Shown one piece after another: positions 1 through 64,000 of a DNA stretch of 64,000 nt (its first letter is position 1; each line of letters starts with the position of its first letter). Made by a program: the position numbers and the translations under genes. The notes beneath the pieces were generated by a model. The model was given only the letters and a program-made list of their open reading frames with translations. It made no database searches and was not told where the DNA came from. The DNA is taken from the NCBI GenBank assembly GCA_027186245.1, contig CP114481.1:55312569-55376568 (forward strand). The letters run 5' to 3'. The DNA comes from Coriaria nepalensis. Lineage: Eukaryota; Streptophyta; Magnoliopsida; Cucurbitales; Coriariaceae.

Positions 1-2004
1 GGATTGCAAGTGATTACTTGTACATTTGTAGTAAGCAGTCTTGCTCTGGTGGTACTATATCTGAGACTAGCAATCAACCGTGATCATTTTCCTGATTCGC
101 TTGCTAAGCATGCTTAAATTACAGGGAGCTTAGTGGTGAGGCTGGTTTTTCTTCCCTTTGAAGAAAGTCTATACGCAACATTTGCAAAATCTTCTTCAGG
201 TATGCTTCCTTCCTTTGTTTAAGTGATGGTTAAATTTACAGGAAACCTGCCAATTTTGCCTTGACACTTTTCTTATTTTCTTATAGTTTTAGTTCTTTTT
301 ATATACCTTTATTTCAATATGGGCTGTTTGGTAAGCCAGTCTCTCGAGAACATATTGCCAAAGAATTTATTTTCAAATGACTTGACTCAGGAAGGATCAA
401 TTTCAGGGTTACTTAATAACCCATGCTCAATATCCTTTAGAGTCAAGTGGCTAAGTTGATTGAAAACTTTTTGTTAAAAGTTCAGAATTTAAAGAATGAC
501 TATTACTGCCTCTAATTTAGGAATTATTTCTCATGTTATTCTTTCAATTGTGAATTTTTCCCTTTTGCCTTTCCATTTCACAGGAGAATACCCTGATAGA
601 AGCAAAAAGTTAGGAATCCGCCTTGCAGAGGCCCTGAAGTTAGTTTTGTTTATTGGTTAGCAATTTCACACATTTTCTCATCTTTATAACTTCAAACATC
701 TTTTTCATGTTTCAGTCCTGGTCTCAAGTTTTGGTTATTACGATTGTAGGCTTTCTATTTATTGCATTTGGGCCGAGTTATTCTTATTCTCTCATAAGAC
801 TGCTCTATGGTCAGAAATGGAGCGATGGAGAAGCAACAACAGCCCTCCGGTATTATTGTCTTTATATCATACTTTTGGCCATGAATGGTTAGTGGGTATT
901 TTCTTGTCATTTCATTTAAACCAATTCTTGCTAACTATGTATCTAATAATTAAAAAGCTGCACTCGGATAACTTCTGCTTCTTTTTTTCCTATCCAAGGC
1001 TTCCATCAATCATTCATATAAATTGTAATTATGTAATCCACAAATATTTAGTAGGCTTTTTGGTAAGATTAATATAAATACGAAGACAATTTCCATATTC
1101 GTGTATTACTATGATTTATTATATATTGATAAGAAATTTTTCATAATGGGGTGATTACAAGTTTGTGCTCTTGGTAAATATCTCAGGAACTTCAGAAGCG
1201 TTTCTCCATGCAGTTGCAACAGAAGCCGAACTCAAACGTTCAAATGATTCATTGGTCATATTCTCTGTAATCTACGTAGTACTCAATGTTCTACTAATTC
1301 GTTCAGCTGGTGCCGTGGGCTTAATTTTAGCAAATTCCGCAAGTATCCTTTCTTTTCATTTTGGGGTCTTATTCTTACCCTTTACATTCTTTTTCTGTTA
1401 TGAACATGCTGCACATTATAAATAATTCTTGACTATTCAAAAAGATATGATTTTGAGGATTGCATACTCAGGAGTATTCATCAAGCATTATTTCAAGGTG
1501 TGCTTTCAATGTCCGAATTTGGGCACATTTGGTATTGTTTTGTGGTCACTAATTGTGAATTCAATCTGCAGAACTCTACTTCATTTTCCTTCTCAAGCTG
1601 CTTGCCTTCGGGATGGACAGTCTTACTCATCTCGGGCTTAATCACGCTAATTTCAGAGAAACTATTTTTGGACCATGAGAACTTTTGGCCCACGTTTTTT
1701 GTTCATTTTTCAGTCGGTTTGGCATGCTTCCTTGTCTCATCATTCTTCATGTGAGTATATTCTTCCGAACCTGCCGATTTATGCTTTTTTCACGTATTTA
1801 ATCTTTCTTGGTTCAAATACATAAGTAGCATTTTAGCCAGGCTTATATACCGATGGATCATCTATAGTTTGAGCTAGGATCTGTATTTGTAATTATTACT
1901 CTATTTATAACTCCTTACACAATTTTGATTCATACATATGTAGCTATCGTGGGGAAAAGTCCTTTATCCAGAGAATCATACAGGTCCGAGATCACTCAGA
2001 CTGA
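1..2004 (+). CDS. RFT1: RFT1-like Man5GlcNAc2-PP-dolichol translocation protein (3' part)
   Basis: Partial gene; its 5' exons lie left of the window. Seven exons can be read: <125-199, 584-655, 750-887, 1187-1342, 1445-1497, 1572-1750, 1944-2004 (stop TGA 2002-2004), giving 243 residues in phase. RFT1 is a multi-pass ER membrane protein needed for N-glycosylation and linked to flipping the dolichol-linked Man5GlcNAc2 intermediate. Family-typical stretches seen are FGPSYSYSLIRLLYG, ALRYYCLYIILLAMNG, GTSEAFLHAVATEAELKRSN, IRSAGAVGLILANS and ISEKLFLDHENFWPTF, followed by a short basic tail. The intron at 1343-1444 has U12-type signals (separate entry). Bases 1-124 are intron. The next gene downstream is PXY in the same direction, 3.6 kb away. 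Family assignment is by recall of RFT1 homologues and is firm. Confidence 0.93.
1343..1444 (+). other. U12-type (minor spliceosome) intron in RFT1
   Basis: The donor reads GTATCCTTT, which is the U12-type 5' splice-site consensus. Near the 3' end lies TTCTTGAC (1426-1433), a good match to the U12 branch-point consensus, with the branch A at 1432 about 12 nt before the AG at 1443-1444. There is no pyrimidine tract next to the acceptor, as expected for a U12 intron. Using these borders keeps the reading frame (GCA A joined to AT ATG ATT), whereas an apparent GC donor a few bases upstream would break it. Confidence 0.8.
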
Positions 2005-5000
2005 ACAAGCATTAACCCCAGCCATTGCCGAGCGGATTGAGGTGTTTGAATCTTTCCCTCTTTCATTCCAGGTGAAGGAAGGTGAAATTTTTTTACCTTT
2101 CCATGACACATTCATTCAATCTGAGACTCCGACCTTCATCAATACGACACAGGAAAAAAAAAAAACATAGAACCTGGATATTATTACGGAATTTTGTACA
2201 TTATTAATCTCTTACCGATTTGTAATATGTAATTGACTCAAACCATGCGCACGAAATTTCATTCATGATAACTCCCTCGAGAAAGAATTTCCCTAAATAA
2301 TCAGTCCATGAATGAATTTGAATTTTGTCATTCTCAGTTCATGCATATCATCATCAACAAAGCAAAAGGCGCGAACAGGTGAAAAATACCCACTGCCCAA
2401 AAAAGGCTTTAGAGAGAGAGAAAGAGAGGTGGTGATGATGATGGTAATGGAGTAGGAGATATTAGAGAGAGGGGAACAAAGAAAAGGAAGGGGTGATGAT
2501 TCATAGGACACTCATGTGAAATGTGTATGCATGGGTTGTCCTCCATTGCCTCCACAAAAATGAACATCAAATGGGTTTTGTCATTATAAGCTTTGAAAAC
2601 TTAGCTTGGGAGCAACTAAAAGTTTGAAAAGAAAGAAAAATTGCATTATATTCCAACTTATGATTATTAAGATATAGAATAGGTAGTAGCATCTTAGCCT
2701 GAATTCAACATCAAGATTAAAGTGCACATGTTCCATTTTTCTAAAACAAAATGATGTCTTCTCTTTTTTTTTCTTCTTTTGGGAGGGTTCAAGACCTTGT
2801 CTTCTCTCATAGATTTCACATGCTCATCACTAGTGTAAATGGATTAATCAACACAAAAAATAAGTGGACTTTTTGGTAGTTTTTTCAATTACTATAATTT
2901 GGTAAAGTGAGTTAAAGTATGTTAGGGTAAAGAACTAAGAAGGATTGAGTTTAGGTTAATCTTATGATTACCTATTTCAAATCTATATCCTTTTTATTCC
3001 TTTTGTCACATACTATCTAAAATAAAGGGCTGTGTACTTAATTTTTCTTCGTGTTAAAGCATCTTTCTTCCTTTTTTTTTTTTTTCCAACTAAACCCAAA
3101 ATCATAACATGACATGTAATCATGATTATGGCAATCATAATCATAAATCACCACATATTTTTTTATATACTTAATTTTTAAGTGTTTAATTTTAGATATG
3201 AGATGCTGATATTAAGTTTAGAAATAACTCTGATATTATATTAAATTTTTATTTTTATTTAAAAATTAATTAATAAAAAAAAAAGGCGAGCAATCAAAAG
3301 ATTTCAAATCCGTGATAATCGTAAATAGTTAACTTCATCACATGGAACCATTCTCTATTAATTATCCTTTCTCACCTTTCTAAAACACAAAAGGCTTTGA
3401 GTACTTATTTTGTCACTTCCTCACCCATCTATTTTACTCACTTTTTTTTTTATTTCTTTCTTTTTCTAAACCGGTTTCTTGTGAAGATTAGAGGAAGAAT
3501 GAAAATTGTGATATAATCAAAATTAGGATTGCTAATCATTATAATTTATAATTATCGTGAAGTTTTTACATCAAGAAAACTTGTTTTTAAAAGCTAGCTG
3601 TTATTTGGCCAAAAAAAAAAAAAGAAAAAAAGAAAAATGGTTCATAGAATGTATGCGTATTAAGTACATAAAATGAAATATAATCCGTTAAATAACATAT
3701 AATAATATCATATATTAGAAATACCTTATAATACTATTTGTACGACCACACTAATTTCATGTATTTTAACTATACAACTTTTTAATTTTAATAAATAAAT
3801 AAATGATACTGACTCAAAATTCTAGAAGCAAGAAAAATTAATTAATTAAAAAAAAATACAAAATTAAAAATTAAAAAAAAAAAAAAACTAAGAGGGTGGG
3901 ATTGACTGTGAAGTCAAAGGAGTGCGCAAAACAGAAAGAATGAAGTGGGTCCCACATTATATCATTCCGTTCCGGGCGGGCCGGGGGGGGGGACAAAATG
4001 GATGTGGGCCCTAAGTTACTTACTAACACAAACAAAGCCCAATGGGCTCCACAAACCCATTTCCCCTGCTACGACTAGCTCTTTGATTTGATAGATCTAC
4101 TGTATTCACCAACCCTCCTACTCAAGGGTATTTCGGTCATATCGCATATATTTCAAAGTTGAGTAGCTGGTTGGTAATAAATATACTATATTCAGGAGAT
4201 TCAAATTTTCCCTCTCAATTAACTTTATTTTATTATTTATTTATATAAAAGATCCTATGTTTAGCTCGAGAGTGGGGAAATGTCAAATCTATCCTTTCAT
4301 ATGCAAACGGCCAAGCCAATATGATTGCATATGGTGAAATTCTCAGGGAAGGGCCCAAAAAAGGGGTGTTTAGCACGCGCGCCAGGAATGACTTTTTCCC
4401 ACGCCAATACCAATTAGTGCCAGTTTTACTTTTTCCAATTTCCCATAATACCCCTCTCCCTTAGATGGCGGCACAGCACAGCAGCACATCATCTATGTAA
4501 CAGGCTCATTAGTGATTATGTTTATGTGTGCATACTTTGTGTATTAATTTGATGTAACTTGGTGTAAAATATTTACGTTAAGACATCCACATTATGCATA
4601 CAGTATCCATCACAAAGTAATTAATGTACGTGGGTGTAATTTAATAAGAATAAATTTCTTAAATTTTAATGTAATCTATATATTAATTAGAAGATGACAT
4701 ATATTATAAAGTCGAAAAAAGAAAAGAAAAAAAGAGTGAGTATATATCATTATCTTACCGAACAATGTTACAAAAATAATACATGAAATTTCAGAAATGC
4801 ATAATTTCTTATGCTAGTAGCTTAGCATGATCAATTGTTGGCATGCAAAATGTCATGATGATGTATGTTCTTGTTCTTGTTCTTGTTCTTGTTCTTGTTC
4901 TTGGTTCTTGCCTGAGAATCAACTGCTACTACCTGTTAAGTTATCACTTTCGTTAATCAAGAAAGTAATTTGAAGGCAGGGATTAGGGAATATGGTGGGA

Positions 5001-5335
5001 AATTGAGGAGACCTTTTCTTGGATCCTGTGTATGAGAAGTTCTAACTGATCAAAATTAAATTAAAAAATCCTTCAATTAAGAAGAATATACACAAATGAA
5101 ACAAGGGAATGATGAAAAGTGATGGAGGGATGAAAAGAGGGAAAAGAAATGTAAGAAAAACCAAAAAGTAATAATGGGATTATGGGATATCAGACAAAGG
5201 TATAATACTGAGGTGACAAAGAAGGAAGGAAAAAATTAATAAACAAAGAAGAAAAAAGAAAAGGAAAGACAGAGAGACAAACTCACTGACTGAGAAAACA
5301 TGAGAGAGAAAGGAAAAAAGATGAGAGAGAGAATC
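2005..5335. other. Intergenic region: RFT1 3' UTR and PXY promoter side
   Basis: No convincing gene. The first 200-250 bases are probably RFT1 3' UTR. The rest is AT-rich with many poly-A/T runs. A GTTCTT hexanucleotide microsatellite of about seven units lies at 4867-4910, and purine-rich GA stretches lie at 5220-5340. A GC-rich patch surrounds 3970-3995 (run of G). Short reading frames here have no family features. Confidence 0.7.
4867..4910. repeat. Microsatellite (GTTCTT)n
   Basis: About seven near-perfect copies of the hexamer GTTCTT in the upstream region of PXY; the last unit is interrupted by an extra G. Confidence 0.85.
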
Positions 5336-5665
5336 ATGGCGAAATAAAGATCGAGCAATGGCTGTTTTGATGAGAGTATGTAGAAGAAACTAAGTAGTGA
5401 TAGTAGTAGTAGTAGTAGTAGCAGGAATAGTATTTAGTTTCCCTCTCTTTCTCTCGCACCAAACAAAACCCAACCAAAGCAAAAAGGAAAAAATAAATAA
5501 AAATAAAAATGATGATGATGATGAAACATCATCTTCTACACTCTGCACTCCAAAAAAGCAATTCTCTATCACTGATCATCAAAACATTCCTTCCCATAAA
5601 TTTAGCTCTCTTGAACCCACCTTCTTCTCAGCCATAATCCCTCCTCGGCCACCACCCCATACACC
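5336..5665 (+). promoter_or_regulatory. PXY leader with three upstream ORFs
   Basis: The stretch before the PXY start codon contains three ATG-initiated upstream ORFs: 5336-5347 (3 codons plus stop), 5358-5393 (11 codons plus stop) and 5509-5637 (42 codons plus stop). The last begins with five in-frame ATG codons made by an ATG microsatellite and ends 28 nt before the main start. A GTA/TAG trinucleotide repeat lies at about 5397-5421. If the transcript starts upstream of 5336, these uORFs could reduce PXY translation; the transcription start is unknown, so this is inference. Confidence 0.5.
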
Positions 5666-8600
5666 ATGAAAAAACTCACTTTCACTTTCTTTCCCACCTT
5701 CTTCTTCTTCCTTCAAATGACAACACAAGTTCTCTCTGCAACTACTCTTCCACTCCAACTTGTCTCCCTTCTTTCCATAAAATCATCACTAAATGATCCA
5801 CTCTCTACGTTCCATGACTGGAATACGGCACCCACCCTCTCCAAATCTGAATTGCAAGATCCAATTTGGTGCTCATGGTCAGGCATTAAATGCCATCCAA
5901 ACACAGCTCAAGTCACTACTCTGGACCTATCTCACCGCAATCTTTCCGGCAAAATCCCGACTGAGATCAAGTACTTGACAAGCTTACTCCACTTGAATTT
6001 AAGTGGAAATAACTTCGATGGACCTTTTCAAGCGGCCATTTTTGAGCTCGATGAGATTAGAGCACTAGATGTCAGCCACAATAACTTCAATTCCACACTC
6101 CCACCCGGAATTTCCAAGCTCCAATTCTTACGCTTTTTCAGTGCTTACAGCAACAACTTTATTGGCCCATTGCCGTTAGAATTTGTCCGGCTTCGATATC
6201 TAGAGCATCTCAACCTCGGCGGAAGCTACTTTGAAGGTGCCATCCCGAAAAGTTATGGAAGTTTTTCAAGACTGAAGTTCTTGTACTTAGCTGGTAATGT
6301 ATTAGAAGGATCAATACCAAAACAACTCTCCTTCTTGACAAAGCTAGAACGAATGGAAATTGGCTATAACGAGTTTTCAGGTGGGATACCTTCTGAATTC
6401 TCATTATTGGTGAATTTGAAATACTTGGATATTGCGCAGGCTAATCTTTCAGGCAGTTTACCTGAAGAACTTGGGAACTTGAAGAAGCTAGAGATGTTTT
6501 TTCTTTTTAAAAACCGCTTCACGGGAAAAATTCCGGAAAGTTTTGGAAACTTGGAAGCTCTTCAGATGCTTGATTTATCTGATAACCAACTTTCCGGAAC
6601 AATTCCGAGAGAACTGGTTAAACTAAAGGAACTAACACGCTTGAGCTTGATGAGTAACAATCTGAGTGGGGAAATTCCAGAAGCACTTGGTGTGCTTCCA
6701 AACCTTGACACCTTATTGATCTGGAACAATTCCTTGACCGGAATTTTGCCTCAAAGTCTTGGGATGAACAAAAATTTAATGGTACTGGACGTGTCTTCCA
6801 ATTCTCTTACCGGTCCAGTTCCACCAAATCTTTGCCAAGGAAACAAGCTTTACAAGCTGATTCTCTTCTCAAACAGATTCGTCAATGGGCTTCCGAGCTC
6901 TTTAGCAAAGTGCACTTCTCTGTCACGCTTCCGCATTCAGAACAACAATCTCAATGGCTCAATTCCTTACGGTTTTGGTCTCTTACAAAACCTTTCGTTC
7001 GTCGATATGAGCAACAACAATTTATCAGGCAAAATTCCTGATGATCTTGGTAATGCAGTTAGCTTAGCGCACTTGAACATCTCGCAAAATTCTTTCAAAT
7101 CCAGTTTGCCTGATAACATCTGGAACTCTTCGAGCTTACAGATCTTCTCAGCTAGCTCAGCAAAAGTCGTCGGTAAAATTCCAGATTTCGTCGGATGCAA
7201 AAACGTGTACAAAATCGAACTCCAAGACAATCTCTTAAACAGCAGCATTCCATGGAATATCGGACATTGTGAGAAACTGATCAGTTTGAATTTGAGCAGT
7301 AATTCGCTTACCGGCATTATTCCTTGGGAGATTTCAACGCTACCGTCGGTCACTGCCGTTGATCTCTCACGCAACTTACTCACCGGAACTATCCCTTCAA
7401 ATTTTCAAAACTGTAGCACGCTTGAGATCTTTAACGTCTCTTACAACAAGCTTAGCGGTCCAATTCCATCTACCGGCACAATTTTCCCCAGTCTACATCC
7501 GTCGTCATTTTCCGGAAACGACGGACTATGCGGTGACATTTTAGCGAAACCATGCGCAGACGACACGCTCACAGCCGGCGCCATGGAAGTCCGGCAGAGG
7601 CAGCCACGGAGGGCGGCGGGAACGATCGTTTGGATCATAGCAGCAGCCTTTGGAATCGGGATGTTTGTGCTTGTGGCGGGAACCCGATGCTTTCAAGCCA
7701 ACTACAGCCATCGATACGGAACCGAGCAGGAAATCGGACCGTGGAAATTAACAGCGTTTCAGCGGCTAAATTTCTCGACAGACGACGTGTTAGAGTGTTT
7801 ATCAATGACGGATAAGATCTTAGGAATGGGGTCCACAGGGACCGTATACAAAGCAGAGATGCCAAGTGGCGAGATCATAGCGGTGAAGAAGCTGTGGGGT
7901 AAACATAAGGAAAGCATCCGACGGCGGAAAGGAGTCTTAGCCGAAGTGGATGTACTAGGTCGTGTGAGGCACAGGAACATCGTGAGGCTGTTTGGATACT
8001 GTAGCAACGGAGAGTGCACCATGCTGTTGTACGAGTACATGCCCAACGGTAACTTGGAAGATCTACTGCACGGTAAAAACAAGGGTGAAAATCTAGTAGC
8101 GGATTGGTTAACAAGGTATAAGATCGCATTGGGTGTGGCACAGGGGATATGCTATCTTCACCACGACTGTGATCCGGTGATCGTGCACCGTGATCTGAAG
8201 CCTAGTAATATACTGTTGGACGGTGAGATGGAGGCTAGGGTAGCAGATTTTGGGGTGGCTAAGCTAATCCAACACGATGAGTCCATGTCAGTCATTGCTG
8301 GGTCCTACGGTTACATAGCGCCAGGTCAGTATCTAAGCTGTATTGGTACATGATAATCTATCTTCATAAATGCTTTCTTGTTTTGGTTGGCTAATTTTAG
8401 ATAAAATGATCTATGAACAATGCAGTTGAATGATTATATGCAATTCTTAGTTCTTCAATCTTGACCACTATGGCTGAGCTAAGTAGGTTGGTTTAAGGTT
8501 CGACAAGTTCTATAGGGATTAGGATAGGGTGGTATTTTCTTTTTTTTGAGGATCGAGATGGATTTTAAAATTTATCCGGTTTAATTCCAATCACGATTAT

Positions 8601-9402
8601 TAATTGGTATCGGTGCTGGTATTAGTACCTTATCTTAATCGGTAACAATACAAAACTTCCGTCGGACGGAGACTTTTTATCCACCGTCGGTTGCTTCTTT
8701 TTTGGCGCATGCAATTTTTCTAGCCTGCATTTTTTTTTCCTCCTGTTTACATACACATAGCACACTTTTATGCCGTGTGATTATTTATTTCCCTTTTGTT
8801 TCCTTTTTTACGTCTCTCTTTCCGACATTTTCCTTTACTGCTACAGCTACATGATTGTATAGTAATGAGCTGAAATGCTGAATTAACATACGATAAAATC
8901 TTTTTGTTTTTTGGCAGAATATGCATATACCTTACAAGTTGATGAGAAGAGTGACATATACAGCTACGGGGTGGTGTTAATGGAGATCTTAACGGGTAGA
9001 AGATCGGTTGATTCGGAATTTGGTGAAGGTAACAGTGTTGTTGATTGGGTAAGGTCGAAGATTAAGATTAAGGACGGAGTTAACTACATTTTGGACAAGA
9101 ATGCAGGGGCGTCTTGTTTGCCCGTAAGACATGAAATGATGCAGATGCTGAAAATCGCGTTGCTTTGTACAAGTCGGAGCCCCACGGACCGACCCACCAT
9201 GCGCGACGTGATCATGATGTTACAAGAGGCAAAGCCTAAGAGGAAGTTTTCCGATAGCATGGTAGGAGGAGGAGGAAGAGGTGGTGGTGGTGGTGGTGGT
9301 GGTGGTAGTGGGGATGAGATTAGTGGTGTAATTAGTGGTCAGCTTGATGGCAAGGGGGGTGATCATATTCTCCCCGCTCAAAAGACAGTAGCTGAGTATT
9401 AA
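5666..9402 (+). CDS. PXY: PXY/TDR-type LRR receptor kinase (TDIF/CLE41-44 receptor)
   Basis: Two exons, 5666-8324 and 8918-9402, joined in phase (G|AA gives the Glu of the APE motif), encoding 1047 residues. In Arabidopsis this plasma-membrane receptor binds the CLE peptide TDIF and maintains the vascular cambium and procambium. Seen in order: signal peptide (about 1-24), N-cap Cys pair WCSWSG, some 20 LRRs, a transmembrane segment at about 651-674, and a kinase with glycine loop GMGSTGTVYKAE (about 721-733), Lys741, HRD Asp843 and DFG Asp861. The LRR residues GGSYFEG and the order of motifs match PXY rather than its PXL relatives. The single intron inside the kinase is typical of this subfamily. 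Odd: the C-terminal tail holds a poly-glycine run coded by a GGT microsatellite. Convergent with the F-box gene, 0.47 kb away. Confidence 0.95.
9281..9306 (+). repeat. Coding microsatellite (GGT)n in PXY tail
   Basis: A run of GGT codons within the last exon of PXY gives about nine consecutive glycines after the kinase domain, in a region that is normally variable in this receptor. Length is expected to vary between alleles. Confidence 0.85.
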
Positions 9403-9874
9403 CGACTTTTTCATTTTTTCGAATATACCTTTTTTTCTCTTTTTTTTTTTTTTTGGGTATTTTTCAATTGGTGGGAATTGGTATAGGAGATGTTATCTTG
9501 TTTTGCAATGGAATTTGTAAGTGTCGTTGATCTTGTTCTACCTAATTCTCTAGTGTTACTTGATCATGAACTTTGCTTTAATCGCTTAATTATGAATGGA
9601 AAGGTTCTGATTTAGAGCATCTTTTTTTTGTTTAATCTTCTTTTTCATTTTAGTAAGTATATAGCAACTTTCTTTAACTAATTGGTCAAGAACAGGAAGA
9701 ATAGACTAATAAATCAATACTACACAAATAATGGTAATCTTCCATACAATACGATCAAATAAGAAGTGTGCGAGTAATAGTACTTAACTCGTCTAATTAT
9801 ACATCCAAAAGAGGTGGAAAAAAAAAAGGAAGGAATTCTGGGCATTTTTTAGGTCAATTCATATGCTTGTTTGA
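9403..9874. other. Convergent intergenic region
   Basis: Shared 3' flank of PXY (+) and the F-box gene (-). T-rich stretches at about 9408-9455 fit 3' UTR. No gene seen. Confidence 0.6.
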
Positions 9875-11423
9875 TCATGGTGAAAACTGGGCGCAGAAGG
9901 GAGCTGCGATACTTGATGGGAGAAGAGACTTAGTATCGGGCCTCCATATCAAATCCTTAAGAACGGAGAAAACAGTTGACAGTGCAGGAGAGATGACCAT
10001 TTCCTTTACATTCTTACAAGACACTACTCTCAGACTCTGAAGCTCCTTCATGCCAATAACTACGTACTCCAATCCTTCATTCGTTAGCAACGAACATCCC
10101 TCGATAGAAAGATATCTCGCCCTCCTGTCCAGAAAGACATATACAACACAGAATCTATTACAACTTACAAGTAATGATGTAATATTAAGTAAATTACAAG
10201 ATTCTTATAAAAAGTCAACTCCTTTACCTGAAATAACTTGCAGACCTGAACATATCATTGTCCAAACCCCAACAATCCTGGATAACAACATCTCTTGCAA
10301 ACCCACAAACCATGAACAAAGCTCTTACACTTTTCTTATCCCTCAATCGACAATTCTGCAGATGGAACCGTTCAAGTGCCGGACACAAACCTAAATACTC
10401 ATCTGGGCCCGGATCCAGGTCAATCCTCTTAGACGACAAGATTCTTAGACTCTTCAAATTCTCACACGACGAAATCCCAGCCAACCATCCACTTTCCATC
10501 CTATGGTCAGAAAGAGTCAGCTCCTCTAACATTTGACAACACTGTCCTATAGCCTTAATCCCATCAAAACTTCCTTCACACCCACAAAGCTCGAGCTTTA
10601 CTAATCTTCTACAACCTCCTGCTATGATGGTTAATCCTATATCAGAAACTAGAGAGTTGAAGAAACCAACTACATTTCCAACAAGTTTCAGTATTTGCAA
10701 ATTCTCGCAAGCAGCAATTCCTCTGAGTATATTATCATTGCACATGTGCAATTCTAGTTCTTGTAACATTGGGCATTCTTCAGCTACAGTAAGTAACCCT
10801 AACTCACTGGCACCAATTACGACTAATTTGCGCAAATTAGGGCAACCATTTGCTAATGCTTTGACTCCTCTATCAATTACCCCAACATCAAACAGATTTT
10901 CCTCATGGATATGTGAAATTGGGGAAAATACAGAGCCAATTTGCATGGAAACGAGTTTATCGTTCAGCAGAATGCTGGAATTTGTAGGGGAAGTGAAAGA
11001 TGCTGAGACTAGATCCACATGAATGAGATTTGGGAACCTTGAAATCAACCGACCGGATTCAAGAAATTCCCAGTCTAGCACCTTGAGGGATCGAGCGAGG
11101 CGGCCTTGGAGGTAGAGCCAGCGTTTGCAGACGAGGGAGATGGTGTTCCTGTGGGAGATCGGGAGTTTGGCTAGGATTTGAAGAAGAAGCTCGTCGGAGA
11201 AGAGATTGATGTTGGAGAGAGAGGATATTAGGTTTTCGGTTTTGGAATTTTTAGTGGAGTTGGAGAGGGATTTGAGGTGCATGGTGAAGATCATTTGGTT
11301 TAGGGATTTGGAGTTGTTGCGCCATACAGTCGACCAGTTTGGGGGCTTCCTCTTCTTCAGTGGGGAACTAGGGTTTGACAGTAGGCCAGAGATCGGCTTC
11401 TCTACTTCAAAATCGAGCGACAT
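9875..11423 (-). CDS. F-box/LRR (RNI-like) protein, At5g07670-type
   Basis: Two exons on the minus strand, 11423-10228 and 10124-9875, in phase (AG|G), 481 residues. The F-box lies at about residues 72-112 ([17 protein letters not shown] followed by a conserved CKRW), and the rest is a series of Leu/Cys-rich RNI-type repeats with motifs such as [26 protein letters not shown] and [11 protein letters not shown]. Such proteins are substrate receptors of SCF ubiquitin ligases: the F-box binds SKP1/ASK and the repeats bind the target. The target is unknown. It resembles Arabidopsis At5g07670 up to the WRPDT motif near the C terminus. It starts at the first ATG in frame. It lies between PXY and SMC6, as expected from synteny with Arabidopsis. 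Confidence 0.9.
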
Positions 11424-12204
11424 AGCTGTTTCACTCTCAGCTCCACTGCTAGTTCCCCTCTACTTACTGAAACTCCATAATTTCGAGATTCTTTCACTCT
11501 TAAAGTTTCTTCCTTGCACTCTCTTTACATTCAATTCCTCCTTCCTTCCAATTTTCAGATCATTTCGCTCTCAGCCTCTCAACTTTCTGGAGTTCAGAGC
11601 AATTTTCTTGCCATTTATTCTTTTTTTTTTTAGATATAATTTTTTTAAGAACCAGGCAAGCATGCAGTGAGTGAGGAGGACTTGAGAGCTTGCTCGCAGT
11701 ATTTCGTCCATTTCGTCCGGATAGCCGTTAGTAATTCAAAAAATCGTCTCTCTTTTATGTTTTCCTCTCCGGAAGAGGTGAGGTGGGACCCAAGCATGGA
11801 AGTAATGTTGAAAATCAGGCAGAAGGTTTTCACGTCCTTATGAAAATTGAAAGGTTAGCATCACCTCTTTTGATGCGCATGGTCAAATGGGTACCCCACT
11901 AGGAACTCTAAAATTGTAAATACGAATTGAAATCTCCCTTATATGGATTTTTAACATATATTTATACATATATATATATTACACTTTGTTTTCTGTAATC
12001 ACGAGTGATTAAGTTGAAAAAATGCAAACAATCTTCTAAATTTTAACTACACTTTGTGGACTGGGGACTGGGGAGTGCACATTTTTTCTCTTTTTGGCCC
12101 AAAAAGAATAGAACAGTTGGCTACCTACCAACACTAAACACGATTAAAAAGGTATTAAAGACGATTAACATGCCATAAACAGCTTCGATAAAGGGGATTA
12201 ATAA
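11424..12204. other. Intergenic: F-box promoter and SMC6 3' flank
   Basis: Promoter and leader side of the F-box gene (both neighbours on the minus strand) followed by the SMC6 3' flank. Contains poly-T runs and a TA-rich stretch near 11960-11980. No gene seen. Confidence 0.6.
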
Positions 12205-15200
12205 TCAAGATCTAGGGGCTGCCATTTGCTGCTTCTTCACCCTCTCCCCCTGTTTTACCATGCTGTATCAAATCATAAACACCATATCAGAAAAACCTAT
12301 ACATTTTTTTTTTTTTTTGTATTTACCATCTCGTCCTGTCTGTGAGCAACTTAATTATCAATCATACATGTAAGTAATTTTAATTATACTACACGCATTC
12401 GCATTACTCGATGCATATATAACATTACGAGGAGCTTAATTCACCCCCTGTAAATAATTTACCTGATATCATGAGGTGTGATGAATATCCACTGAGATCC
12501 TTGTGCCAAAGCAAATTCTATTAGGGTGTCTAGGCTAATTTTTCGACTGACTGCATCCTGAAAATAGCAAATGATTCATGTTTCAGACAAATATGCCTTC
12601 TCAGTCAGAGAGGTAGAGAAAGAAAACTTGACATGAGTGAGAGAATGCCTTACCATAAACACGTCAAATTCATCCATTGCTCGAAATGGGGCTTCCGTCA
12701 TTTCATGAAGGGCTAGTGCAAAACATAAAGTAGAAAACGACCTTTCTCCACCTAATTGACAGTCAAACCGATGCATGAAGAGCACTTCTTAAATTACCGA
12801 ACTTAACAGAAGAACACTACGAAATTACTGATCAAAACAGAATAAATAGTAATTATATATTATACAAACAAGAATAGGAGGTATCCTGGGACAGTATGAC
12901 TATGAGTTCAACATATTGCGCTAATGGATTCACATTCATTATATAATCTAGCATAAAGTATGATTCTCTGCATTTCAGAAAGATAAACTGGTTAAAAGCT
13001 CCATGATGTAAATATGATAAGAAAGAAAACCTGAGAGTCCTCTGGTATCACGAACAGTGCTGCTAGATGCATCTTGGGGCATCTTCACCTATGAGTGACC
13101 AGGTCAAATCATGAAAATTAGCTTTATCAAAATAATTCACTGAAGGAATTCTGGATTCAGAACATATACTAATTAGCTTACCTCAACTGAAAGGGTCTTA
13201 TCCTCATAACTGACTTTGATATTTCCACTAATCCCTTTCTTTCTTAAATGGCCATTGAACCTGATCAAAAAGGACTTGTTCATGGAGAATTTTAAATATT
13301 GCAAACATAATCTTCAGGTGAAGCAGTCACTGCAAGACACTTTTTTTTTCTTTGGGAAGGGGGGGAGTTGGTTGGAATTGAGTCCTTACTGCCAAGTCAA
13401 CTGACGCTTTAAAAGACTTGCATTCCTTTGAAACTTGCTCATCCGCAATTCCAAGGCTTTCTCACAAGCCTGAAATCAATATTATATGACAAAAGGTCCA
13501 TTATAAAGTCCTAAAGGCAGGATAGGAAAGATTTCTAGAACCTAACAAATAAGAAAATATTATATTTAGACCAGATGATAGTTTTCTAACTAACAAGTTA
13601 CATTTAGATACTAGAAAAAAGGAAGTCCTGGCTTATTTTTTTCTTTTATGGATAAGCAATCCGTAAAATTATGTTCCTGAACCACTAATTATTGCATCAT
13701 ATGAGAAGGAAAAAAAAAAGCTACCGACAATGAGATTAACCTGATGTAATCAGGCTTCAAGACAACCACAAAGTACTTGATAGTGTTAGTCCAAAGTATT
13801 GACCGAGACGTTTCCTAAGGCAGCATAATTTTCGAATACAATAATCAGAACAGAGACTTGTTGAGTTATTGGAAGATCGTTAGACAAAAATTTTCAAGGC
13901 ATTAAAAACTTAGTTATAGACATGGCCTTCCTCTTTATTCATACATAGGAAATCAAAGACAAAATTGGCCTCTGCTGCACACGCAAATAAATTAAAATAA
14001 AAAATAAAACTAAGAAAAAAATGTATGCTCAGAATAGTTGTACGATGATAGGAATAAACATATTACTTACCTTCAACTTTTCTCTGAATCCTTTGTAAGT
14101 CAGCTGCTTTCTTAATATTGTGCGTTCTTTCTTCTCGTACTGAATTCTTAGGTCATCAATAGATTCAGAGTATCTGAGAAAAATAAGGAAAAAAACAATT
14201 TTAACTTGACATTAGCTTTGGTTTGTTATTCAAACAACAAAGCTATGAAGGTGCTAATGCTAATACCGCCGGCTTTCGCTTTCAAGTCTTTGATTTAGTC
14301 TAGTCAATTGGGCACTGAGTTGTTCTGGAGTGCTCCCATCCCAACTCCCTAAAGCTTCAATATCACTCTCTGGACATATTATAGAAGCTTTTCTGTAACA
14401 CTCCTTCAGTTCATTATCAATTCACAATGTCAGAGGCTGAAAGATCTTTTTTTTTTTTTGGCCAAGGCTAAAAGAGAAATTGAATAGGTGTAAAAAATTT
14501 GATTATTAGGAGTATTACGAAGTTTAAAGGTGGGTACATAAATATAGCCAGATGAACCAGTAAAGACATGGAAACTCTAAAAACTGCTTTTCTTTCAAGG
14601 CAAAAGGAAGAAATAAGAGCCAGATAAGTAATCCAAGTCGCATGCCATAGTTCTTTAGTTAGAAAGATCCAAAATTAAGTTGGAACTAGAAAAGATAACT
14701 ATCGAATTTAGAGTATTCATAGGAATCTCAGAAACCTATAGCTATAGTTGAAAATTAAAAGTATAACAGAATGCAGTGTAAGAGAAAAGATCCCAAGAAA
14801 ATATGAGCAAGGGAAGCTTTTCCTATCCAAATCATGAATAAAATATACCTTCCGGTGCTCTTGAACTTTCTGATATTCTCTTTCAGAGTCTTTAATATCA
14901 GGAAGGACCTTGTTAGTCATAATACCTTCATAATGAACCTTTTCCTGAGACAGATTCCCAGCTTTATAAATTAATAAACAGATTTAAGTAATGAATTGCA
15001 GTGAGACTATTTAAAGAAGTGATGTTAGAGGGGAACCTCTTCTGCAGAATGTAGATCACGTTCAATCTGCATGAGATTTCCCTCTGCTTCTTCAAATGCA
15101 TCAATTTCCCCTTTTGCCGACTCTAATTTTTCTCATAGAAACCATTGTAAAGTAGTGCTCATTATCAAATTGAATATGAAAATTCACAACGTTTCCATCG

Positions 15201-18200
15201 TACGTACCACATAGATTCTCAAATGATGCTGTAAGATCCTTAACCTTAGCTTCTGCTTGCATCTTTCTGTGTGTGAGCCTTTCCACCAATGCCTCACTTT
15301 CACGTATGTCCTCCTGGATTTTCTGAGCAACAAGAAAGAATATGTTGTTATAATATGTCATGAAAACTAAATTTATTTGCTCGCTCATTCATAAAGAATA
15401 AAAAAGAGAGAGAGAGAGAAAGAAAGAAAGAATAATGCACACATACATACAATAACACACACACATACCTTAATGTTATGTATGTAATCTAAACATACTA
15501 CACATTTGATAAAAAGCAGGAATCCTAATTTAGCACGAGTATCATTTACATACTGATTTTTCTTGACAAAGGTCATCAGCATCCGAAGCAGGAGATGAAT
15601 TAGCTTCAGCAATATGTGAATTCTCCAAATCTCGCAGTTGTAACTTCTTAGACATTAAAGAACGTTCAGCACTATGACACCTCCTCTACAAAAAAGACAA
15701 GAAAAAAGAAGACGCTAATGAAATCAAGTGGAACTCTATAAAAATTTGCATTCTCTAAATAAGGAAATAAAAATGATTTGAAAACAGTCATTACCTTTAC
15801 ACTATCTAGATTCTCTTCAACACCCTTAAGTTCATCTTCTGCATCCCTTTTCCTCTTCCTGCAGTCTTGAGATTCTTCTTTAACATTCAAATCATCTCTT
15901 TCAAGAGTCTTCCTCTGATTATCAAAGGAGCTATACAGTCGGCCTGTTCTAAGCCTCTTAGCTGGGGGAAGTATTGTTTGAACTGAACCGCGAGAAAACC
16001 TTTTAAAAGATGGCAATAAGTCTTGATCCGTCATAATAATCATTTAAGAAGAGTGCATGTAAGTCCTTGTTAAGCTGCAGTACATAGATATATGGTAGCA
16101 ATACTAACATCTAATGTAAGGGTGAACCAAGGCTTAGAATTGGTTGAGCACTGCTTACATTTAGGACAAGGAATTTAGGGGAAGGACTAACATTCTTCCT
16201 AATTGGCCAACAATTGTATGTAACAACCAAAGATGTCTGCAGCAACTATAATAAATTTGATGTAATCTATTAGGAATCAATCTCCTAAATTTTCAATACA
16301 ACACCCATAATAGAAAGTTACTACCGAAGTGTCCCTTGCATGTACCCTGAAAACAATTACTAGAGTAAATGTAAAAACAAATTGGGGGAAAAGGTTAAAA
16401 AAGAACTGGAAATTCAATCTCCGACTTACATTTTATACCCATCTAAGGTGAATACCTCCTTGAGGTTTGAGACCCTCTGATCAAATGCAACTGCTTTACC
16501 AACATTATAATCTCTAACAAGAACTTGTCGCTCTGCACCACCCTAGAAATGAAAGAAACACATCATATCTTCTTGAAGGGTACAGAAAAAATTCAAACAA
16601 GCCTTAGAAGATACACAAGAAAAATAAATTAAGGAGATCACCAGCAAAAAAGGGAAAAAAAATGTAGTAAATGTGAAGAGAAGAAACCATTAAATTACCA
16701 TATCTACCAAAACATTGAGGATGGTAGGATTTTCAGAATGGATAGCTGAAAGAGTAGTAGGGTGGTTTGTTTGAGGAAGCAAGTGAGCCGGAATGTTTAA
16801 CCTGCAATTAAAATAAAAACATAAGAAAAGAGATGCTATACCTCAAAGTAATATCAACAAAGAGATGACGGTTGAGACTGCAAATCAAAATAAAATTCCA
16901 CCCATCTACCTTGGTGTTGAAAAATCATATATGATAATACTAAGGTTCATATAGTTAGCTTCCCTTGCACATCTTCTTAAAAGAAGGGAATCTCTGTGAC
17001 TTGTCACAATGAAAGCATTGAGCAACTTTCCAATTGCATGTTCAACAGCAGGAGCCCATGTGTCCCCATCATTCAAGCTCTGCCCAAAATAGCTAAACAT
17101 TATGATAAAATAAACTGTTGCAAAGGCAATAAATTTATTCTTATGAGACCTTATATGTTAACCAGAAATGAGACTAAAACAGGTTATTTGTATTTTAGGC
17201 AAGTTTAACAACAATTATGAAGTGAACTTCACAGGCCTGTTGTTGAAAGGAACTCTTATTTATATTTCCTACGAGTAGAGGCAGGAGTGATCCCCATCTG
17301 TCTTAAGTATCATAGCCAGCCTCCAAGAAAAATTGTGATCTCCATGAATTTAGTAAGATTGTAAAGACTTTTGATAGATAGCACAGCCACAGCCCACATA
17401 ATAGGAGAAACAAATCTAACAAGCAGAGACGATATATTGCATTACTCACCACATGGGCACCAATTGGACCAATTGGTGGTCTTTCAAATCTATGATGTTG
17501 TGTCTCAATTGCACGTAACAACTGAATAACTCTATCTCCCCCAAAAGCTGTCACCTGTTTAGAGATCAAATTTGATTCCATTGTGGGAATGTGAATCCAC
17601 AAGTTGGTTTAGAAAAATTCATTGCGTACACAAATAGATCCTATTGATCTCGAATCAAACATTATCAAAATACTTGCACAAGCCTAAACACTAATGGGTT
17701 TTGATTAAGAAGTAATCAAAATCACATGAAAGTAATCTGCACCTTGTTGGTCTGATGTTGCTCAAGCTCTCGAATCGAGAAAGAAATTTCACGCCTCCTT
17801 TTGTCATAGTCTTCAATCTAATAAAGGAAAATTCCTTGTCAAGTATCAATGACTAATTTTCCAAGTCAATCACAATACACTGCTGTCTCAGCAAATCAAC
17901 TACAATATGCAAGCAAAAAACCAGGACACCCTCACATGAAGCATTGTACTTGTAGAAAATTTTTACATCACCTGCTCAGCAAGTTTTTTTAGTTCACTCT
18001 TCCAATAACGTTGGTTTTCTAGTAAAGCAATCTCTTCTTCCTTCAACCTGAAATACAAAGTACTGGGATTTAGTACATCTGCCCTGATGGATTGAGAAAA
18101 AAGTTGAACCAATGAAATGAACAAAAGTATCACTCTTTGAATGTCTGCTCAGCAGCATAGACCTCCGATTGAAGTTCCTTCATCGCTTCCTCCATTTCAG

Positions 18201-21200
18201 ATTCTTCAGCCTGCGAGATATTAGCAATATCTAAAGTAGAATTAAAGGACATGAGGGTACTAATAGATGGGGGGGAAGGGGCAGAGCGCAGAAACGAAAG
18301 AGCAAGAAAGAGATAGAGAAGAAGTGAATGAATGAATGGCAGTGCTTGCACTCATGAAGGATAATATATTTAAAGGAAAGTGAGAGAGGCCTGTGATGGT
18401 TTCTCCAAACAAACCATGGAGATGCATTGATTTATAAAGTGGAAGGGTTTAGAAACCAGGAACAGGCTAACTAAGATTGAGTATATACTATCATCTAATC
18501 GAGAGTGGCTTTAAAGAGAGTGAACTTATAACTGGATTGCAATTTCCAGGTTCAAGTCACTTCAGTAACTTACGACTAGAGGAAGAATTGACAACAGGAA
18601 CCACATAGCAAGGCCTGTTTAGGAAAATAAATGTAAATTATAAATCTCTGAAAACAAAAAACCTGTGTATTTTTCATGTGCTGCTCATGAATATCACACA
18701 CTTGTTGTTCAATCAATCTAACACGGTTCACCATCTTCCGAATGTGGCTCAATTTGCGTTCACGCTCTTCTTCAAGCCCAAGCTTCTCTTTTGTTGTCTA
18801 AGTAGTTCACAACAATTACTAAAAAATCAAAATGGTGTGACCTAAATTCACAGAAGATGGTATGACCAAAATTCACATCAAATGCACTGAAAGGCTAGCA
18901 AAGGATGTGAAATAAGTGCACAAATCATACATCCTGAAATAATCACACATAACATTTAGAAAGGCAAAAGATAGAAGAATCAATGAAAAAGTAACAAAAA
19001 TGCTATTTTCATCTCAGAGTTCAATCTGAATATCAGCCAACTACTCTTATAATTTCAATGTGAAGAAACAATAAACATCTAAACTTTCAATGTACCAAGG
19101 AAAGAGTTTCTTGCAGTTCATCCTTCATTCTTCGCACTTCTGCGGTCTTTTCCATCATGTATGCAATCTGACTTTTCTTCTTACTGCGACGATCTTTCAA
19201 TTTTACCACCAAATCCTGCAATAAAGCTCAAGAAACATTTAACCAACCAGATGATTGAAATATCATGCTTTGTATAGCAAAAGCAATAGCGAAATGAAGA
19301 CGTCATAGACTGATAAATGAGTCTAAGGGAACAGAACATGATGAAATTCTTACTAGAAACAGAGTGAATAGTTTCCATTACAGCTGAAGCTGTAACTCAA
19401 TGTGTATTATGTAACTTGAAGCAAAGAGCAAACAAATGTACTACGTGAAAAGAATAAAATAAGGAACATGTTAGTGTTACGACTTATATTCCACAATTCA
19501 AAATCATCTTTCACTAAAGAAAGTTGCACGAAAGACTTAGCCTGGAATATTAGAAACAGAAAATTCATCTTGCCTGCAACCAGCAAAATAGATCACACTT
19601 GTGGGGGGCAGTTACATCCCCAAAATAGATCACATTTGTGTCCTCTTTAGAAGACACAGAAGAATCAACTCAAAGATTTTTTATTCCCTTCCGAGATTCA
19701 AACTCACAAGATTATGTACAACTTCCTTCCAGGCATTGACAAAGTATGTTGGATACTGAAACTGAAGATGGCTGACATAAAAACGACGAAGACTATCATA
19801 CATACGCAAGTGCATATCTACTGAATTGATACCAGACAAAGTTGGGCTTCATGGAAATAAACTCATTCATCCAAACACGAAAATGAAAATAATTAAGAGA
19901 AAAGAAGAGAAAAGAAATTATATATATCAAGGGAGGTAGTTTCAATTTCATTTAATGATGCAGAAAGAGCTAATAACATGGCCAAGAGATTGTTAATCAC
20001 CAGTAAGTGGTCGATTTTTTCTTGGCAAGTAGGTATACGATCGTTAAGCTTTCGGATCTTTGTACTCTGATGTTCGATTTGTTTGTCAACATCATACACC
20101 CATGACCAAGCAAGCCTCTTCTTCAACTGCTGGACTTTCTGAGATATTTCTTCAACATGCTCCATGCTTTTAATCTTTCCTTGCAATTCATTAAGTTCCT
20201 TTTCTACAGGTCGTATCGTGGACTCCAGATCATCAACAAGAGCATTTGCGGACCTCAGTTGGTCCAAAATGTTTTTTAAGAGATCATCTACTTGCTGAAG
20301 AAGAGTAGCCTTGAAAAAAAACTGTGCAGTAAAATGTCATTTTAGAATCCCAAATGTTGTTATGGCCTATATTCAATAAAGAATTACCTTAAATTTATCT
20401 CTGTCATTTCCAGAATGCAAAAATTCTCTGCTTTTGTCTTGACTCATTATTACACATGGATTTTCAACATCAATCTGCGGAATGGTACAATGGTTAAATG
20501 ATATGTAGGTATGTCGTAGCACTTTGCAGTTTGCAGTAACACTAGACGTCTTAAGAACCAAGAGGAAGAAAAAAAAAGACAAATAGGAAGATAATTCCTA
20601 AACAATTACTCACATTGAAATGTTCCACTAGCTCACGAAGCTCATCTTTTCGATTGGAAACCTTTTTTCCTGTCAAATACCATTGACGAAAGAAATCAGT
20701 TAGCACCAAAGATCAAGTGCAACGATTACTCAGAATGCATGATAAAGCAATCCAATACTACTTTTTACCTTGGCAATCTTTCAAGGTGGTAGAGCTGGTA
20801 GATTCAGATATCCTTCGTTCAATAATAATAACGTCACCAAATACGTCCGGCTTAAAAGCATCCTCCCCTTGATTTTTCAATTCAACACGAATAACAGCAT
20901 AGCTGTGACATGCAGTAGTAGACACAAATTGGTACCAAGATAAAGCTATATTGATTTGCAAGTGCTGTGTGAAAGTAGAGAAACTTCCTTGCAAATAAAT
21001 ACCATGCAGAAGGCAGAGCATTGAAGACCATTATAATCGACAACATAATCATGATCATTATGTAACATACGCGCATGGAAATGCAAAGCCAATTATAAGA
21101 AACCGTCAGTCTATAAGTTGATATGAGGAAAGCCAATTATAAGAAACCATCAGTCTATAAGTTGTAATATCCTCATATCTAACCTAAGAGGTCATAAAAT

Positions 21201-21877
21201 CACACGTTAACTAGATTTAACAAACACGTGATTCCTGAATAGCTGGCCTCTCAAACATCTAATGGGTGCGGTGCATCCTTATCTGATCAACGAAAATAAA
21301 CTGACAATGAAAAGATTTGATATACCCGCAACCAGTCTTTATAAAGTCCTTCAAAGTAGATGCCCTTTGAGTTCCCTTAGCTCGGCAGCCGAAAGCAACA
21401 CATAGAGCAGTCAGTATAGCACTCTTTCCACCTGGAAAAAAAAAAACAAAAGACATGTGATTCAACATCCTACAACCTACCATGTTTCTCAAATGTACAC
21501 AAATATTTTCATTAGTAATATAAATCAGTTACCCAATTGAATGAACACTTATTCCCCTTTTCTTTCAAAACTTAAGAACCTCAGTAAACAGATATCGAGA
21601 TTAGATGCGGGCCTCACAAACATATCCCGTACATATATTGTGCATTCAAAAACAAAGAATGGCATACAGTCCAAGAGTAGCGCGCATAGGAAAAACAAAA
21701 ATGAGGTCGCTTACTTCCATTCTGACCAGTGATAAAGTTAACCCATTCGCCTAGCTCGATCTGCAAGTTACTATGGCACATAAAGTTCTCCATTCTGACA
21801 CTCTTGATTATACCAGCTCCCGACCGCGGCGGAAGAGAGGTGGAGATATGGTCGTGAATACCCCTAGAGTCCCCCAT
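12205..21877 (-). CDS. SMC6: Structural maintenance of chromosomes protein 6 (SMC5/6 complex)
   Basis: Complete gene of 28 exons on the minus strand: 21877-21715, 21431-21326, 20902-20769, 20669-20614, 20474-20388, 20321-20001, 19215-19096, 18797-18663, 18210-18134, 18047-17972, 17817-17743, 17554-17450, 17079-16910, 16801-16699, 16542-16430, 15999-15795, 15685-15554, 15322-15208, 15122-15037, 14944-14849, 14403-14267, 14173-14071, 13469-13390, 13260-13182, 13088-13031, 12751-12654, 12557-12463, 12262-12205. They sum to 3183 nt, 1060 residues, close to Arabidopsis SMC6. Walker A GQNGSGKS (51-58) spans exons 1-2; long coiled-coil arms flank a hinge; the signature LSGGERS is at about 976 and Walker B with MDEFDVF at about 1003-1009. 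SMC6 pairs with SMC5 and acts with NSE subunits in homologous recombination repair. Acceptors of exons 16 and 21 are weak but are the only ones that keep frame and homology. The start chosen is the first ATG. Confidence 0.94.
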
Positions 21878-22438
21878 CAAAAGGGCTTTAAGGTTTACTG
21901 CGAAACCCTAAATATTGAGGAAGACGGTATACAGTGAGAACAGGAGCTGTGATTCTTAAATCATAAGCAGTAAACGAAGGAGAAAAGTATAAATAGCATC
22001 AGAGTTATCTTATGGCGGGAAGCCGGGAACGAGTACTGTTCCGTGAGAGCTTTGGCAGGAGAAATTGGGCTCGCAGCGTTGTCGGCCCAATCTGCGAAAG
22101 CTTTTCTCTTTTGGGAAAACTAGGAATGGATCCCTTGTAGTATATAACAAATACAAATTGACCCCTATTGGCTATAATATAACCATCGGACTCCGTTAAT
22201 TAACAACTTGAGTTAGTGTTAGGTCCAAAACGGAACCTATTAGCGAAAGTGTAAAATACGTCGACGTTTACTCTCCCTCCCTGACTCGAAAACTTCGTCT
22301 GCGAGGGCGAAGCGTCAAAAACCACCCTGAACAGAGTACTTGCAATTCGACATCTCGATCGCTTGAAGATCCCTCTCAAATCGAGGAAACTTCATATTCA
22401 TCATAAGCAAATTGATTTCATTCCTTTTCTCTACAGCT
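21878..22438. promoter_or_regulatory. Short divergent promoter region between SMC6 and a COQ5-like exon
   Basis: 560 bases separate the divergent start codons of SMC6 (-) and the COQ5-like first exon (+). A pyrimidine tract ending in CTACAG lies 2 bases before the + strand ATG and could be a 5' UTR intron acceptor. No clear TATA box was identified. Confidence 0.4.
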
Positions 22439-22532
22439 ATGGCCTTGAGAACATCGACTCAGAAGCTCGGGAAAAAGCTCCTGCCGATGATTTCTAATGC
22501 TTCTCTGCTGCATTCACATGCCACAAGTTTTG
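22439..22532 (+). pseudogene. COQ5: Orphan first exon resembling COQ5 (ubiquinone methyltransferase)
   Basis: The ATG at 22439 opens a 31-residue segment starting MALRTS with the stretch LLHSHATSFG, which resembles the mitochondrial targeting N terminus of plant COQ5 (C-methyltransferase of ubiquinone synthesis). A possible donor follows at 22533 (G|GTTCG). The conserved continuation of COQ5 (KSKLVGNVF region and the SAM-binding domain) was not found anywhere downstream in the window, so only the targeting exon is present. Without splicing the frame stops after about 11 more codons. It may be a partial duplication or what is left after a deletion. The recognition rests on a short peptide recalled from COQ5, so it is moderate. 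Confidence 0.45.
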
Positions 22533-23505
22533 GTTCGTCTCTCTCTCCCCTCTCTCTCTCTTTGTGAGCATACATATTCTCTTTTTTAGGATACGTGCTC
22601 TTAATAATTTCTTCAGTTCCTATACTGAATTCCTCATATTAGTATGGAATGTAGTGTTGAATCTTGTAATAATAGATCTGGTATGCTGTAATTGCCTTCT
22701 ACTTCAATCGAGCATGTATTAAAGCTCTTATTGAGGCTTTCAGGTTAAAAGTTACAGTAGAAATGTATGTCGATTGAAGATAGAAGACTGAAGCATATTT
22801 TATGATTTTGTTCGCTGGTAGTCAGATTTTCTTATACATATTCTGAGACTCAGGATGGAGTAAGTGCCAAATCCAAGGACAGGAATGGACACCCCATTGT
22901 TCAAAACGATATCGTTCTGTTCATCATATGCCGTCATCATTCTATAGGACTCGCAACAAAACATGTGATGTGAATGTAGGTCAAATTATATATTTCCTTT
23001 TGAAGTTACTCTTCCTATGACCAGGTTGTTCAGATGAAATGATTGGATTGAGGTTCTTTTCTTAATTACTACTGGACCATTTCCGACCACATCCATGCAT
23101 TCATCTTCCTCTCCAGAATACCTATTCTTTTTTCATCTATCATCTCTTTTCTCCATCTAAAAATGACCTGTAAACTAATAAGAAAACATTTCAATGATTC
23201 ATCTTCTTGCTTTTGCTTTTGTTGATTTCTTGCCATTTTCTTCTTCCTGTGATGTTTGCTGATTTCATCCAGAATTATGATCTAACGATCTAACAATCGT
23301 TGTGAAAATATAAGAATTTAAGTTAGAGAAAGTTTAATGTCTGATTTAGGCTCATTTTTGGTACATAAATTTCTTTTGATGGTCAAAAAAAAAAAAACAA
23401 ATTGGAGAAAAGCCTCCTTGATTTCATTTCATGAGGTTCTTAGGGATCCATATTAATTTTTGCAGTATGATCCAGTAACCGATTGCAAATCCAGCCTGAT
23501 ATATC
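22533..23505. other. Intergenic, no gene recognised
   Basis: No exon with family features was found on either strand. It was searched specifically for COQ5 exons 2 onward without success. Confidence 0.5.
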
Positions 23506-23872
23506 TTAGGACGGTGGGCCATATGGACCGTAATTGCCATTCCAACCGCCATCCCAAGGGCTAGCATGAGATCCAGTCATTTGACGCACATGAATTCCTC
23601 TAAGGACTCCATTCTTCTTCTTCTTCATCTCAATATCCTTCCTATCTGCAAATTCAAGGGACAAGACAATGAATATGAACATACATACAAGAATTTAAGC
23701 TCTGCAATAATTTACTAAGTTGGAAGAACATGTGCTTACGTGGGTGGAGAGAGTGATGGTGAGGAATATCAGCCTCCACGAACTTATGTGTTGCCACGTT
23801 GGAAAACACGAGAAGCATAACAACTAGGACAACATCCCAAGTGAAGATAACTGTGTTCCTCTTTGAAGCCAT
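23506..23872 (-). CDS. Small secreted peptide precursor SP1 (90 aa)
   Basis: Two exons, 23872-23740 and 23645-23506, joined after phase 1 (C|AT), 90 residues, stop TAA 23508-23506. A signal peptide (MASKRNTVIFTWDVVL followed by a hydrophobic core) is followed by a His-rich stretch, a basic stretch RKDIEMKKKK and a C terminus SPWDGGWNGNYGPYGPPS rich in Gly, Pro and aromatic residues. The product is predicted to be exported, and the layout (signal peptide, variable spacer, short conserved C terminus) is that of peptide-hormone precursors. It is a close paralogue of SP2, 570 bases away in the same direction, and shares the P-W-x-G-G box with the SP6/SP7 genes near the receptor kinases. No named family was recognised. 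Confidence 0.72.
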
Positions 23873-24440
23873 TAATGCATGAAGCGATGTTGTAAAGAAC
23901 TCGTTGAGGGTCTTGCATATTATATATTGCCCAAATATTAATTAGTCAAAGCACGTGATTTGATTTTCAACGCAATTTGAACGAGTCATTAGTACAATGA
24001 AAATCATAGAGGATAAAGTCATTCTATGGTGATAAAGTAGTTAATTGGACTAAGAATTTCCATAGAGGAGGAGGTTAGTTTTCAAAGCATACAGCTAAGT
24101 ACAGTTAATGAACATGTTGCATGACAGAAACATCATCCTTAGCTAGTTTACTACGTACGTCTCAATATTTTTTTGGAAACCGACACCAAACAGCCCGACC
24201 TGCCCTTCCGTGCACTCCTAATTGTTAATGGTATTCATATTTTTGCCCATTGTAAAAGCACTCCAGTATATTTACATAACTTTCAAAGTTTCTATAGGAT
24301 TCACATTTTTATTTGTTTTTGGGAGCCAAAGTTACAATATCAACTTCAGTACAGAAAATACAGAGGAGAAACTAATGAAAGTGAAGGCAGAGACAAGCAG
24401 AAACATCCTCGGACGGAGCAGCTGTTCGGAATTGATTACT

Positions 24441-24766
24441 TTAGGGTTCATAACCATAATTTCCACCATGAGGGGCGTCTGCAAAAAGCCTATTTCCACC
24501 TATAAACACAGGCTCAGCTCTTCCAATCTTCTTCCTCATTTCAATATCCTTCCTATCTGCAATTTCAGCCAAAAACAGAGGAGAAAAATGAACAAAATAC
24601 AAACTTGGCCTTGCGCTGCAGTTCAAACTAAGAAAATGCGATTACATAGCCGGTAAGGAATAGCAGCTTCAACGAGGTTGTGAGTTGTAACATGGGAAAG
24701 CATGACAAGTATAGCAATTATAAAAATCTCCAAAAACAAGATCATTGAGTCCCTCTTAGAAGCCAT
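24441..24766 (-). CDS. Small secreted peptide precursor SP2 (78 aa)
   Basis: Two exons, 24766-24646 and 24556-24441, phase-1 junction (T|AT), 78 residues, stop TAA. It starts MASKRDSMILFLEIF with a hydrophobic signal core and has the same RKDIEM block at the start of exon 2 as SP1. The C terminus ends DAPHGGNYGYEP, matching the P-[WYH]-x-G-[GN]-[YW] box of the other peptide genes in this window. SP1 and SP2 keep the same intron position and phase, so they are a tandem duplicate pair. Function is unknown; secretion and processing are inferred. Confidence 0.7.
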
Positions 24767-25126
24767 GTTCCTCTTTATGACTAATGAAGCTTTTCAAAAA
24801 CTCATAAGGGTGTTATATTCATGAGATAGAGGACCTAGTCCTAATTTAAAACAAACTAGTCGTTTTGGTATTCGATTCAGGTTGAACAAGTCACTTTATA
24901 TATAACATAAATAATATAACATATTAATCAAGTTGGGCAAAAAAAATTCAAAAATGTTAAAAAAGTTTTTAGTAGATGTCTAATGATTCCCATAATACTA
25001 ACACCCTGCATTCCCACCTTTATACTGCCGTGGACATTATGAAACAGAATATTAGTTGCAACAAAGTCCCAAGAAGATACATTCAATGATAGATCTATCA
25101 ACTGTTTCAGAAAAAACATACCCGTA
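24767..25126. other. Intergenic between SP2 and the FolD pseudogene
   Basis: About 360 AT-rich bases holding the SP2 promoter side. No separate gene seen. Confidence 0.5.
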
Positions 25127-26271
25127 TCATTCAAGTGAAGTCGTATATGCTCTCTTAGCTGAGTCAAGAGTATTTGATGAAAGCATGGCAATTGTCATGG
25201 GTCCCACTCAACATTATCAAACTGTTAAAATAAGTAGTCAAAGAAAAAAAAACTGTTATTTTTACCTCAATTGGATTCGTCCCCACATCAATAACAATGG
25301 CACCAGGTTTTAACCAGTTTCCTCGAACAAGATTAGGAACTCCAGCAGCTGGCAATCAAAATGTCAGCCTCACAGCTGATCTGTTCGGGTTCTACAGTAA
25401 ATTCATGTACAATGGTGACTATAGCTTTGTGCCTCTGCTCGTGTTAATTTGAAAAATATTATTAACAATGCCAAATTTCTCCAAGAACACGAGGAAGTAA
25501 GCTAAAATAGTAAGAGTACTGGGAAATGGTGACAATTTACCTGTAGGAGATAAGATGTGGGCAATCCAACGACATTGCTTCTCCCAATCACTACCACTTT
25601 CTTCCCCAGTATTTCTATCCCGGATCTGATCAATAATTCAATGCAGCCCTTAGGAGTGCAGGGAATAAAAAAAAGGCTCCCTTCCTATCATTGAAAGATT
25701 TCCCATATTAAGGGGGTGAAAGCCATCCACATCTTTATCCAGGGGTAATGCATTCAAAATTTTGTCTTCATCCAAATGCTGTAAAAAAGAAGTTTACATC
25801 ATTGTCAGTCTTCTTCTTATATATCCATTTACAAGTTGAATTACGTATTTGTTCCAATGCAAAAATCAATGATAAGGAGCAATGATAAAATAAAGGGTAT
25901 AGTTTAGGCCATATAATGATCAAAGAAACAAAAGGGTATTCACGACATTGGCTCTCAGTTTTGGGAAATTACTTGCGGTAGAGGAAGGTGCACAAGTATA
26001 CCATGAATAGTTGGATCCTCATTAAAACTTGACAAGGCATTAAGTACTTGATCTTCCGTACAATTTTCAGGAAGATGAGCAAAGGCATACTTGATTCCAG
26101 CCTCTTCAGAAGCGATAATCTTGTTACGAAAATATGTTTGTGGGTCCCTTCTTTCACCTACCATGATTACTGCCAAACGAGGAACTTTTCCAATAGAGTC
26201 CTTCATCCTCTTTACCTCACTAGCCAGTCCTGCTCTAATCTCATCCGCAATTGACTTCTTGAAACGATTAT
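25127..26271 (-). pseudogene. FolD-like pseudogene (methylene-THF dehydrogenase/cyclohydrolase)
   Basis: Minus-strand exons of a plastid-type (FOLD4-like) bifunctional FolD: 26271-25973 (GKVPRLAVIMVGER, GILVHLPLPQ), 25778-25541 ([28 protein letters not shown]), 25434-25266 ([34 protein letters not shown]), and a terminal piece near 25205-25127 ([19 protein letters not shown]). Intact FolD makes 10-formyl-THF from methylene-THF. Three lesions are visible: a T8 tract at about 25671-25678 where seven T would keep frame; an extra C near 25351-25354 between ADILIA and AAGVPN; and absence of the exon coding the segment between VGTNP and VGPMT, with only about 55 bases left there. No transit-peptide first exon was recognised. 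The two indels could be sequence errors, but the missing exon could not. Confidence 0.82.
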
Positions 26272-26876
26272 CTGATTTTGATAAAATCAAACCAATTAAT
26301 TAGCGACCCTTTGTGTTACTATTGTTATGAAGATCCTAATACAGGTTCTAGAATTGATGAAAAGAAAAAAGCGACGAAATTTTGAGAAAGTATATACATA
26401 CAAAAACTGAATTGAAAAGGTTCAACTTCTGAAGCCAAAATTCAATTCAACGTAACACCGGGCTCTGGTCGTGGCTGGTTAGTTGGGGGAGAGAGAGAGA
26501 GAGAGATGCGCGGAAGGGAAGGAAGTCACTATAGAGTTATGCGTTTCGAGTTCTCCATTGCTTTTCTTTTGCCAGTGAAGGATGAAAATGTAATTTACAC
26601 AGCTTCGCAACAACATTAACTAACAAAACTAGAAAATATTGTTCCAAAACCAATTAAAGATGTTAATTACAGTCACGCTAATGTTTTAGATTGGTCGGCA
26701 GCCGGCAGTCGGAGCAGCAGCCGGAAGCTCAGCTACTTTACATCCCATAATAAACAGCAAGAAGAAGATTGGATCCGACCAGTAAAAGCCCAAAACCCAC
26801 AATACAAAAATAGCTAGAAAACAGAGCAACCCTAACCCTAGCTAGCTTTTTGGCCAAAAATAAACCCTAGCTAGCT
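26272..26876. other. Intergenic between two pseudogenes
   Basis: No gene recognised. Contains a GA dinucleotide run near 26489-26506 and CTAGCTAG-like short repeats near 26840-26880. Confidence 0.5.
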
Positions 26877-28545
26877 TCATCGATGAGCAGCGCCATGAAT
26901 TATATTTCCGACCAGAAACTTGGCCTCCTTGAGCAGTTCAATGCTATACTTCAACCTCAAACGCCTTAACAGCAAGTGCAGGCGATTCATCGAGCATACT
27001 CTCAAGTCCTCCACCTTCCACAACATCACCCACAATCTTCTCCTCCATCCTCCTCAGAAGCTTCTGAACACCCAACTGCAAGTACAGAACAGTGGAATCA
27101 ATCAATCTCTTCAAAACAATCTTCCAGTAAGCTACCATCCTCATCTTTAAATCAAATGCCTGTTCCAAAACAGTCCTATGATAATTCCGCAGATCACAAA
27201 CCTCAACTTTACGAACCTATCTATTTTCACGTGAGATGGCTCCTTCCCTTCCTTCCCTTCCTTCAACACTTCATTCATAAACCATGTTTGTTTCTCCATC
27301 AACCTGTTCCATTCTGAAACGTATTCGGGATGACACGTGTAATCTGTCATCCTCTCCATCTCCACATCTCCTCCATCCACATTACAGATTCCAGTTTCAA
27401 ACTCTCCACGAGATTTTCTCCCGCACTTTTTATCGCCATATGAAGCTGGTAGTAATTCTCCGAATGGCGTCTTAAAACCGTAACCACAACATTTGACAAG
27501 TAATCCCATACCTTCTCTACAAATTCAATGGGAAAGATGGGAAATACTCTTCACTTTCCTATTCAATATCATATGAAAAGTGGACCTAGGAATGAAATTA
27601 GGGAGTCCTATCCCTATTGACTCTTCCATAGCCATGATCTTCTCCTTCAAAAAATTGCTTCTATGATAATCATATCTATCACCATGGTCGAAAAGTTCAT
27701 TAGCATAATGACCTACCATTTTGGCCAAACGAGCTGTGCAAATGTAGGGATGAACAAAAAAATTCGAATTTGATCCGATCCGATCAAATCGGCCGGATCG
27801 GAAAATGGATGTGAAAAAATTGATCAGATCAAGCAATCCGAGAATAATCTTGGACATCCGCATTGGATGGAATTGGATCGGATCAGATTATTCGAAAAAA
27901 ACGGATGATTATTTCACAATTTTTCGTATCAGATATATGAAATTTTTATCGGATCGAAAGGATCAGATACAGGGGTAGAAATTTTTATCAGATCGGGTAT
28001 CCGAACTGATCTATTTCATAGGACATTCGATCGGATTAGATCCAATGCTCATCCCTAGTGCAATGCATCTTCTCGTCTTTTTCATACTCATTTATAAACT
28101 CCCCTCTAACAACAATCTGCATTAGAGTGTCCTTTGCCTGTCCGATCACATTCATAAAACTAGTCATGGCTTCAGCAATAGAAGACAACTTCTTAGGCAT
28201 TCTATTTAGCTCCAAAACATTATAAGCCAGCTTGGCTTTAATCTGCTTCACTATGTCCAGCAAGCATCGAGAGATAATCGCAGCTTGAATCTCGACCAAC
28301 TTTTGACATAAATTTGGAATACCAATAATAGATTTATCAATCTTAGACAAAAGAGGATGTCCATTGAAAAGCTCAAGTTCTGCTTTTCTGCTTCGTCGCA
28401 CCTCTCATTCCCTACTCTATTCCTTACACACACATAACCAAGCCCTATATTGACATCATCAGCAAGAACCTTCTCTTGCAGACACTCTACCGCCACGTCA
28501 ACTTTTGTCACGACAGCTAATGTTCTTCTCCCTAAAATTCTTAGA
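26877..28545 (-). pseudogene. Dynamin-related (DRP4C-like) pseudogene
   Basis: Minus-strand remnants read in order as the back half of a DRP4-type dynamin: VVTK followed by a conserved LADDVNIGLGYVCVRNR (about 28520-28400), HPLLSKIDKSIIGIP and VLELNRMPKKL (28390-28070), GIGLPNFIPRSTFHMIL (about 27620-27560), MTDYTCHPEYVSEW (about 27350), and the GED-like AYWKIVLKRLIDSTVLYLQL ending at a TGA at 26879-26877. The N-terminal GTPase P-loop region is absent. At least three or four frame changes separate the blocks, and a 313-bp hAT-like MITE interrupts the gene at 27745-28057. DRP4 proteins are Mx-like dynamins without a clear role in plants. This copy cannot make a full protein. Confidence 0.85.
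27745..28057. mobile_element. hAT-type MITE inserted in the DRP4-like pseudogene
   Basis: 313 bp with terminal inverted repeats TAGGGATGAACA at the left and TGCTCATCCCTA at the right (11 of 12 matching when inverted). It is flanked by an imperfect direct repeat, GTGCAAATG at 27736-27744 and GTGCAATG at 28058-28065, consistent with an 8-bp hAT target duplication. The interior is rich in GGATCGGATC-like repeats. Removing it rejoins the dynamin codons at MHCT/ARLAK. No transposase is encoded. Confidence 0.85.
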
Positions 28546-28855
28546 GCTCGGCCGGCTCACATAGCTCACCCCCTTAACATGTCATGTAATCCTTAGATTA
28601 GTAAGCATGCATGCATCCAGGACAGCTGTGTCTCAAATCATTTCTTACCTTTTTATATTTTTTTTATAACTTTTTTATCTCTTCACCTTCTTGAACTTTC
28701 AAGTTGACGGTTTTGTATTACTGTATATAGGCCGAAAGGCCCTTCAATCTAGTACATGTTTGATTGGGCCCATATAAGGTAGGGTGGGCCGAAACAGTCT
28801 GAATTAATCTAAACACATACAATGATTATCGTGCATCAACCTTGGGAACTACATA
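28546..28855. other. Intergenic: 3' flank of the first MIK2-like gene
   Basis: No gene seen; probably includes the 3' UTR of the receptor kinase on the minus strand. Confidence 0.5.
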
Positions 28856-31846
28856 CTAAAAGAAAGTCTTAGAATCATGTTCCTCAATCCTCATTTGAAG
28901 CAACTGCGACACATTCTTCATTGTCGGCCGGGATTGTGGATGAGTGTTGAGGCACGAAATGGTTACATTCAGTATCAAACTCAATTCTTTCATAATATTT
29001 CCTTCATCAAAATGGTAAGAGAGACGTGGATCTAAGATATCCTCCAAGCGAATCCCATCATGATCATTATCAGCCGAAGAATTCGTCAAACTCAAAATGA
29101 ACTCTCCTGGATGCTTTCCCATTAGGATTTCAAGCACCAAAACACCGAAGCTATAAACGTCGCATTTTTCAGTCACGACCATCGTGTATGCAAGCTCTAC
29201 AATGACATAATAATAAAAAGATAATTAAATTAACTAGCATGTCAAATAATGTATACCAAGCAGATCAATCTGAATAAGAAAATTATAATTAGAATCAAGC
29301 GTACCTGGAGCAATATATCCATGAGTCCCGGCAACTGTTGTCCAATTCATTGAATCGGGCTTCAAAAACCTTGACGTCCCGAAATCTGCAAGATGAGCTT
29401 CGAATTCGGAATCTAATAACACATTCCCACTTGATATGTCTCTGTGGATAATCGAAGGAACGCAATCATGATGTAGATAAGATAAGGCATGCGCTACACC
29501 TTTTACAACTTGAACTCTCCTTGGCCAATCTAAGTCCTTCACTCCCCTTTCACTGCTTAGTATATGAGCTAAGCTTCCTCTCTCTATAAAATCATGCACC
29601 AAAAATATGTGCGCTCCTTGAGAGCAAAAGCCATAAAGCTTGACTATGTTCCGGTGCCTGATTTCAGTTAGAGCCGCCACTTCATCTCGGAAAATTTTCA
29701 AATTCCCCTTCCCCATTTCATCACTGGTGTCGGAATTCAACTTCTTTACTGCAAATACTTGACCCCCTGATATTTCACATCGGTAGACTTTTCCCGATCC
29801 ACCTACTCCTATGCAATACATTTCATCGAAATTTTTCGTGGCTCTAATTATGTCTCCATACACAACCTTTCCGTTGAAGTACCATATAGAAAACGGGTTT
29901 ACTTTTTCCGTTAACCTTTCATCATCGACCCCTCCTTTCGATTTCCTTCTTAAGAAAAATGTCATAACAAGTATGATTGAGAGTAGTAAAAGGCCGCCAA
30001 GAATAGAACAAAAAATAATAATTATAAGTTTCTTGTTGTCATTTTTCTCACTCTTTTGGGTCATATTAACAAAACAAGGCTGCAAGCTTGTGATGTTTCC
30101 ACATAAATCTTGGTTGTTGCTAAATGAACTGGGTGCGGCAAATCGAAATATGCCGCCCCTGGGAAGAGGACCTTCTAGATCGTTGTACGATAAATTAATG
30201 GTCACCAAGCTCAACATGTCCCCCAAGGAATGCGGGATTGAACCGGAGAGCTTATTGTGAGACAGATTCAAGTTCTCTAAAGTAGTCAGCTTCCCAAATT
30301 GGGCCGGAATCGCTCCAGAAAGCGAGTTATAACTCAAATCTAGTAAATCTTGTAAAGCCCCAAGATTACTAATCTCATATGGCATTGTCCCGTTTAAGTG
30401 GTTATTGCTCAAACACAAATTTTGCAGCTTCGAGCAATCACCAACTTGAGACGGAATAGATCCCGTAAACTTGTTCATGGAAAGGTCTAGAGAAACCAGA
30501 TTGGAAAGGCTTCCAATTCCTTCAGGTACTGGCCCGGAAAGAGAGTTGTTTTTTAGGTTAAGAGACATTAAGCTCGATAAATTCTCTATACTTTTCGGTA
30601 ACTCACCCGAGATATTGTTGGAAGAGAGATCAAGGTCTACTAGCTGTTTCAACTGAGTAATCTCATTTGGAATTTGACCATTCACCATATTTCCAGCAAT
30701 TCCTAGAAGTGTCAAGTTCTTACACTCTCCCCACTTGGATGAAAACTCACCTTTCAATTGATTGTAGCTCAAGTCCATGTAATTCAAGCTTGGATAAACC
30801 CCAAAATCTTGGTCAAGAGATCCAGTCAGTTTGTTGTATTCGAGCCGGACCCGGTACAAGGATTTACAGTTCTTTAAGCTTGTTGGGATTGGCCCCGAAA
30901 AGTTGTTATAAGCTGCGCTGAAATTGACAAGCTTTCCAGTTCTACATATTTGAGGCGGTAATTCACCAACGAAGTTGTTTTGAGCAAGATGAAGAACAGT
31001 CAATGATGAATGATTGCCTAAATCTTGAGGAACTGTTCCGGAAAATTGATTAATGAACAAACGCAAATCTGTCAACTTGGTCAAACGAGCAAGATTCCCC
31101 GGAATATTTCCGGAAAAATGATTCTCGTTGAGACGAAGAACGGTTAAGTTAGTGAGATTTCCGAAGGATTGAGGAATAGGACCGGAAAATTGGCTTCTAT
31201 CAAGAGCTAGAAGACTCAAGGATTTCAAGTTTCCTATCTCCTCTGGCAATTTTCCAACAAGTTTAGTATCTTGGAGAAGTAGATTCCTAAGACTCCTTAA
31301 TCCGATTTTGGATTCCCCTGTTCCGTCTGGGAATAACCGAGAATCTAACATTCCAGTAATGTTATTACGCGACACATCAAGTTCATAAACTTGAGTGAGA
31401 TTAGCCAAAGAAAGTGGAAGTTGACTACTAAAAAAATTTGTAGAAAGATCAAGATATTGAAGATTCGAAAGAAGACCAATGGAGGTTGGAATAGAGCCGG
31501 AGAGATTGTTTAGTTTGAGATCAAGACGAAGAAGGTTAGGGAAGGATGCGAAATCCAAGTTTTCGATGGTACCTTTTAGGCCGGTGTAAGCAAAGTTGAT
31601 TGAAATCACATTGCTTTGATTGTTGCAAGTTATGCCTTTCCATTGGCACGGGGTTGTAGAAGGAGTGGAGTTTGAGTTCTGTGTGATGACCCAGGTGTCT
31701 AAGAGGGATTGTTGAGGGAGACTTCGCTTCCATTTGAGTAGAGCTTGAGCATCTTGGATTGAGCTTTCTGCGATTCTGCAAAAATGGGTTATGAAGATGA
31801 TGAAGTGTATAAGTGTGAGGGAAATGGGTTTGTCTTGGCTTGCCAT
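28856..31846 (-). CDS. MIK2-like LRR receptor kinase, copy A
   Basis: Two exons, 31846-29305 and 29196-28856, joined G|AG (the Glu after YIAP), 960 residues. Signal peptide at about 1-27, an N-cap with [10 protein letters not shown], about 20 LRRs including a non-LRR insertion around [14 protein letters not shown], a transmembrane helix at about 607-634, then a kinase with glycine loop [12 protein letters not shown] (about 679-690), AVKKL, HRD in [10 protein letters not shown] (about 797-805) and DFGTSRF; it ends soon after the kinase. Closest family is Arabidopsis MIK2/At1g35710 (LRR-XIIb), plasma-membrane receptors; MIK2 perceives SCOOP peptides and affects immunity and pollen-tube guidance. 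The intron position is as in PXY. Copy B at 50.2-53.2 kb is a paralogue. Peptide genes flank it on both sides. Confidence 0.93.
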
Positions 31847-32662
31847 GTTTTTGAGGAGTTGATGTTCAAATCGAAAGATTTATGTAGGGGGAGGTATATC
31901 ACATATAAGTGGATGTGAACTCGCATGCATATATATATATATATATATAAATGTAGGGAAATACGAAATGCATTAATGATTTGAGCGAGTCTCTGAGGCT
32001 AATCTTAACTAGTCTTCCACTTCGAATCATATGAGATTTTCATGAAGCCATAGTCAAGCCGTGTGCAGATACTGGGTCCCATTTAATTTTGTTATTCACG
32101 AAAAGGGCAAAGATTCAAGATCAATTTAATGAAATACATGATCAGGTAATTACAAAGAAGAGTAATTCTTACGTGAGCCTTGGTTTAGGACAACAAATTT
32201 TAAATCAGTTTAATCAAAAAATGGTTATTGGAAGGGAAATAATTAAAATATAAAAAATGCATTTTAGGAGGGGTTTGAATTGGGGTGATATAAGAATATC
32301 TCCTAATTCCTAAACCAAGCTCACGTATAAATAGTTTTTTCTAGGAAAGATATGACTGAGAATGTAACAACAATGGATGAGGAAAGTTTAATGTAATTAA
32401 TCAGAATAGATACTGTTCTAATCGGCTCTCTTCTTCATCTTCTAAGTTCTAATCAGCATGCTAGGACCATATATATCCGTAAAGCCAATGCCATTACTTA
32501 CCATGCAGTCGTTACGGACGAAGACTAATTACAATACTTTAGCTGTCCTAACAAGTTTGTTACAACGCGATTCCTCAAATGAAAGAACCATGCATGAGAA
32601 TAATTAAGGATTAGTATTCTGTAATGACAGAGCAACTATTGTATATATACATATAATGCCGA
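31847..32662. other. Promoter side of MIK2-like copy A with duplicated segments
   Basis: Holds a TA repeat at about 31926-31950. The stretch 31966-32062 closely matches 41482-41605 upstream of peptide gene SP6. Another stretch at about 32380-32600 matches, in inverted orientation, segments near 39200-39420, 47160-47260, 57110-57320 and 63640-63790. No gene seen. Confidence 0.6.
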
Positions 32663-34132
32663 TGGATCTCTGTAACGATCCGTTATGAGATATATCTAAG
32701 TATTAGATTAACCTTAATACCTAATTTTCGGTGTTAGAAGATACTATGCTTGACTCGAGGTGGTAAGAAACCAAATAACTTTCATTAATATTCGTCTTAA
32801 TAACTTCATTACACCCTAATGGACTTACTACTACACATAAAATAAGGAAACACTAGATCAAAGGAAATGACTAATCACTGAGGAAACTAATAACTAAGGA
32901 AACTAATTAATTACTAAATAAAAGATATTGCAACTAATAATCCTAATTAAGTGTACGTGGGTCAAGCTACGTAATCTCGGGGCTTAAGCTTGCATCCTAA
33001 GTCTAATTACTATGTCTCGGCTCATCTTCCTCATGCGATCCTTTATTACTCTCTCCTGAAAAATAAACCTTATCCTAAGGTTCAATGTCAAAGGTTCAAC
33101 CTCTTCTTCTTTATGTACGATTCTATCATTTGCCCTCTCTTTGACATGGACCTTGTCCTCGAGGTTGTTGACAGTAATAACAAGTCCAATTGCAATCCTA
33201 AAAGCAAGTAGTATATTTTTATCAATCTACCCTTGAGAAACAATATCACATCCTTCTTTGCCAAAAAGACTATCGATTGATGTAAGTGTGGAATTCAAAA
33301 TTGGATTTTCACTTTTGCAAAAAAACGTCTGTGCCTTCAGAAATAGGTTTTGCGACAACAGTTGGTTTCTCCATCATCCATGAAAATCATTCTTTAAGAT
33401 ATGATTTGCAACTAATATTGGCTTCCTTGTCATCTGTGAATCATTTTTCAAGATAGGTGTTGCAACTACTATTGGCTTTTCCATCATTCGCGAATCGTTC
33501 TTGAAGATTTTTTTCTTCTTAACTACTAATAAGTTTTTGGATCTTCGCTTGGCTAGCGATAGACCTTTCTTGCAACAAGCATATCGATTCTTTGATCGTT
33601 TAATTGAATCTTCAATTCTTTTGAAATATTTCTTGTCTGACATAATGGTGCTTGAACTCGTCTAAGGATCGGACTGTTCTGATACCTATTGATAGATCTC
33701 ATAACGGATCATCACAAGATATATCTAACTCATGGTGTTACATTGACTCAAATATCTTACTCACAGTTCTAGGAGATATTATTCTTAACTCACGATGATA
33801 AAAGACTAAATAACTTTCGTTAATATTATTCATAATAACTTCATTACACCATAATGGACTTGTATAGTCACAACTACGCATAAACTAAGGAAACATTAGA
33901 TAAAAGGAAATCACTAATCAATAAGAAAATTAATTAATTACGAAATAAAAAATATTACAACTATTAATCTTCATTAAGTGTATGTGGGTCATGCCCTGCA
34001 TACAAGCTATATAATCCAAGGCCTTAAGCTTTCTACCCAAGTCTCATTACTATGTGACCTATTTTCTTTATGAGATTCTTCAATACTCCCCTGAATATTA
34101 CCTCTTCTTTCCTTATGTATGATTCTATTACA
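32663..34132 (-). mobile_element. Short non-autonomous LTR retrotransposon
   Basis: Two direct repeats, 32663-33128 and 33690-34132, differ by many substitutions but align throughout. Read on the minus strand each begins TG(T)(A)ATAGAATC; the upper copy ends CTATCA. The upper (5') LTR is followed by GGTATCAGAACAG, similar to the initiator tRNA-Met primer binding site. The 561-bp interior holds only a short Lys-rich frame (33643-33374) with internal repeats (KPIVVATPILKND, KPILVANHILKND) and no pol domain. Divergent LTRs mean it is old. Target duplication is unclear. A further fragment of the same LTR lies near 39700-39966. Confidence 0.6.
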
Positions 34133-34649
34133 TGCACGCAGTACTATATAATAATCGCCCAACTTAATTTAATTTATTAAACTAGTATTTTGGATAATGA
34201 ATCTAGTTAAATAGATTTAATTAGGTGGCTATTTAGCTTAGGGATTAGCAATGACGCATCGAATATTGAGGCGCAGATTTTTGTAACTGCAGCAAACCTT
34301 GATGCGAGCATGGGCGGAGCTAGGAGGGTGTCTGAAGGGCCATTGTCCACGTCTTAATTTTTTATGTATGATTCTATTAATTTTATTTGATATATTTTGT
34401 TGACCCTTGATTTCTTTTCTGGCTCCTCTCTAAAATGAGTGATCATGCTTGTGCATAGACCAACTTAGTTGCGATAAAAGACTCGTCCTCTAACCAGGGC
34501 CATGATTCTATTATCAATCTGATGATTATTGTTTGCTATCAATGTGGAAAATAATTACATAACGAGTCTATGAAAGCAATTCATTAGAAATGGCACTCAC
34601 ATTGCATATATATGATATATCTACTTACTAGTTGCAAGGGAGTGAAAAT
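34133..34649 (+). promoter_or_regulatory. Upstream module of peptide copy SP3
   Basis: From about 34440 the sequence matches the promoter regions of the other peptide genes (the stretch around GACCAACTTAGTTGCGATAA recurs near SP4, SP7 and SP8). Close to the start, CACTCACATTGCATATATATG is shared, but the TATA-like TTATAAATA seen at SP4 is TTAGAAATG here, so the core promoter looks degraded. Confidence 0.5.
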
Positions 34650-34784
34650 ATGGCTCGTAAGAAGGTTTCAATTGGTTTCACTATGCTCTTGATTACTACG
34701 CTACTTTTGATTGCTTTCAACAATATTATGTCTGCAAGGAAGTTGACTGATCAGGTTAATGTGACGTATAAGGTAGGTATATAG
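34650..34784 (+). pseudogene. Peptide gene SP3, exon 1 only
   Basis: Starts MARKKVSIGFTMLLITTLLL with the family signal peptide and the conserved RKLTDQ after the predicted cleavage point. A donor AAG|GTAGGT occurs where the family intron should start, but no exon 2 like those of SP6, SP7, SP9 or SP10 was found before the next duplicated unit. Read through, the frame stops at 34782-34784, giving 44 residues, essentially a signal peptide alone. Probably a truncated duplicate. Confidence 0.6.
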
Positions 34785-37700
34785 TCAAGGATTAGAAAAA
34801 CGTAATAGATTCATTCAGCTAATCATATCTACAACTTAGATAATGCAATAAATTGCTAACACCTTAAAGTCATTGAGTCACTGATCTGACCCCAAATCAA
34901 ACACAATTATTTTTAGACTTCGACTGTGAAGAAGGTGCAAGTAAATTACGGTAGTTTACTAATTTCAAAGTCGATATATCTGCTTGCTTACTTTTAGTTA
35001 TATCTATCAGATTTTAAAGTGAAAATATTTCTTTTTCTAAAATACTTAGTAAATAAAATATAAGAAAATACTGAATCAAAAAGATGAATCATTTTTAAAA
35101 GCACTTCATTCTCTTCTCGATGAAATAGCTCTCTCGGTATAATTATTTAGTTAGAAATCCAAACCTTTTTAATACATTAGAAGTAGGATTCTAGGCGACG
35201 GTGACGATCGTTTGTAAAATTAATAAATGTAGAATATAAGCATTGCATTTGGATCTACGTTACAGATAAAGAGGACCGAAGGTCCCAAAGTCAAACATGT
35301 GCTGTCCTTAATTTCTTCACTACGTTTTTTAGTTGACTTCAAGCTAAAAATGCGAAACCGACGTGAATTTATACAGCAAGTAGGCAAAGACTCCTCATTT
35401 CCCTATTGTTTGGCCACTCGTTACATTCAAAGTAAACGACGACTCTTGGACAAGACTTAATAGTTTGTTTTCATCGTCGCTAACTGCGTACATGCAAATA
35501 AGAAGAATTGGCTACTGGACAGTTGGTGCATTATTGATATGGAGTATAGTGTTATACGTTTTTTTTTGGGTCCTTTAATATAGTGTGTAATCGTGCCATG
35601 TATGGTGATAAGTATTAAAATTCGGAAGTGGATTTAGTCATTATTTACTCTTTTTATGTCTGTCTTTATATATAAATTTCGGTCGTCTTTGTAAATCTAA
35701 TGGTTGAAATATATGTCACGTCATGAGAAAAAAAAAATTGCAAGTCAACTAAAATACGGTTAATTTATGAGCCGTAATTGACAATTTATCTCTCTCATTT
35801 TCGTAACCGTTGCGACTCCCCTTTCTTTCTTTTTCTCTAAATGTTGACAAATAATGATAACCATTTACACCTGATATGAATATGAAATATAGAGATCGAT
35901 ATTCGATCTGAATATCTAAAATCTAAAGACCGATATACGATCTATAAATTTCGGTCTAAAATCTAAAAAATAGGTCGAGTTCCCGGTCCGGATAGAGTTT
36001 TCGGTCTGAATAGAGTTCAAATCGAGTTCACGAGTTCCCAATTCAGAGTTATTGGTCTAGACCAACATGTGATCTCCGAGAACTGTATCATCTTTCTATC
36101 TTTTCTAGAAAACTCTGCCTATACTGAGAATTCAAAGATATTATATTATATTATATATTGGTATCGAAAGGAAGAAAAAATTTTCTGTAATGAAAAATCA
36201 AGAACTTAACCTAGGAAAAAAGAAATTAAACTCAATCTTGAAAAAATAAAAGGGAACAAAAAAAAGATCTCAGGTTAAGAATAAAAAATTAAATTTGATC
36301 TAACAAAAATAAAAAAAATTCATTAAAAAGGAATTTTAATATATTATATAAAAAAAATTCTTAATCCATAAATTATTTTATATATTAATACAAGTAATTT
36401 TACATTTCCGCCTTGCTTCAAAGAACATGACCAAATACCTAAACTGTGGGGTACTTTGAGGATCAGAAAAAATCATCCGCCCAAATGTGGTTTGAGTATC
36501 AAGTAGGATGTTAAGGCAGGACTAAAAATTCCTGAACCAAGTCAATGCGGAAGAATGTCTCCTAGGACTAACCAATTGACGATGACATAATGACTATATA
36601 TGACATGCATATAGTGCTCTATACTCGATTATATGAAATTTAAGAGCATATAGTCTCATGTATGTATGTCGGGTCCCATCTAGCTTAAAAGTCAAGGCCA
36701 TTAATTTTACCATCAACATCAGCAGTTCCTTCCAGCTGGCTGGACCAAAGGATACTTTAGCTGTGTCCCTAACAAGATATTTACACCACGACCCAAATTA
36801 TTACCCAAATGTAATAAATGTAATGTTGATATTAGCTTATGGAATTTTGCTGACTATATCAAAAGTTGATGCGACTGATCACGTACGTGCTTAGACTTTC
36901 GCTGCGAAAACAATGACTTATGTGGTCATCTTGAGTTATTCATTTTTCTACGTAGCCTGATGTTTAGGAGAAATTCTTAGATCAGTCCAATTAAGATGCA
37001 TCAGAGCGTTTTTGATATTTAAATTAAGATGTAAGGAGTTGGTGACGGTGACCACAAACTATAACTTGTCAAAGACTCGTTTTCTTTGATTTTGGAACTA
37101 ATTAAGGAGTGGCCAAACAATGGCGAAAAGAGAAATCTTTGCCTACTTGCTGCTGTATAAATTCAAGACAGAGTGGGGAATGATGCTAAACTGAAGAAAG
37201 GGACGCCTGTAAATTACCATCTTGATAAGTTTCTAAGAATGGAAGCAACTTTAGAATTTTACTTTGATGGTGTAAGCAAGATGCACTAGAATCTTTTTCT
37301 CATAGTTCTCTGCATAGGGGCATCAATAACTCTTACATAAGAAAACTTTGTTTCCTCCGTGAATAATGACAATATTATATTTTATATAAGAAATATTTGA
37401 AAAATTAATATATATACAAAAGATTAGTTTATTTCTCTATTTGTCAATTAATTTTTAGATAAAAATATAAGACTCTTAATATTATATTATAGAATTAGGT
37501 CAAAATTGAATTAACTATCACACGTGTATTATATATTTATATAAAAAAATTTATATTTACGCTCAAAATAACACTATATTGAAAATGCATATTGAGAATA
37601 TTATATTATATATAAAAAATATAACACTTAGAAAATTAATATACATAAAAGATCGGTCAATTTTTCTTATTACTAGTTGATTTTGAGATACCAACCAAAA

Positions 37701-38746
37701 TTTATTCGCTGCCTATTCAATCTTCTATTTTAGGATTGGGGGAGCTTCTCTCAATTTAGGTTTTCTTTTTAGATTTTGGAGGGCTCAAATTGAAAAAATC
37801 CTCCCTCACCACCATATCTAATATCACGAACCCATCTTCATCCACCGTAGACGGCAAGGAAGGGGAAGCAAATTTCTTCGTCTGAGTTTCATTTCCTTAA
37901 CTAGCCATGATAGTTGGAGGCGTCGAGGGCTTCTGACATGTGCACTCTATCACAGAGTTCCGATGCATTGGACATGGTGGCTGTGCTTAAGAACAACATG
38001 TAGCAGCGGCAAGAACAACTCAAGGAAGACAAAAGATTTAAAAAATAAAAAATTAACAATGTTCCATCGGAGGTCTGAGTTCGCGTAGATCTCCTCCATG
38101 GAGGAAGATATGGGTTTCACGGAAATAGAGGAGATCTAGTTCGAAACATTTTTTTCTTTTTTTTAAATTTGATTCAACTCTTCGTGATAAAAAATTAGAT
38201 TGATTAAATCTTATTTTTCATGAAGAATTGATCGATCTAATTAAGTTTCTCACGAAAAAATAATTGATTCAATTTAGATACCTCACGAATAAATCAGATC
38301 GTTTCAATCGATTTTTGGATTAAAAAAAAAAAATTCGATCAATTTAAAAAAAAAAAAAAGGATCGGGATTCTGATTAATTTTTTTATTTTCAAAAGATAG
38401 AAAGTAAAATTACCCTTCTTTAAATTATCTTACTCGTGTAATTATCTAAAGCCGTTCATGAGGAGCTCCCCAGTTTTGAACTCAAGTTGAGAGGAGCTCA
38501 TTTTTATAAATTATTCAGGTGTTTTCTTCTGTCTACGTCATTAGTACGTGCGTACATTTGTAGTACATCTTGTAGTATAGACTTTGATTGTGAAGAAGTT
38601 GCAAGTAAATTCAGTCGTTCGCTAATTTTTTTCATTATAACAAAATCAAAGAGGTAAGCTTATATTAATACCAATAATTAATTAATGCTTTAGATATAAT
38701 GTATATACTTAGACTTAATTGGATTACTAATCAAGCCTCTCGCTAG
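34785..38746. other. Accessory intergenic region with duplicated remnants
   Basis: No intact gene. Items seen: 34915-34965 resembles 38580-38630; 35360-35420 is repeated inverted at 37090-37155; 35497-35560 resembles 46945-47005; 36658-36780 and 36841-36955 match the upstream modules of the peptide genes but no peptide exon follows; 38155-38515 matches 42410-42650 and 43231-43330 and carries the empty site for the element at 43335-46555. The rest is AT-rich. Confidence 0.55.
36841..36955 (+). repeat. Orphan copy of the peptide-gene upstream module
   Basis: About 110 bases closely matching 41630-41740 (upstream of SP6) and, inverted, 48194-48285 (upstream of SP7), including the shared GATCACGTACGTGC core and AATGACTTATGTGGTCA. 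No peptide exon lies downstream, so it marks a lost or incomplete duplicate. Confidence 0.7.
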
Positions 38747-38917
38747 CTAGCTAGCTAGATAAAATCTTAAGAAAATCAATGTAATATTAGACTTGCGGTA
38801 ATTCTGAGACTTAGCCTCAGTCAACTTCCTTCCAGACACAACATTATTGAAAACAATCAAAAACAGCGTAGCAATCAAGAGCATAGTGAAACCAATTGAA
38901 ACGTTGTTACGAGCCAT
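38747..38917 (-). pseudogene. Peptide gene SP4, truncated at the exon 2 acceptor
   Basis: Starts MARNNVSIGFTMLLIATLFL, then RKLTEAKSQNYR. At the usual splice point the family GTAAGT is GCAAGT, a change to a possible GC donor. Intron sequence homologous to SP7 continues to about 38635 (TTTTGTTATAATGAA) and then diverges exactly where exon 2 should begin, so exon 2 is missing. Read through, the frame gives 56 residues. The upstream TATA-like box (38975-38982) is intact. Confidence 0.6.
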
Positions 38918-38974
38918 TTCACTCTCTTGCATTTAGTTGGTAAATATATCATATACATGCCATATTGTGAGTGG

Positions 38975-38982
38975 TATTTATA
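38975..38982 (-). promoter_or_regulatory. TATA-like box of SP4
   Basis: TATAAATA on the minus strand about 60 bases upstream of the SP4 start, followed by CCACTCACA, the same arrangement as in SP9 and SP10. Confidence 0.5.
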
Positions 38983-40091
38983 ATGAATTGCTTCCTCCGA
39001 ATTGCTTTCATAGACTCATGAGTATGTAATTATTTTCCACATCAATAGCAAACAATATATATCGGATTGATAATAAAAACATGGCCCTGGTTAAGGCACG
39101 AGTCTTTTTTATCGCAACTAAGTTGGTCTATGCACGTGCATGAGCACTGACATCAACGTGTAAATAATCCTTCTTCTCATGCACGCATGGTTCTTTCATT
39201 TGAGGAATCGGGTTGCAATAAACTTGTTAGGGACAGCTAAATTAAAGTATCTTTCGAGGCAGCTGGGAGAAACTAATTGTGATTAGTCTTGGTCCATATA
39301 CATATAATGTCATGGTAATTAATGGCCCTGTCTTAGAAGACGAAGAAGAGATCGGATTATAGCAGTAGTTGCTCTAATTAAATTACATTGAACTTTCCTC
39401 ATCCTTTTCACTTGTTGCCAAATTCTCGGTCATATCTTTTGTAATTACTTTGTCATGTATTGTATTTAATTGATCGTAATCTTTCCCTTACAGACTCACT
39501 CAAATTTCAAACCAATCTCTATAAGTCATTAATGCATTCGGGTATCCCATTTACTATTTAGTAGACTAAAGTATATATATTGACAATTAAACTACACGCA
39601 TTTATCTAGATCGTAACCGATTAAAATGAATTCTATTTGATTTGATTAGATGAGACTACTTGGATTTTATTGTTGGAAATTTTTATGTATGTATTTAAAA
39701 TTAATCGATTAAACTTATTTTAAGATATCATATATTAGTATAAGATTACAGACCGATATATTGGGAACTTAGATAAATATATATTTATGTCTCAACCCGA
39801 GTCTAATTATTATGTCTCGGCCCATTTTTTTGATACAATTCTTTATTACTCCCTCATAAAAAATTTTTTGATACAATTCTTTATTACTCCCTCATAAAAA
39901 ATAAACTTTGTCCTCAAGGTTTTAATGCCGACAATTCGGTATCTTCTTCCTGATGTACGATTCATTAGAAATACCACTCACACTGCATAATAATTACATA
40001 CTGAGTCTATAAAAGCAATTCATTAGATATACCACTCACATTGCATATGTATGATATATCATCTACCTACTAGTTGCAAGAGAGTGAAAAT
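38983..40091. other. Intergenic between divergent SP4 and SP5
   Basis: Contains upstream modules of both peptide copies, a diverged LTR fragment (about 39700-39966, related to the element at 32663-34132) with a 37-bp tandem duplication near 39830-39900, and a local duplication of ATTCATTAGAAATACCACTC (39963 and 40019) next to SP5. Confidence 0.55.
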
Positions 40092-40292
40092 ATGAATCGT
40101 AAGAAGCTTTCAATTGGTTTCACTATGCTCTTGATTGCGACGCTGCTTTTGATTGCGTTCAACAATATTGTGTCTGCAAGAAAGTTGACGTATAAGGTAG
40201 ATATATGTATGTGTCCGGCTTATGTTCATGTTCAGGATATTAGCACTTGTGGTCTTCATTTGATTCCCTCCAGCGCAGGAGTACTAGTCTAG
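40092..40292 (+). pseudogene. Peptide gene SP5, exon 1 only
   Basis: Starts MNRKKLSIGFTMLLIATLLL, then SARKLTYK. The donor position reads AAG|GTAGAT. No family exon 2 follows. If unspliced, the frame runs on for 72 residues with a tail of no recognisable type. The upstream TATA-like box is degraded (TTAGATATA). Probably a truncated duplicate. Confidence 0.55.
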
Positions 40293-41819
40293 TAGACAAG
40301 AAAACAAAGACAAGTAATTCGGTTTATTTTTCACCATATATAATTGAACGATTGCGTAGATCGATGTGTCGTCTGTGATTTTCATGTCTTCTGACTCTCA
40401 ATTTGGTTAAATGGCTAGCCATAATACAAACTACAGACTAAACCGAAAATTTGAGCGTATAGGGTTTGTGCAAGATCTAATATATAATAAATAGGAAATG
40501 ATGAACAGTAAATATAAACCGAAATATAGGAAATAATGTGCTATAAATAAAATAGTGATATTGTAAACAGAACATTAATGTTGTAAATAGAACATTATTT
40601 ATAAAATAAATAAAATAGTAAATAAAATAGAATCTGTAAAATAGAATAAAACAGTAAATAAAATAGAAAATTAAACTGAGACTTATTATGCAACAGTTTC
40701 CTTAAAATAAATTTGTCCCATCATGTTGGTACAAAAGGTTGAACGACATATGTCTTCTACGATACAACAGAGACGAACAGTACCGGCGCATCACCAAACT
40801 ATTCCGGCGAACTCAAACAGTGGCTTCAACTCTACTACACTGAAAAACTTAGAACTCTAGAGGTAGGAAGGAAACAAAAAGTTTTTCATTTGTTGGTGTG
40901 TTTCCAAATGGAAGGAAGCTTCTAATTTATAAGCTCATGAGAGGAAATGTAATTAATGAAAATTAATTTGAAAATTAATTTTCATTTAATACATATTTAA
41001 ATATGATGAAACAGAAAATTAAATTTCTTCATTTCATCTTCATATTGCAGAAAAAGAAAAGAAATTATTTTATGAGAAAAACAAAAGATAGGCTTAAAGC
41101 AAATTGAGTCGTTTCTGAGCTGACATTTGACGCGCTTAGGTATAGGTACACATAAGCCAAATCCGATTTGGTTCGGATTTGCACCCTCTATGTTTTATTA
41201 CTATTAATAAATGTACAATTATATATAAATACTTTCTTACTTATTCTTCTTTCTAGTGTGAGATAACTTTTCTCCTTCAATTTTTCACTTTAAACCATTC
41301 TAATTATTGTACCTTAAGATTCAATTTCTAATTCACTAATTAATTATTTTAAGCATACTTTATACCGATTCAAAACTCCCATTTACAAGAATTGAGACTT
41401 ATTCAAAATTAATTATAAACATAATATATAGAAATACTAATTTTTTCAACAGATTGCTTTGAGTTGGGATACCTGAATGCATTAATGACGTATAAAGATT
41501 GGTTTGAAATTTGAGCGAGTCTCTGAGGCTAATCTTAACTAGTCTTCCACCTTAAATCATGTGAGATTTACGAGCGATAGTCAAGCCATGTCCATGCGAG
41601 TGATTTTTTTTTTAATACAAATATTCGGGAATTTTGCTGACTATAAGAAAAGTTGATGTCACTGATCACGTACGTGCGTAGACTTTGGTTGCAAAGACAA
41701 TGACTTATGTGGTCACCGTCAGTTATTTATTTTTCTAATTGAAATTACTCGGTACCTTATAAATTTTCAAGACACATGTATATATATATATACCTACCTA
41801 CTAACTACGAGAGAGTGGA
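40293..41819. other. Intergenic; SP6 promoter side
   Basis: 40430-41270 has the look of transposon-derived sequence (AT-rich with a GC-richer patch at 40740-40860) but no coding domain. 41482-41740 holds two upstream modules shared with other peptide genes and with MIK2-like copy A. TTATAAATT at about 41757 may be the TATA box of SP6. Confidence 0.5.
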
Positions 41820-42223
41820 ATGGCTTGTAAGAAGCTTTTAGTTGGTTTCACTATTCTCTTGATTGCTACGCTGCTTTTAATTGCTCTCAACGATGTTGTC
41901 TCTGTAATGAAACTAACCGAGGCTAATACGATGCCTCTAAATTACCGTAAGTATAATATTACACTGTTTTCCTTAGCGAGGTTTGGTTATTTATCTAATC
42001 AAAGGCTAAGTATATATGTTATATCTAAAGCATAAATATAATAATTAAGTACTTAATTTATAGTTCCTTATTTTGTTATAATGAAGAGAGCGTTCCAGAT
42101 GATTATCAAAAGACTTTGAAGATCTTGAAGAATAGTGAGGCTATCTTGTTTGCTGGACGTCATCCCGATACACCATGGGACGGCGGTTACAAGCGGCTGC
42201 ATCGCCCACCTACTCCCTTGTAA
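41820..42223 (+). CDS. Small secreted peptide precursor SP6 (87 aa)
   Basis: Two exons, 41820-41946 and 42087-42223, phase-1 junction (C|AG), 87 residues, stop TAA. Signal peptide MACKKLLVGFTILLIATLLL, then KLTEAN, then exon 2 starting QSVPDDYQKTLKILKN and ending DTPWDGGYKRLHRPPTPL. The conserved QS[VI][PS] start of exon 2, the LKI-K motif and the C-terminal P-W-x-G-G-Y box are shared with SP7. Predicted to be exported and possibly processed to a C-terminal peptide. Upstream modules are those of the other copies. Not recognised as a named family. Confidence 0.75.
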
Positions 42224-43324
42224 AAAAATTTATATATATATATATAAAAGAAGTCTTACCATCGGAACTTTATGAAAACTTATATTTCAAATATTTTATT
42301 ACTTCACTTTTTTTTTTCTTTCCTCTCTTAATTTTTTTCCCTTTTACCCCCAATATTTTTTGGGGTTAATAAATTTCCGTTGAATCTATATACGAAATTT
42401 TAGCCAAAAAAAATTATATATAAAAAAAAATTTGTTTAATTTAATCCAGCTCTTCGTGAGAAAAAAATTAGATTGATCGAATCTCGTTTTCCATGAAGAA
42501 TTGGATCGATCTGATTAAGTTCCTCACGAAAAAATAACTTATTTGATTTGGATATCTCACGAATAAATTAGATTGTTTCAATCAATTACTCGGGAAAAAA
42601 TGATTGTTTTGATAAGTTTTTTTAAGAAATCGGATCGGGTTTCCGTTTTTCTAATATTATAAGATATGCATGAGGTACGCATATAGTGTACGACATGTTA
42701 GGAGTATACATCTATAAAAAACAGTGTAAAACGTGTCAGGGGTACGCATCTATAAAAAATAAAGTTATTGTAAGATGTGCCAATGGTATGCATCAAGTAG
42801 AAGATGTGCCAAGGACATACACATGAGCAAGTCGGTAATTATACATGACCTAGTTTTGTATTGTAATAAAAGTATTAGTAGTATTTCTAATTGAAAAGAT
42901 ATATAAATAAATAAATAATAAATAATGGTTTTTCTCAAAGATAGTTGAGATACTTTCATATTTTATATACATTATAAGTTTTGGTGTATTACTGACCTCT
43001 CAAAGTTATTATAAGATATGTTTGGGATACACATACAATGTAAGACGTGCTAGGGGTACACATCTGTAAAAAAATAGTGTAAAACGTGCTAGAAACACAC
43101 ACATGAGCAAGTCGGTAATCACACAGAGCCTAGTTTTGTATTATAATAAGAGTATTAGTAGTATTTCTAATTGAAAATAATAATAATAAATAATAGTTTT
43201 TCTCAAAAGTATTTCGATAAATAATATAGCCAATAAAAAGGGCGCTAGAACAAAATTACCCTTCTTTAAATTACCTTACTTGTGTAATTATCTAAAACTC
43301 AAATTGAGAGGAGCCCATTTCTAT
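42224..43324. other. Intergenic with internal direct duplication
   Basis: 42410-42650 and 43231-43324 match 38155-38515 in direct orientation. Between them, 42655-43230 is extra sequence consisting of two diverged direct copies (about 42655-42920 and 43010-43210), with motifs such as CACATGAGCAAGTCGGTAAT and TATTAGTAGTATTTCTAATTG in both. No gene seen. Confidence 0.6.
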
Positions 43325-43829
43325 TATATATTATGAGATTATTTGAGAAAATACCCTTCCCCGATAATGTTTTTTGTTAACTACCCTCCATCTTATTTTT
43401 TTAGTTTTTTACCCTTCTGTAAAGTGAAAAAAAAAACCTTGAAATTACTGTTTAATCTTTCATTTTTTCTTTGTTCTTTTCTTCTTTCTTCTTTCTTTTT
43501 TCTCGACAGCAGACGCCCATTCTTCTTACTTATTTCTCGACGATGACAGACGATTGAAACACATCTAAGCACGCATTCACTATAAAATTGCTTGAAACAT
43601 AGCGATTGAAACCTGAAAACTGAAACCTGAAACACAACATTTGTTCTGTCGTTTTAATTTTTCATTGGACCGAAATCTCACATGTCAGTCTAAATCTTAG
43701 CCTAACATCTCACATGTCGGTCTTAGATGCACATACCGCATGTGAGAACACCATCGACCCGTAGAGTATTTCAGTGAGAGACTTGATCTAAAATATTCGA
43801 CAGGTCGACGGGTATTCAGCACACCTATC

Positions 43830-44365
43830 GACCTGTAGAGTAAACTACTGACTATGCTAATGAACACATAAATGTTAATTTACTCTACCGGTCGAAGGCT
43901 CCTTCAACCCGTAGAGTAAACTACTAGCTATGCTAATTTACACATAAATGTTAGTTTACTCTACATGTCGAAGTGTCCTTCGATCCGTAGAGTAAACTAC
44001 CATCTATGCTAATTTACACATAAATGTTAGTTTACTTTATAGGTCGAAAGACCTTCTAGAGTAAACTACTAGCTATGCTAATGTACACATAAATGTTAGA
44101 TTACTCTACGTATCGAAGGCCCATGTATGCTAATGTACACATAAATGTTAGATTACTCTACGTATCGAAGGCCCATGTATGCTAATGTACACACAAATGT
44201 TAGATTACTCTATCGGTTAAAAACTCATTCGACCCATAGAGTAAACTACCACCTATGCTAATATACACATAAATATTAGATTACTCTACGGGTCGAAGAC
44301 CCTTTCGACCCGTAGAGTAAACTACCACCTATGCTAATATACACATAAATGTTAGTTTACTCTAC
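43830..44365. repeat. 76-bp tandem repeat with internal palindrome
   Basis: About seven diverged units. Unit starts at 43835, 43911 and 43987 show a 76-bp period; later ones are shorter. Each holds GTAGAGTAAACTA and its inverse TAGTTTACTCTAC around CTATGCTAATGTACACATAA, so every unit can fold on itself. Confidence 0.8.
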
Positions 44366-44384
44366 GTGTGTTCGAAACCTAAAG

Positions 44385-45740
44385 GTTACCTTTCATCATG
44401 ACCTAATGTTTAAATATTAGACTTCAAACACTAAATGTCTAACCTTTCTACCATGACCTAATGTTTAAACATTAGACTTCAAACACTAACGGTCTAACCT
44501 TTCTATCATGACCTAGTATTTAAACATTATACTTCGAACACTAAAGGTCTAGCATTTCTATTATGACCTAATGTTTAAAAATTAGACTTCAAACACTAAA
44601 AGTCTAACCTTTCTATCATGACCTAATGTTTAAATATTAGACTTCAAACACTAAAAGTCTAACCTTTTTATCATGACCTAATGTTTAAATATTAGACTTC
44701 TAACATTAAGGTCTAAACTTTCTATCATTACCTAATATTTAAATATTAGACTTTGATCCCAAAAGGTCTAACCTTTCAACCTTTATATCATGACCTAATG
44801 TTTAAACATTAGACTTTGAACACTAAAGGTCTAAACTTTTTACAATGACCTAATGTTTAAACATTAGACTTCGAACTCAATGATGAAAGGTTCAACCTAA
44901 AAAGTCTAATGTTTAAACATTAAGTCATAATAGAAAGGTTCGACATTTAGGTCCAATGATGAAAGGTTAACCTTGAAGTCTAATGTTTAAATAACATGTC
45001 ATGATATAAATGTTCAACTTTTAGGTCCAATGATGAAATGTTCGAACTTTAAGGTTCAAAATCTAATGTTTAAATATTAGATCATGATAGAAAGGTTCAA
45101 ACTTTAGGTCCAATGATGAAATGCTAATGATAGAAACATTAGGTTAGAAAGGTTTGACATTTTAGGGTTCGAAGTCTAATATTTAAACATTAGGTCTTGA
45201 TAGAAAAGTTTGACCTTTAGGTCCAATGATGAAAGGTAAGACCGGTTCGAAGTCTAATGTTTATATATTAGGTTAGAAATGTTAGAAGTTTTAGGTTCAC
45301 AATCTAATGTTTAAATATTAGGTCATGATAGAAAGGTTCGACCTTTAAGTCCAATGATAAAAGGTTAGACCGGTTCAAAGTCTAATGTTTGAACATTAGG
45401 TTAGAAATGTTAGACCTTTTAGAGTTCGAAGTCTAATGTGTAAATATTAGGTCATGATAGAAATGTTCGACTTTTAGGTCTAATGATGAAAAGTTAGACC
45501 TTTAGGGTTCAAAGTCTAATGTTTAAACATTAGGTAAGAAATGTTAGACCATTTAGGGTTCGAATTCTAATATTTAAATATTAGGTCATGATAGAAAGGT
45601 TGCGCTTTAGGGTTCGAAGTCTAATGTTTACATATTATGTTATAATAGAAAGGTTAGACATTTAGGTCAAATGATGAAAGGTTAGACCTTTAGGGATCGA
45701 AGTCTAATATTTAAATATTAGGTCTGAACACACGTTTACC
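44385..45740. repeat. 55-bp tandem repeat array that switches orientation
   Basis: On the left (44401, 44456, 44511, 44566, 44621) ACCTAATGTTTAAA recurs at exactly 55-bp spacing. From about 44880 on, the same unit appears in the opposite orientation (TTTAAACATTAGGT, GTCTAATGTTTAAA, with AGGTCCAATGATGAAAGGTT added) to about 45740. The array as a whole is therefore a large interrupted palindrome. Confidence 0.82.
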
Positions 45741-46565
45741 CGTCGAGTATTTCAGATCAGAGAGTTTAAGAAATACCCTATAAATTAAAGAGTTTAAGAA
45801 ATACTATACATATCAGATCAGAGAGTTTTAAAATCTTTGTAGAGGTTACTAGTATAATTACTAGTTTACTTTATGAGTTGACAGGGCCTTCGACCCGTAA
45901 AGTAAACTAACATTTATGTATATAGCATAGTTGGTAGTTTACTCTACTGGTTGAAATGACTTTCAAGATGCACAGACTGATATCTCACATGTCGGTCTGA
46001 AATACACAAACTGACATCTCAGATGTCAATTTGAGTGGCACAGACCGACATCACATGTTGGTCTAAGTTTAACATACCGACATCCCACATGTTGATATGT
46101 GCAATCACACATGTCGGTCTGAGTTTCAGATAGTGATGTCCATCGATTTGTTTTCTTACTTTTTTATTTTTTTACTTTTCTTATGTAAACATCCCAAAAA
46201 TCGATTTTTATCCATTCTCTTCTCTTCTCTCACGCTCTCCTCTTTTTGTACACATAGTAAAAATATCTGATTTGAAATGTTCAGATCTTAGACCGATCTC
46301 TAACATGTTGATCAGGTTTCAAGCAAGTTTCAATCGTTGTGTTTCAAGCAATTTTAGAGCAAATACGAAATTTACATTTGAAAAAGAAGAAAGAAGAATA
46401 TGTGTATGTCGTCCCAGAAAGAAGAAAGAAGAACGAAGAAAGAGGAATGACTAAATGATAATTTCAATTTTTTTTTAATAAAGGGATTTAGTTAAAAGAA
46501 TAAAAAGAACGGTAAAAATAAAAAAATTATTTGACAGATATTTAGCTAAAATCCCTATATATTAT

Positions 46566-47634
46566 TCGGGTGTTTTCTTCTGTCCACGTCATTAGTACAT
46601 GCGTACATTTGTAGTACAACTTGTTATTTTGTACTAACTCTGGTTACTTGTATAAATACGTGCTGTGCACATGCATGGACGAATATAACAAAATGTACTC
46701 CTTTAAAATGAAATATATTATGATACACTAAATTGTTCATATATTGTGATCTCGTATTTTGATTATTATTTATTTTTTATATATTTATTATTATTATTAT
46801 TTTGTATTATTGCATTATTTGAACAAAATGATTTAATAAGCTTATAACATTATGAAGAATTTAGTGACAAAGCTAAATAATGGCCAGTCATTTCAACATG
46901 CCGCTAAATCCCAAGGGACCGCCGCAAATAAAGAAAATAGCGGCCAAAGTACGTAGAATTGGGTACTGGACAGTTGGTGTATTATTGATATGGAGACTGG
47001 AGTTTAGTGTTACGAATCTTTTGCAGGAAAAAATAAAAAATAGATTGAACAGGCCAGCTTGCTTAATAGATTGAACTACATTATTCACTTGTCTGTCATA
47101 TGTATATATTTTCTTATGGGTTTTTTACTGCGTCGTTGTTAATCATACTTTTGATGGGTTTTTCCATTGAGTCGTGGTGGGGTGTAAGTAAGTAGCTTGT
47201 TAGGAGAACAGCTAAAGTATCCTTCGGTTCAGCTGAAAAGATCTAATTGTAATTAGTCTTCTTTTTAAAAAAAAAAAAATTTGAATGTTAATTGTAAAAA
47301 AAAAGGATAGAAAGGGAAATTAACATAATCACTCCCTAAAGATTAGTAATTATGTAAAAGTAACTTAAATCTAGTTATAGCGATCATTATAATATACACA
47401 CAAACACATGGAGTGGATTTATTACTCATTGATTTATAATATACAAAGTACAAACTAAGTAGACAATATATCTATTGATTATTCATTAACTTGACACCAT
47501 ATATATTAACCAAACATACACTTACAAGGCTTAGCTAGAGATCATTTAACAGAAGTAACATAAATTATACGGCAATAGTACTCATCAGATGGCAAGACTT
47601 CTTATATATATATATATATATAAATACTTTTTTA
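46566..47634. other. Intergenic, repeat remnants
   Basis: 46566-46640 continues the sequence interrupted by the 3.2-kb element. 46945-47005 resembles 35497-35560. 47160-47260 matches the flanks of other peptide copies. A TA run at 47607-47632 lies just beyond the SP7 stop. A 64-codon open frame at 46880-47074 shows no family features. Confidence 0.5.
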
Positions 47635-48062
47635 TTAGCGAGTAGGGGGGGCACCCGGGCTGTAACCGCCGCCCCATGGGCGATCCGAACGAGGTCCTCC
47701 ACCAGCCAACTTGACAACCTCAACATTCTTTAAGATCTTCAATGCCTTCTTATAATCATGTGGAATACTCTCTTCGTTATAACAAAATCAAGGAGATTAG
47801 CATAAATTAATACCAATACTTAATTAATGCTTTAGATATAATATGTATACTTAGCCTTAATTGGATAAATAATCAAGCCTCGCTAGCTATCTAGCTAAAA
47901 TTTTAAGAAAATCAATGTAATATTAGACTTACCGTAATTCTGAGACTTTATATTATTATCTTCAGTCAGCTTCCTTGCAAACACAACATTGTTGAAAGCA
48001 CTTAAAAGCAGCGTAGCGATCAAGAGAATAGTGAAACTAATTGAAAGCTTCTTACAAGCCAT
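47635..48062 (-). CDS. Small secreted peptide precursor SP7 (88 aa)
   Basis: Two exons, 48062-47933 and 47771-47635, phase-1 junction (G|AG), 88 residues. Signal peptide MACKKLSISFTILLIATLLL, then ARKLTEDN; exon 2 begins ESIPHDYKKALKILKN and ends SDRPWGGGYSPGAPPTR. The tail has the P-W-x-G-G-Y box followed by SPG, loosely recalling Pro/Gly-rich hormone tails such as those of CEP and PIP precursors, but the match is too weak to assign it. Same intron position, exon 2 length (137 nt) and layout as SP6. Its upstream module at 48194-48285 is an inverted copy of those at 36841 and 41630. Confidence 0.75.
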
Positions 48063-48799
48063 TTTACTCTATCCTAGTTTACTTGCTAAAATATCATATA
48101 TATATATATACATATATGTATGGGAAAAATCATAGGTGATCTACAATAGTCTGAATCTACTAAGAATTCTTCGAATTAGAAAAATGCCCTACTCACAATG
48201 ACCACATAAGTCATTGTTTTCGCAACCAAAGTCTACGCACGTACATGATCACATCAACTTTTGTTATAGTCAGCCAATCTAACCCCTAAGCTACATAGCT
48301 ACCTACATTTACCAAAAAAAAAAAAAGAAAAAACCAAAAAAACAAAGAAGAAGATGGAAAACCATCATTATTCACATTGGTTTAAGTTTTAATATCCAAA
48401 CCCACCAAATTAATTAGCAATTAAGTAAAGTTTATCTCCCGAAACTACAAAGATAACAAATTAATGGAAAATTCATAAATAATTGATTTAAGTAGCAGCC
48501 AAGGCTCAAGATTATAATACACACAAACACATGGAGCACTGGAGATGATAAGATTCCACCCTAATTACATAAGGTTATATCTAGTCAATTTATCAACTCT
48601 TCCATTTGGCTAAATGGCTACACCCATTATATTATACATATACACTACACAAAGTACAAACAAGCAAACAGTATATATCTTAACCAACCATGTACCACAT
48701 AGCTTAGCTAGAGACCATATATATAAGGGAAATATATAGCAAAAAATTATACGGCAGTAGTAGTACTGATCATCAGACGGCTGGAATTCTTATATGCAT
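48063..48799. other. SP7 upstream region
   Basis: TA-rich core just upstream of SP7, then the duplicated module at 48194-48285. The rest is AT-rich 3' flank of the SP8 pseudogene. No gene seen. Confidence 0.5.
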
Positions 48800-49134
48800 T
48801 TACTTGGGATGGTTCCGACATCTGTGAATCGTACAGTAATTAACGTTATGTGGTTTATCTCCTGATCCTTTAGGCGGAGGTCCTAGACGTCCTTTACCGC
48901 GCATCACTCATGATGTTCAAAGTCTTCTTATGATCATTAGGAACACTCTTCGTTATAACAAAATCAAGAAGTAAGTACAAATTACTATCACTACTTAATT
49001 ATGATCTCTATGCTTTACATACATATATATATAGCCTTTAATTACATAAATAATCAAGCCTCTATCGCTAGCTAGCTGAAAACATGAGCGTAGCAATCAA
49101 GAGCGAAGTGAAACCAATTGAAAGCTTCTTACAT
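48800..49134 (-). pseudogene. Peptide pseudogene SP8
   Basis: Exon 1 remnant at about 49134-49080: a 5-base deletion right after the ATG turns the second codon into TAA, and the exon breaks off in the signal-peptide core after LIATL. Exon 2 remnant at about 48960-48800: SVPNDHKKTLNIM, then a stop, and further on GDKPHNVNYCTIHRC and HPK-stop, which align with the Cys-containing tails of SP9 and SP10. So this copy belonged to the long subtype. Confidence 0.75.
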
Positions 49135-50190
49135 TTCAATCTCTCGCGACTCTAGCTATATACATATATAATGAATTAGATACTCTTAATTGATTTCATA
49201 TATTCAGTATGTAATTAATTTTCCACATCGACAGAAAACAATAATTATTAGATCGACTGGAGAAATTACAAAAGTAGAGTATTGATGTCTGACGATGGAT
49301 TTTGGATCATTTGAGACAAGTTTATAAATTTTATGTGAGAGAGAGCAATGAATTTAGTGTGTTAGTCTCACTTCATCTTCTTTCATATAAGACATATAAA
49401 ACCGTCTCATAAGATAATTTCTCCCGACAATGACGGTCTGAACAAGTCTTTGTCGCAACCAAGTTCTACGAACGCACATAATCGCTCCCATCAACTTTTG
49501 TTACATTCAGCACTCTGCAAAATCTAATCCCCAAGACATAAAATTTAATTTAAAAGGAAAAAAAACACTTTGTCTTCTTAATTTCCTTTTATCTAAAGTC
49601 AGTTTGGGCCCTTAATTTTGAGTTAGATTCATACAAATATAATTACAATTCATTGTTCAAAATGTCGGCTAAATCAATTGAATTAAATTGAGCAATAGAG
49701 TACTGAATTAAATTTATTCGGAAAGGATAAATTGAACATTAAAAACAAAACAAAACAAAACGTCCTTTGATCATGAGAAAGAGAGAAATGGTAACAGATA
49801 AGAAAAGGCCCTCACGTTTTTGCCAAAGAAAGGGAAAACTACGACCCGAGCCGCTCAAATGAGCCATTTACATATGCCGCCACGTGGTTCATTCTAAGTG
49901 CAATAATCAGTATAGTTCCCATCCAGACCATCGATCCCGATTCATACAGCCGGAACCGAATCGAAACTCAGGATTGTCTGATTGACTTAAAGAAACAAAG
50001 ATATGTTAAATTTTAACCTTCATAGATTTGACAAACCATAGAAATGAGAGAACGTTGTTGTTTGAATAAGAGTTTAATCAAATTCAGCTTAGTCACCTCA
50101 ACTAAATACATCACTTTCATTAATTAATCTCACACATACAGTTAATTACTCTCGTGCATTAATACATGGAACTAGATGCTAAGAGAAAGT
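49135..50190. other. Intergenic: SP8 upstream module and 3' flank of MIK2-like copy B
   Basis: 49440-49510 is a diverged inverted copy of the peptide-gene upstream module. Otherwise AT-rich, with no gene seen. Confidence 0.5.
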
Positions 50191-53100
50191 TTAAGAATCA
50201 TGTTCATCAATCCCCTTCTGAAGCAACTGCGACACATTCTTCATTGTCGGTCGAGATTGCGGACGAGTATTAAGACACGAGATAGTTAGGTTCATTATCA
50301 AACTTAATTCCCTCATAAGATTTGCTTTGTCAAAAGGATAAGAAAGACATGGATCTAAGATATCCTCCAAGCGAATCCCTTCGTGATCATCATCAGCAGA
50401 AGAATTCATCAACCTCAAAATGAAATCTCTTGGATGCTTTCCAATTATGATTTCAAGCACCAATACACCAAAGCTATAAACGTCGCATTTCTCGGTCGCC
50501 ACCATTGTATATGCAAGCTCTATAATAACATAATATAATGATCAATTGTTTAACTTTCTAGTACCTTAGAAAAGAATAGTTAAACTAAGATGTCCAATAA
50601 TCCATATCAAGCATATCGATTTGAATAAGGAGATAGAAAAAATAGGAATCAAGTGTACCTGGAGCAACGTAGCCAGGAGTCCCAGCAACTGTTGTCCAAT
50701 TCGTCGATTCGGGCTTTAAGAACCTTGCTGTCCCGAAATCTGCAAGATGAGCTTCGAATTTGGAGTCCAATAACACATTCCTACTTGATATGTCTCTATG
50801 AACAATTGAAGGAACGCAATCATGATGTAGATAAGATATGGCATGTGCTACACCTTTTACAACTTGAACTCTCCTTGGCCAATCTAAGTCCTTCACTCCC
50901 TTTTCACTACTTAGCATCTGAGCTAAGCTTCCTCTCTCTATAAAATCATACACCAAAAATGTGTGTGCTCCTTGAGAACAAAACCCGTAAAGCTTCACTA
51001 TGTTCCGGTGCCTGATTTCGGTAAGAGCTGCTACTTCATCTCTGAAAATTTTCAAATTCCCATTGTCCATTTCATCACTAATGCTAGAATTGAGCTTCTT
51101 TACGGCAAATACTTGACCTCCCGACATTTCACATCTGTAGACTTTTCCTGATCCGCCAACTCCTACGCAATACATGTCATTGAAATTTTCCGTGGCTCTA
51201 ATAATGTCTTCATATACAACCTTTCCATCGAAGTGCCAAACCGAAAATGGGTTTTCCTTTTCCTTTATCCTTTCATCTCCAACCCCATCTCTCGATTTCC
51301 TTCTTAAGAAAAATGTCATAGAAAATATGATATAAAGTAGTAAAAAGCCGCCAAGTATAGAACAGACAAGAATTACTATAAGTTTCTTGTTGTCATTTTT
51401 CTCACCCTTTTGGGCAAGACAAGGCTGCAAGCCTGTGATGTTTCCACATAAATCTTGGTTGTTGCTAAATGACCCGGGCAGGGCCGATTGAAATATGCTG
51501 CGACTCGGAAGAGGACCTTCTAGATCGTTGTACGATAAATTGATTGTCAACAAGCACCACATGTCCCCCAAGGAATCCGGAATTGAACTGGAGAGATTGT
51601 TGTGAGAGAGATTCAAGTTCTCTAAACTCCTAAGCTTCCCAAATTGGGCCGGAATCGCTCCAGAAAGCGAGTTATAACTCAAATCTAGTAAATCTTGCAA
51701 AGCCTCAAGATTACTAATCTCATATGGCATTGTCCCGTTTAAGTGGTTATTGCTTAAACACAAATTTCGCAGCTTCGAGCAATCACCAACTTGATAAGGA
51801 ATAGATCCCATAAACTTGTTCATGGAAAGGTCTAGAGAAACCAGATTGGAAAGGCTTCCAATTCCTTCAGGTACTGGCCCGGAAAGAGAGTTGTTTTTAA
51901 GGTTAAGAGACATTAAGCTCGATAAATTCTCTATACTTTTCGGTAACTCACCCGAGATATTGTTGGAAGAGAGATCAAGGTCTACTAGTTGTTTCAACTG
52001 AGTAATCTCATTTGGAATTTGACCATTCACCATATTTCCAGCAATTCCTAGAAGTGTCAAGTTCTTACACTCCCCCCACTTGGATGAAAACTCACCTTTC
52101 AATTGATTGTAGCTCAAGTCCATGTAATTCAAGCTTGGATAAACCCCAAAATCTTGGTCAAGAGATCCAGTTAGTTTGTTGTATTCGAGCCGGACCCGGT
52201 ACAAGGATCTACAGTTCTTTAAGCTTGTTGGGATTGGCCCTGAAAAGTTGTTATAAGCTGCACTGAAATTGACAAGCTTTCCAGTTCTACATATTTGAGG
52301 CGGTAATTCACCAATGAAGTTGTTTTGAGCAAGATGAAGAACAGTCAATGATGAATGATTGCCTAAATCTTGAGGAACTGTTCCGGAAAATTGATTAATG
52401 AACAAACGCAAATCTGTCAACTTGGTCAACCGAGAAAGATTCTCCGGAATATTCCCAGAAAAGTGATTATCGTTGAGACGAAGAACGGCTAAGTTAGTGA
52501 GGTTTCCGAAAGACTGAGGAATAGGACCGGAAAATTGGTTTGTATCAAGAGCTAGAAGACTCAAGAATTTCAAGTTTCCCATCTCCTCCGGCAATTTTCC
52601 AACAAGTTTAGTTTTTTGGAGAAGTAGATTCCTAAGACTCCTTAATCCGCTTTTGGATTCCCCCATTCTGTCAGGGAATAACCGAGGATCTAACGTTCCA
52701 GTAATGTTATTACGCGACACATCAAGTTCATAAACTTGAGTGAGATTAGCCAAAGAAAGTGGAAGTTGACTACTAACAGAATTTGAAGAAAGATCAAGAT
52801 ATTGAAGATTAGAAAGAAGACCAATGGAGGTTGGAATGGAACCTGAGAGATTGTTTTGTTTGAGATCGAGACGAAGAAGTTTAGGGAAAGAAGCGAAATC
52901 CAAGTTTTCAAGGGTACCTTTTAAGCCAGTGTAAGCAAAGTTGATTGAAATCACACTGCTTTGATTATTGCAAGTTATGCCTTTCCATTGACATGGAGTT
53001 GTAGAAGAAGTAGAGTTTGAGTTTTTTGGGACGACCCACGAGTCTAAGAGGGATTGTTGAGGGAGACTTTGCTTCCATTTTAGTAGAGCTTGAGTTTCTT

Positions 53101-53191
53101 GGGTTGAGCTTTCTATGAGTTTGCAAAAATGGGTTACGAAGATGATGAAGAGCATAAGTGTGAGGGAAATGGGTTTGTTTTGACCTTCCAT
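50191..53191 (-). CDS. MIK2-like LRR receptor kinase, copy B
   Basis: Two exons, 53191-50659 and 50519-50191, joined G|AG, 953 residues. Same architecture as copy A: signal peptide, [10 protein letters not shown] cap, LRRs with the [14 protein letters not shown] insertion, transmembrane helix ([17 protein letters not shown]), glycine loop [33 protein letters not shown], and a short tail after [14 protein letters not shown]. No key kinase residue is lost. The central LRRs are almost identical to copy A at DNA level while the membrane and kinase regions are clearly more diverged. It lies between peptide genes SP8 and SP9. Role inferred as a cell-surface receptor of the MIK2 clade; the ligand is unknown. 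Confidence 0.93.
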
Positions 53192-56100
53192 TTTTTGTGG
53201 AGTTAATGTTCAAATTGAAAGATTTATATATATAGGGGGAGATAAATGCGTGCATGTGAAGTTATCTAGTAAATGATTACAGAAACGTACGTAATAGATC
53301 CATTCAGCTAATGATATCAAAGAAACACAAAAAAAAATAAAAAAAATAGACATGCAATAATTGCTGACACCTAGCTTGAAGTCTTTGATTCATTGGTCAT
53401 TGACCCAAGTAACATACAACACAAATTTGTGGGTGTAAAGTATATGCATGCAGGGTAGAAAAATCATGCATGGAAACGTTTTTTCCTTCTTTTTTTTTTT
53501 TTTTTTTAATTAGGTTATAAAATGAAGATAAGTTTAATTAGCTCCACATACATATTTAATGTTTTGTGTACTGTTTACTCTGTTGATAACAAAAGGCGGA
53601 GTAAACAGTGATATATATAATGCAATTTGTTTAACCATTTCCTTAACTGGTTCGCATTAATATCATGTTGTTTGGCCGGAAAAAAAAAACATGTTAATTA
53701 GGTTCTTCGATGATCACGTGTTTGAGATTTTGTTGTAATTATTTGATTATATTTTTATTAAATTCGTAAATTGATCCTATAGGAGATTTAGTGATTCGAG
53801 TGCCTTTATACATATATACATATATATATTATACGTGAGATATGTAATCTTTTAATATTTTTAAATTAGATATAATAATAGAAAAATAAATTTAAAATTA
53901 ACTCATTAATAAATTTTAATTTCTATATATATCAAATTTTAATGATAAAAATAGTAACATATTTTTTTTATAAATTTGAATATTTAATAAGAGTTTAAGT
54001 TTAATTTTTTTTTTAAAAATTATAATATGCTTAATGTTTATTAGTCATCATAAATTTCCTTAAACATGTAGCCCCCACTTATCACCATTTCAACATAAAT
54101 GGATGACTAGGATTTTTACTTCCATGCCTATAAAAAGGGTGCCGCGGATCGTACCAACAGCAAAGGGTAAGAGAGGGAAAGGAAGGAAAAAAAAAAAAAA
54201 AGGAAAGAAGGGAAAGGAAAAGAAAAGGAAAGAGGGAAAAGGAAAAGAGAAAGAAAAGGGAAAAAGAAATTAGGAAGTGGGCAGAAGAAAAGGAATTAAA
54301 GGAAGTAAAGGGATCATCAAATTCCGTAAAGTTCATTGTAAGTATAGTTTCATTGTAATACCTACATATTATTTATTTATTGTTATGATTACAATTATAT
54401 TAATTGAGGATAATATTAATTATTAAGCATGATGACTTGATTATGTCTGCATTATGATTATAATTATAACATGCTAAGTAGAAGTGAAATGCTATAATTA
54501 CCATGCTAGAAATAAGGATAATAATTAAAATAAATATAATATAGCATGATGGTTTGAGGATAGTACAAATTTTAAATATATTACGATTAAGTGCATATGT
54601 TCATATTTACAGAAGTTAATATTATGCTAAGATAAATAAGAAGTATAAGCATGCATAACATTAAAGTGAGGTGCTACCGGATCAAAAGAAGAATCGTTTG
54701 TCGATTATAAAGGACCCTAAATGAGGTTAAAAAAATGTCATAAGCGGATTATTACAATGGTCATAAGCGGACCGCTGATTAGATATTGATTGACATGCTG
54801 GTGGCAGCATCCTTAAAGCCCAAGAATGTAGAATGATAGACATTTATGCATGCTAGATATAAGTCATAAAAGTATTAACTCACGATAGTCATAAAAAGAA
54901 TAGTGATGTGAATAGGACTCTATCTTTACTGAGCTTCTAGCTCATAGATGTCTACCCTACGTTGTAGGAAATTACAAAGGTAAGGCGGTAAGCTAAAGAA
55001 TAGGCGAATTGAGGCTATCAATCTGTGAGATTGTACATATGAGACCTGACATCTGTAAGCAATGAGTTTGAAAATTGACACTTCTTATGTATATGTATGT
55101 ATATGTATATTCAAATAAAGAATAAAATATTTAAAAAGTTTTGGGATTATTTTTATATGACAAACTTTTGTAATATTTTTAAATTATTACGTATATCTTT
55201 TAAATTATTTTTAGAAATAAAGTTAATTTTAAGGAACAAAATTTTTATAAAAGTAAGAAAGTGATATGGTACCCAACTAATTAACAGTGAAACCATCTTT
55301 ATCCCTTTCATATCTATTTTAATCTATATATACTTTGCAAAAGCTAGCTAATTACGCTTTAAACCACGTGCTTTATCCCTTTCATTACGCTCATGTAGAA
55401 GACCAAAAAGAAGACTCAGTGTATAAAGCATATATATAAATATGTAGTGTGAAAAGATGGGGTGAGTAATTGCGTTTGCTTTTGAGTCATGACTTTGTTA
55501 TATATATATATATATATATTATCTATACTTTATTAGAATTAACATATAATGATGTATAAATAATGACGTCCGTCTTTGGATACATACCAACTCTCAAGTA
55601 TACTAAGATAATCACACGGCTAAAATCCTAAAGCCAATAGAGAATATCAGCTTTTCTCGCATAAAGAATAGCGAGAGAGCACAAGAAAATGAGCCAAGGC
55701 AAAAGGGTATAACCCTAACCCGAAGTACTCAGCACGGGTAATGAGAGATACACATACGTGTAAACAAAATGGCAACTTAAACCAACGGGTCAAAAACCGG
55801 GTTATAGGCTACTGAATTTGAGTTTCACACATGATCTAACAGTTCTGATGATTATTTTAAGTTTTTTGCTCCAACATTCTTTCATCACATCTCATCTTAT
55901 TATTTCTATTGTCTTGATTTAAAACTCATATCAGAATCAAGTATTATAGCACTATAGATTACATACAATACTTGAGCTAGCCAGATTTTCCAACCATTTA
56001 AATTTGTTTGAATAATTATAATAAAATTATGTTAAATTACACTATAGAAATACTCTTAAACTGAAACTGAAAAATGATTCAAAATTTTAACATAAATAAT

Positions 56101-56446
56101 TTAACACGATATTAAAATTAAGATCTCAAATTTAAATCATAATTACTCAATCTTTATCGAACACACCGTTTTGAATTAATTACCAAACCCACCAATTAAG
56201 GAAGCTTTATCTCACCAAACTACACAGACAACAAATTAAGGGAAAAATACATAATAATTGATTTCTCTCTCCAAACTAAACATTATGCTAAAACTCAAAC
56301 AGAGTCCCTTATTAATGAAGATTACAACACGCACAAACACATGGATTGGAGTTGATATGATTCCACCCTAATTATAATAATGTTATGTGCTCCATTTATT
56401 GACTCCGCTGATCATTAGATGGCAGGAATTCTTATATTATATGCTC
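53192..56446. other. Intergenic upstream of MIK2-like copy B
   Basis: The first 60 bases resemble the leader of copy A. 54050-55280 looks like a solo LTR (separate entry). 55410-55580 is repeated at 59155-59335 and 62310-62475. A TA run lies at 55499-55520. No gene seen. Confidence 0.5.
54060..55280. mobile_element. Probable solo LTR of a Ty3/gypsy-type element
   Basis: Has a possible core promoter CCTATAAAAAGGG near 54130, followed by a long purine tract, then a region with TTTACTGAGCTTCTAGCTCA and GTAGGAAATTACAAAGGTAAGG (54920-54990), which resembles the R/U5 part of plant gypsy LTRs as recalled. No internal coding domain or second LTR is nearby, and the borders and target duplication could not be fixed. 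Confidence 0.35.
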
Positions 56447-56971
56447 TTACTTCGGAGGCTTCTTACGTCCGGGGTTGCAAGCAGGCCTACGGGAATAGGG
56501 GTTGCAATAATTACCGTCATATGGGTTATCTCCGGTACCGCCGTTATGTCCCCCACCTGCTGGAGATCCATGGCCTTTCAAATGTCGTCCTATACCAAGC
56601 ACCATGACAACTTTAACATCTTTCATGATCTTCAAAGATTTCTTATGATTATCTGGAACACTCTCTTTATGATGATACCAAAATGAAGAAATAACTGTGC
56701 ATTACCATCACTACTAAATTATGTTTATGCTTTACATATAACGTATGTACTGTGTACATAGCCTAGAATTAGATAAACAGTCAAGCGTCGCTAGCCAGCT
56801 AAAAATTAAGGTAATGAATATAATATTAGACTTACGGTAATTCTGAGGCGGCGTCGCATTAGCCTCACTCAGCTTCCTCGCAGACACTACACTATTGAAA
56901 GCAATTAAAAGCTGCGTAGCAATCAAGAGCGTAATCGTAATGAAACCAACTGAAAGCTTCTTACAAGCCAT
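56447..56971 (-). CDS. Small secreted peptide precursor SP9, long subtype (117 aa)
   Basis: Two exons, 56971-56836 and 56664-56447, phase-1 junction (C|AG), 117 residues. Signal peptide MACKKLSVGFITITLLIAT, then ARKLSEAN; exon 2 starts ESVPDNHKKSLKIMKD (the first codon reads Gln when spliced with C) and continues VVMVLGIGRHLKGHGS, a Gly/His-rich stretch, then DNPYDGNYCNPYSRRPACNP and a basic end GRKKPPK. Two Cys in the tail could form a disulfide. The P-Y-x-G-N-Y box corresponds to P-W-x-G-G-Y of SP6/SP7. It has the same length as SP10, 5 kb away. TATA-like box at 57046-57053. Confidence 0.75.
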
Positions 56972-57045
56972 TTCACTCACCCCCGCGGACCGATATATCA
57001 TATACATATATATATATACATACATGCATGTGAGTGGTGTTTAAC

Positions 57046-57053
57046 TGTTTATA
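57046..57053 (-). promoter_or_regulatory. TATA-like box of SP9
   Basis: TATAAACA on the minus strand about 75 bases upstream of the SP9 start, followed by CACCACTCACATGCATG, a core arrangement shared with SP4 and SP10. Confidence 0.5.
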
Positions 57054-57534
57054 ATAAATTACTTACTCCTAATTGCTTTTATCTATATATTTACGTTCAG
57101 TACTGTGTCACTAATCCTGCTTTTGATGGTTTTGAAACTTTTATGGAATCGTGTTGCATTTAACTTTGTTAGGGAGAGCTAAAATATCTTTTGAGTCAGC
57201 TGGGAGGAAGTAATTGTAATTGTTCTTCGTGATCAATAACGTAATGGTAATTAAATAACGGATTAAAAAATAACTTGCTCTAATTAATTACTTTCTAACT
57301 TTCCTTGTCCCTTCTAATTAAGCCACCTAGCAAGCTAATTACACTTTGGTCGAGGAAAAAAAAAAGCTAGCTGATAATGCGTTGAGCTTCAATTAAAGAA
57401 ACCACATATCTAATTATACGCATTATCTTTTAGAGTATTTAGAGCACTCCCTTCAAATTAATTAAATACTTATTTTAATTAGAAGTTCAAAAAATTATGG
57501 ATAAATTTTGTAAAAAAAGAGGCTAAAAGTCTAC

Positions 57535-59080
57535 TTATTCCCAACCAATTTGATGGCTAGACGAATTCGATCGGAAGCTTGATCAATCAACCATCCACTA
57601 AAGAAGGGGACTGGAGCCCACAAAGTGGGTGAGTGGCGCCTGAAATGGGGGAGTGGGAACTCGAATTCAACTTATTTACAAGGGTGTCATCAACGTATTT
57701 AGTTAGGACGAACCTAAACTTAATAAAGATCACATTCGACTGGAAGTTAGGTTAAATAACTATCTACCTAAAAATGTGGTAGGGCTCACAAAACGGAGAA
57801 AATTGCATAGCAAAATAGGGGAGTGATAGGTCGACTTTGAGTTATTTATGAAGATGCTATCAGCTCGTTTGTTTATATATAAAATACTTTTATGAAGGTA
57901 AAAATCATCACCGATAATCACTAAAAAATCAAGTAACATTCGTAAATACTCTCTAATCAAGTAACATTCGACTGAAAATGAAAGAAAGTGGGGGGAATCA
58001 GTTTCAATGAACCTAGATACAATCTCAATTGAATTCGACCGGAAGCTTGGTCAATCAACCATTCACCAAAGAAGGAGATTGGAGCCCACAAAGTGGGTGA
58101 GTGGCGCCTGAAATGGGGGAGTGGGAACTCAAATTCAACTTATTTACAAGAATGTAGTCAACGCATTTGGTTAGTATGAACCTAGACTTAATAAAGATCA
58201 CATTCGACTATAAGTTATAGGTTAAATAACTATTTACTTAAAATCTAGTAGAGCTCACAAAATGGGGAAAATTGCATAGAAAAATAGGGGAGTGATAGGT
58301 CGACTTTTAGTTATTTATAAAAATACTATCAGTTCGTTTATTTATAAATAAAAAACTTTAATGAAGATAAAAATCATCATCGACATCACTAAAAAAATCA
58401 ACCAAATCAGTACATTTTCTACCCATACGCAAAGATAAAAATCATCATCGATAAAGGGACACGATGCAATTTGGGTAATCGTTGACAGATTAACCAAATC
58501 GGCGCATTTTCTACCCATACGCAGCACATCCTCCCTAGAACAGTTAGCAAAGCTTTATGTGCGTGAAATTGTTCAACTACATGGAGTACCATTGTCAATA
58601 ATTTCATATCGAGATGGTAGGTTTACCTCAAACTTTTGGAAAAGTGTACAGCGAGCAATGAGAACGAGACTAAAATTTAGCACGGCCTTTCACCCACAGA
58701 CAGATGGCCAATCGGAAAAAACCATCCAGACCTTAGAAGATATGCTATGAGCCTGCGTCCTAGACTTTAGAGGTGCTTGGAATCTATACGAACGAAAGTG
58801 CAGGTCACCAGGTCACAAGACTGTCATCAACGCATTTGATTAGGACGAGCTTAGACTTAATAAAAATCACATTCGACTGGAAGTTATAAGTTAAATAACT
58901 ATCTACTTAAAAATATGGTAGGGCTCACAAAATGAAAAAAATTGCATAGAAAAATGGAGGAGTGATAGGTCGACTTTGAGTTATTTATAAAGATATTATC
59001 AATTCGTTTGTTTATAAATAAAAGACTTTAATAAAGATAAAAATTATCGCTAACTATCACTAAAAAATCAAGTAAGATAT
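57535..59080. repeat. Tandem repeat of ~400-480 bp units around a gypsy fragment
   Basis: Units at about 57540-57960, 58020-58400 and (partial) 58800-59080 share long stretches such as GGAGCCCACAAAGTGGGTGA, GATCACATTCGACT and GGGGAGTGATAGGTCGACTT. The integrase fragment sits between units two and three. A 30-base stretch (ACCAAATC, then CATTTTCTACCCATACGCA) is duplicated at 58403 and 58492, so repeat formation involved the retroelement sequence. Confidence 0.75.
58457..58792 (+). pseudogene. Ty3/gypsy integrase core fragment
   Basis: Open frame with AIWVIVDRLTKSAHFLP, VREIVQLHGVPLSIIS, RDGRFTSNFWKSVQ and FHPQTDGQSEKTIQ, the integrase core of Ty3/gypsy retrotransposons. The usual SDRD motif reads SYRD, so the second catalytic Asp appears lost, and an in-frame TGA at 58748-58750 stops the frame before ACVLDFRGAWNLY. 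No reverse transcriptase, gag or LTR was found attached. A dead fragment. Confidence 0.85.
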
Positions 59081-61392
59081 ACTTTATTTTTTTCATTATC
59101 AAATTAGTTAATATTTAATGTTTGCTTTATTTTTTTCATTATCCAGAACAATAAGTAAAATGTAAAAGAAAAAAAAGAGGGCACGGTGTCTAAGGCATAT
59201 CGAAATTCTTGTATGATGTGAAAAGTTGGGATGAGTCAGTACGTTTGCTTTTGAGTCATGACTCCATTATAGATAATATCTATACTTTAGTGGAATTAAA
59301 TTAACATAAAGTAATTTATAAATAATGACGTTCGTGGATATATATATCATATGATATATTATATAATAAAAATTAAATTTAGTCACGGATATATTTTATA
59401 GTATTTTACTGTTCAAAATTTTAAAATATTATTATTTTATATTTTATAATAATTTTTTTAAATACCATCATTCACCATAAATTTAAATTCTTAATTAAAT
59501 TTTATTATTATTTTTATTTTTATAATTTTATAATTTTTATTTGATAAGATTATATATATATATAATCTTATGTAAAAAAATTTGAATTTAAAAATTAATG
59601 ATACACCAAATATTACATTAATAAAAAATAAAATAATTATATATGTTATTTTATTATCTTATCATAATTTTTATTTTGATAATCACGAAAATCTTATCAT
59701 AATTTTTATTTGATACAATTATAATCTTATGTAAATATGAATTTGAATTTAAAAATCCATAATAAACACAAATTATTACTTTAATGAAAAAATAATAATC
59801 ATTTACATTGATTTTTTCTCTCGTTTTTATTAGTAAAGAAAGAAAAAAAAATTCATCCACAAATAAGTAACCGCCTTCTCATCTCACTCCTTGCTTTCGC
59901 GTCCTATATATATTTTGATTTCACATTTCGACTTTCCATCATTTTATAATTTCTTCATACTTTGAATATTATTACTTTCTAATATAGTAGAAAGTTAAAA
60001 TTATAATTGTGTCGGTAATTTTCATGATCAAAATGAAAGTTAATATTAGGATTACAAAATTTTTAGATATTCTTAACCTCAAAATAAATAATGAGTTTAT
60101 TAGTCTCGATATGATTATATTTGACTATGAAATGTATTTACTTAATTAATGGTCTCTCTATATTTTTTTAAAATTTTATTTATAGGGTATCATATTTATG
60201 CTCCAGTTCATGATTAAACGTCTAGTTAACTCAAATATATATGATAATTGATACTTGATATATGTATTATATGTTTTTTTTTTCTTTCTTTTTTTTTAAT
60301 ATTTCAAAAAGTAAAGTAAATTTATTCATAAGTATACGAACTGGTATTTGATCCGATATCACTCGAATGTACATAAATCAATACTAAAATTCACTAGAGA
60401 AAATTTGAAAAATATCTTCATTAATGCAAAAATTGTCATCAAAGCACTCTTAAAACAACATATTTAAAGTAAACCTCTCAAAAGAAATCCTAACCCTACA
60501 TAAATTTGAGTTCATGATTCTATTTAAATTAAATTAAATTACTAAAATACTCTTAAACGGATAAAAAAATACTTTTTTTTTTTTTGCCAAAATACTTAAA
60601 AAATTCATGAAACAGTGGAATATTGACCCTAAAACAGAGGGCAAGTGTCGTCATCAAAATTGTAAGAAAACTGAAACATGTTTCTAAATTTGCTCGCTCG
60701 CTTATTGACGACACACTCAAGCTTAAAATGCGTTTTGCACACCCATTTTAATTTTCGTTTCATGAATTTTTCCCACTAATTGTTCCGATCAGACAGACAT
60801 AGGATTGATTGATTGATACGTCTTTCCTAATTTTCTGATTCAAAGTTGAAACAATGCCATGATGATGCTATAAGTGCTTAGTGATAATAGCATAAAGAGC
60901 CACAAGAAAATAGTGATCCAAATACTTTTTTCCTTTCTCTGATTGGGAAGGAAAATAAATAATAAAGTGTAAGTAAAGCTTTATGCTTCTTTATCTCTAT
61001 AAATTATTATCGTGCATATTCTGTATGATATAACTTATTCGTGACTCGATTTTAACACTTATTTTATCTTAAGTGTAGTTATCATTTGAGTTAAAAAAAG
61101 ACTTTAATTGATTTATTTCTCCAAACTAAATGTTTATGCTAAAGTCAAACAAAGTCGTCAATAAATGATCATTAAAATACACAAAAACAGATTGAGTGGA
61201 GATGATATGTTTCCCCCCCATAACTACTAGTATGTATATATAACGTTATAGAGTCAATTTATTCCACCATATATATATTAATCAAACATGCATGCACATA
61301 GCTTAACTACAGAGATCATATCAGGGAAATAGCACAAATTATACGGCAGTAGTAGGTTCTGAACATTAGATGGTAAGAATACGTATATGCTT
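59081..61392. other. Intergenic with left copy of a segmental duplication
   Basis: 59155-60535 is the left copy of the duplication (see repeat entry). 60540-61390 is AT-rich with no gene; 61120-61390 is the 3' flank of SP10 and resembles that of SP9. Confidence 0.55.
59155..60535. repeat. Segmental duplication, left copy
   Basis: Matches 62310-63570 in the same orientation over its length: GAGGGCAC and CATATCGAAATTCTT near the start, a long AT-rich core, then TAATATTTCAAAAAGTAAA, ATCTTCATTAATGCAAAAATT and CTCAAAAGAAATCCTAA near the end. The start is also related to 55410-55580. Confidence 0.75.
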
Positions 61393-61903
61393 TTACATGG
61401 GAGGCCTCTTAGGTACTCTGTGCCCGGAACCCCCACAGGAATAACGGTTGCAGTAATTACCGCCATGTGGTTTATCACCTTCCCTAACGTCGTTATGTCC
61501 CCAATCCGCTCGAGATTCATGGCCATTTAAATGTCGCCCATTACCACGCAACATAACAACCGCAACATCCTTCATGATGATCTTCAATACCTTGTTAGGA
61601 TCATCTGAAATACTCTCTTCATTATAACAAAACCAAGAAGTTTTTAAATTACTATCTGTAATGATCATGAATGTGATCAAGATTGAAGACGAAGATTGGA
61701 AGAAAAAAGAGAGAGAGAGAGTCGCGTGAAAGCTAGGTAAAAATTAAGGAAATCAGTATGATAGTAGACTTACGGTAATTCTGAGTCGTCGCGTTAACCT
61801 GATCACTCAGCTTCCTCGTAGACAGAATATCACTGAAAGCAATTAAAAATAGCGAAGCAATCAAGAACGTAGTGAAACCAATTGAAAGCTTCTTCCACGC
61901 CAT
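61393..61903 (-). CDS. Small secreted peptide precursor SP10, long subtype (117 aa)
   Basis: Two exons, 61903-61774 and 61616-61393, phase-1 junction (C|AG), 117 residues. Signal peptide MAWKKLSIGFTTFLIASLFL, then TRKLSDQVNA; exon 2 carries SISDDPNKVLKIIMKDVAVV, then RGNGRHLNGHESRADWGHN, and the tail GDKPHGGNYCNRYSCGGSGH ending VPKRPPM. The tail holds two Cys and the P-H-x-G-N-Y box. Same length as SP9 with clearly different residues, so the two have diverged under retained reading frames. TATA-like box at 61951-61958. Confidence 0.75.
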
Positions 61904-61950
61904 TTCCCTCTCCCTCTCCCGCGGATATATGCATGTGAATGGTATTTAAC

Positions 61951-61958
61951 TATTTATA
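61951..61958 (-). promoter_or_regulatory. TATA-like box of SP10
   Basis: TATAAATA on the minus strand about 50 bases upstream of the start, followed by a CATTCACATGCATAT stretch shared with SP9. Confidence 0.5.
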
Positions 61959-64000
61959 ATGAAGTTAGTGTTATTTAACTTTACCTATAAAAAAATAAAA
62001 TAAAATAAAAAAGTTAAAACTATTTTCTTTCTCCTCTTAACTTTTTATTTAAAAAAAATAATAAAAAAATAAAATAAAATAACCTAATATAAAATTATTT
62101 GAAAAATTATTAACTAAAATATAACATTAATTTAATTTAAATTAAATTACATTCGAAGAATTTGATAGAAAAAACTAACATGAATGAATACTCTAGAAAA
62201 ATGTGGTACCCAAAAAGCTAAATTAAAGTGATTTCCAAGAAGGCAATATTTAATATTTGATTTAAGTTAATATCCATAACACTTTATTTTGTTGATTATC
62301 CATAACTATAAGTAAAATGTAAAAATATAAAAAAGAGGGCACAATGTCAAAAGCATATCGAAATTCTTATATGATGTGAAAAGTTAGGATGAGTCATTAC
62401 GTTTTGCTTTCGATTCGTGACTCCATTATATTATATTATATTATCTATACTTTATTACAATGAATAATGACGTCCGTCTTTGTATATGCACATATTATAT
62501 AGTATATTTTATAATAAAATTTGAACTTAAATATATAATTATGTTGCACGTGATAATTTTATAATTAAAATTTTTTAAAATATATTTATTTCATATTTTA
62601 TTATAATTTCTCTAAATATTTTTATTTTATTATAAATTTAATATTTTAATTAAATCTTATTATAAATTTTATTTTAATAATATCATAATTTTATTATAAT
62701 TTTTATTTGATAAGATTATAAATTTATATAAAAGAAATTGAATTTAAAAATTAATGATAGATAAAATATTATGTTAATAAAAAATAAAATAATTATTTAT
62801 GTTATTTTTTTTTTATCTTATCATAATTTTATTTTAATAATTATTATAATCACTAAAAAAAATCATTTATATTGATTTTTTATTTTTTTATTTATAAAAA
62901 ATAAAAATAAAAAATCATCCACAAGTAATTTCATTCTCATCCAACTCTTAGCCTTCGCTTCCCATATAAATTTTGATTTCATATTTCTCTCCTATTTCAA
63001 CTTTTCATCATATCGTTTTTAATATTATTACTTTCACATCACTGATCTTCATAATTAAAGATAAATATTATAAGAATTTTGAATATTATTTAATCTCAAT
63101 ATAAATAATAAATTTATTAATTTTGATATAATTCTACTTGATGTTATATATGATTTTACTATCTAATTTAATTATTAAATATATTTACTTAGTTAATGAT
63201 CTCTCTAAATTTTTTTTATATTATTTAGAGCATGATATTCATACTTCAATTTATCGCATGGATAAGACATCTAATTAACCCAAAATATCTGGTAGTTGAT
63301 ACTTGATACATGTAATATTAGTTCTTTTTTTTTTTTTTTTTTTTTAATATTTCAAAAAGTAAAATAAATTGATTCATAAATATACAAACTGATATTCAGT
63401 GAGATATCACTCGAATGGACCTAAATCAACAGTGAAATTCATTACAGAAAATCTGAAAATATCTTCATTAATGCAAAAATTGTCGTCCAAATACTTAAAA
63501 CTACATATTGAAATTAAACATCTCAAAAGAAATCCTAATCCCACATAAATTTGAGTTCATAATTCTAGTCACTGAAAGCGAGCATAGAGCAGTGAATGCA
63601 TATCACATCTAGTCATTATGTCATGTTTTTTACTTAGAGGAATTGTGTTGTAATTAACTTGTTATGGAGGAACTAACTGTAATTAGTCTTCGTTAATTAT
63701 GGTGAGAATACTCGCAAGATGAAGAAGATAGAATTTAGTCTTATTAATTACTCTGAACTTTCCTCATCCCTTTCTTCTAGTTCTAGTCAAATTCAGTCGT
63801 TATCATTTATTATTTGATTGTAATCTTTTCCTTCTACGAAGAAGAAAATAAGTAATGGGAGTAGGTAGTTAGAGACTTTGAGTTGTGGTCGACGAGAGCC
63901 AAAGATGCCAAAATAATACGATCACTTCGTGTACGTAAATCGCGACAGAAATTTAGAGCTGACAAATGTTGTCGATACGTACAAGCCGCGTTGGTTGAAA
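61959..64000. other. Intergenic, right end of window
   Basis: 62310-63570 is the right copy of the segmental duplication. 63640-63790 repeats the flank module seen near 39200-39420 and 57170-57320. No gene recognised. Confidence 0.55.
62310..63570. repeat. Segmental duplication, right copy
   Basis: Counterpart of 59155-60535, offset by about 3.1 kb, direct orientation. Lies upstream of SP10; the left copy lies upstream of SP9 beyond the gypsy-containing tandem repeat, so it duplicated along with the peptide genes. Confidence 0.75.

Follow-up and report, generated by a model that had tools for sequence, protein, structure and literature searches.

Two MIK2-like receptor kinases lie among copies of a small putative secreted-peptide gene with a GmPep914-like core in Coriaria nepalensis

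The window analyzed, a 64,000-nucleotide stretch of Coriaria nepalensis DNA (assembly GCA_027186245.1, contig CP114481.1, positions 55,312,569 to 55,376,568), holds two genes for MIK2-like LRR receptor kinases, R1 and R2, interspersed with a small two-exon gene present in ten copies (Table 1). The linked receptor/peptide array put forward in the original prediction is therefore present: its coordinates for two intact MIK2-like kinases hold, with frames open throughout and kinase motifs in place, and its ten small-gene copies resolve into six intact genes, three exon-1 relics and one broken copy, the intact precursors having the anticipated sizes of 78–117 aa. Receptors and peptide genes were also said to alternate, which is generous; they are interspersed, but in the order A1 and A2, R1, a group of three relics with B41, B48 and the broken copy, R2, and finally B56 and B61. 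The A1–A2 pair is a divergent subfamily located some 4 kb away from R1; the space between holds a dynamin-like relic recognized by Pfam and a gene judged FolD-like by eye. The A and B subfamilies were joined by profile comparison with a probability of 92%, over the first ~36 residues only.

Table 1 Receptor and peptide-gene features of the locus, in window coordinates.
Feature	Position	Strand	Exons or structure	Remarks
A1, intact putative secreted-peptide gene	23506..23872	-	exon 1 23740-23872, exon 2 23506-23645	90 aa; tail SPWDGGWNGNYGPYGPPS; without D-x-P core
A2, intact putative secreted-peptide gene	24441..24766	-	exon 1 24646-24766, exon 2 24441-24556	78 aa
A2 core	24456..24479	-		DAPHGGNY; 4 residues before C-terminus
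R1, MIK2-like LRR receptor kinase	28856..31846	-	exon 1 29305-31846, exon 2 28856-29196, intron 108 nt	960 aa
Exon-1 relic, peptide family	34650..34784	+	exon 2 not found (tblastn)	
Exon-1 relic, peptide family	38795..38917	-	exon 2 not found (tblastn)	
Exon-1 relic, peptide family	40092..40205	+	exon 2 not found (tblastn)	
B41, intact putative secreted-peptide gene	41820..42223	+	exon 1 41820-41946, exon 2 42087-42223	87 aa
B41 core	42167-42190	+		DTPWDGGY
B48, intact putative secreted-peptide gene	47635..48062	-	exon 1 47933-48062, exon 2 47635-47771	88 aa
B48 core	47662-47685	-		DRPWGGGY
Broken peptide-family copy	about 48815..49139	-	start lost, stops and frame breaks	
R2, MIK2-like LRR receptor kinase	50191..53191	-	exon 1 50659-53191, exon 2 50191-50519, intron 139 nt	953 aa
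B56, intact putative secreted-peptide gene	56447..56971	-	exon 1 56836-56971, exon 2 56447-56664	117 aa
B56 core	56507-56530	-		DNPYDGNY
B61, intact putative secreted-peptide gene	61393..61903	-	exon 1 61774-61903, exon 2 61393-61616	117 aa
B61 core	61453-61476	-		DKPHGGNY

All six intact peptide genes share a phase-1 intron with GT..AG borders, the splice sites having been assigned by hand from the sequence, and each precursor begins with a hydrophobic segment read from the sequence as signal-peptide-like. One remnant frame of the broken copy still gives GDKPHNVNYC. No Pfam match above cutoff was obtained for any of the six precursors, and a PDB structural lookup with B56, the one precursor searched, gave no useful match. 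Protein searches, which required shared 5-residue words and scored whole proteins, returned no homologous precursors in other proteins; such settings could overlook a family whose conservation is limited to an 8-residue core, but the empty result still argues against a widely conserved precursor. A tRNA scan of the window with the bacterial code was also empty. Prokaryote and viral sequence collections yielded no plant loci, the only return being 26 bacterial loci from one search.

The homology of the peptide copies is plain and goes beyond chance. Exon 1 was more alike than both the 5′ flank and the intron in seven of seven paralog pairs, and for exon 2 the similarity exceeded that of the 3′ flank in six, B48–B61 being level (62.9% vs 63.3%). 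Constraint on exon 2 finds no support, since it was less alike than the intron in five of the seven pairs. Whole-gene dN/dS lay between 0.49 and 0.91 in all seven, and exon-1 dN/dS exceeded 1 in a single comparison, B56–B61, resting on four synonymous differences. The pattern points to weak constraint and fast change, in exon 2 above all, where rapid change of a ligand-bearing exon and relaxed constraint would both fit.

Yamaguchi reportedly described GmPep914 and GmPep890 in 2011 as soybean defense peptides. Their sequences are given as DHPRGGNY and DLPRGGNY, respectively, in the available text of PMC7730307. A C-terminal D-x-P-x-x-G-x-Y core close to these peptides occurs in five of the six intact precursors (the four B proteins and A2) and is absent from A1. 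When residues 31–end of each precursor were shuffled 20,000 times, the 6/8 matches of A2 and B61 were equaled in 3 and 9 shuffles, the 5/8 matches of B48 and B56 in 176 and 316, and the 4/8 matches of B41 and A1 in 1,667 and 2,715 (the last not significant); the B genes are paralogs, so their scores are not independent. The arginine of the soybean core is never kept here, H, W or Y standing in its place. Because the likeness was spotted before testing, the comparison is post hoc; this is softened by a 15-peptide panel (13 of the sequences possibly imperfect) in which no peptide other than GmPep914/890 gave a repeated match; the other 78 tests produced four isolated values of 0.0175–0.042. A CAPE-like resemblance (GNY...PY) was not significant in the same panel.

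The soybean precursors, GmPROPEPs, are described in the accessible portions of PMC4621407 and PMC6547358 as 52-aa proteins without an obvious signal sequence whose C-terminus is released as the peptide. Compared by description, the two groups resemble each other in the C-terminal D-x-P-x-G-G-N-Y core (6/8 in A2 and B61) but differ in architecture: the soybean peptide is the extreme end of its precursor, whereas the window precursors are 78–117 aa long, have a signal-like start and continue for 4–19 residues beyond the core. An extreme C-terminal peptide on a ~52-aa precursor free of a signal sequence was thus not found. The window precursors look GmPep914-like but, owing to their greater length, the signal-like N-terminus and the residues past the core, were not filed as GmPep914/890 members. 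The proposal of a different, undescribed ligand family is supported insofar as the peptides do not look SCOOP-like, but the motif has a precedent in GmPep914/890. The available part of a 2026 review calls the GmPep914/890 receptor 'as yet unidentified' (PMC13157962), and in the portion of PMC7225342 at hand the two peptides gave Arabidopsis no protection against a fungus.

R1 and R2 are 86.6% identical, and both frames are open end to end. Their exon-1 reading frames carry LRR and kinase Pfam domains, the K, HRD and DFG kinase motifs were all recognized by eye, and a structural model of R1 shows an N-terminal helix and a TM helix; together these indicate the layout of a complete LRR receptor kinase, with signal peptide, LRRs, TM segment and kinase. 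The model was built from the exon-1 part of R1 with 10 alignment rows and is confident for most of residues 31–590 and of low confidence in the kinase part; its predicted strands give about 20 LRRs. AtMIK2 was both the closest solved sequence and the top-ranked fold for R1, a ranking that is uninformative on the ligand. Synonymous differences between R1 and R2 numbered 18.5 over codons 121–480 vs 60.5 over codons 661–960 (Fisher p ~1e-9, synonymous sites approximated). The ectodomains have likely been homogenized, with gene conversion as the likely cause.

A search with the receptor scored 7,968 proteins, of which 7,883 qualified as relatives at E<=0.001; the relatives are plant proteins. A quick tree of 50 rows, including 47 of the best 120 relatives picked to spread over families, placed R1 and R2 within a 44-row clade of ~950-aa proteins with 100% SH-aLRT support. 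AtMIK2, represented by its ectodomain only and flagged as a long branch, served as outgroup and fell outside. In this one gene tree R1 and R2 are sister to Cucurbitaceae, and the clade spans rosids and asterids, with at least legumes, Fagaceae, poplar, Citrus, cucurbits and tea. No Brassicales or Corylus name was seen among the best 120 of the 7,883 relatives (names read by eye, several rows nameless). The tree thus assigns R1 and R2 to a separate ~950-aa clade and not to the MIK2 orthologs. The original MIK2-like label holds in that AtMIK2 is the nearest solved relative, but AtMIK2 lies outside the clade and the SCOOP pocket is not kept. No ligand for the ~950-aa clade appeared in the literature consulted.

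Conservation of the receptor surface was compared across 42 relatives of this one LRR-kinase family, using two exposed positions per concave strand. In repeats 1–11 the commonest residue at these positions averaged a frequency of 0.85 and is present in R1 and R2 at 22/22; convex and loop offsets averaged 0.70 and were kept at 34 and 35 of 55, respectively. In repeats 12–19 the corresponding means were 0.79, with 13/16 kept by each receptor, and 0.61, with 21 and 22 of 40 kept. The concave face is thus better kept in all repeats and not in one stretch, in part through the LRR consensus. Standout conserved residues are R238 (35/44), R262 (33/44), R334 (36/44) and H286 (40/44). Such conservation is compatible with a conserved ligand and is no proof of one.

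Duplicated small precursors with a signal-peptide-like start surround two near-identical, intact LRR kinases of the ~950-aa clade, and it is possible, if short of probable, that the locus is a phytocytokine module, that is, a linked ligand and receptor for a self-made defense or stress signal. The precursors would be exported by the secretory route and cut by extracellular subtilase-type proteases into a short peptide around the core, which may then sit in the concave groove of R1 and R2, where a ridge of R238, R262, H286 and R334 would be a fitting partner for the conserved Asp or for a free C-terminus. In the manner of MIK2, the bound receptor would recruit a SERK co-receptor, and its RD kinase would trigger ROS, calcium and medium-alkalinization responses. 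Variable residues in and around the core could tune the paralogs, and R1 and R2 may read the same ligands, since their ectodomains appear homogenized. If peptides and receptors do work together, an orphan signal could be joined to an orphan receptor group, and physical linkage in one genome offers a cheap and direct test of both sides. A bolder and doubtful extension would make R1, R2 and their ~950-aa eudicot clade the receptors still lacking for GmPep914/890-type peptides, a class that would be older and wider than soybean, with its Cucurbitales precursors secreted and receptor-linked. The earlier interpretation of the array is thus partly supported and sharpened to a testable pairing of a GmPep914-like core with a non-SCOOP MIK2-like clade.

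Chance interleaving is given the same standing as the linked module: two tandem families may have met in a duplication-prone stretch, the peptides signaling via an unlinked receptor and R1 and R2 seeing another ligand. The receptor repeat unit is limited to 28802-31899 / 50122-53247, and the peptide copies lie scattered in both orientations, some of them decayed. Receptor and peptides were thus not copied as one unit; co-duplication of that kind was not seen. Minisatellites and other repeats within the interval also favor chance. Against it, two receptors lie inside one array with peptide copies on both sides of each, which at the least hints at a connection, and the available part of PMC13157962 cites poplar and willow as working precedents for such clusters. 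The lower conservation of exon 2 relative to the intron in five of seven pairs, and concave conservation that extends beyond repeats 1–11, weigh against the module and its bolder extension and in favor of chance linkage.

The small proteins might instead be antimicrobial or glycine-rich structural secreted proteins and not ligands, which we consider unlikely. B56 gave a weak match to a glycine-rich protein family (E 0.00058, 20.9 bits, below the cutoff of 30) and A1 a weaker one (E 0.078), B56 and B61 each have two cysteines after residue 30, and exon 2 is poorly conserved, all in line with such a role. The other four precursors have no cysteine after residue 30, and processed signals commonly show a short conserved core in a varying tail. 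In line with an antimicrobial role, poplar RISP, whose gene also lies close to one for a receptor, both elicits responses and acts against fungi according to the accessible text of PMC4756128. For the linked module, poplar supplies the precedent: RISP and other small orphan proteins are encoded between the members of its LRR-RLP clusters, as described in the available portions of PMC3975113 and PMC4756128. The window resembles these clusters in placing small orphan genes for putative secreted proteins between LRR receptor genes (PMC3975113, in part); the poplar receptors are receptor-like proteins without a kinase, whereas those here are kinases, and RISP differs in having four cysteines by description (PMC4756128, same portion).

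A self-incompatibility locus, with the receptors as stigma part and the peptides as pollen part, is very unlikely. MIK2-like candidates are reported at mapped S-loci of hazelnut (available parts of PMC8921776 and PMC11152071) and at the chicory S-locus (PMC10272723, in part), and two hazelnut copies of 937 and 950 aa match the size here, within a listed range of 328 to 1,296 aa (PMC11152071); the candidate in chicory, by contrast, has 1,038 aa (PMC10272723). Likened by description, the hazelnut region shares tandem MIK2-like kinases, some of 937–950 aa, but its PIX7 kinase has no counterpart in the window, where the one further kinase that tblastn with R1 and R2 detected lies at 5870-9231; the accessible part of its published account names no peptide partner. 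R1 and R2 are moreover alike and carry clade-typical concave residues, unlike an allele-rich recognition face, and a single haplotype is in view.

A SCOOP–MIK2 system outside Brassicales, resembling the window in its clustered, fast-changing small putative secreted precursors, in MIK2 as the closest solved relative of R1 and R2 and in a single SIS in B61, has negligible probability, because motif, clade and pocket all argue against SCOOP membership and, in the available text of PMC11331138, SCOOPs and MIK2 are exclusive to Brassicales. The absence of an obvious S-x-S had been noted at the outset, and no S-x-S or S-x-T is conserved, but B61 does hold SIS at residues 45–47 (translations read by eye), where the other three B proteins carry SxP. 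R1 and R2 also have ~20 repeats against 24 in MIK2. The SxS-binding pocket residues of MIK2, D246/N268 and S292/H294/H316 (PMC11331138, same portion), correspond in R1 to Q/A/R/N/R in two MAFFT alignments (0/5 kept) and to D/R/R/F/H in the alternative phmmer register (2/5 kept), so that neither register retains the pocket. Outside Brassicales, including at proposed S-loci, the label 'MIK2-like' need not mean SCOOP perception.

Synonymous divergence between R1 and R2, the two intact MIK2-like LRR receptor kinases, was far lower across codons 121–480 than in the kinase part. This points to gene conversion between the two genes over that segment. A dynamin relic separates R1 from the A peptide genes.

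Repeated DNA also lies upstream of R1 and of some of the peptide genes. Copies of an 80–88% repeat were found immediately upstream of the intact secreted-peptide genes B41 and B48, and the third, isolated copy at 36.8 kb is perhaps the promoter of a lost peptide-gene copy. Two short repeats occur in the stretch upstream of R1; one recurs upstream of B41 and the other upstream of the 38.9-kb exon-1 relic of the peptide family. With respect to the genes, their copies are oppositely oriented; these repeats may be either mobile elements or shared promoter pieces. The mid-cluster minisatellites are densely packed, both tandem and palindromic, with units of ~28–152 bases. An integrase-like frame was called by eye only, and a Pfam search of it returned no match.

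Features in and beside the receptor–peptide cluster (window positions)
Feature	Position	Detail
RFT1-like exons	within 1-22000	
LRR kinase	5666-9399	TDR/PXY-like by eye
F-box gene	10227-11423	
Dynamin central-region relic	28039-28404 (-)	Pfam E 2.7e-16
80–88% repeat	36815-36950; 41628-41737; 48177-48311	
R1/B41 upstream match	31979-32067; 41509-41594	86.5%, 89 columns
R1/38.9-kb relic upstream match	32346-32603; 39171-39439	69.5%, 279 columns
Minisatellites	43828-45666	
Shorter repeats accompanying direct-repeat pair	57563-59078	
Integrase-like frame	58439-58747	
Direct-repeat pair	59125-60522; 62282-63567	1.3-1.4 kb, 70% identity

In the left flank (1–22000), SMC6-like exons were recognised by eye, without confirmation in the Pfam search. 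PXY and MIM (SMC6B) are neighbours in Arabidopsis, which suggests conserved synteny between this flank and that region.
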